Below are positions 1 to 25,912 of a stretch of 25,912 bases of DNA, one piece after another (position 1 is the stretch's first letter; the number at the start of each line of letters is the position of its first letter). The notes below the pieces were generated by a model, which saw nothing but the letters and a program-made list of their open reading frames with translations, did no database searches and had not been told where the DNA came from. This DNA is from a virus. The DNA lies in IMG/VR virus record IMGVR_UViG_3300047329_000035, positions 1 through 25,912 of that record. One strand, given 5' to 3'. The position numbers and the translations under genes are program-made.

Positions 1-1
1 G

Positions 2-667
2 TTCACCGTCGCGCGCAACGACGTCCTGAAAAACATCGCCGTGTCGATGGATGCGCCGGCGAAGTTCATGGACGGCGAGACCATGGTCGAAGGTTTCGGC
101 GAAGGCACCGAAGACGCGAAGAATATGGCCCGGTTTGTCGATGGCATCCGCGAGGACTGCGATCCGGTCTATGCTTTCTTCGACCGGTTCGCCATGCATC
201 GGGCATGGAACCCGAAATTCTATAAGACGGTCCAACAAATGTTTCCGGACCGCTACGGCAAGGTGTCCTATGACGACGCCTTTTATGAATGGCGCAACGC
301 CTACAAGGCGACATGGCCATCGCTGCTGATCGAGCCGGACAGCAAGCGGGCCGAGGCCGACAAGGTGAAGCATGAGGCGATCATGGCTGTGGTCGCAGCG
401 CTGATCGACAAGCTCGACCCAGAGAACAAGGCCCGGCTGCTGGAGTGGGTCGAAGACAATCTGAACGCAATCAAGATGATCTTCCCGGTTCCGCTCGAGC
501 TGGATCTCGACGCTTTCCTGACCTATGTCCCGCCCAATCTGCAGCCGAGTGCTGACGAAGAGATCGACGGCGAGGGGATCGCACCGGCCGGCGACATGCC
601 TGGTGACGGCAGCGCCGACGACAAGGTCGGCCGGGAACCAGCAGCGCCGCGCCTGGCCGCGGAGTGA
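2..667 (+). CDS. Putative phage portal protein, C-terminal part (5' truncated)
   Basis: The frame is open from base 2, so the gene begins upstream of the window; 221 codons are visible. The GTG at 41 is an internal Val, not a likely start. The residues MDAPAKFMDGETMVEGFGEGTE and a later FYEWRNAYKATWPSLLIEPDS block resemble, from memory, the C-terminal region of DUF1073-type portal proteins of tailed phages. The last ~45 residues are acidic and Gly/Asp/Pro-rich, like a disordered tail. A portal forms the dodecameric DNA gate at one vertex and nucleates head assembly. A position directly before an F-like head morphogenesis gene is the usual place for a portal. What is seen is the partial open frame and motif text; the family call is recalled and could be another large head-vertex protein. 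A profile search of the full upstream gene would settle it. Confidence 0.6.
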   Translation, partial: FTVARNDVLKNIAVSMDAPAKFMDGETMVEGFGEGTEDAKNMARFVDGIREDCDPVYAFFDRFAMHRAWNPKFYKTVQQMFPDRYGKVSYDDAFYEWRNAYKATWPSLLIEPDSKRAEADKVKHEAIMAVVAALIDKLDPENKARLLEWVEDNLNAIKMIFPVPLELDLDAFLTYVPPNLQPSADEEIDGEGIAPAGDMPGDGSADDKVGREPAAPRLAAE

Positions 668-676
668 TCTGAGACC

Positions 677-1513
677 ATGGCCAGTTTTTACGACACGCTG
701 CAGGAAGCGGTCGAAGACGTCACGCAACACGGCTTCGACACGGCAGAGCGCGTCAAGAATTGGCGCGACAGGCTCATGGAAGCCGCCGAATCGTCCTGGT
801 CGTCCGCACGGCACGCGGAAGGCTCGGCCCGTGCGGCTCTGGGCGGCGTCTATCGCCGGCTGGTCGATCGATATGGGGTGTTGAAGCGGCAGCCGGGCAT
901 CGCGCGATGGAACATCGAGCGCGTCCGGCCGCAGTTGCGGCAGGAACTCGACAAGCGGATCCTGGCCGCGGCCGATCTGATCAAGCTCAATCGCGAGGAG
1001 GCGGTCGCGAAGACGCTGCGGCGCTTCCAGGGCTGGGCGACGAGCATCCCGGCCGGCGGGTCCGAGGTCGTCGACAAGCGCGAGGTCCGCGCTGAGGTCT
1101 ATAAGCCGATCCAGTCGCGCACTTTCGTCGAGCGCCGGGTCGCGACGGATCAGGGGCACAAGCTGGCGGCCTCGATCAACAAGGTGGTGGCGGAAGGCAA
1201 CGACGCCATCGCAGCGATATGGCGGAGTCATTTCCGTCAAGAAGGCTATGACTACCGCGAGGATCATCGCGAGCGCGATGGCAAGATTTTCCTGATCCGC
1301 AACAGTTGGGCACACCGGGACGGGTTCGTGAAACCAGGACCGGCCGGCTATACCGACGATGTTGAGGAGGTCGGGGAACTGGTTTCGTGCAGATGCTTCA
1401 AGGTCTACATCTTCACCCTCGGCAAGCTGCCGGCGGACATGCTGACCGAAAAGGGCCGCACTCGTCTCGCGGAGGCGCGCGCCGCGATCCGTGAAAAGGG
1501 AGCGACCTGGTGA
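677..1513 (+). CDS. Mu gpF-like / SPP1 gp7-like head morphogenesis protein
   Basis: 278 residues. The N-terminal 150 residues are helical and charged. The C-terminal third holds the recognisable part: YDYREDHRERDGKIFLIRNSW, then PGPAGYTDD, then VGELVSCRCFKVYIF with a Cys-Arg-Cys pair. That order (H/R-rich strand, Pro-Gly, CRC) is typical of the minor head proteins encoded after the portal, which bind the portal vertex and are co-packaged or ejected in small numbers. The start is the ATG at 677, about 12 bases after a GGAG at 661-664 that lies over the previous gene's stop. The stop overlaps the next GTG start. No frameshift or odd base use is seen. Assignment rests on motif pattern plus gene order; the exact role in assembly is inferred. 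Confidence 0.65.
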   Translation: MASFYDTLQEAVEDVTQHGFDTAERVKNWRDRLMEAAESSWSSARHAEGSARAALGGVYRRLVDRYGVLKRQPGIARWNIERVRPQLRQELDKRILAAADLIKLNREEAVAKTLRRFQGWATSIPAGGSEVVDKREVRAEVYKPIQSRTFVERRVATDQGHKLAASINKVVAEGNDAIAAIWRSHFRQEGYDYREDHRERDGKIFLIRNSWAHRDGFVKPGPAGYTDDVEEVGELVSCRCFKVYIFTLGKLPADMLTEKGRTRLAEARAAIREKGATW

Positions 1514-1812
1514 GCACCGCCGACGTCCGGTTCTATCAGCAGGGCGAAGAGGCCGAGGCCGAGCCAGGGAAGGAACAGGTCTTCTCCTTTCGCTGCCCGA
1601 AGACGGGCCGGCGCTGCGGTGACATGGTCATTGCCGGCCGCACGACGCTGAAGCGCGACGGCCAGAACAAGAACGGCGGCATTGCCCAATGGGATTGGGA
1701 CGGCAATCGCGAGGCGCCGACCTTCAAACCGTCGGTCAATTGCGTCGGCTGCTGGCACGGCTATATCGAGAAGGGCCGCTGCGTCGACTGCTCGAAAAAG
1801 GATGAACTCTGA
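1510..1812 (+). CDS. Small Cys-rich protein, DUF6527-like
   Basis: 100 residues starting at a GTG that overlaps the previous stop (GTGA). It holds two cysteine groups, FRCPKTGRRCGD near residues 28-38 and a C-terminal NCVGCWHGYIEKGRCVDC. Between them is GGIAQWDWDGNREAPTFKPSV. The W-D-W...P-T-F-x-P-S...C-W-H-G-Y-I pattern matches what I remember of the DUF6527 family, small proteins often carried by phages near head genes with no established function. The paired CxxC-like knuckles suggest one bound zinc. Sandwiched between a head morphogenesis gene and a 58-residue gene in a tight overlap chain, it is probably co-expressed with virion genes, but nothing shows it is in the particle. Function unknown. 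Confidence 0.6.
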   Translation: MSTADVRFYQQGEEAEAEPGKEQVFSFRCPKTGRRCGDMVIAGRTTLKRDGQNKNGGIAQWDWDGNREAPTFKPSVNCVGCWHGYIEKGRCVDCSKKDEL

Positions 1813-1988
1813 TGCCGGTCTTGAGCGTGATCGAGGTAGAGACCAACGTCGCGGTCAAGGTCATTGTCACGATCGACCTGAACGGCGTTGCTGCGCCCGA
1901 AGCCGAGCGCGTCATTGCTGATGCGCTGAAGAAAGGGCTCGACAATCTGTTCGCCGAACTGGCTGCCGGGGCGAAGGATAAAGCCTGA
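1812..1988 (+). CDS. Small hypothetical protein, 58 residues
   Basis: ATG at 1812 shares a base with the stop of the preceding gene (TGATG), and its own stop overlaps the next ATG at 1988 the same way. This double coupling is the main argument that it is real. The product begins MPVLSVIEVETNVAVKVIVT, a beta-like stretch, followed by a helical half, APEAERVIADALKKGLDNLF, with heptad-like spacing of hydrophobics. It has no Cys, no membrane segment and no signal peptide. I recognise no family. The composition matches its neighbours. Confidence 0.6.
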   Translation: MPVLSVIEVETNVAVKVIVTIDLNGVAAPEAERVIADALKKGLDNLFAELAAGAKDKA

Positions 1989-2422
1989 TGCCGGCGAAGG
2001 GCACGACATACGCCGGCCAACTGCTGGCGCTGATCTTCCAGGGCACGACGATTCCCGGCTTGGCCGACAACACGGCGACGGCGCCGCTGACCGAACTATG
2101 GGTCGCGCTCCACACGGCCGATCCGGGCGCGGGCGGCAACCAGTCGACCAGCGAGGCGGCTTACACCGGATATGCCCGCCAAGCCGTGCCGCGGACCTCG
2201 CTGGGATTCACGGTCACCGGCGACGCCGTCACGCTGGTCGCGAACGTCGTCTTTCCCGTGGCGACCGCCGGATCCGAAACCGAGACGTTCTTCTCGATCG
2301 GCACCGCTTCGACCGGCGCCGGACAGCTGCTCTATTTCGGTCCGGTCGCCCAGAACGTCGCCGTCGCGCCGAATATCCAGCCCGTGCTGGTCGCGCCCTA
2401 TACCGAGGTCACGGAGACGTGA
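1988..2422 (+). CDS. Gp80-like phage virion protein (tail-fibre-like / decoration-like)
   Basis: 144 residues. After a short N-terminal helix come ELWVALHTADPGAGGNQSTSE and AAYTGYARQAVPR, then beta-rich sequence ending VLVAPYTEVTET. The L-[WY]-V-[AS]-L-H-T-A-D-P-G ... Y-T-G-Y-A-R block is the hallmark of a small virion-associated family often annotated as Gp80-like or tail-fibre-like in phages. Its molecular role is not established. The ATG start overlaps the previous stop (TGATG). It sits in the accessory block between the head morphogenesis gene and the prohead protease, so a head-surface or fibre-associated location is possible. Family recognition is from motif memory; the location in the particle is inference. 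Confidence 0.6.
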   Translation: MPAKGTTYAGQLLALIFQGTTIPGLADNTATAPLTELWVALHTADPGAGGNQSTSEAAYTGYARQAVPRTSLGFTVTGDAVTLVANVVFPVATAGSETETFFSIGTASTGAGQLLYFGPVAQNVAVAPNIQPVLVAPYTEVTET

Positions 2423-2625
2423 GCAGCCAGTCGCCCGGCGCCGGCATCGCGCGAGGATCGTCGTCGGCCGATGCTGCCCAAGCGGTCGCGCAGTTCGTGA
2501 CCTTCGGCACCGCGGCCGGGTCGTCGATCGCCAGCACTGCCGGTCAAGCCGGCTTCTGCGCGCCAGTCTTCTCGGCACCGGGCGGCGCCATCGTGCCGCC
2601 GTTCTTTCATCTCTCGCCGGAGTGA
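2419..2625 (+). CDS. Small hypothetical protein, 68 residues
   Basis: A GTG at 2419 overlaps the stop of the Gp80-like gene (GTGA) and opens a 68-residue frame, MSSQSPGAGIARGSSSADAA... ending GGAIVPPFFHLSPE. It is Ser/Ala/Gly-rich with few charges, one Cys, and no clear membrane helix. A longer upstream extension of this frame exists but only as a shadow of the previous gene. Translational coupling and the tight fit before the next gene (4 bases after its stop) support it as real. No family recognised. Possibly a minor structural or linker protein. Confidence 0.5.
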   Translation: MSSQSPGAGIARGSSSADAAQAVAQFVTFGTAAGSSIASTAGQAGFCAPVFSAPGGAIVPPFFHLSPE

Positions 2626-2629
2626 AGAC

Positions 2630-2875
2630 ATGCCGCTTGAGACCGGGCCGGGCCGCGCCAAGTTCGAAGAGAATCTGAAGACGGAACTCGCCGCCGGCAA
2701 GCCGGAGGATCAGGCGCTCGCAATCGCCTATGCGAAGCAGCGCGGCGACGAACAGATCATGCCGCCGCCCATGCTGCCGCCGTCGCCGGTCAATCCGATG
2801 TTTCAGGCGGTGATGGCGATGGAGGCGCTGAACGCGCGCGCCGACTCGTTCCTCGCCAAGGTCGACAAGAAATGA
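2630..2875 (+). CDS. Small conserved-type phage protein, 81 residues
   Basis: ATG 2630 follows GGAG at 2619-2622 with good spacing. The N-terminal half, GRAKFEENLKTELAAGKP then EDQALAIAYAKQRG, is a helix pair of a kind I have seen in many small phage proteins encoded near head genes (pattern F-x-x-N...E-L-x-A-G-K-x-x-x-Q-A-L-A-I-A-Y). The middle is Pro/Met-rich (MPPPMLPPSPVNPMF), and the C-terminus is a second charged helix. No enzyme motif. Its stop overlaps the start of a 35-residue membrane peptide. Function unknown; a small assembly or regulatory peptide is a guess. Confidence 0.55.
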   Translation: MPLETGPGRAKFEENLKTELAAGKPEDQALAIAYAKQRGDEQIMPPPMLPPSPVNPMFQAVMAMEALNARADSFLAKVDKK

Positions 2876-2979
2876 ACCGGCCCGGTGTCAGAGCGGCGCT
2901 GATCGATGCTGCGATCGTCGGCCTGGTGATTGGTGCATGCAGCGCGATCATCGGCATCTTCGTCCGCATGGCCGGCTGA
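2872..2979 (+). CDS. 35-residue single-pass membrane peptide (candidate)
   Basis: The ATG at 2872 overlaps the preceding TGA (ATGA). The product starts MNRPGVRAALIDAAIV and continues as an uninterrupted hydrophobic run, AAIVGLVIGACSAIIGIFV, before ending RMAG. That is one predicted transmembrane helix of about 19 residues with Arg on both sides. Very small membrane peptides of this kind occur in phages as lysis modulators, superinfection factors or of unknown use. No homology can be claimed. The length makes chance occurrence possible, although the hydrophobic pattern and the exact overlap favour a gene. Confidence 0.45.
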   Translation: MNRPGVRAALIDAAIVGLVIGACSAIIGIFVRMAG

Positions 2980-3004
2980 ACCCGGCAAAGATCTCAGGAG
3001 CGCC

Positions 3005-3337
3005 ATGCCCGTCCCGACCATTCCCGTCCCGCCGCCGGCCACGCTCGCCGCGGGGATCACATGGAATTCCGGCATCATCCAGTCGCCGGACGCTTATGGC
3101 GTGGTCGCCTGCGGCACCCTCGACCAGACGGGCACGCTGACCGTTCAGCGCTATATAGACCCCAAGGGCACGGCGCCGGTCGGGCCGCCGATCGTGCAGG
3201 CCATGACGGCGTCGACAGCGGCATTCGCCGGCATCGCCGACGGGCTGCCGTATGGCTCCTATTCGGTCGCCATCGAAAATACTTCCGGCACCTTGGGCAA
3301 TCTGTCCAAGGTCTTCACGCGGTTTAACTATCCATGA
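3005..3337 (+). CDS. Hypothetical beta-rich protein, 110 residues
   Basis: The start chosen is ATG 3005, five bases after AGGAG (2996-3000). An in-frame upstream GTG at 2930 lies inside the membrane-peptide gene and lacks such a site. The product has a Pro-rich N-terminus (MPVPTIPVPPPATLAAG), then alternating strand-like segments: WNSGIIQSPDAYGVVACGTL, GTLTVQRYIDP and GSYSVAIENTSG. The last, with L-P-Y-G-S-Y-S-V-A-I-E-N-T-S-G-T near the C-terminus, looks like an Ig-like or jelly-roll sandwich. It directly precedes and overlaps (ATGA) the large fibre gene, so it may be a fibre partner, anchor or cap. I recognise no family; the structural role is inference. Confidence 0.55.
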   Translation: MPVPTIPVPPPATLAAGITWNSGIIQSPDAYGVVACGTLDQTGTLTVQRYIDPKGTAPVGPPIVQAMTASTAAFAGIADGLPYGSYSVAIENTSGTLGNLSKVFTRFNYP

Positions 3338-6207
3338 ACCGAAAACTGATAGCTTTCTTCGCGGCGGTCCTGGCCCTTGGCTCGGCCGATCTGTTCGCGC
3401 AGAACTTTTTTGGCCCGGCGGTCATTGGGCCGACCACGCCGGGCGACTGCCTCGAGGCGGCGACTCCCCCGCAACCGTCGAATGGCATCGTCGATGCTGG
3501 CGCGCCTTGCGGGAGCGGAGGCGGCGGCGCGGTCGACAAGGTCTCCGCCGGTGCGAGCGGCCTGCTGACCTCCAGCCCGACGACGGGCAACGTCGTCGTG
3601 GACGTCGCGCCGATCGCGACTAAGACGGTGCTGGCCAATACGACCGGCAGCACGGCTGTCCCTTCCGCCGACACGATCACTGCCCTGCTCGATGCCCAGC
3701 TCGGGGCGACGACGGGCGGTGTTGCGCTGCGCGGCGCTTCCGTCTGGGGATCGCTGGCGGATGTGGCGACCGGCTCCGTTCTTGTCAGCGGCGGCAGCGG
3801 CGCGGTCCCCACCTGGTCGACCTCCCTACCGTTCGCTGTGCCGCTGAGCGGCCTGGCCACGCAAGCGGCTCACACGGTCGTCGGCAACCCGACCGCGTCT
3901 TCCGCGGCACCGACCACGCTGACGCTGGGCGGCTTCCTCACAGACAGCGGCAGCGCGCTGAATGTCGTCACGGGCACGAGCGGTGCCAGCATCCCGCTGC
4001 TCTCCACGGCCAATACGTGGATGCTGGCGCAGACCTTCTCGACGCTGCCCGTCTGGCCGAGTCAAGGCGCGAACCTGTTCTATGCATCGCCGAATGGATC
4101 TTCGGGAGCTCCATCCTTCCGCGCGCTGGCCGGCGCTGATCTGCCGAACCCGACGACGTCGAGCCTTGGTGGCGTCCAAGCGGTTGCGAGCATCGCGCAC
4201 GAGTGGGTCAACACCATCTCCGCGTTCGGGGTGCCCGGTCTGAGCCAACCGGCCTGCGGCGACCTGTCGAACGCGGCCGCGTCCTGCTCGACGGATGCGA
4301 CGAATGCTTCGAACATCGCCAGTGGCACGCTGCCTGCGGCGCGGCTGCCAAACCCTTCGGCGACTACGCTGGGCGGCGTCGAAAGCATCGTCGTCAAGGC
4401 GCACCAATGGGTCAATACGATCTCGACGGCCGGCGTTCCCGCGACCACACAGCCTGCGTTCACCGATATCAGCGGCAGCCTGGCGCTCGCCCAGCTTCCG
4501 TCCGAGGCGGCCAATACGGTTCTCGGCGCGCTCACGGCAACAACGCCGAGCGCCCTTGCCGTCCCGTCATGTTCTGGCGCGTCCAATGCGTTGATCTGGA
4601 CGACCGGGACCGGGTTTGGATGCAACACGATCTCTGGAGGCGGCTCAGTCAGCATCACGGCGGCCGATGGCAGTATCGTCGTCAGCCCTTCGCCGATCAC
4701 GGGCACCGGCACGGTCACGGCCGGATTGATCCCGGTCAGCAAGGGCGGAACGAATGCGACTTCGGCCGGTGCGACCGCAGCCAACAACATCGGGGCGCTC
4801 GCCGAGGCGAGCAATCTCTCGGATCTCGCCAGCGCCGCGACAGCGCTGACCAATCTCGGCGCCGCACCCACGACGAACCCGATGTTCGGCGGCGTTGCAT
4901 CGTTTAACGGAACAACGACACCTACGCCTGCTGCAGGGGTCCTGACCGTGACAGGTTTGGCCACGGCCCCAGTGCTGGGTGCATCGGGTGAAGGTTTCCT
5001 TCAGATTTCCTCGACCAATGGGCTCATATTTAGCGGCGACGGTTCGAACAACGACATATCGTTCAAGAATTCTAGCGCTACGAATGTATTTACGATCCCG
5101 CATGGGTCGACCACTGTTAGTTTCGTAGCTCTACCTTCAATCCCGCTCGCTTCGACTAATGTTCTTGTTGGAAACGGGTCTGGCGTCGCCGCACCCGTGG
5201 CTGTATCCGGCGATGGCACGTTGGCGAATACCGGCGCGCTGAGCGTGACGAAGACTGGTGGCATAGCGTTTGCGCCGTCAGCCACGACCGACACGACCAA
5301 TGCCAGTAATATTACCTCTGGCACGTTGGCTTCAGCGCGTGGTGGTGTAGCATCGAACTTCCAATCCTTTTCCTCCGGAGGAACCTGGACAAAGCCGGCA
5401 AACATCACCTTCCTGAACGTCTGCGGTGCCGGCGGCGGCGGTGGTGGTGGTGGCGGTTCGGCAGTGGTTGCGGCCTCTGGGGGCGCTGGCGGTGGTGCAG
5501 GCTGGTACAGTTGCATCACGATCCCAGCATCCGCGGCAGGATCTACCGTTACGGTGACGATCGGCACAGGAGGCACGGGCGGGGCTCCGGGAACGTCGAC
5601 AGGTGTTGCCGGCAATCCGGGCGGCGAAACATCGTTTGGCACGATATTGACTTGGTTTGGCGGCGGCGGCGGCTCTCCTGGAACCGCTACCACTGCTACC
5701 GGAGGGGCGCCAGGCGGGCCGTTTTCAGCAGGTTCCGGCAGCACAAACGGCTTGGGCGGTGGAACTTACGTAGGGTGTGGCTCTGGAACGTCTTCGTCGA
5801 GCGCTGGGCCGGGATTTGGTGCTCTAGGTACGTCATTAGGTGAGGGTGCTGCCGCGAGAGAGGCAGGCTGCAAAGCCGCAGGAGGCGGCTCTGGTAGCGG
5901 CGGGGTCGTCGGCACCAACGGGGGAGCCGGCGGCCAAGCGATGGCTGGTCTCGGCGGCGCGGCGGGTGCCGACTCTCTGACCGCACCGGGCAACGGACAG
6001 CCAGGGGCTTCTGGCCTATCGACCTGTCAACCGGGGTCTGGAGGCGGCGGCGGCGGCGGCACGACTGGCGCAGTGCCGGCGGGAAATGGTGGCGTCGGTG
6101 GCGCTATGGGTGGCGCAGGCGGCGGAGCTGGCTCTGCACTTGCGACTGGCACGGGCGGAACCGGGGGAACCGGCGGCGCTGGTGGGCTTTGCGTTTACGC
6201 GTGGTAA
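3334..6207 (+). CDS. Large fibre/adhesin with signal peptide and glycine-rich C-terminal domain
   Basis: 957 residues. Residues 1-22 look like a Sec signal peptide: NRK, then a hydrophobic core, then LFA|Q as a possible signal-peptidase site. The shaft (about 60-670) is Ala/Thr/Gly/Ser-rich with fibre-type repeats. One is a pair of LPNP[ST]..LGGV...WVNTIS..GVP units 68 codons apart. Others are SKGGTNATSAGATAANNIGAL, LSDLASAATALTNLGAA, and TNAS-NI-SGTL twice. From about residue 674 a domain begins FSSGGTWTKPANITFLNVCGAG. It is then dominated by polyglycine stretches, like the Gly-rich C-terminal domains of receptor-binding fibres and gp38-type adhesins. The likely role is host or surface recognition. 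Unusual points are its place inside the head module rather than after the baseplate, the signal peptide, and a lower-GC segment near 4900-5360. It could be a head fibre, a tail fibre or an exported phage-encoded surface protein. Confidence 0.7.
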   Translation: MNRKLIAFFAAVLALGSADLFAQNFFGPAVIGPTTPGDCLEAATPPQPSNGIVDAGAPCGSGGGGAVDKVSAGASGLLTSSPTTGNVVVDVAPIATKTVLANTTGSTAVPSADTITALLDAQLGATTGGVALRGASVWGSLADVATGSVLVSGGSGAVPTWSTSLPFAVPLSGLATQAAHTVVGNPTASSAAPTTLTLGGFLTDSGSALNVVTGTSGASIPLLSTANTWMLAQTFSTLPVWPSQGANLFYASPNGSSGAPSFRALAGADLPNPTTSSLGGVQAVASIAHEWVNTISAFGVPGLSQPACGDLSNAAASCSTDATNASNIASGTLPAARLPNPSATTLGGVESIVVKAHQWVNTISTAGVPATTQPAFTDISGSLALAQLPSEAANTVLGALTATTPSALAVPSCSGASNALIWTTGTGFGCNTISGGGSVSITAADGSIVVSPSPITGTGTVTAGLIPVSKGGTNATSAGATAANNIGALAEASNLSDLASAATALTNLGAAPTTNPMFGGVASFNGTTTPTPAAGVLTVTGLATAPVLGASGEGFLQISSTNGLIFSGDGSNNDISFKNSSATNVFTIPHGSTTVSFVALPSIPLASTNVLVGNGSGVAAPVAVSGDGTLANTGALSVTKTGGIAFAPSATTDTTNASNITSGTLASARGGVASNFQSFSSGGTWTKPANITFLNVCGAGGGGGGGGGSAVVAASGGAGGGAGWYSCITIPASAAGSTVTVTIGTGGTGGAPGTSTGVAGNPGGETSFGTILTWFGGGGGSPGTATTATGGAPGGPFSAGSGSTNGLGGGTYVGCGSGTSSSSAGPGFGALGTSLGEGAAAREAGCKAAGGGSGSGGVVGTNGGAGGQAMAGLGGAAGADSLTAPGNGQPGASGLSTCQPGSGGGGGGGTTGAVPAGNGGVGGAMGGAGGGAGSALATGTGGTGGTGGAGGLCVYAW
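4141..4470 (+). repeat. Tandem fibre-shaft repeat, two units 68 codons apart
   Basis: Unit 1 starts at about 4141 and unit 2 at about 4345. Both encode LPNP-[TS]-[TA]-[ST]-[ST]-LGGV, then A-H-[EQ]-WVNTIS, then GVP and QPA. The two DNA copies have diverged (for example ctgccgaacccg versus ctgccaaaccct), so selection appears to act on the protein repeat. Such units form the beta-structured shaft of trimeric fibres and are hot spots for recombination. Confidence 0.6.
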
Positions 6208-6225
6208 TATCAAGAGGGGAAAACC

Positions 6226-6675
6226 ATGACACAGTATTGGACGCCGACACTTAATGGAGTCACCGGTGCAAATGCTTCAGGCAGCTATAATGCCCTGACC
6301 GATGCCGATGGCGCCACGGTCTATCATGTCGAGTTTTTCTACGAAGCGCCACTTTCTGCGCTGTCTCCGCTTGCCGCAACGGCTCCGGCGACAAATCTGC
6401 TGATCGAGGGCCTGCCGATGATGATCGGGGGTGCCGTCAATAGTGGCGTGCAGTTCGCCGGAAGCCTAAGCCATCTCGACGGCGTTACCGGCTTCTCAGA
6501 ACAGGTTTCCGTCGTCGGATGGCCCGGCCAGCAGTTTCTTTCGTTCCCGGTTATCGCGGCCGGAGCGGTTACAGCTTTCCTGGAAACGTCAGCACTCATG
6601 CCCGCGCCGGCTCCGCCCGTTCGTGGCGAGAAGAACAACTTCACGATCGCCGGCTCGATCACCTTCCAAGGTTAA
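6226..6675 (+). CDS. Hypothetical structural-type protein downstream of the fibre
   Basis: 149 residues from an ATG preceded by a strong purine-rich site (AAGAGGGGA, 6212-6220). The sequence is beta-rich and contains few charges: TVYHVEFFYEAPLSALSPLA, GLPMMIGGAVNSGVQFAGSL, WPGQQFLSFPVIAAGAVTAF, ending NNFTIAGSITFQG. It has no Cys, no signal peptide and no clear membrane helix. Its position 18 bases after the fibre gene suggests a fibre chaperone, tip or companion virion protein, but no motif proves it. The good ribosome site contrasts with the overlap starts around it and predicts independent, possibly higher, translation. No family recognised. Confidence 0.55.
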   Translation: MTQYWTPTLNGVTGANASGSYNALTDADGATVYHVEFFYEAPLSALSPLAATAPATNLLIEGLPMMIGGAVNSGVQFAGSLSHLDGVTGFSEQVSVVGWPGQQFLSFPVIAAGAVTAFLETSALMPAPAPPVRGEKNNFTIAGSITFQG

Positions 6676-6713
6676 CCGATCCCAGTGGTTCTTTCGTCGC
6701 CGAGGATATCTCA

Positions 6714-7064
6714 ATGGCTCTTAGCCTTGTCACGGAGGAACGCCAGATGCCGCCGCAGCGACCCTACAATGGGCCGGAGCGCCGGCAGAGTGACCGGATG
6801 GTGCTGTCCGAGCTGAAGGATGCCGTCTCGCAGGGCGTCGACGAGGCGATCCGCAAGACGTTCGTGACTTTGGGTCTCGACCTCACCGACCCGGAAGACA
6901 TCGAGCGGTGGTACGCCGATCGGGCGTGGATCTCGCAGCGCCGGGCGGACGAAGAGGCTCGGAAGCATGCTGGCATCGCCGGCAACGTCGGGTTTCGAAA
7001 CGGCGTTATCACGGTCCTGCTGAGCACCTTTCTGGCTTGGCTCATTTCGCAGTGGCATAAGTGA
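6714..7064 (+). CDS. Small C-terminally membrane-anchored phage protein (holin-like or unknown)
   Basis: 116 residues from ATG 6714, or 105 from ATG 6747. Both starts have a usable ribosome site (GAGGA at 6702-6706; GGAGG at 6734-6738, 8 bases before 6747), so the start is undecided. The body is charged and helical (RPYNGPERRQSDR, then GLDLTDPEDIERWYADRAWI, then SQRRADEEARKH). The C-terminus, VITVLLSTFLAWLISQW followed by HK, is a single transmembrane helix. This tail-anchored layout with a DP-E-DIERW segment is seen in small phage proteins of unknown function found near structural genes. A holin is possible because of the membrane helix, but no endolysin adjoins it. Its stop overlaps the Nudix/protease gene start (GTGA). 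Confidence 0.55.
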   Translation: MALSLVTEERQMPPQRPYNGPERRQSDRMVLSELKDAVSQGVDEAIRKTFVTLGLDLTDPEDIERWYADRAWISQRRADEEARKHAGIAGNVGFRNGVITVLLSTFLAWLISQWHK

Positions 7065-8932
7065 GCGACCTCGCCGCCCAGATCGACGCGCCGACCGCGG
7101 CGGTGGTTCTGCCGCCGGCCGTGCCCGTGCGCGCGGCCGGCGTGCTCTACATCACGGAAGACGAGCGGGCGCTGTTCCTGAAGCGTGGGCCCGGCTCGGA
7201 TCATCCCGGCGAATGGGCATTCCCAGGCGGGCAGATCGAAGGCAACGAAACGCCGATCGAAGCCGCCATGCGCGAGAGCGAAGAGGAACTCGGCTTCAAG
7301 GTCGACGGCGACCTCGTCGAATGGACGCGCACCATCACGCCGCCGTTCTTCACCGGCTCGCCAGCGGAGGCCCTGGCCGAGGGATTGCCCGGCATCGCCG
7401 ATGGCGCTCTGAGCCCGGTCGACTTCACGACGTTTCTATGCCGCGTCGGCGAGACCTTCGAACCGGCGCTGAACGCCGAGCACGTCGGCTATGCCTGGGC
7501 ACCGGTCGACCAGCCGCCGGAAATCCTGCATCCCGGCTGCCGCGTGGCGCTCGATCGGTTCACCATGAACGAACTCGATCTCGCCCGCGCCATCCGAGAC
7601 GGCCGGCTGACCAGCCCGCAGAAGATCCACAACGTCTGGCTCTTCGCGCTGCGGGTGACCGGGACCGGGGTCGCCTATCGATCGGCGCTGAAGGAATACG
7701 CCTACCGCCGGCCCGAAAACTACCTGACGCCGGACTTCCTGGAGCGCATCGCCGGCCTGTCCGTGATCATAGATCACCCGGCCGACACGGTCATGTCGTC
7801 GGCAGACTTTCACCGCCGCATCGTCGGCGCCGTCATGATGCCGTACATCGCCGAAGATGAAGTCTGGGCGGTCTGCCGGATTCAGGACGACGAGGCTGCG
7901 GCAGCGCTCTGCGCGACCCAGCTCTCGACCTCGCCGAATGTCCTGTTGCGCGGCGCCGGCGGAACCAAGGTCGAATTGGCGGACGGCACGAGCATCCTGA
8001 TCGAGGATGATCCGAGTTTTGTTGACCACCTGGCGATTTGCCCGGTGGGTGTTTGGGACAAAGGCGGCGGCCCCGCTGGCGTCATTTCTGTGCAAGCTGG
8101 AGAGACAGCCATGGCTGACGAGACCGAAGAGAAGGCCCGCAAGGACGCCGAGGAGAAGGCGCGCGCCGATGCGGAAGAGTTCAAGAGCCGCATGGATGCC
8201 TTCATGTCGAAGGCCGACGCCGTCATGTCCCGCATGGATGCCGTCGAGAAGATGGTCGCCGACCGGAAGGACGCCGACGAGGAGAAGGCCAGGGCCGATG
8301 CCGAGGAGAAGGCGCGCGCGGACGCCGAGAAGTGCGAGCACGGCGAGGTCGCGAAGGACTGCGCCAAATGCGACAGCGCCCGGAAGGATGCCGCGGCCAA
8401 GGCCGATGCCGAGAAGGAAGCCGCCCGGGCCGATGCCGCGCGCCGTGATGCGACCTTCGCGACCCGCGACGAGATCAAGCGCCTCGAAGGCCTGATCGCC
8501 AAGCCGATGACCGATGCCGACTTCCGCGCCATGGGGCAGATACAGGCCCGGGCCGACAGCGTCATGCGGCTGCAGGGCGGCGAGGCGCCGCGACCGATGC
8601 AGGGCGAGACCGCGATCTCGTACCGGGTCCGCTTGGCCGACATGCTCAAGACCGCGTCGCCGACCTATTCGAAGGTCGAACTCGAGCGGACAGCGCTGGC
8701 CGATTCCGAGGGCGCCTTCAAGATCCTGGAAAACGGGATCTACGAAGAGGCCGAGCGCGCCGCCCGCAACCCGGCCACGGTCCCGGCCGGCCAGCTGCGC
8801 GCGATCGTCAACCGATCGGACAGCGGGCATACCGTCATCGAATATGCCGGAATGCCGGGCGTGTGGATGTCGGATTTCATGCCGCAGCGCCAGTTCGTCA
8901 AGGAATACAAGGCGGACGTTCGGGGCCGCTGA
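7061..8932 (+). CDS. Nudix - DUF2213 prohead protease - scaffold polyprotein
   Basis: 623 residues from a GTG overlapping the previous stop. Residues ~24-170 are a Nudix hydrolase domain. The Nudix box (residues 57-79) has G57, E63, R71-E72, E75-E76 and G78 in register with GX5EX7REUXEEXGU, except Ser at the first U. Residues ~195-335 match DUF2213, a phage prohead-protease-type domain: RPENYLTPDFLERIAG, IIDHP, RIVGAVMMPYI, STSPNV, DHLAICPVGVWDKGG. H239, S289/S291 and H323 are candidates for a Ser-His-His catalytic set. From ~350 the chain is a long Ala/Lys/Glu/Asp coiled coil with a C-x-H...C-x-x-C knuckle at 425-437, ending in an ordered C-terminus typical of a scaffold. The protease would cleave the scaffold during head maturation. 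What the Nudix domain does here is unknown. Next are the decoration and capsid genes. Confidence 0.8.
   Translation: MSDLAAQIDAPTAAVVLPPAVPVRAAGVLYITEDERALFLKRGPGSDHPGEWAFPGGQIEGNETPIEAAMRESEEELGFKVDGDLVEWTRTITPPFFTGSPAEALAEGLPGIADGALSPVDFTTFLCRVGETFEPALNAEHVGYAWAPVDQPPEILHPGCRVALDRFTMNELDLARAIRDGRLTSPQKIHNVWLFALRVTGTGVAYRSALKEYAYRRPENYLTPDFLERIAGLSVIIDHPADTVMSSADFHRRIVGAVMMPYIAEDEVWAVCRIQDDEAAAALCATQLSTSPNVLLRGAGGTKVELADGTSILIEDDPSFVDHLAICPVGVWDKGGGPAGVISVQAGETAMADETEEKARKDAEEKARADAEEFKSRMDAFMSKADAVMSRMDAVEKMVADRKDADEEKARADAEEKARADAEKCEHGEVAKDCAKCDSARKDAAAKADAEKEAARADAARRDATFATRDEIKRLEGLIAKPMTDADFRAMGQIQARADSVMRLQGGEAPRPMQGETAISYRVRLADMLKTASPTYSKVELERTALADSEGAFKILENGIYEEAERAARNPATVPAGQLRAIVNRSDSGHTVIEYAGMPGVWMSDFMPQRQFVKEYKADVRGR
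8111..8932 (+). CDS. Nested in-frame scaffold protein (internal start of the protease gene)
   Basis: Inside the polyprotein, ATG 8111 (residue M351) is preceded by GGAGAGA at 8099-8105, an almost ideal ribosome site and better than that of the full-length GTG. It lies exactly where the protease domain ends (VGVWDKGG) and the coiled coil begins (MADETEEKARKDAEEK). Translation from here would give a 273-residue free scaffold without Nudix or protease. This is the arrangement known for lambda C/Nu3 and Mu I/Z, where excess scaffold is made from the 3' part of the protease gene. The site and domain boundary are seen; use of the start is inferred. Confidence 0.6.
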   Translation: MADETEEKARKDAEEKARADAEEFKSRMDAFMSKADAVMSRMDAVEKMVADRKDADEEKARADAEEKARADAEKCEHGEVAKDCAKCDSARKDAAAKADAEKEAARADAARRDATFATRDEIKRLEGLIAKPMTDADFRAMGQIQARADSVMRLQGGEAPRPMQGETAISYRVRLADMLKTASPTYSKVELERTALADSEGAFKILENGIYEEAERAARNPATVPAGQLRAIVNRSDSGHTVIEYAGMPGVWMSDFMPQRQFVKEYKADVRGR

Positions 8933-8957
8933 GCGCCGATCCTCCAAAGAGGGAACC

Positions 8958-8973
8958 GGCGCGCCGTAGCGCC
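8958..8973 (+). promoter_or_regulatory. Small GC hairpin before the decoration-like gene
   Basis: GGCGC (8958-8962) and GCGCC (8969-8973) form a 5-bp stem with a 6-base loop, ending 20 bases before ATG 8994 and just upstream of its AGGAGA ribosome site. No T run follows, so it is not an intrinsic terminator. It may shield the 5' end of a processed capsid-gene mRNA. A 5-bp GC stem could arise by chance in this sequence. Confidence 0.3.
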
Positions 8974-8993
8974 CTATTCAGGAGAGAAGACAG

Positions 8994-9836
8994 ATGGTTA
9001 CCGCACCGGCTACCTTTCAGCCTTTCGGGACGACCAATGTGCTGGGCAGTTTCGACGTCTCGTCGGTCGGCCTGGTGCAGGGGACCGCCTATCCCGATCC
9101 GGCGATCATGTTCAAACTGGCACACGGGGTGTTGGCGCAGGCCGAGACGCTGCCGATGTTCGGCGGCATCGGCATCTATACCGACATCCCGCCGGCCGGG
9201 TCCGTACCGCTGGGAACGCCGGTCGGCCGCGCGACCTCGCTCAGCAACCTCATCGGCTTCAGCGTCTTCGACCTCAACTATGCCGCGGTCAATAACCCGA
9301 CATCGCCGGTGCCGACGTCCGGATCGGGGATGCAGGTCAACTATTACCGGCTGGGCAGCGGCGCTCGCGTGGCGCTCAAATGCGATCCGGCGCTGATCAG
9401 CCTGCAAAGCGGTCTGACCACGCAAAGCGTCTCCTGGGATTTCGTCAATCAGAAGATCATCCCCTACCAGGTCGGTACCGCCATCGTCTCGGCGACCTAC
9501 AATTCCGGTACCGGCGCCGTCGTGCTGACCTTCGCGGCCCCGTACAATACCGACGTCGGCGATACGATCGTCGTCTCGGGCGCCACCGGCACCGGCACGT
9601 TCGCCACGATCAACGGCAACCAGCAGGTCACCGCCGTAGCCGGCAATACCGTGACCTACAATGTCGCCACGGGGCAGACCATGACCATCACCGGTGCCAC
9701 GGTCGGTACGAGCGGCATCCTGCCGGTGCAGATCCTCGACATTCAGGAGGACAACTGCATCACGGTCGCGCTCAACCCGTCGACCGGCGCCGCGACCTGG
9801 TCGCTGAGCGACTGCTGCGCGGTCGCGCTGCTCTAA
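8994..9836 (+). CDS. Putative head decoration / capsid-stabilising protein with inserted beta module
   Basis: 280 residues, with ATG after AGGAGAGAAG. It lies between the protease/scaffold and the major capsid gene, the usual place for a decoration or cement protein. The core (residues ~1-158 and ~240-280) is beta-rich: FGTTNVLGSFDV, FGGIGIYTDIPPAGSVPLG, SGSGMQVNYYRLGSGARVAL, and a C-terminus with DCCAVALL. Residues 160-239 look like a separate insertion: VVLTFAAPYNTDVGDTIVVS ... TINGNQQVTAV ... TYNVATG. The same module type occurs in the sheath, plug and wedge proteins. Two or more Cys at the very end (LSDCCAV) and one in EDNC could form disulphides or metal sites. The product name is based on position; no specific family motif is recognised for the core. 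Confidence 0.55.
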   Translation: MVTAPATFQPFGTTNVLGSFDVSSVGLVQGTAYPDPAIMFKLAHGVLAQAETLPMFGGIGIYTDIPPAGSVPLGTPVGRATSLSNLIGFSVFDLNYAAVNNPTSPVPTSGSGMQVNYYRLGSGARVALKCDPALISLQSGLTTQSVSWDFVNQKIIPYQVGTAIVSATYNSGTGAVVLTFAAPYNTDVGDTIVVSGATGTGTFATINGNQQVTAVAGNTVTYNVATGQTMTITGATVGTSGILPVQILDIQEDNCITVALNPSTGAATWSLSDCCAVALL

Positions 9837-9850
9837 CCTCTCAACCCCGT

Positions 9851-9884
9851 CTGACGACAAGGGTCCGTCAGGCGCGCAGGCGCC
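9851..9884 (+). promoter_or_regulatory. Two adjoining inverted repeats before the major capsid gene
   Basis: CTGACG (9851-9856) pairs with CGTCAG (9866-9871) around a 9-base loop. Immediately after, GGCGC (9871-9875) pairs with GCGCC (9880-9884) around GCAG. The stems share G9871, so they could stack or compete. They end 27 bases before ATG 9912, whose ribosome site is AGGGA (9898-9902). Without a T run they are unlikely to terminate transcription. mRNA stabilisation or processing ahead of the most abundant virion protein is the more natural idea. Confidence 0.4.
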
Positions 9885-9911
9885 CGGATCTCATTATAGG
9901 GACACGTAAAA

Positions 9912-10937
9912 ATGACCATTCAGGCGTCTGCGTATGAAATGGTGCACCCGAGCTTCGTCGAGCCGGAAATCATCATTCAGTATTCCCAGGCCTCCGGAGC
10001 CTTCGACCTGATCCAGGGTTCCCAGCCGCGTGTGCGGATCGCGTCGGACGACCTCGCCGTCTATATGAAGTACATGCGTCTGCGCACGAAGATCGCGGCC
10101 GCGCAGTCGACCTTCAACGAGCTGCCGGGCGTCGACATCATGAACGGCATGATCTCAACCCCGACCTATCTGACGAAGGTCCGGTCGGCCTACGATCATC
10201 ACGATGTCGCCGCCGGCGCGCGGTGGGGTTTCTCCGTTCCTGAAGCCTATCGCCTGGGCATGCGGCAGGCGAATTTCCAACTCGCCCGCGACGCGCTGCT
10301 CTACGGCTTCAATCCCCAGAACGGCGAGGGCCTGCTCAACACGAACGGGGCTTCCGCGACCAATCTGCCGCCCGATCAGAACGGCAACGATACCGTCGTC
10401 ACCTATGACAACGGCGCCATGGCCTTCTTTCTGGCGCAGCGCATTCAGCAGATGAAGACGCGCACCCTGCAGATGGGTATCGCCCGGCATTTCTCGATCG
10501 TCGGGCCGCAGGAAACGCTGGGTTCGTTCGAATACAACGTCGTCCAGCTGACCCAGTTCCAGCGTGACGGCGCCGGCACGGCGTCGACCAAGGAGACGCT
10601 GCAGTCGATCATCATGGCCAACGGGGATACGCTCTCCTGGGGCTATGATGACACGCTGAAGGGCAAAGGCGCCGGCGGGACCGATGCAGTCGTCCTGACC
10701 ATGCCGGAAATCGAGCCGCCGAAGAACCAGGCCGGCCAGATCAACACCAACGATTTCTCCAAGCTCACGCCGGGCAATCGCACCGTGACGACGCAGTATT
10801 GCGACATGGCCGCGCCGCGCGAGATCATCAGCCCGCTGGCCGGCGGCGCCACGGACAACCTCATGGAGTGGAGATTCACCTCCGGCTGGGGCGTGCGGCC
10901 CGAAGGCGTGGACATCATCAGCATGCAATATCAGTGA
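9912..10937 (+). CDS. Major capsid protein, DUF2184-like (HK97-fold type)
   Basis: 341 residues with a good ribosome site (AGGGA, 9 bases upstream). The sequence follows the DUF2184 major-capsid pattern. It has an N-terminal segment SFVEPEIIIQYSQASGAFDL, a charged E-loop-like region, then WGFSVPEAYRLGMRQANFQL with ARDALLYGFNPQNGEGLLN. A later MGIARHFSIVGPQETLGSFE precedes a C-terminal domain ending MEWRFTSGWGVRPEGVDIIS. The length fits an unprocessed capsid subunit with scaffolding supplied separately. It would assemble with the scaffold/protease encoded just upstream and be coated by the 8994 product. A long hairpin and promoter follow its stop. The family call is from memory of these motifs; the position in the operon agrees. 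Confidence 0.75.
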   Translation: MTIQASAYEMVHPSFVEPEIIIQYSQASGAFDLIQGSQPRVRIASDDLAVYMKYMRLRTKIAAAQSTFNELPGVDIMNGMISTPTYLTKVRSAYDHHDVAAGARWGFSVPEAYRLGMRQANFQLARDALLYGFNPQNGEGLLNTNGASATNLPPDQNGNDTVVTYDNGAMAFFLAQRIQQMKTRTLQMGIARHFSIVGPQETLGSFEYNVVQLTQFQRDGAGTASTKETLQSIIMANGDTLSWGYDDTLKGKGAGGTDAVVLTMPEIEPPKNQAGQINTNDFSKLTPGNRTVTTQYCDMAAPREIISPLAGGATDNLMEWRFTSGWGVRPEGVDIISMQYQ

Positions 10938-10946
10938 CGAGGCCGG

Positions 10947-10980
10947 CTAAGCGCTGACCGTGTTGACGGGACGCGCTTAG
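10947..10980 (+). promoter_or_regulatory. Strong intergenic hairpin after the capsid gene
   Basis: CTAAGCGC (10947-10954) is perfectly complementary to GCGCTTAG (10973-10980). Inside the 18-base loop CCGT (10958-10961) can pair with ACGG (10966-10969) around GTTG. This gives an 8-bp stem, a 3x3 internal loop and a 4-bp top. It lies 10 bases after the capsid stop. No T tract follows, so classical intrinsic termination is unlikely; 3'-end protection or RNase processing of capsid mRNA is plausible. It overlaps the -35 element of the promoter-like sequence below. Confidence 0.55.
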
Positions 10981-10990
10981 TCGCTATGAT
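10963..10990 (+). promoter_or_regulatory. Sigma70-like promoter for the neck/tail genes
   Basis: TTGACG (10963-10968) and TATGAT (10985-10990) are separated by 16 bases. Each hexamer differs from the sigma70 consensus at one position. The predicted start near 10997 lies upstream of ATG 11028. It is in one of the few intergenic gaps of the window, directly after the capsid gene. The -35 and spacer overlap the hairpin at 10947-10980, which only forms in RNA (or as a cruciform), so read-through transcripts and new transcripts would differ in structure. Activity is inferred from sequence only. Confidence 0.5.
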
Positions 10991-11027
10991 TTTCCGCCTC
11001 GCCATCCCCAGCGTAAGGCCCAGCCAA

Positions 11028-11633
11028 ATGGCAAAACTCTACATCGCAAACACCAGTCAGCAGACGCAGACGATCTGCTATCGGCTGGACGTCAACGATT
11101 TTGGCATGCCCGGCGTCGAGATGAAGTTCAAGGCTCACCGGACGCAGCAAATCGCGATGGGCCGGCAAGAGATGCTCGGTTCGGCCGATTTCACGATCGA
11201 CCAAATCGAGCGGATCGTGCAGCAGCTTTTCCGGTTCGGTCTGGTCGCCACCGCGGAAGCGCAGGCCGGCCGGCTGCCGCGCGCTGTCGTGCCCTATGTC
11301 TTCAATGTCGACCGGCCGGTGCCGGGGTCGGTCTTCCATGCGGTCGTCGAGCACAATCGGCTGGTGCAAATCGACGACGGCAAATATCGGCGCAAGGCTG
11401 CCGCGGTTGCAGCGGCCAATTCCGTCAAGAAGTCGCTGGAGACCAATCTCGGAATCAATGACGACGGGATGGAACTCGAGGTCTCGATCGAGCAGGACAA
11501 CCAGAGCGAGCTCGGCGAGCGGACGATCGAAGAAGGCTACCGCGTGACGCCGCGGGCCGATGGACGCGAGCCGGCGCCGGTCTCGCGCGCTGCGGCCCGG
11601 AAGGCCAAGAGGCGTCCGGATGCCCGCGCCTGA
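11028..11633 (+). CDS. Conserved phage structural/neck-region protein (MAKLYIANT family)
   Basis: 201 residues from ATG 11028, preceded by TAAGG at 11014-11018. An in-frame ATG at 10986 falls inside the -10 hexamer of the proposed promoter and was not chosen. The N-terminus MAKLYIANTSQQTQTICYRL is, as I recall, typical of a small conserved family encoded directly after capsid genes in related contractile phages. Residues ~60-90 (FTIDQIERIVQQLFRFGLVA) look like a helix. The protein then has VVPYVFNVDRPVPGSVFHAV and an acidic/basic helical C-terminus with KAKRRPDARA as a basic tail. Function unknown; a head-closure or virion-assembly role is inferred from position. It overlaps the next gene by 14 bases. 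Confidence 0.55.
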   Translation: MAKLYIANTSQQTQTICYRLDVNDFGMPGVEMKFKAHRTQQIAMGRQEMLGSADFTIDQIERIVQQLFRFGLVATAEAQAGRLPRAVVPYVFNVDRPVPGSVFHAVVEHNRLVQIDDGKYRRKAAAVAAANSVKKSLETNLGINDDGMELEVSIEQDNQSELGERTIEEGYRVTPRADGREPAPVSRAAARKAKRRPDARA

Positions 11634-11832
11634 CGTCATCACGCCGCGCGAAGCGGCGCTGGCGCCCGACGAGGTCGCGCTCTATGACCGATCCGGATGC
11701 TATATCGCGCGGGTGAAGGTCGGCGCTGCGGTTTCGATCATCATCTGCGGCAGCCGGGCCTTCTCGCGCTCGGCCGGCGGTCACTTCGCCGAGGTCAAGG
11801 CGGCGGTGTTCGGCGGGATCCCGGCGGCGTGA
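11620..11832 (+). CDS. Small hypothetical protein, 70 residues
   Basis: The start is ATG 11620, 7 bases after AAGAGG (11607-11612) and inside the 3' end of the previous gene. An upstream in-frame ATG at 11560 lacks such a site. The sequence MPAPDVITPREAALAPDEVA is followed by LYDRSGCYIARVKVGAAVSI and IICGSRAFSRSAGG, giving two short beta segments with single Cys residues. No membrane helix is convincing, although VGAAVSIIICG is hydrophobic. Its stop overlaps the next GTG start. Position in the neck block suggests a small virion or assembly protein; no family recognised. Confidence 0.5.
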   Translation: MPAPDVITPREAALAPDEVALYDRSGCYIARVKVGAAVSIIICGSRAFSRSAGGHFAEVKAAVFGGIPAA

Positions 11833-12296
11833 GCATCAACCCATGCTGCCCGCCCTTCTGCCCGACGCTGCCCGGCTTCCTTTGGTTCGTGCGGAACGTC
11901 ATGGGTGTGCCGCAACTGGCCCTCCCCGATGCCGCACCGGTTATCGGCTACGCCTTCAGCCGTTCGCTGACGTGGGTCAATCGGGCGATCCAGTGCGCCG
12001 ACCCGGAGAACTATCAGGCCGCCGTCTATAATCTGGCTGGCGACCGGCTCATCAATTGGGCGCAGGACACACTGCCGCAGACCTATTTCGCCGACCAGCG
12101 CGAGCAGTACGACGTCACGGCGTTTCAGGCCGGCGTCGTGTCGGCCGCGGGCGACGATGGCACGAACACGTCGATTCAGGTCGCCGAAGGGTTCAAGGAT
12201 CTGACGGCGGCCGATCTGCAGAACCTCAAGACGCCATGGGGACGCGAATATATCGGGATCGCGCAATCATACGGCACTGTATGGGGAATTTCATGA
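11829..12296 (+). CDS. Putative head-tail connector/completion protein
   Basis: 155 residues from a GTG overlapping the previous stop (GTGA). The product starts MSINPCCPPFCPTLPGFLWF. It continues VRNVMGVPQLALPDAAPVIG, YAFSRSLTWVN, NYQAAVYNLAGDRLINWAQD and ends DLQNLKTPWGREYIGIAQSYG. The pattern of short helices with LxxAVYNLAGDxLI and LKTPWGR is one I associate with conserved neck-region proteins in contractile phages, placed where gp6/gp15-type connectors are encoded. The N-terminal CCxxxC is unusual and could bind a metal or be oxidised. The connector role is from gene order plus overall helical character, not a diagnostic motif. Confidence 0.55.
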   Translation: MSINPCCPPFCPTLPGFLWFVRNVMGVPQLALPDAAPVIGYAFSRSLTWVNRAIQCADPENYQAAVYNLAGDRLINWAQDTLPQTYFADQREQYDVTAFQAGVVSAAGDDGTNTSIQVAEGFKDLTAADLQNLKTPWGREYIGIAQSYGTVWGIS

Positions 12297-12703
12297 CCGG
12301 CTTTCTGAACAAGCTGCGGATCGCCGTCATCTTCCATGATTGCCCCGGTCTGAACCTCGGCGCCGGCGATCTCGCCCAGGCGGGCGTCCGGTTCAAGACC
12401 GAAGCGTTGCCGCCTGTGATCAACGCCGAGACCGGTGTCGCCGAGCCGCCGCGTGCGCTGAAAGCGACGCTTTCCATTAGCGTGCTCAAGACGCTGCCCG
12501 TCGCCGAGGCCTATAAGCAGACACTGGAAACGGATCGTCGCGTCGGCAGGATCTGCTATCGCCCCGACACGTCCGCCCTTTCGCCATTCTTCCTGCTCGA
12601 TTGCATGCTTGAGCGCATTGCCGGCGAGACGTCCAACGGCACTGATGCCGCGATCGAGTTCATCATCACCGGCACGTCCCCGGTCAATCAGCAGGGCGGG
12701 TAA
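12293..12703 (+). CDS. Tail-tube-like paralogue in the neck region
   Basis: 136 residues from an ATGA overlap. It aligns along its length with the tail tube protein at 16085. Shared features are LN[KR]LR..V.F.D.P.LN at the start, L..AG, then L.I...K.LP[VI]A[ED].YKQ..ET...VG....R.D.S.L.P in the middle, and I..TG near the end. Such a protein is predicted to have the tube/terminator beta-barrel fold shared by phage tube, terminator and hcp-like proteins. Located between connector and completion genes, it may form a ring at the head-proximal end of the tail or a specialised first tube ring. The similarity is visible by eye; the role is inferred. No truncation is seen, and it is 9 residues shorter than the tube. 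Confidence 0.6.
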   Translation: MTGFLNKLRIAVIFHDCPGLNLGAGDLAQAGVRFKTEALPPVINAETGVAEPPRALKATLSISVLKTLPVAEAYKQTLETDRRVGRICYRPDTSALSPFFLLDCMLERIAGETSNGTDAAIEFIITGTSPVNQQGG

Positions 12704-13212
12704 TGGCGAAGCGCCTGGCGCGAATCAAACTCGGCGTGGTCGATATCCCCTATGTCGAGAATGAGACGAAGCAGGCGCTCAGCAACCGCGTGAAGGCCGG
12801 CAAGAAGAACCCGCATAGCCGGCCGCCTGGCACGGCAATCAGCACGGGCGACGTCGCCGAGATCCTGGAAGCCAAATACGGGATCATGAAGCGGTTCTTC
12901 AAGGCCAAGGAAAAGGAGATCCGGGCTCGCCTTGAGGAAGACATCCGCGACGCGCTTGAGACGCTCATGGCGACCGGCCACGAACTGAAGAACCCCTTCG
13001 GCGATACCGAGGCCAAGATCAAGGAACTCTTCAGCGATTTCCTGTCGCTGCGCGAGATCGAGCGGCTCGGCATCCCCGGCGTTCCGACCAAGGCGGCCCA
13101 GCGCGGTGTCAATCACCGCATGAAGCGGCCCTATGTGAAGCGCGGGCCCAGGCCTTCTTTCATCGATACCGGGCTGTTTGAGGCCAGTTTCGCGGCCGAA
13201 ATCGAGAAGTGA
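12703..13212 (+). CDS. Putative tail-completion / neck protein (gp10-like)
   Basis: 169 residues; the ATG shares its A with the previous TAA (TAATG). The N-terminal third is basic (MAKRLARIKLGVVDIPYVEN, KAGKKNP). The centre is a long charged helix, AEILEAKYGIMKRFFKAKEK then EIRARLEEDIRDALETLM. The C-terminus has SLREIERLGIPGVPTKAAQR and GPRPSFIDTGLFEASF. The ending R-P-S-F-[IV]-D-T-G-L-[YF]-x-x-S-F is characteristic of tail-completion or neck proteins of the HK97 gp10 / virion-morphogenesis type that join tail and head. Order in the cluster agrees. I hold the general class with more confidence than a specific family. Confidence 0.55.
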   Translation: MAKRLARIKLGVVDIPYVENETKQALSNRVKAGKKNPHSRPPGTAISTGDVAEILEAKYGIMKRFFKAKEKEIRARLEEDIRDALETLMATGHELKNPFGDTEAKIKELFSDFLSLREIERLGIPGVPTKAAQRGVNHRMKRPYVKRGPRPSFIDTGLFEASFAAEIEK

Positions 13213-13216
13213 TCCT

Positions 13217-14197
13217 ATGAAGCCGACGACCCCAATCGGCGGCGTGCTCCATGCCGGCGTCGAGACGATCTCCTATGATCAGCGGATCATCTTCACGATG
13301 TATATCCGCCTGATCCTGCCGGCGGATGGGTTCGTCTTCTATGTCCGCTCCGATCTGCAGAGCAGCAGTTCGACCTGGCAGGCGGCCCAGGCGGCAGTTG
13401 CGGCACTCGGCCTGCCGGCGAGCTTTACCGCCAAGGGATCGCTGCACTATGGCAGCGAGGTCAGTCAGGACGAGGCACAGACCTACGCCGTCAACACGAT
13501 CGAACTGACATCGCAGCAGGAACTGGCGCCGCTCAACCGGGTCGCCCCGCTGGTCGTCTATCTGTCCGAGGTCGGCGGCGTGCGCTACGCCTTCAGCGAC
13601 CGCGGCAAGTTCTACCGCCAAGCCGATATCTGGCACTATGGCGGCGATGCGATCTATCCGGACGTCGATTCGATCGTCATCGATGACGCGGCGCTGATCG
13701 ACACGGGCGATGTCGTCGTCTCGAACAGCCTGCCTTTCTGGCTCGGCCTGCTGACTTATGCGATCCCGGCGCTGCCGATCCCCAATCCGGGGATCGTGCT
13801 CTATCCGTCCTACGTCGTGCCGAAGAACCTGCCGCCGCCCTATGGTGCCGTGCATATCGAGCCAGGCAGCACAGTCGGCATTTCGTCGGCACCATCCTTC
13901 CGGCCGGGCGGGTTTCAGCACCAACTGTGTAGCGACGAGGTGACGGTCACGCTCTTCGGCCTGCGCAATGACCAGGCCCTGCAGTTCATCGCCTGGGTCG
14001 GGCAATATTCGCTCTTCACCGGTAATTTCGGCGTGATGAATATCCCAGTCATCTCCGACGAGAAACGCGGTCAGACCGAACTGAACGCGATTGCTCAAAA
14101 GAAGACCGTCAAGTTTCAGGTCGACTACTACCAGGCGCGGGCCGTGGCATACGGCACGAACCTGATCAAATCCGCCGAGCCGTCTTACCGGTTCTAA
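13217..14197 (+). CDS. Conserved structural protein, probable tail terminator/neck component
   Basis: 326 residues. ATG 13217 lies 4 bases after the previous stop; the longer frame from 13178 would sit in the preceding gene. The N-terminal half (RIIFTMYIRLILPADGFVFY, SSSTWQAAQAAVAALGLP) and the C-terminal half look like two domains. The C-terminal half has VVSNSLPFWLGLL, IVLYPSYVVPKNLPPPYGAV, VTVTLFGLRNDQALQFIAWV and GNFGVMNIPVISDEKRGQTE, ending KKTVKFQVDYYQARAV. The latter resembles neck/terminator-like proteins of contractile phages. It follows completion genes and precedes the sheath, the usual terminator position. Function is inferred from order; the repeated LP-P-PYG motif is notable but unexplained. 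Confidence 0.5.
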   Translation: MKPTTPIGGVLHAGVETISYDQRIIFTMYIRLILPADGFVFYVRSDLQSSSSTWQAAQAAVAALGLPASFTAKGSLHYGSEVSQDEAQTYAVNTIELTSQQELAPLNRVAPLVVYLSEVGGVRYAFSDRGKFYRQADIWHYGGDAIYPDVDSIVIDDAALIDTGDVVVSNSLPFWLGLLTYAIPALPIPNPGIVLYPSYVVPKNLPPPYGAVHIEPGSTVGISSAPSFRPGGFQHQLCSDEVTVTLFGLRNDQALQFIAWVGQYSLFTGNFGVMNIPVISDEKRGQTELNAIAQKKTVKFQVDYYQARAVAYGTNLIKSAEPSYRF

Positions 14198-14218
14198 TTC
14201 CGCCAGGGAGTTGAGAGA

Positions 14219-14599
14219 ATGCCCCAGTCGCCTTTTGCCACCAATGTTGCGAAGAACCCGGCCGGCGCCTATACGCCCCTGGCGGTCGACGCCGCAGGAA
14301 ACCTCGTCACCAGTGGCGGCGGCACCAAGGCGGCCTATAACGTCGCTGCGGCCGCCGTGATCAAGGCCGGCCCGGGACGCCTCGCCAAGGTGGTTGTCTT
14401 GACCGTCCCTTCCGCCGGCAACCTGACCCTGAACGATGTCCTGACGACTGGCGGCGCCGCGATCGGCAACGAGATCCTGAGCATTGCCTTCGGCAGCCTG
14501 ACGGCCGGCCAGGTCATCAGCCTGGATTGGCCGTGTGCCACCGGCATCGTCGTGTCGTCGGTCGGCACCGCCGGCGTCTACGCGGTCAGCTACGACTGA
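14219..14599 (+). CDS. Small beta-rich virion protein (fibre/decoration-like)
   Basis: 126 residues from an ATG 8 bases after AGGGAG (14205-14210). The sequence has AAGNLVTSGGGTKAAYNVAA, AVIKAGPGRLAKVVVL, AGNLTLNDVLTTGGAAIGNE and ISLDWPCATGIVVSSVGTAG. The alternating strands with conserved Gly and one Cys resemble small accessory head-fibre or decoration proteins (Y-N-V-x-A-A-x-V-I-K-A-x-P-G-x-L motif). It has its own strong ribosome site and 20- to 50-base gaps on both sides, suggesting separate translation control and possibly many copies. Placement before the sheath gene is unusual for a head decoration protein, so a tail-surface role is also open. Confidence 0.5.
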   Translation: MPQSPFATNVAKNPAGAYTPLAVDAAGNLVTSGGGTKAAYNVAAAAVIKAGPGRLAKVVVLTVPSAGNLTLNDVLTTGGAAIGNEILSIAFGSLTAGQVISLDWPCATGIVVSSVGTAGVYAVSYD

Positions 14600-14649
14600 T
14601 CGACCAAGCCGCAGCGTCGACACCGAAGATCCGTTTGGAGTAAGGACAC

Positions 14650-16077
14650 ATGGCAAATCCGATCGTCAACGCGACGGTGTCGATCACCGCGGCCCCGCGG
14701 CCGAACACGCTGCAGAAGACGGGCGCGCTGCTGAGCCAGGGCGGTACCACGCTCGCGACCGGCACCTATGCGCTCATTACCCAGCCCGCCGACCTGACGC
14801 CGCTCCAGGCCGCTCCCCTGGCCGTGACGTCGATTGCCTGGGCCGGTGGCACTGCGACCGTCACCACTGCGGCCGCGCACGATGTCACGAGCGGCGATCA
14901 TTTCTGGACAACGATCGCCGGCGCCACGACGACGATCTATAACGGTCTGGTCTTGGCGACGGCGACCGGCGCATCGACCTTCACCTATGCGCTCGTCAGC
15001 GACGGGGGCACTACGCCGGCAACCGGCACGATCACCTATACGCCGCGCAATTCGGGCGAATTGCTGCAGATGGTGACGACCTTCTATGCCCAGGGCGCCA
15101 ATCAGTCGGTCTATGTGCTGGAACTCGGTGCCGGCGAGGCGGCAGCGGGCGTGACCGAACTCACGACGCTGATCACCAACAAATCGTGGTCGCCCGCACC
15201 CGGTCAGGCTGCTCTGTCGAACCCGCAAGGGCGCTTCTATGCCTATCTCGTGCCGCGGTCCTGGGATGGCGTGTCGGGTTTCCTGACGCTGCTGACGTCG
15301 CTCGACGGGCCGTTCGCGGCCACCTATTTCTACATCACGACCACGACTGGCACGATCACCGATTATACCGCGATCCTGAAGTCGGCCTATCTGCTGGTCG
15401 AAGCGCCCGGTGCCACGGCGCTGGAGTTCCAGGCTGCCGGGCCTTTCTGGGATCTGCTCAACACGAACCCGAGCGCCACGAACAAGGTGGCACCGTTCGA
15501 ATATCGCTTTCAGTTCGGTGTCACACCTTGGCCGTCGACCGGACAGTCTTCGACGCTGGCGACGATCGCGGCCGAGAATGGCAACTATGTCGGCACCGGC
15601 CAGCAGGCGGGAATCAGCACGGCGCTGATTTTCGGCGGCCAGTATGCCGATGGGAACCCGGTCAATTACTGGTATTCGATCGACTGGGCCGTGATCAACG
15701 GTACGCAGAACGTCGGCGCTGCCGTGATCAACGGATCGAATAACCCGATCAACCCGCTGTATTATAATCAGCCGGGCATCAATTCCCTGCAGCAAGTCTT
15801 GGCGTCGACCATGACCAGTGCTTCGACCTTCGGCATGCTGCTCAACCCGGTCGTGCAGACCGAACTGGACGGTCCGGCGCTCGACCAGGCCCTCGATAAT
15901 GGGATCTACGACGGGTATACCGTCGTGAATGCCATTCCCTTTCCGGCTTATTCGGTCGAAAATCCCGACGATTACGGCGTCGGGGTCTATTCCGGCTTGT
16001 CGGTCTCGCAATACACCCCGTTGCGCGGGTTCGACAAGATCGACTTCAACATCAACGTGACGAATTTCGGAGGCTAA
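14650..16077 (+). CDS. Contractile tail sheath protein with inserted beta module
   Basis: 475 residues, with a ribosome site GGAG/AAGGA at 14637-14646. Sheath features from memory of DUF3383-type and related proteins are FYAYLVPRSWDG, YWYSIDWAVINGTQNVGAAV, INGSNNPINPLYYNQPGINS and a C-terminal strand PLRGFDKIDFNINVTNFGG suited to the inter-subunit sheath handshake. The immediate downstream tube gene supports it. Residues 59-132 (GTATVTTAAAHDVTSGDHFW, IYNGLVLATATGASTFTYAL) look like a surface-exposed insertion of the same kind found in the decoration-like, plug and wedge proteins. The sheath contracts to drive the tube through the envelope. This is the main evidence that the phage is a myovirus. 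Confidence 0.75.
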   Translation: MANPIVNATVSITAAPRPNTLQKTGALLSQGGTTLATGTYALITQPADLTPLQAAPLAVTSIAWAGGTATVTTAAAHDVTSGDHFWTTIAGATTTIYNGLVLATATGASTFTYALVSDGGTTPATGTITYTPRNSGELLQMVTTFYAQGANQSVYVLELGAGEAAAGVTELTTLITNKSWSPAPGQAALSNPQGRFYAYLVPRSWDGVSGFLTLLTSLDGPFAATYFYITTTTGTITDYTAILKSAYLLVEAPGATALEFQAAGPFWDLLNTNPSATNKVAPFEYRFQFGVTPWPSTGQSSTLATIAAENGNYVGTGQQAGISTALIFGGQYADGNPVNYWYSIDWAVINGTQNVGAAVINGSNNPINPLYYNQPGINSLQQVLASTMTSASTFGMLLNPVVQTELDGPALDQALDNGIYDGYTVVNAIPFPAYSVENPDDYGVGVYSGLSVSQYTPLRGFDKIDFNINVTNFGG

Positions 16078-16084
16078 GCGCGCC

Positions 16085-16522
16085 ATGGCAAACCCGCAGG
16101 TCAACCAGGGCACGCTTAATCGGCTCCGGGGGTCCGTGACCTTCGCCGATTTCCCGAGCCTCAATATCAGCGCCGACCAATTGGTCGAAGCCGGAATCGA
16201 CCTCAGTTTCGAAGGCAAGCAGACCGACTTCGTGCCGACGCTGACCGGCGCCGTCACCTCGCCGGCACCCTATCAGGTCGCATCGCTGACGATCCATCTG
16301 AACAAGGCGCTGCCGATCGCCGACCAGTACAAGCAGCAGGGCGAAACGTCGACGCCGGTCGGCGATCTCACCTTCCGCACCGACTCATCGAACCTGGGTC
16401 CGTACCAGCTCACGAACTGTGCGCTGCAAGGGCCGAGCCGGATCGTGGCCAACGGCAAGGATGCCGATTACCCGATCGTCATCACCGGCTATTATCAGAT
16501 CAATTCGACGCTCTGGAATTGA
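16085..16522 (+). CDS. Tail tube protein
   Basis: 145 residues, ATG 11 bases after GGAGG (16069-16073). Sequence features are LNRLRGSVTFADFPSLNISA, LVEAGIDLSFEGKQTDFVPT, LTIHLNKALPIADQYKQQGE and YPIVITGYYQINSTLW. The short length, beta-rich pattern and location directly after the sheath gene are those of the hexameric inner tube of contractile tails. A related copy is at 12293, pointing to a duplication. No signal or membrane part is present. The sheath and tube would be needed in equal copy number, and both have clear ribosome sites. Confidence 0.75.
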   Translation: MANPQVNQGTLNRLRGSVTFADFPSLNISADQLVEAGIDLSFEGKQTDFVPTLTGAVTSPAPYQVASLTIHLNKALPIADQYKQQGETSTPVGDLTFRTDSSNLGPYQLTNCALQGPSRIVANGKDADYPIVITGYYQINSTLWN

Positions 16523-16528
16523 TTGGTC

Positions 16529-17089
16529 ATGGCCTTGTCGATCAATAGAAAGCTCAATCTCGTCATCGACATCGAGGGCGATCAGGGACCAATGCATGTG
16601 CATTCCGTCCCAATCGGACGGGCGACTTTCGAGCGCTACTATTACCCGATCGCCCGCGCCTTTGCCGAGATCTACAAGGGGCAACTCGGCGTCTTCTCCG
16701 GCCCACGCGTGGCATATCTGACGCTGCGCGAGATCGCGCAGAATACCGAGACCTGGGACGGGCCGGCCGGCGTGAAGAACGGCCTCGTCGGCGAGATCCG
16801 ACGCTTGACGAATGTCGCCGTGCCCGGGCCGGCCGGCTGGCAGACGCTCATGTATGACGATGCCGTCAAGGAAGGACGGATCACGGAAGACGACGACGCG
16901 GAGGTCATGAACGCGCTCGTTTTTTTTACGTTGGCCTCGTCCATGCACAACCACAACGACCGGCCGAAGGTGCTGAAGACCTTCTTGGGTTTTTGGGGCG
17001 GATCGCTCACCTCGTTGAACTCTACGGAGTTCGCCGCTTCCTTGGCGACATCGAAGCCGGCCGCGAGTATTGGCGTGAAGATGGGTTGA
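16529..17089 (+). CDS. Tail assembly chaperone (gpG-like, zero-frame product)
   Basis: 186 residues from ATG 16529; a TTG two codons earlier is a weaker option and no strong ribosome site is seen for either. The protein is mixed helical (TFERYYYPIARAFAEIYKGQ, DGPAGVKNGLVGEIRRLTNV, ALVFFTLASSMHNHNDRPKV). It lies between the tube and the tape measure, where all long-tailed phages carry a pair of tail chaperones. Its 3' end overlaps an open -1 frame and contains G GGT TTT in the correct register (16987-16993). So about the last 32 codons are read only when no slip happens. The chaperone would coat the tape measure and guide tube assembly; it is not normally in the virion. Confidence 0.7.
   Translation: MALSINRKLNLVIDIEGDQGPMHVHSVPIGRATFERYYYPIARAFAEIYKGQLGVFSGPRVAYLTLREIAQNTETWDGPAGVKNGLVGEIRRLTNVAVPGPAGWQTLMYDDAVKEGRITEDDDAEVMNALVFFTLASSMHNHNDRPKVLKTFLGFWGGSLTSLNSTEFAASLATSKPAASIGVKMG
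16987..16993 (+). other. Programmed -1 ribosomal frameshift site GGGTTTT
   Basis: Zero-frame codons are TTG GGT TTT TGG, so the heptamer reads X XXY YYZ as G GGT TTT. Both tRNAs could re-pair as GGG and TTT after a one-base backward slip. The next -1 codons are TTG GGG CGG, continuing openly to the stop at 17220. Downstream, GAACTC and GAGTTC (17017-17032) form a perfect 6-bp hairpin with a TACG loop. A wider pairing GCGG (16998-17001) with CCGC (17034-17037) could enclose it 4 bases after the slip site. Confidence 0.75.
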
Positions 17090-17220
17090 TCGCCGAAGTT
17101 CTGGACTGGGCTTCGACCGAAGGATTTGAAGACCTCATGCGGCACTATGGCGTCTCGCAATGGGAAAGCCCGTTGCAATTCCGCCAGCGCTACCTGCTGC
17201 GGGCACTCAGGGATATCTAA
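16993..17220 (+). CDS. T-part of the tail assembly chaperone (made as G-T fusion by -1 frameshift)
   Basis: This -1 frame has no convincing start of its own: its first possible start is the TTG within the slip region. It is therefore expected only as a fusion running from 16529 through the heptamer to 17220. It reads GRIAHLVELYGVRRFLGDIE, AGREYWREDGLIAEVLDWAS and ends ESPLQFRQRYLLRALRDI. That is a small helical domain rich in Trp, Tyr, Arg and Glu, like T-parts that contact the tape measure. The fusion would be about 230 residues. The tape measure starts 6 bases later, the expected order. Known for lambda G/GT; here inferred from sequence. Confidence 0.7.
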   Translation: MGRIAHLVELYGVRRFLGDIEAGREYWREDGLIAEVLDWASTEGFEDLMRHYGVSQWESPLQFRQRYLLRALRDI

Positions 17221-17226
17221 TCCGCG

Positions 17227-19227
17227 ATGGCAATCAAGACGATCGTCGATGTCGAAGTCGATCCCGAGGGATCCTTCGAGAAATTCAAGGCGATGTTCGA
17301 AGATTACGCCAAGCAGCTCGCGGAACTGCCGAAGGCCTGGGGCGCCCATAACGAGGCCGCGGAGAAGTCCGGCGATGCGCTGGCCGGCGCGCTGGGCAGC
17401 CTAGAGAGCGAGATTTCGGCGTTGCGAGATCAGATGACACTGCTCGACAACGTCAATATCAAGACCGAAAAGACGGCGTCGAACTGGGAGAAGATCGAGA
17501 AGCGCACAAAGGACACCGCGAAGAGCGTCTTCCAGATCACGACGTCGCTCTTGCGCTGGGAAGCGCTCAGCGCGGCTGTGACGGGTGTCCTAGGCGCCGG
17601 CGGGCTCTGGGGGCTCGACAAGCTGGCTCAGGGCGTCGGCGCCGGACGGCGGTCCTCGCAGGGCCTAGGCACGGGGTACGGCGAGCAAGCGTCTTTCGAG
17701 ACGAACTTTCAGCGCCTGATCGACGCGCACGGCTTTCTGGGCGGCGTCAATGAAAGCCTGACCGACGTCACGAAGCGGTTCAGCCTCTACGGTGCCGGGC
17801 TCAGCGAGACCGATATCAGCGCTGCCGGCGGCGACACTGGCAAGGTCGCGGTCGAAGCGCTGCAATCGCTGAAGCGGCTGGCCGATCTCACGCCGACCGA
17901 AAACCTTGCCCAGTTGATCCAGTCGCGTGGGATCGGCAATCTCGTGACCGTCGAAGATCTGCGACGGCTGAAAGCGACGTCTCCGGAGGAATTTGCCGGC
18001 ATCGTCGCGAAGTATTGGAAGAACGCGCCGCAGTTCGATCTGGCCGAAAAGACGCAGCAGGCGTGGCAGGATCTCGGGGTGCAGCTCGAGAGCGCGTGGC
18101 TCAAGATCGACAACAGCTTCGTGAAGGGGTTGACCGGTCTGGCCGAGCCGATCGCCCATCTGAGCGACGCCTTCAGCGACGCGGTCAAATCCTTCCTCGA
18201 TAATCCGAACCTGCCGACCTGGATTGCAGAATTTGGTGCACAGATCGAGAAGCTCGCCGAATGGATGAAAACCGACGAGTTCAAGAAGGATGTCGAGTGG
18301 CTGGGCAATGAGGTCAGCGAACTCGCGATGGCGATCGGCAGCGCCGTCAAATGGATCAGCGGCACGCTGGGAATCGGCGGCGGTTCGTCCGAGCCCGCCC
18401 ATACCGACGAAGAGGACCGCAAGACGGTCAATGATTGGGCCAAGGATCATCCGGGCAATACACCGATTCCGCACGAGATCGCCGAGGCCGCGCGCCGCGT
18501 GATCAAGCGCAGCGCCATGTCGGGCAAGATGACACCGGAGGAAGCGGGCAAGAACTTGGACAAGATCAGCAAGCGCGAGATCCAGGGCGCGGCCGCAGCG
18601 TCGCCGTCGGCGAAGCAGGCCGATACCGGCGGGGCGCCGGGCGGCAGCGTGCCAGGCACCGGCAGCAACGAGCAGCGCCTCGCGAGCTATTTCCTCTCCC
18701 AGGGTTGGACGAAAGCGCAAGTCGCCGGATTGCTCTCCAATTTCGATCCGGAAAGCGGTCTCAGAGCGGATGCCTTCAATCCGGCTGGCGGGGGTCACGG
18801 CGCCAAAGGGCTCGCACAATGGCGCGGTAAGCGTCAGGAGGATTTCAAAAATCTATTTGGACATGACATTCTGCAGGGCACGCTAGACGAGCAGGCCAGA
18901 TTTGTGCAATGGGAACTGACCCACACGCTCAAAAATGCTGGCAATAAGCTCCGCGGTGCCAGATCGGAGACTGAAGCCAGTGAGATCATTACGCGTTTTT
19001 ACGAGGGGCCCGACCCAGCGCATATTGACGCAATAAGCAATGCGCGCGCCGCTGGGGCGAGGAAAATCGTCAAGCATCTTTCTGACGATGGCAAAGACCA
19101 CGCTCGGCCGGCGCAGGGCGCTGATCAGACCGCGACGGGCCGCCCGGGCGGGACAGTCAAGGTCACGATCAGGAATGCGCCGGGCAACCATCCGGCCGTA
19201 TCCGTGACGCAGGCGACCGGCCAGTGA
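17227..19227 (+). CDS. Tape measure protein with C-terminal tail-lysozyme domain
   Basis: 666 residues, at the short end for a contractile tail. N-terminal helices with coiled-coil character (LESEISALRDQMTLLDNVNI) lead to a hydrophobic stretch near residues 107-136 (AALSA-type, VTGVLGAGGLWGL), as in tape measures that enter the membrane. The middle is helical. A Gly/Ala/Pro linker (~460-478) leads into a domain at ~480-600: ASYFLSQGWTKAQVAGLLSN, F-DPESGLRADAFNPAG, KGLAQWRGKRQEDFKNLFG, TRFYEGP. This fits the phage tail lysozyme family (PF18013), with E509 in the ESG motif as the likely catalytic acid. It would set tail length, then locally open peptidoglycan. Bases ~18840-19080 are more AT-rich than their surroundings. 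Start ATG is 6 bases after the T-part stop. Confidence 0.8.
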   Translation: MAIKTIVDVEVDPEGSFEKFKAMFEDYAKQLAELPKAWGAHNEAAEKSGDALAGALGSLESEISALRDQMTLLDNVNIKTEKTASNWEKIEKRTKDTAKSVFQITTSLLRWEALSAAVTGVLGAGGLWGLDKLAQGVGAGRRSSQGLGTGYGEQASFETNFQRLIDAHGFLGGVNESLTDVTKRFSLYGAGLSETDISAAGGDTGKVAVEALQSLKRLADLTPTENLAQLIQSRGIGNLVTVEDLRRLKATSPEEFAGIVAKYWKNAPQFDLAEKTQQAWQDLGVQLESAWLKIDNSFVKGLTGLAEPIAHLSDAFSDAVKSFLDNPNLPTWIAEFGAQIEKLAEWMKTDEFKKDVEWLGNEVSELAMAIGSAVKWISGTLGIGGGSSEPAHTDEEDRKTVNDWAKDHPGNTPIPHEIAEAARRVIKRSAMSGKMTPEEAGKNLDKISKREIQGAAAASPSAKQADTGGAPGGSVPGTGSNEQRLASYFLSQGWTKAQVAGLLSNFDPESGLRADAFNPAGGGHGAKGLAQWRGKRQEDFKNLFGHDILQGTLDEQARFVQWELTHTLKNAGNKLRGARSETEASEIITRFYEGPDPAHIDAISNARAAGARKIVKHLSDDGKDHARPAQGADQTATGRPGGTVKVTIRNAPGNHPAVSVTQATGQ

Positions 19228-20024
19228 GCCTCAATCCGCTCGGCCTCGCGTGGAAGCTCAGCTTCCAGCTTTGCCCGATCTTCCTGACGGGAGGCATCGC
19301 CGGCAGCATGCCGGGCGGCGCACTTCCGATCATCCTCTTGACCGAGGCGCTCAATTTCACGGGCGGCATCACGGAGCCGTCATCGATCGCCGATCTCGAC
19401 ACCATGTTCGGGAATTTCCAGCCGCTGCCTGGATCGAAACTGATCGACCAACAAGCAGCGTTATACCCTTTCGCAAATCAGAAAGTCGCGGCGAATGCGG
19501 TCATCACCGAACCGCTGACCGTCTCGCTGCGCATGGATTGCCCGGTCCGAGAAGGGGCCGGCTACTTCCAGAAGCTGGCGACCATGACGGCGCTTCAGGC
19601 GACGCTGGCGCAGCACAATGCGGCGGGCGGCACCTATACCGTCGCGACGCCGACCTATTTCTACACCAATTGTCTCTTGCGGTCCCTCGAGGACATCAGC
19701 GACGGCGCCACGAAACAGGCACAGCTCTCCTGGCGTTGGGATTTCATTCAGCCGCTCCTGACCCAGGCGCAGGCGATCCAGGCGCAAAACAACCTCATGT
19801 CGCAAATCAGTAACGGCAGCCAGATCAACGGGCAGCCGAGCTATTCCGGCCTCAATCCGACGGTCGGCTCGTCGAGTTCGGTCGCGAGCCCGTCCGTGGT
19901 GCCCGGCGGCGCCGGCTCGGCCGGCTCGCTCGCCGGCGGCAGTTTCTCGTCGGGCGCCGGTGCCTCCGGTGCCGCGGTCGGTGAGGGCGCTGGAAGCGGT
20001 GCCGGATCGGCAAGCGAAGCATGA
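19224..20024 (+). CDS. Baseplate/tail protein encoded after the tape measure
   Basis: 266 residues; a GTG overlaps the tape-measure stop (GTGA). The first ~195 residues are ordered: NPLGLAWKLSFQLCPIFLTG, GIAGSMPGGALPIILLTEAL, LIDQQAALYPFANQKVAANA, TLAQHNAAGGTYTVATPTYF and SWRWDFIQPLLTQAQAIQAQ. The remainder (~205-266) is a low-complexity Ser/Gly/Ala tail with few charges, probably flexible. The family is one I recall directly after tape measures in simple contractile phages, where it probably contributes to the hub-tape connection like gp53 or LysM-type baseplate proteins. No LysM motif is seen, so the exact role is not established. The overlap with the next gene (ATGA) suggests stoichiometric expression with the plug protein. 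Confidence 0.55.
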   Translation: MSLNPLGLAWKLSFQLCPIFLTGGIAGSMPGGALPIILLTEALNFTGGITEPSSIADLDTMFGNFQPLPGSKLIDQQAALYPFANQKVAANAVITEPLTVSLRMDCPVREGAGYFQKLATMTALQATLAQHNAAGGTYTVATPTYFYTNCLLRSLEDISDGATKQAQLSWRWDFIQPLLTQAQAIQAQNNLMSQISNGSQINGQPSYSGLNPTVGSSSSVASPSVVPGGAGSAGSLAGGSFSSGAGASGAAVGEGAGSGAGSASEA

Positions 20025-20518
20025 CGACCTTCACCGATTTCACGCCGTCGAACGCCGCCGTTCCGCCATTCCAGTTCCAGGCGCAATTCGACGGCGAAAC
20101 CTATATCGTTTACGTGCAATGGCTTGTCTTCGCACAGCGCTGGTACTTCACCGTTGCCGACCTGGCCGGCGACATCATCGTGTTTGCGGCACTCGTCGGT
20201 TCGCCGGTCGGCGCCACGATCGAGAGCGCCGTGTGGTCAGAAGGCTTCGTGACACTGGTCACATCGCAGCCGCATGGCTTCCTGGCCGGCGCCACGGTCG
20301 ACGCGACCGTCGTCAACTGCGCGCCGGCCGCGCTGAACGGCATCTTCCCGGCCTATGTGAATGACGCCTTCACGCTGACATTCCCGCTGGTCGCCGATCC
20401 GGGGCTGACGACGCAACTTGGTTCTGTCCAGTATAATGTCAATCTGGTCGGCGCCTATTTCAATACGAGCACGCTCGTTTTCCGGACGGCGAATAATCAG
20501 TTCGAAGTGAGCCCGTGA
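20021..20518 (+). CDS. Baseplate plug protein (Pam3 gp18 / DUF6983-like) with inserted beta module
   Basis: 165 residues from an ATGA overlap. The ends match a compact baseplate-plug family: FTPSNAAVPPFQFQAQFDGE, TYIVYVQWLVFAQRWYFTVA, DLAGDIIVFAALVGSP and C-terminal LVGAYFNTSTLVFRTANNQF. That is the F-P...P-P-F-x-F-Q-x-x-L/F-D-G...Q-R-W-Y...D-L-x-G...S-T-L-V-F-R layout. Residues 67-137 (FVTLVTSQPHGFLAGATVDA, ALNGIFPAYVNDAFTLTF) interrupt it and belong to the recurrent HG[FY] module. Plug proteins sit in the baseplate hub, between tube and spike. The family call is from memory and supported by the following hub and spike genes. Confidence 0.65.
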   Translation: MTTFTDFTPSNAAVPPFQFQAQFDGETYIVYVQWLVFAQRWYFTVADLAGDIIVFAALVGSPVGATIESAVWSEGFVTLVTSQPHGFLAGATVDATVVNCAPAALNGIFPAYVNDAFTLTFPLVADPGLTTQLGSVQYNVNLVGAYFNTSTLVFRTANNQFEVSP

Positions 20519-21492
20519 GATATTACAATATCGTCCTGTCGCAGCCGAACGGGGGTGCCCAGGTGCTGGCATTCACCTCGTTCGCCGGCGGCAAGACGCT
20601 GCCGGGCGCGCTCAACGTCGAGATCGATATCTTTTCTGCTCCCTATGCCCGGCCGGTCGGCGGGAGCTTCGTGCGGATCTGGGGCATTCCGCTGGCCTAT
20701 ATCAGCCAGGCCAAGAATCTGACGGGCCTAGATTGCACAGTCTATGCCGGGATGCAGAAGGGTTTGCCGCTGGCGAATCCGGCGCAGGCGGGTATCATCG
20801 CCCAAGGCCAGGTCTATCAGCCGTTCGGCAATTGGGTCGGCACCGACATGACCCTCGACCTCCTGCTTCAACCCTATGTCGGAACGCTCGCCAAGCCGGC
20901 AAATCTCAGCATCTCATGGGCCAAGGGGACGTCCCTGAGCCAGGCCATTCAGCGCAGCCTGCAGACGGCGTATCCTGGATTCAAGCTGAATATCAACATC
21001 AGCCCGAAACTCGTCCTGGCCTATGACGAGCACGGCTTTTATTCCGGCCTAGCCGAACTCTCGCAATGGATCCAGCAGAAAAGTCAGGACATCGTCGGCG
21101 GTACTTATCCGGGCGTGTCGATCTCGATCAATCAGAAGACGATCAACGTCTATGACGGGACGAGCCAGAAGACGCCGAAAGCGATCCTGTTTCAGGATTT
21201 GGTCGGTCAGCCGACATGGATCGATGCGCCGCAGATCCAGTTCAAGACGGTCATGCGCGCCGACATCCCGCTTGGCGGCTACGTGACGCTGCCCAAGACA
21301 CTCGCGACCACGACGCCAGGCTCTGCGATCGGGACACCGGCGCGGAACTCGGCCAGTTTCCAGGGATCGTTTCTGGTGACCCTCGTCCGTCATGTCGGCA
21401 ACTTCCGCCAGCCGACCGGGGATGCTTGGGTCTCGATCTTCAATGCGACGCCGACGCAGCAGAATTTGCAGACCGGCGCGCTCAGCAGCTGA
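20515..21492 (+). CDS. Baseplate hub protein (gp27/gp44-like)
   Basis: 325 residues from a GTG overlapping the plug stop. It starts MRYYNIVLSQPNGGAQVLAF and continues LNVEIDIFSAPYARPVGGSF, VRIWGIPLAYISQAKNLTGL, then QAIQRSLQTAYPGFKLNINI and IVGGTYPGVSISINQKTINV. The alternation of beta-barrel-like halves with a central helical insertion is typical of hub proteins that adapt the six-fold tube to the three-fold spike. C-terminal PLGGYVTLPKTLATTTPG and FLVTLVRHVGNFRQPTGDAW include a late histidine-containing strand seen in such hubs. Located between plug and spike genes. The general role is well supported by context; the specific family is not diagnosable by eye. Confidence 0.65.
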   Translation: MRYYNIVLSQPNGGAQVLAFTSFAGGKTLPGALNVEIDIFSAPYARPVGGSFVRIWGIPLAYISQAKNLTGLDCTVYAGMQKGLPLANPAQAGIIAQGQVYQPFGNWVGTDMTLDLLLQPYVGTLAKPANLSISWAKGTSLSQAIQRSLQTAYPGFKLNINISPKLVLAYDEHGFYSGLAELSQWIQQKSQDIVGGTYPGVSISINQKTINVYDGTSQKTPKAILFQDLVGQPTWIDAPQIQFKTVMRADIPLGGYVTLPKTLATTTPGSAIGTPARNSASFQGSFLVTLVRHVGNFRQPTGDAWVSIFNATPTQQNLQTGALSS

Positions 21493-21501
21493 GACGCCCC
21501 G

Positions 21502-22107
21502 ATGTCGGATAATTCTCAAAAGACCCATTTCGCCCAGGAACTCAACCGATTCGCCGCGCAAAAGGCGCTTTCCGTCATGGAACGGATCGGCCGGAATCTG
21601 CCCTGCAAGGTGAAAAGCGTCATGGGGTCGATCGTTACCGTGACGTTCGAACTCCAATCGAAATACACGCTCGACCCGGTCACGATGCCCTATTTTGGAC
21701 CAGAATATATCCGCTATCCCGTCCAGGTCGGCGACCTAGGCGTGACGGTTGCAATCGACACCTATATGGGCGGTATCAGTGGGCTGGGCGGCGGGACGGC
21801 CGATCTTCGGCCGGTGTCCAATCTGTCGGCGCTATTCTTCATGCCGGTGGCGTCGACAAACTGGTCGATGACCGACGATCCAAATGCCGTCGTGATCTAC
21901 GGGCCCGATGGTGCTGTGATCCGCACCGTCGACAAGACGGCGGCGCTGACCGTCAAAGGCGGCTCTAGCGGTTTCCACGGGCCATTCAGTTTTGACGCGC
22001 TCGTGACCATGACCGCCGACCTGGTCGTCAACATGATCACGCAATCGACCCACGTCCACGAAGTATCGGCCGATCCTGGTTTGACCGGGCCGCCGCGTAA
22101 TCCATGA
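21502..22107 (+). CDS. Baseplate spike protein (gp138/gpV-like) with C-terminal HxH
   Basis: 201 residues. The N-terminal helix (FAQELNRFAAQKALSVMERI) is followed by an OB-fold-like region LPCKVKSVMGSIVTVTFELQ and the conserved TMPYFGPEYIRYPVQVGDLG, VTVAIDTYMGGISGLGGGTA. A shaft then reads IYGPDGAVIRTV and TKTAALTVKGG-type repeats. The tip region contains STHVHEVSADPG with H184 and H186 spaced as HxH. In gpV- and gp138-type spikes such histidines bind a metal ion at the needle tip. The protein pierces the outer membrane after sheath contraction. OB domain and tip motif are seen; metal binding is family knowledge. Confidence 0.7.
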   Translation: MSDNSQKTHFAQELNRFAAQKALSVMERIGRNLPCKVKSVMGSIVTVTFELQSKYTLDPVTMPYFGPEYIRYPVQVGDLGVTVAIDTYMGGISGLGGGTADLRPVSNLSALFFMPVASTNWSMTDDPNAVVIYGPDGAVIRTVDKTAALTVKGGSSGFHGPFSFDALVTMTADLVVNMITQSTHVHEVSADPGLTGPPRNP

Positions 22108-22120
22108 GAGGGCTTCGATT

Positions 22121-22501
22121 TTGCGCACATATGGCAGGATCTGGGATGAGTTCGGACAAAACCCGAAATGGTATGTCGTCGAGACCGATATCAATGGCTA
22201 TAACGATGCTGTATATCTGGTCACCCTGCAGCAGATCCTGAAGCAAAACCTCGGCGAAAGTCCGTTCTATGCCAATTACGGCTTGCCGGACGAGCAATCC
22301 GTCGTGACCCAGATTGCGCCCGATTATTACGTCGCCCAGACGCAGCAGCAAATGGCACCTTACTTCGCCAATCTGAATATAGCTCGCGCCCCGTCTCCCG
22401 ATGGAATCACGCCGACTTATGCGGTCAGCGTCCTGCTCCAGAATGGCGCAGCGCGCGTGCTCCAGATTGGGCCGCCAGGCGGTTCGGAGTTCCCCGGCTG
22501 A
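22121..22501 (+). CDS. gp25-like baseplate protein / sheath initiator
   Basis: 126 residues from a TTG at 22121. The start is supported by GAGAGGG (22106-22112) 8 bases upstream; the only nearby ATG (22104) is in another frame, and an in-frame ATG is not near. The product MRTYGRIWDEFGQNPKWYVV, ETDINGYNDAVYLVTLQQIL, KQNLGESPFYANYGLPDEQS and VVTQIAPDYYVAQTQQQ fits the W/gp25 family, which initiates sheath polymerisation on the baseplate. The classical EPR motif of T4 gp25 is not obvious, as in simple myophages. Its stop overlaps the wedge gene (TGATG). TTG starts usually lower expression, which suits a hexameric component. Confidence 0.65.
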   Translation: MRTYGRIWDEFGQNPKWYVVETDINGYNDAVYLVTLQQILKQNLGESPFYANYGLPDEQSVVTQIAPDYYVAQTQQQMAPYFANLNIARAPSPDGITPTYAVSVLLQNGAARVLQIGPPGGSEFPG

Positions 22502-23931
22502 TGAGCAACACGGCAGGATTTCCCGTCATCGTCGGGCCGGCCGGCGCGCAGCCGACGGCGCCGGCCGCGATCCTCCAGCAGCTGATCCAGCTCGTTACCG
22601 CGACGAACCCCGGCTATACCGCCAACCTTCCGACGTCGCTCATTGAGGACGTCTCGAGCACGGCCGTTGCTGGCATCGTGCTGTGCGATCAAGCGCGCGT
22701 CGAGTTCATCAATTCCATCACGCCATTCGGGGCCAATGCGTTCACCTTGGCACAATTGGGCGAGATGCTGGGCGTCCCGATCGCTGGCGAGACGAATACC
22801 AGCGTCAGCGTCGTCTTCACCGGGCCGCCCGGCTTTGTCATCCCGGTCGGCTTCACGGTCAGCGATGGTACCTATCAATATTCGGTCGTCGATGGCGGCG
22901 TGCTCGATAGCGGCGGCATCACGGCACCGCTCTTCGCGCTGGCGACCATTACCGGATCCTGGGTCGTCCCGCCCAATACCGTCGTCAATCTCGTGACGTC
23001 GGTGCCGTCGTCGCTGAGCCCGGCGCTGGCCGTGACCAACCCGCTGGCCGGCACGCCGTCGGTCGGCGCTCAGACCGAAGAGGGCTATCGGGCCGATGTT
23101 CTGCAAGCGAACCTCGCGTCGTCGCAGGGCACGCCCCGGCTCCTGAAGACCTATCTGCGCAATGTCGGCGGCGTGCAGTCGCGTCTGATTTCGATCAATC
23201 AGGAATCGGACGGCTGGGAAATCATCGTCGGCGGTGGAGATCCCTATCAGATAGCCTATGCGATTTTGACGGCGCTGTTCGACGTCTCGACGCTTGTCGG
23301 GTCGGTCCTGGCCGTGACCGCTATCACGAAGGCTAATCCAGGCGTCGTGACTACTGATCTGGCACATGGCTATGCAAGCGGCCAGGTCATCGAGATCACG
23401 GGTGTCGTCGGTATGACCGCGGTCAACGGCGTGCCTTTCACGATAACGGTCATCAGTCCTACGACATTCTCGATCGGCGTCGACACGAGCGGCTATGCGA
23501 CCTATGTCTCTGGCGGCGTCGTGACGCCGAACTTGCGGAACGAGACCGTCACGCTGAACGACTATCCGGACACCTATAACGTGACCTTCGTCGTGCCGCC
23601 GCAGCAAAGCCTTGGCATGGTCGTCACATGGTCGACGACGTCGACGAACTTCGTCTCGCCGGCGGCGGTCGCTCAGAACGCGGTGCCGGCGCTGGTCGAC
23701 TATATCAACTCGATCGTGGTCGGGCAGCCCGTGAATCTCTTGCAGGCGACGAACGCCTTTCAGGAAGCGATTTCGGGCATTCTCGCTCCGAATCTGCTGA
23801 GCAACCTCACTTTCGCGGTGACGATCAACGGCAACGCCGTCTCGCCCGAAATGGGGACGCAGCTCGTCTTCGGCGACCCTGAGAGCTATTTCTTCGCCAG
23901 CTCCGCGACGATCACGGTTATTCAAGCGTGA
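22501..23931 (+). CDS. Baseplate wedge protein, gpJ-like, with inserted beta module
   Basis: 476 residues from an ATG overlapping the previous stop. Order of features: N-terminal helical segment (LIQLVTATNPGYTANLPTSL, IEDVSSTAVAGIVLCDQARV), then LGEMLGVPIAGETNTSVSVV and the TGPPGFVIPVGFTVS strand pair. These are followed by TEEGYRADVLQANLASSQGT and VGGVQSRLISINQESDGWEI, as expected for the J/gp6 family. Residues 272-343 (VVTTDLAHGYASGQVIEITG, AVNGVPFTITVISPTTFSIG) are an inserted HG[FY] module. The C-terminal domain includes LVDYINSIVVGQPVNLLQAT. Six wedges form the baseplate ring and trigger contraction. Family call rests on gene order and these motifs. Confidence 0.75.
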   Translation: MSNTAGFPVIVGPAGAQPTAPAAILQQLIQLVTATNPGYTANLPTSLIEDVSSTAVAGIVLCDQARVEFINSITPFGANAFTLAQLGEMLGVPIAGETNTSVSVVFTGPPGFVIPVGFTVSDGTYQYSVVDGGVLDSGGITAPLFALATITGSWVVPPNTVVNLVTSVPSSLSPALAVTNPLAGTPSVGAQTEEGYRADVLQANLASSQGTPRLLKTYLRNVGGVQSRLISINQESDGWEIIVGGGDPYQIAYAILTALFDVSTLVGSVLAVTAITKANPGVVTTDLAHGYASGQVIEITGVVGMTAVNGVPFTITVISPTTFSIGVDTSGYATYVSGGVVTPNLRNETVTLNDYPDTYNVTFVVPPQQSLGMVVTWSTTSTNFVSPAAVAQNAVPALVDYINSIVVGQPVNLLQATNAFQEAISGILAPNLLSNLTFAVTINGNAVSPEMGTQLVFGDPESYFFASSATITVIQA

Positions 23932-24926
23932 CCGCAATCCCCGTCTCGGTTCTTCCGGCTCTTACGAGCCTTGTTGCGACGGCCGGGCGGGCGGTCGCAT
24001 GCATGACCGGTCCGCTCCTGGGTGGCATGATCCAAAATCCGCAAATCGCTGCGGATCAGGGGCTTCCGTTCGTCGAGCCACTATTCATCAATCTGGTCGG
24101 GCCGGCCGAACTGATCGGTTCGGATACGACTGAGGTCCTGCAGCCGGGTCAATTCTTCAAAATACCGCCTGGGTTCACGGGCACGGTCAGCATCAACGCG
24201 CCGTCCGCCGGGCACCGCTTCTCGGCTATCCAGGTCGTTGCCTACACGCCTCCGCCGCCATCATCTGTCGGCAGCGGCTATCCGCCGACCGGTGCCGTCA
24301 CGCTGACACAGACCATCGGGCAATATCTCTATGAGCAATATAACGACGATGCGGATTTGCAAGCATTCGTCGATGCTTATAACCGGATGGTACAGAGCTA
24401 CATTGAATGGTTCGTTTCCGTTCCGCTTCCAGTCTATACGACGCCAGCGATATCCGGGCCTTTGCTCGATTGGGTCGGGACCGGTCTCTACGGCTATCCG
24501 CGTCCGGTGCTTCAGAGTGGTCGAAATACCAATATTGGCCCCTACAACACCTTCAAATTCAATCAGATTGTCTATAACGGCTTCATCAGGAATACTCAGC
24601 AAAGTGTCGTCACGACGGATGACGACACCTATAAACGATTGCTGACCTGGCACCTCTATAAAGGGGATGGCAAAGTATTTTCCGTCGAATGGCTCAAGCG
24701 TCGCGTCATTCGGTTCCTGGCCGGCGTCAACGGGACCGATGTCGATATCGACAACACTTTTGCAATCAGCGTCACGTTCCAGTCTCCGAACGGGGTTACG
24801 ATCAAGATTTCGACCGTAAATACTTATGGATACACTTTAAGCAAGGTGTTCTATTTTATCCAGGCAGTCGCGTCCGGCGTGATCGAATTTCCATTTCAGT
24901 ATCAGTTCACGGCGACTACGGAGTGA
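23928..24926 (+). CDS. Baseplate wedge / tail protein I-like protein
   Basis: 332 residues from a GTG overlapping the wedge stop (GTGA). The N-terminal domain is MTAIPVSVLPALTSLVATAG then RAVACMTGPLLGGMIQNPQI and DQGLPFVEPLFINLVGPAEL. A Pro-rich hinge (YTPPPPSSVGSGYPP) leads to a C-terminal domain LQAFVDAYNRMVQSYIEWFV and ISGPLLDWVGTGLYGYPRPV with DDDTYKRLLTWHLYKGDG. The latter is gpI/gp7-like, a module that links the wedge ring to fibres. The next gene is a Gly-rich fibre, as expected for gpI partners. The last part of the gene (about 24560-24860) is visibly richer in A and T than the 5' part, hinting at recombination next to the fibre gene. Confidence 0.6.
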   Translation: MTAIPVSVLPALTSLVATAGRAVACMTGPLLGGMIQNPQIAADQGLPFVEPLFINLVGPAELIGSDTTEVLQPGQFFKIPPGFTGTVSINAPSAGHRFSAIQVVAYTPPPPSSVGSGYPPTGAVTLTQTIGQYLYEQYNDDADLQAFVDAYNRMVQSYIEWFVSVPLPVYTTPAISGPLLDWVGTGLYGYPRPVLQSGRNTNIGPYNTFKFNQIVYNGFIRNTQQSVVTTDDDTYKRLLTWHLYKGDGKVFSVEWLKRRVIRFLAGVNGTDVDIDNTFAISVTFQSPNGVTIKISTVNTYGYTLSKVFYFIQAVASGVIEFPFQYQFTATTE

Positions 24927-24933
24927 CCGGGGC

Positions 24934-25836
24934 ATGACTTTATTCGTATTCGGCAACAATGCTCAGGGCAATCTCGCCGCCGGAATCAGTTCCGTCGCGA
25001 CGACCCTGACGCTGTCCCCGGGAGAAGGCAGCCTCTTCCCGACCGTCGGCGCGGGACAACAGTTCGCGATTACGCTGATTCCGGCTTCGACCAACATTCC
25101 GACCGAAATCGCCTATTGCACGGCCAAGAGCGGAGACACGCTGACGATAGTCAGGGGCCAGGAAGGCACCACGCCGACCGCCTTCCTGGCCGGCGACATC
25201 GTGGCGCATCAGTTGACCGCTGGTCAGATGCAGGCATTCGACCAGGGCGGCGCATCCTATGGCCGGCAGGTCTTCAGCACGCCCAGCGTCTCCACATTCA
25301 CCGTGCCGAGCCCGACCCTGACCGTCATAGGCACGGCTGCCGGCGGCGGGTCGCCGCATTCTTTCGACACATCGGCTTATCCGTGCGGCGGAGCTGGTGG
25401 TACGTTCATCCTTTTCCTGGCCGGTCTCACGGTCGGTTCGACGATCACCGTTACCGTCGGCCAGCACGGCGCTGCGGGCACGATCGCGACGGGGGCGGGC
25501 ACCGGCGGCACTACCTCATTCGGCAGTTTGGCATCTGCCACCGGCGGTCAGGGCGGCGGTGCGCTCGCGACCTATGAGGGCGGCCTTGGCGGCGTCGCGA
25601 CGGGCGGCGATGTGAATGCGCATGGCGGCGACGGATCGGGCGGCGACGGAAATCCGTTCACCGTCGGCATGGGCATTGGCGGTGCAAGCTATTGGGGCGG
25701 CGGCGGCCGCATGGGGTCTGGCAGCGCGCTTCCGGGCCGGGCGCCTGGCTCTGGTGCTGGCGGACCAACTTCCGTGAGTGGATTGGATGGCGCTCCAGGG
25801 GCAGACGGGATTGTGGTGGTGACATGGCCGATATGA
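24934..25836 (+). CDS. Tail fibre with conserved N-terminal domain and glycine-rich C-terminus
   Basis: 300 residues; GGAG (24920-24923) lies 10 bases before the ATG. The N-terminal ~110 residues, NLAAGISSVATTLTLSPGEG, FAITLIPASTNIPTEIAYCT and TLTIVRGQEGTTPTAFLAGD, are a common attachment domain in phage tail fibres (I-S-x-x-A-T-T-L-T-L...T-I-V-R-G-Q-E-G-T). From ~120 the chain reads VFSTPSVSTFTVPSPTLTVI and then becomes Gly-rich. It ends GLDGAPGADGIVVVTWPI, the strand closing a Gly-rich domain like that of the 957-residue fibre at 3334. Located after the gpI-like gene, it is the best candidate for the baseplate-attached receptor-binding fibre. No signal peptide is present, unlike the other one. 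Confidence 0.75.
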   Translation: MTLFVFGNNAQGNLAAGISSVATTLTLSPGEGSLFPTVGAGQQFAITLIPASTNIPTEIAYCTAKSGDTLTIVRGQEGTTPTAFLAGDIVAHQLTAGQMQAFDQGGASYGRQVFSTPSVSTFTVPSPTLTVIGTAAGGGSPHSFDTSAYPCGGAGGTFILFLAGLTVGSTITVTVGQHGAAGTIATGAGTGGTTSFGSLASATGGQGGGALATYEGGLGGVATGGDVNAHGGDGSGGDGNPFTVGMGIGGASYWGGGGRMGSGSALPGRAPGSGAGGPTSVSGLDGAPGADGIVVVTWPI

Positions 25837-25912
25837 CCGCTAAGACTTACGCGCTGACCGATTCGTCGGGCCGGATCTTCGAACTCTTCAAGACAGCGCC
25901 GGGCGTTCCGAT
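25833..25912 (+). CDS. Start of an unidentified gene (3' truncated)
   Basis: ATG 25833 overlaps the fibre stop (ATGA); an in-frame ATG at 25824 would add MAD and is also possible. The frame reads MTAKTYALTDSSGRIFELFK TAPGVP to the end of the window without a stop. Too short to identify. The position after a tail fibre gene suggests a fibre chaperone, a second fibre component or the first gene of the next block. Confidence 0.5.
   Translation, partial: MTAKTYALTDSSGRIFELFKTAPGVP

Follow-up and report, generated by a model that had tools for sequence, protein, structure and literature searches.

A single uninterrupted reading frame in a viral contig encodes a Nudix domain, a prohead protease, a repeat-rich scaffold and a conserved C-terminal domain, and we put at about 0.5 the probability that its product is a self-processing head polyprotein, in which a Nudix-protease unit is loaded into the head and enters the next cell, with the N-terminal position acting as a cargo slot. 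The window, meaning the whole stretch of DNA analysed, comprises 25,912 nucleotides (IMG/VR record IMGVR_UViG_3300047329_000035, positions 1-25,912). The gene lies at 7061..8932 on the plus strand, as do all features given below by coordinates, and runs for 623 codons (623 aa) from a GTG at 7061, which overlaps the stop of the open frame upstream (GTGA), to a stop ending at 8932. The original prediction that Nudix, prohead-protease-type domain and scaffold share one frame was borne out: a stop or frame error between Nudix and protease was looked for and none was found, and because the same joined frame recurs in cultured phages, IMG/VR contigs and bacterial genomes, a local frame error was rejected. 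The rarity implied for the fusion did not hold. The architecture corresponds to a known family, phrog_6216 (no function given; residues 26-612, E = 3e-140), is common among relatives of the window protease, occurs in cultured phages and was reported by Iyer et al. in 2022.

The neighbouring genes are those of a head region. Upstream are the end part of a portal protein (2..667; phrog_146, E = 8.9e-10) and a head morphogenesis protein (677..1513; phrog_324, E = 2.2e-22). Downstream are a conserved head-region protein (8994..9836; phrog_6268, no function given, E = 2.2e-50) and the major capsid protein (9912..10937), which matches phrog_6671 and the phrog_264 major head protein (E = 5.5e-05) and scores 24.3 bits against Pfam Major_capside, below the cut-off of 26.8.

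The Nudix domain occupies residues 23-168 (7127..7564). Its match to PF00293 in a profile search is significant (residues 23-154, E = 1.5e-17, 64.3 bits against a cut-off of 21.1), and an AlphaFold model of residues 1-350 (mean pLDDT 82.9, pTM 0.80) recovers the Nudix fold over residues 20-168, where it matches solved Nudix enzymes, best 4dyw (Z = 19.3, rmsd 2.0 over 126 residues). Read against the consensus Gx5Ex7REUxEExGU, the Nudix box (residues 57-79, 7229..7297) retains G57, E63, R71, E72, E75, E76 and G78, all but the last of which are invariant in 24 aligned relatives; the sole departure is a serine at the first hydrophobic position (S73), and the earlier description of the box as almost complete was fair. 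Profile, box and predicted model together place the domain in the Nudix superfamily. It is not a decayed relic, as had been argued from its active-site residues, because 84 of the 85 distinct fused relatives have the core catalytic motif intact; the strict box including the last glycine is kept in 82 of 85, and dN/dS is low (0.045-0.49 across 21 disjoint pairs). Exceptions are L140, in which one of the box glutamates has been lost, and L037, in which what is left of a Nudix, its catalytic helix and box shortened, lies ahead of another DUF2213 protease. The closest structural and profile matches are of the MutT, Ap4A hydrolase, decapping, ADP-ribose and NrtR types, a few Z units apart, and no NCBIfam equivalog scored at or above its own cut-off. 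The targets originally suggested, ADP-ribose, NAD or cap-like ends, are compatible with these matches, which also fit MutT and Ap4A types, and are neither shown nor excluded by them. A proline 15 residues beyond the box, which we take to be typical of ADP-ribose pyrophosphatases, is found in 8 of 46 representatives, the window protein among them.

The protease domain follows at residues 181-343 (7601..8089). H239, S289, S291, D322 and H323 are invariant in all 104 distinct relatives, and the catalytic members are presumably to be sought among the conserved His and Ser, with a further His or Asp, as in prohead proteases generally. Viral structure matches of the model include prohead proteases and DUF2213 proteins, the phrog_530 head maturation protease is matched by relatives L105 and L066 and weakly by L041, and the gene sits between portal/MuF and capsid genes. 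Conserved residues, fold and family links and gene position together identify the domain as a phage prohead (head maturation) protease. The name DUF2213 prohead protease was thus right as to type but not as to Pfam membership, the window protein scoring 14.3 bits against a cut-off of 22, and for this reason we call the domain DUF2213-related. In 10 relatives scanned for DUF2213, five were clearly above the cut-off, one was at it and four failed.

Among the matches listed, the Nudix is fused to 85 of 104 distinct protease domains, a count biased by one scan having been queried with the whole protein and by an alignment (A1) of 13 Nudix-bearing and 2 Nudix-less rows, and with one underlying scan giving the best 80 of at least 587 matches. 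Before counting, five frames in three loci (L032, L091, L149) had been dropped, their protease domain being short or broken. With the protease domain alone as query, 53 of 66 proteins on viral contigs and 18 of 22 in genomes had the fusion. The fusion is nonetheless dispensable, since 15 of the 104 have no detected Nudix in the available stretch and four carry it as a separate upstream gene, including L047, the sister of the window in the tree. The protease in these four retains the [LI]HPG end of the Nudix, a remnant that, taken by itself, suggests fusion first and separation later. Gain and loss require at least nine changes on a tree of 58 representatives, six of them forced by well-supported branches. 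As the label is weakly clustered, with as few changes in 45 of 500 shuffles for 'fused' and 33 of 500 for 'not', the number of gains and losses was not inferred.

The scaffold (8090..8509) was assigned from its repeat-rich sequence, gene order and split relatives, with no profile match, and is followed by a conserved C-terminal domain (residues 484-606, 8510..8878). An internal ATG at codon 351 probably opens a nested scaffold gene of 273 aa (8111..8932), preceded by GGAG at 8099..8102 as its probable ribosome-binding site. Of 27 families clustered at 70%, 25 have such an ATG with a ribosome-binding core, compared with 11.7 ± 2.0 (maximum 17) under synonymous resampling, and other in-frame internal ATGs have a core in 21 of 232 cases. 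The enrichment is limited to 4-base cores, matches of at least 7 bases being found at 0 of 88 starts against 1.0 expected. From sequence, then, the start at 8111 probably yields extra scaffold in a nested protease/scaffold arrangement.

A short motif, [KR]xD[AS], is a candidate for self-cleavage, after which the Nudix would still be attached to the protease. It was reached by way of AD[AS] and then [KRAS][AMV]D[AS] (4 of 14 representatives), and because its preferred residues were read off scaffold contexts, the scaffold counts are post hoc and the N-terminal ones only partly independent. The scaffold contains 606 sites as compared to 70.3 ± 7.4 after shuffling, an excess that may stem in part from coiled-coil repeats, the sequence there being of low complexity and TolA-like; the C-terminal domain contains 140 as compared to 28.0 ± 5.0. 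Within the window, the gene has 15 sites, 13 of them between residues 360 and 461 of the scaffold and 2 in the C-terminal domain, versus 4 in 27 other frames. Five other phage proteins used as controls, including protease-like proteins of BcepNY3, Bm1 and Orimi01, have 0-1 sites each. In the N-terminal region, the motif occurs in 8 of 14 representatives (80% clustering; shuffle mean 1.4, maximum 6), and in some relatives it follows N-terminal tags, of which the window protein has none. Two of nine proteins with long N-terminal extensions lack the motif within 30 residues of the Nudix, and three of four proteins with an ADP-ribosyltransferase-type (ART) domain have a site inside that domain. 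The 12-residue Nudix-protease linker of the window protein (residues 169-180, 7565..7600) lacks the motif, as do all 85 linkers; being short, with only 1.7 sites expected by shuffling, these are weak evidence alone. Release of the Nudix by proteolysis, one of the uses first proposed, is nevertheless disfavoured, since a motif that crowds the scaffold and is absent from the linkers makes it more likely that the Nudix stays on the protease. No cleavage rule for proteases of this type was found in the literature.

Other enzymes share the N-terminal position. An ART domain (PF03496) precedes the Nudix in four distinct proteins, a count that leaves out L154, in whose match the Nudix is not evident; LPD3 and a PBECR1 nuclease each precede it in one protein, and one relative has a ferritin-like domain in its place. 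In other phages, the same ART family is found on a minor capsid protein and on a protein after the terminase, BcepNY3 has a Nudix at the C-terminus of its portal, and Bm1 has a separate Nudix gene between head genes. We tentatively suggest, while holding it to be somewhat less probable than the reading for the window protein, that these contractile-tailed phages may have a general one-gene cargo system of tag, enzyme or enzymes, protease and scaffold, with [KR]xD[AS] at many junctions and the enzyme either freed or left on the protease. The enzymes of such a system, again tentatively, would be ART, PBECR1 nuclease, LPD3, Nudix and ferritin-like domains, and the protease that matures the head would do the cutting.

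In the self-processing polyprotein that we favour, the C-terminal scaffold part would draw the whole chain into the growing procapsid, with additional scaffold probably supplied from the internal start at 8111. The protease would then cut the scaffold at its many [KR]xD[AS] sites, leaving a Nudix-protease unit of which some copies may stay behind in the capsid and be delivered with the DNA into the next cell. In the weakest step, the Nudix would there hydrolyse a compound linked to a nucleoside diphosphate; an NAD- or ADP-ribose-type metabolite or signal is the most plausible substrate. Use against nucleotide-signal defences, as first suggested, may be one role of such an enzyme. The N-terminal position would be a cargo slot, filled mostly by Nudix, with ART, PBECR1 or LPD3 added in a few proteins and a ferritin-like domain instead in one. 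Carriage by the assembling head, as originally predicted, is a natural inference from the fusion of Nudix to protease-scaffold and had already been proposed (PMC9503650). According to PMC9026906, prohead proteases mostly exit the head after maturation (72 and 3 in the T4 row of its table), and an attached Nudix would be expected to leave with them, which counts against packaging; PMC9024508 and PMC3517404 record prohead protease traces in P1 and 7-7-1 virions.

This loss from mature heads would equally suit a Nudix that does its work in the cell where the particles are made, prior to assembly or while it proceeds, with the fusion only linking its expression to head genes and the enzyme leaving, or being destroyed, along with the protease. 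The separate Nudix gene at the same place in four of the 104 relatives, and between head genes in Bm1, indicates that packaging through a fusion is dispensable. A role in the producing cell could be, for example, the removal of signals derived from NAD or ADP-ribose as infection nears its end. We consider action in the producing cell unlikely overall, though the strongest of the competing accounts, given that the fusion persists across a divergent family, that other enzymes share the slot, and that ART and Nudix domains on other head proteins point to a head location. Less probable again is a Nudix that regulates the protease or helps it fold, binding a nucleotide so as to time or localise proteolysis. 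Its direct attachment without a candidate cut site, the [LI]HPG end kept by the four proteases with separate Nudix genes and the L037 remnant before another DUF2213 protease would fit such a partner, but a partner of this kind accounts poorly for a core catalytic motif that 84 of 85 relatives retain and for 15 of 104 proteases without a detected Nudix. We give very little credence to a neutral origin, in which the head operon acquired a moron-like Nudix gene fortuitously and has kept it with no head-related role; frequent gain and loss on the tree would agree with it, but purifying selection, conserved catalytic residues and the presence of the Nudix in most of a divergent family speak against it.

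If the cargo slot is real, the sequence of the protease gene alone would reveal which enzymes are loaded into the head and where the protease cuts, and head-delivered effectors could be predicted and tested in cultured phages. In proteins with both domains, a cargo system would deliver two sides of ADP-ribose chemistry jointly, ART as writer and Nudix as hydrolase, and their joining would offer a direct way to ask whether phages bring in such pairs as infection begins. The candidate motif would also supply a cleavage rule to a protease group for which none was found in print.

The nested arrangement has precedents in lambda C/Nu3, where an internal start within the protease gene yields scaffold alone, and in BcepNY3 gp13/gp13', where the same is seen. 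Unlike the window protein, the lambda C and BcepNY3 gp13 proteases have no N-terminal Nudix, that of BcepNY3 being on the portal. Nudix, protease and scaffold are encoded in the same gene order by Pantoea phage PdC23, Chronis, RothC/D, Shewanella phage QDWS and Yersinia 29.18, phages of the phrog_6216 type, but at ∼36-43% identity and under the labels NUDIX hydrolase, hypothetical protein or glycosyl transferase. Proteins of Rac-SA53 and Apl-pPE4, annotated TolA, share the protease, scaffold and C-terminal domain but lack the Nudix, the chain beginning just ahead of the protease. The fusion has been published before: in section 3.5.2 of PMC9503650, Iyer, Burroughs, Anantharaman and Aravind (2022) describe a Nudix fused to a capsid-processing serine peptidase, of which the window protein is an instance with both domains in one polypeptide, and propose packaging, injection and the countering of ADP-ribose signals. 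Their text does not mention the nested scaffold start, [KR]xD[AS], or ART, PBECR1, LPD3 and ferritin-like domains on the same protease, some of which may be shown in their Figure 5a. Searches of the literature, covering main texts, turned up neither virion proteomics nor assays of cleavage or enzyme activity for this protease family. In T4, internal proteins and the ART Alt are targeted to the head by peptides that the protease removes (PMC9026906). The likeness lies in head-carried enzymes processed by a prohead protease, gp21, with a short recognition motif, and in a second start within gp21, at Met45. T4 differs in that its cargo proteins are separate and bear capsid targeting sequences, and in its motif, L/I-X-E; in the window family, cargo and protease form one chain and [KR]xD[AS] is the candidate motif. 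Polyvalent proteins (Iyer et al. 2017, PMC5512222, in its accessible part) are likewise multidomain, with ART, PBECR and LPD domains near head genes, and are inferred to be injected, but the carrier in the window family, a protease-scaffold protein, is not among the carriers named in that part.

The gene at 7061-8932 (+ strand) of the window was found to encode Nudix, prohead-protease-like and scaffold parts in a single frame of 623 codons, as the original prediction had claimed, with a GTG start that overlaps the stop of the upstream frame. The Nudix assignment was likewise borne out (Pfam NUDIX, E 1.5e-17, residues 23-154), and a structure predicted for residues 1-350 from a 20-row alignment (pLDDT 82.9, pTM 0.80) contains a Nudix fold at residues 20-168 (best structural match Z 19.3). 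For DUF2213, the Pfam score of 14.3 bits falls below the cut-off of 22. Among the viral structural matches of this model are some labelled prohead protease or DUF2213. Residues 26-612 match phrog_6216, a family without known function (E 3e-140). Because portal, major capsid, tail sheath, tape measure and baseplate genes are present in this 25,912-base virus record, together with a head-morphogenesis gene, the stretch belongs to a phage with a contractile tail. Directly 3' of the head-morphogenesis gene lies a DUF6527 protein of unknown function (1510-1812; 29.1 bits, cut-off 23.6).

Fusion of the Nudix domain to the protease, and conservation of its core residues, extend across most of the relatives. 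Searching with the whole protein gave 36 viral loci. With just the protease domain as query, at least 587 relatives came up in viral contigs (the best 80 were used) and 23 in bacterial genomes. A usable protease frame was available at 140 loci, which represent 104 distinct protease domains and form the basis of the counts. Nudix shares the protease frame in 85 of the 104, forms a separate upstream frame in four (loci L047, L053, L054 and L113), and was undetected within the stretch available around the protease in 15. Fused, separate and undetected cases numbered 53, 4 and 9 of 66 among viral contigs from the protease-only query, 18, 0 and 4 of 22 among bacterial genomes from that query, and 46, 4 and 8 of 58 after 80% clustering. 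The core Nudix motif is kept in 84 of the 85 fused relatives. Nudix dN/dS ranged from 0.045 to 0.49 in 21 disjoint pairs; over 299 usable pairs, medians were 0.289 for Nudix, 0.198 for the protease and 0.398 for the C-terminal domain, with a largest Nudix value of 1.035.

The window's sister in the tree, L047 (support 97/91; 58% identity), carries Nudix as its own gene (probable start 3242, stop 3628), and its protease gene, starting at 3884, retains the Nudix end, LHPG, at its N-terminus. The same [LI]HPG remnant is found on the proteases of L053, L054 and L113. The 255-base gap between the two L047 genes (3629-3883) holds a large inverted repeat, judged by eye. In six other distinct loci (L034, L051, L069, L090, L094 and L134) the scaffold is a separate gene and Nudix is still on the protease. 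Further arrangements were seen: a 457-residue frame that joins Nudix to a topoisomerase IB domain and lies upstream of a protease from which Nudix has been lost (L054/L055, 750-2120), a C-terminal-domain frame that precedes the protease frame instead of following it (L146, 5315-6636), a Nudix whose catalytic box is shortened, followed by a clear DUF2213 protease (L037, 5803-7089), and a Nudix forming the C-terminal end of another protein whose N-terminal part has no Pfam match (L035, 5266-6654).

The fused gene also contains an internal start signal for the scaffold. A ribosome-binding core 5-11 bases upstream of the first in-frame ATG downstream of the protease is present in 81 of 88 members, in 42 of 45 after clustering at 80%, and in 25 of 27 at 70%, as compared to 11.7 ± 2.0 (maximum 17) expected from synonymous resampling of those 27 families. 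Elsewhere in these frames, 21 of 232 in-frame internal ATGs carry such a core. In the window, GGAG at 8099-8102 (+ strand) stands before the internal ATG at 8111. Longer matches to the ribosomal end were not enriched at the internal scaffold start. GGAG precedes a start in all six split scaffold genes, with long spacing in L034.

The motif [KR]xD[AS] is concentrated in the scaffolds (606 sites in 89, as compared to 70.3 ± 7.4, maximum 92, in shuffles) and in the C-terminal domains (140 versus 28.0 ± 5.0). It does not exceed chance in Nudix domains (3 versus 7.5 expected), in protease domains (6 versus 13.5) and in the 12-residue Nudix-protease linker (none versus 1.7). Fifteen sites lie in the window gene and four across 27 other frames; five control proteins from other phages have none or one. 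Among N-terminal parts of at least 25 residues, 31 of 42 fused members carry the motif (5.1 expected); after 80% clustering it is present in 8 of 14, where shuffles gave 1.4 on average and at most 6. This distribution suggests a cut site. Against that reading, the motif form was refined on the scaffold sequences themselves, the scaffold is low-complexity and TolA-like, and the motif also occurs inside the ADP-ribosyltransferase (ART) domain of three of the four ART proteins.

Enzymes are exchanged in the N-terminal position. Nine distinct fused proteins have at least 100 residues ahead of Nudix, and a Pfam scan of eight (all except L094) identified ART PF03496 in L004 (the same protein type as L029), L098, L028 and L118 (E 3e-18 to 2.6e-21), LPD3 in L013 (E 1.3e-16) and PBECR1 in L057 (E 4.3e-09), with no Pfam match in the L011 and L062 extensions. 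The arginine, STS and ExE features of the ART motif are kept in all four ART sequences in alignment. Seven of the nine have [KR]xD[AS] no more than 27 residues from where Nudix starts; L013 and L094 are without such a site. In L105, a rubrerythrin/EncFtn-like domain (E 1.5e-07 and 6.6e-07), otherwise familiar as encapsulin shell cargo, replaces Nudix and is fused to the prohead protease (3674-4801). Two N-terminal tags recur, MPLEKGSS... and ...SEKQHRAMEAAAHGHSTLGIP.... An 81-residue protein at window 2630-2875 bears the N-terminal tag (MPLETGP...) that relatives have at the front of their protease polyprotein. In the frames checked, only four [KR]xD[AS] sites fall outside the protease gene, and this protein has one of them; at 13 other loci, too, the tag occupies a frame of its own. 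The L098 ART as query found eight viral loci and five phage records. The ART domain ends a minor capsid protein in ctfzr933 and, in Orimi01, the protein after terminase, where the portal usually lies. Similarly, the portal of BcepNY3 terminates in a Nudix domain, and Bm1 has a free-standing Nudix amid its head genes.

The scaffold part may carry the whole chain into the procapsid, where [KR]xD[AS] would be cut; Nudix would remain on the protease and reach the next cell, with a putative NAD- or ADP-ribose-like target. Pairing ART with Nudix is chemically plausible in light of a paper entitled 'Nudix hydrolases degrade protein-conjugated ADP-ribose' (PMC4680915). The variant revealed by the relatives, a prohead-protease/scaffold polyprotein as cargo carrier, is worth testing.

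The window protein matches 78 records in an annotated phage collection and three in a plasmid collection. Among the 60 phage matches listed, 12 span both the Nudix and protease parts (QDWS, zrk29-1, PdC23 twice, RothC, RothD, Chronis and five Yersinia phages), and Rac-SA53 and Apl-pPE4 have the protease without Nudix. Iyer et al. 2022 (PMC9503650, section 3.5.2) describe NudE-like domains fused to MuF, portal and capsid-processing serine peptidase, and propose that these are packaged and injected and act on ADP-ribose derivatives. Given these carriers and that account, the fusion is not new, and the observation and most of the original interpretation are already in print; the window protein is another member of this published Nudix/head-protein fusion type. 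The proposed route has precedents in other reports: P1 and 7-7-1 virions retain prohead protease in trace amounts (PMC9024508, PMC3517404), and T4 has internal proteins and Alt, with targeting peptides and the protease motif L/I-X-E (PMC9026906).

What the first reader, a model, noticed from the sequence alone, without database searches (positions are those of the whole stretch)
9471..23529. One beta-rich HG[FY]-type module inserted in four different virion proteins
Similar stretches of about 70-80 residues interrupt four proteins: decoration-like (residues 160-239, bases 9471-9710), sheath (59-132, 14824-15045), baseplate plug (67-137, 20219-20431) and gpJ-like wedge (272-343, 23314-23529). 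The pattern is V-V-T or V-T-L, then [AP]-H-[GD]-[FYV]-x-[AST]-G-x-x-V, then [IY]-NG, then a T-[FY] strand pair. The clearest case (LAHGYASGQV...AVNGVPFTI...TFSIGVDTSGY) looks like what databases label E1-FCCH-like in phages. The same surface domain spread over head, tail shaft and baseplate suggests a mobile adhesion or decoration module, or repeated gene conversion.
Basis: partly seen in the sequence, partly recalled or inferred. Interest (0 to 1): 0.65.

Follow-up and report, generated by a model that had tools for sequence, protein, structure and literature searches.

The report
Roaming barrel domain in phage shells
One small barrel-shaped domain, the same fold as a piece of our ubiquitin-activating enzyme, has been inserted separately into the head, tail sheath, baseplate and (in relatives) fibre proteins of a family of tailed phages, even inside itself, so it behaves like a movable add-on part of the virus particle.

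Summary
Confirmed: window residues deco 159-241, sheath 57-136, plug 66-138 and wedge 271-343 are homologous. A profile built without window sequences finds all four and no other window protein (2.6e-23, 5.6e-12, 4.5e-11, 1.6e-4). All six profile pairs score 91-99.9% probability; none of 1,698 control pairs exceeds 22%. Every host protein has relatives with a clean empty site, so the segments are insertions.

The fold is the E1-FCCH beta-barrel. The wedge copy passes Pfam E1_FCCH and matches mouse UBA1 at 5e-12; the modelled deco copy superposes on UBA6/UBA1, endosialidase barrels and the T1 tail-tube outer domain (Z 8-9.6).

It moves: decoration proteins with >=50% identical cores carry unrelated module lineages or none; seven sheaths carry a whole decoration-type module inside their own module; two tailspike/fibre proteins carry copies of the same genome's wedge or deco module. 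Within-genome gene conversion is not supported. Wedge and first sheath copies are old and mostly vertically inherited.

Function is inferred: weak glycan adhesion about 45%, particle stabilisation about 35%. Closest known kind: promiscuous Ig-like domains of phages, here with another fold.

The parts
8994..9836 (+). capsid decoration-protein homologue (280 aa) carrying a module
   Evidence: phrog_6268 2.2e-50 with the profile 69 aa shorter; core aligns to capsid proteins of T1/FCWL1 (Z 14.6), Pam3 (12.1) and E217/Pa193 decorating proteins
9468..9716 (+). module in decoration protein, residues 159-241 (deco-type lineage)
   Evidence: leave-window-out HMM 1.6e-4; hhalign 91-97.8% with the other three; model residues 157-240 match UBA6/UBA1 FCCH Z 8.1-9.4; empty in L105, L230, L098, L004, L005, L097, L099
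14650..16077 (+). tail sheath protein (475 aa)
   Evidence: phrog_205 9e-20; model pLDDT 85.9, matches contractile sheaths Z up to 25.7
14818..15057 (+). module at sheath site 1, residues 57-136
   Evidence: HMM 5.6e-12; empty in L098 and L135-L137; second module nested here in seven relatives
15408..15409 (+). empty sheath site 2, between residues 253 and 254; filled by a module in relatives (tandem pair in L008)
   Evidence: flanking alignments end at 253/254; 15 of 125 unique sheaths have a module here
20021..20518 (+). baseplate plug protein (165 aa, Pam3 gp18-like)
   Evidence: PF22479 2.3e-4, just under the Pfam cut-off; phrog_8737 2e-21
20216..20434 (+). module in plug, residues 66-138
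   Evidence: HMM 4.5e-11; hhalign 99.9% with the sheath module; empty in most relatives
22501..23931 (+). baseplate wedge / gpJ-like protein (476 aa)
   Evidence: phrog_6 9e-22
23311..23529 (+). module in wedge, residues 271-343 (E1_FCCH proper)
   Evidence: PF16190 5e-17, 62.2 bits vs cut-off 29.5; mouse UBA1 FCCH 5.4e-12; absent from Rac-SA53 and pPE4

Best explanation
The four segments are copies of one autonomously folding beta-barrel domain (E1-FCCH fold, about 66-80 residues) that this phage lineage and its relatives insert in frame into loops of virion proteins. Shown here: common descent of the four, clean empty sites in relatives, exchange of module lineages at the decoration site, insertion of a decoration-type module into the sheath's own module, and copying of wedge or deco modules into fibre proteins of the same genome. 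Inferred: rare non-homologous (or short-homology) recombination moves the DNA; the small barrel tolerates insertion, so the host protein still assembles; the barrels sit on the outside of head, sheath and baseplate and act as many-copy, low-affinity glycan or envelope contacts that help the particle stay near its host. I give about 45% to the adhesion role and about 35% to stabilising contacts between neighbouring subunits. The confidence below is for the inserted mobile domain, not for the function.
For: Homology. Fold; wedge to UBA1. Empty sites: decoration protein, sheath site 1, plug and wedge. Mobility: AU test rejects deco modules as one clade, p = 1.9e-5; window versus L223 deco core 61%, module 30%; L107 deco module 63% identical to L102 sheath site-2 module; nested module in seven independent sheaths at one point; L025 fibre 66% identical to its own wedge module; L234 fibre sister to its own deco module, 100/97; module also in a head-tail protein of L006. 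Adhesion: fold match to K1F/phi92 endosialidase barrels, the K1F barrel being a sialic-acid site and host-discrimination hotspot (PMC12632334); module sits in a pectate-lyase/S74 tailspike of L025; an fn3 domain is found in the plug of L006 just after the core motif that precedes the module. Exposure: the fold-matching T1 tail-tube domain (residues 16-94) lies outside the tube (PMC11945409).
Against: No ligand or binding residue identified. Surface exposure in these four proteins was not modelled in an assembly; the P1 plug is peripheral but sits between hub and wedge (PMC12810830). Most sequence groups by site, so movement is rare: 11-14 label changes on the trees against 50-76 for shuffled labels. 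The wedge module evolves like its core (53% vs 55%), which fits a structural role as well as adhesion. Trees rest on 73-85 columns. No DNA signature of a mechanism was sought.
Confidence: 0.85

Rival explanations
1. Structural cement: the barrels pack against neighbouring subunits and stabilise capsid, sheath and baseplate; they bind nothing outside the particle.
For: The wedge copy is nearly universal and as conserved as its core; the sheath site-1 copy is present in 121 of 125 sheaths. A review of sheath proteins offers both stabilisation and adhesion for extra domains (PMC9230969).
Against: Clean absence in relatives whose proteins otherwise align well; cassette exchange at the decoration site; a different fold (fn3) in the plug of L006. 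Packing interfaces would resist such swaps.
Confidence: 0.35
2. Ancestral domains lost many times: modules were present in all four proteins of the ancestor and are now being lost.
For: For wedge and sheath site 1 only two and four of the sampled proteins lack the module, so gain and loss cannot be told apart there.
Against: Deco modules are not one clade (AU p = 1.9e-5); the plug and sheath site-2 inserts are patchy (3 changes each); the nested insert cannot be ancestral to its own container.
Confidence: 0.1
3. Repeated gene conversion keeps the modules of one genome alike.
For: A weak same-genome excess for plug versus sheath site 1 (35.5% vs 33.5%, p = 0.036, one of 11 tests); two within-genome copies into fibre proteins.
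Against: No same-genome excess at the other site pairs; strong site fidelity on trees; window copies only 18-30% identical.
Confidence: 0.03
4. Convergence: small beta-rich segments of similar composition that are not related.
For: The deco copy is below Pfam thresholds and its window BLAST scores are at noise.
Against: Profile comparison with 1,698 controls; fold match of the deco copy; intermediates such as the nested deco-type modules and the L006 sheath hitting E1_FCCH at 4e-7.
Confidence: 0.02

Closest known systems
Ig-like domains of phage virion proteins (Fraser et al. 2006, cited in PMC10684548; known to me from memory)
   Same: A small beta domain found in unrelated head, tail and baseplate proteins, patchily present, thought to aid weak surface attachment.
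   Different: Fold is the E1-FCCH barrel, with no Ig family hit for the four window proteins. Nested insertion and cassette exchange at fixed sites are documented here.
Pfam PF16190 E1_FCCH (first catalytic cysteine half-domain of eukaryotic E1)
   Same: Wedge copy passes the cut-off; deco model superposes on UBA6/UBA1.
   Different: Phage copies sit in virion proteins, not in adenylating enzymes; sheath, plug and deco copies of the window do not reach the cut-off.
Tail-tube outer domain of phage T1 (gp41 residues 16-94, called Ig-like in PMC11945409)
   Same: Matched fold (9l0f_G 15-94, Z 8.5, rmsd 2.2), inserted in a tail protein, solved on the outer surface; phrog_584 (major tail protein) also matches the wedge module, 2.4e-7.
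   Different: One protein of a siphophage; here four proteins of a myophage.
Beta-barrel domain of K1F/phi92 endosialidase tailspikes (PF12195)
   Same: Fold match Z 9.0-9.6; K1F barrel is a sialic-acid site (PMC12632334).
   Different: No phage of this group passes the PF12195 cut-off.
Extra domains of contractile sheath proteins (PMC9230969)
   Same: Added domains on a conserved sheath core, away from the tube.
   Different: That survey describes mostly Ig-like additions; the FCCH barrel, its nesting and its sharing with other proteins were not found in the passages I read.

Membership tests
Pfam PF16190 E1_FCCH | Whole-protein score over the curated cut-off (29.5 bits), wedge copy | tested here: met
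   62.2 bits, 5e-17
Pfam PF16190 E1_FCCH | Same cut-off, sheath, plug and deco copies | tested here: not met
   no PF16190 hit; kinship rests on profile comparison
Pfam PF16190 E1_FCCH | FCCH fold, deco copy | tested here: met
   model residues 157-240 vs UBA6/UBA1 Z 8.1-9.4, rmsd about 2
Pfam PF16190 E1_FCCH | FCCH fold, sheath copy | tested here: inconclusive
   same six-strand order in the model; structural hit list filled by whole sheaths
Pfam PF12195 endosialidase beta barrel | Score over cut-off (35 bits) | tested here: not met
   best 18.2 bits among 14 records, none over cut-off
Promiscuous phage Ig-like domains | Insertion of one domain family in several unrelated virion proteins | tested here: met
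Promiscuous phage Ig-like domains | Immunoglobulin fold | tested here: inconclusive
   no Ig family hit and FCCH structures at the top of the list, but absence from that list excludes nothing
Promiscuous phage Ig-like domains | Addition by programmed frameshift in some cases | not tested
   the window copies are in frame inside single ORFs; frameshift signals not sought
Minimal myophages (Pam3-like) | Pam3 gp18-like plug family | tested here: inconclusive
   PF22479 22 bits vs cut-off 24.2 in the window; L006 homologue passes, 36.8 bits

The most novel reading that the evidence does not exclude
The FCCH barrel is a phage-wide glycan-contact cassette that jumps between head, tail, baseplate and fibre proteins, and the FCCH insert of eukaryotic E1 enzymes descends from this phage-borne family (itself an insert in the adenylation domain).
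Probability: 0.2. Interest if true: 0.85.

Novelty: new variant of a known kind. Interest (0 to 1): 0.6.

Why it matters
Domain promiscuity on phage particles is known mainly for Ig-like folds. This gives a second, unrelated-looking fold with the same behaviour, with clean before-and-after states at mapped sites, a domain inserted inside its own kind, and exchanged cassettes on near-identical cores. That makes the question of what such add-on domains do directly testable by deletion at a known empty site. It also explains database labels such as 'endosialidase' on decoration proteins and 'ubiquitin-activating enzyme' on phage tail proteins, and raises the origin of the eukaryotic E1 FCCH insert.

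Tried and rejected
Plain BLAST between the four window modules: only sheath-plug is significant. tblastn of the isolated sheath and deco modules against phage records: no match, so the wider context survey rests on the wedge copy. A first count of plug inserts was wrong because sheath ORFs were taken as plug orthologues; corrected. A first core-versus-module comparison used wrong ORFs for new loci; redone. Deco monophyly on the smaller set was borderline (AU p = 0.052) and was decided by the larger set. No paper on FCCH domains in phages was found in the held library, which lacks most subscription journals. No megablast match of the module-bearing region (8994-25836) to known phages.
Full report
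What the window is. The window is an IMG/VR viral contig of 25.9 kb. It carries the head, tail and baseplate genes of a small contractile-tailed phage in the same order as Klebsiella phage Chronis, Yersinia phage YenM_06.16-1, Pantoea phage PdC23 (Certevirus), Rac-SA53 and Shewanella phage QDWS. No nucleotide match to known phages was found over 8994-25836.

Checking the observation. Starting from wedge modules of relatives and iterating a profile HMM with every window sequence left out, the final profile scores wedge 274-341 at 2.6e-23, sheath 61-127 at 5.6e-12, plug 70-136 at 4.5e-11 and deco 173-234 at 1.6e-4. The next window hit, a second weak stretch of the deco protein, is at 18, and no other window protein is found. 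In profile-profile comparison all six module pairs have probability 91-99.9%. None of 217 module-versus-other or 1,481 other-versus-other tile pairs exceeds 22%.

Insertion, not core. For each protein there are relatives with a clean empty site: decoration protein in L105 (57% identical over the matched core), L230, L098, L004, L005, L097 and L099; sheath site 1 in L098 and L135-L137; plug in L041, L091, L094, L013 and L014, and wedge in Rac-SA53 and pPE4. The family profiles agree: phrog_6268 is 211 aa against 280 in the window, phrog_8737 91 aa against 165.

Fold. AlphaFold2 models of the decoration protein (pLDDT 79, about 80-93 in the module) and the sheath (85.9) show the same six-strand order with a short turn at the NG motif. 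The decoration core matches capsid and decoration proteins of T1, FCWL1, Pam3, E217 and Pa193 (Z 9-14.6). Its module matches UBA6/UBA1 FCCH (Z 8.1-9.4, rmsd about 2), the beta-barrels of phi92 and K1F endosialidases (Z 9.0-9.6) and the outer domain of the T1/FCWL1 tail tube (Z 8.5-8.9). The wedge module matches Pfam E1_FCCH at 5e-17 and mouse UBA1 at 5.4e-12. The sheath copy was not aligned to FCCH structures on its own, because whole sheaths fill the list. Wedge and plug were not modelled.

Distribution. In 125 unique sheaths, 104 have the site-1 module alone, 14 are counted with one copy at each of sites 1 and 2, one has a tandem pair at site 2 (L008), two are counted with two copies at site 1, and four have none. 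Site 2 lies exactly between window residues 253 and 254. With a decoration-type profile, seven sheaths (L041, L117, L150, L158, L159, L163, L176) are seen to carry a complete decoration-type module inside their own module, at the same point between the second strand and the AHG turn; the rest of the container module continues after it. One of the seven is from a bacterial genome assembly (L117), the others from separate viral contigs, so this is not one chimeric contig. Wedge modules are near universal. Plug and sheath-2 inserts need three changes each on the core tree. Wedge-type modules also occur in podophage tail tubular B and stabilisation proteins, a Pseudomonas major tail protein and Rhizobium phage wedges.

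Mobility. At the decoration site, cores at least 50% identical carry modules as low as 21-30% identical; the window and L223 have core 61%, module 30%. Deco modules as one clade are rejected (AU p = 1.9e-5; a smaller set gave 0.052). The L107 decoration module is 63% identical to the L102 sheath site-2 module. The L025 tailspike (pectate-lyase fold plus S74 chaperone) carries a module 66% identical to the wedge module of the same genome. A 1,494-aa protein of the L224 genome carries a module sister to that genome's decoration module (100/97). Overall movement is rare: 11-14 label changes against 50-76 shuffled. Same-genome modules are not more alike than different-genome ones, which removes repeated gene conversion. 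The window's wedge module is closer to UBA1 (36%) than to its three companions (18-30%) and falls in a clade with UBA1 and other phage FCCH domains. So the window holds at least two module lineages.

How it most likely works. Shown: a self-contained barrel inserted in loops, tolerated at several sites, exchangeable. Inferred: rare recombination inserts it; the barrels project from the particle. For T1 the fold-matching domain is outside the tube (PMC11945409). For K1F the barrel is a sialic-acid site and host-discrimination hotspot (PMC12632334). An fn3 domain is found in the plug of L006 (PF00041 1.3e-6), following the same VGSP motif of the plug core (by eye). I therefore prefer weak glycan or envelope contact (about 45%) over pure stabilisation (about 35%); the remainder is no single function or another one. 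The even evolution of the wedge module with its core (53% vs 55%) fits stabilisation there; different sites may have different roles.

Novelty. Ig-like domains with this behaviour are known; a survey of sheath proteins attributes most extra sheath domains to Ig-like folds (PMC9230969), and domain shuffling in phage tail proteins is established (PMC10684548). I found no held paper describing FCCH-type modules in phages. I rate it a new variant of a known kind.

Noticed in passing
window 23311-23529: The wedge module is closer to the FCCH domain of mouse UBA1 (36% identity, 5.4e-12) than to the other three modules of the same phage; the E1 FCCH and this phage family share a clade.
   Followed up: partly
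L006:14743-15426: Plug homologue with a fibronectin type III domain (PF00041 1.3e-6) after the VGSP motif that precedes the FCCH module in the window plug; the ORF also begins with plug-C-terminus-like sequence, not explained.
   Followed up: partly
L098:25241-26578 (minus strand): Shewanella phage QDWS sheath lacks the site-1 module but carries a different repeat insert (GSGYTSAPTVTFS twice) further along.
   Followed up: no
L095:28438-29298, L096:5303-6175: Decoration-protein homologues are annotated 'endosialidase' in public records, probably because of the module's likeness to the endosialidase barrel (Chronis homologue: PF12195, E 0.054).
   Followed up: partly
PDB 9l0f/9jlf (phage T1 and FCWL1 tail tube, residues 15-94): The outer domain called Ig-like in the T1 paper (gp41 16-94) superposes on the FCCH-like module (Z 8.5-8.9).
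   Followed up: partly
L006:7357-8100: A homologue of the window protein at 11697-12296 (head-tail region) also carries a module (6.7e-14 with the module profile; E1_FCCH 1.3e-4).
   Followed up: partly
window 7061-8932: 623-aa ORF; the relatives' syntenic genes are annotated NUDIX hydrolase, and the window ORF begins with NUDIX-like sequence followed by a long Lys/Ala/Glu-rich stretch, in the usual place of a prohead or scaffold gene.
   Followed up: no
window 3334-6207 and 24934-25836: A 957-aa Ala/Gly/Thr-rich protein and a Gly_rich_2 protein (PF21722 8.4e-6) both end in glycine-rich beta segments, probable fibre or adhesin-type tips.
   Followed up: no
window 1988-2422: Homologue of podophage GP4 fibre protein gp80 (PF23140 3.7e-15) ahead of the head genes.
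   Followed up: no
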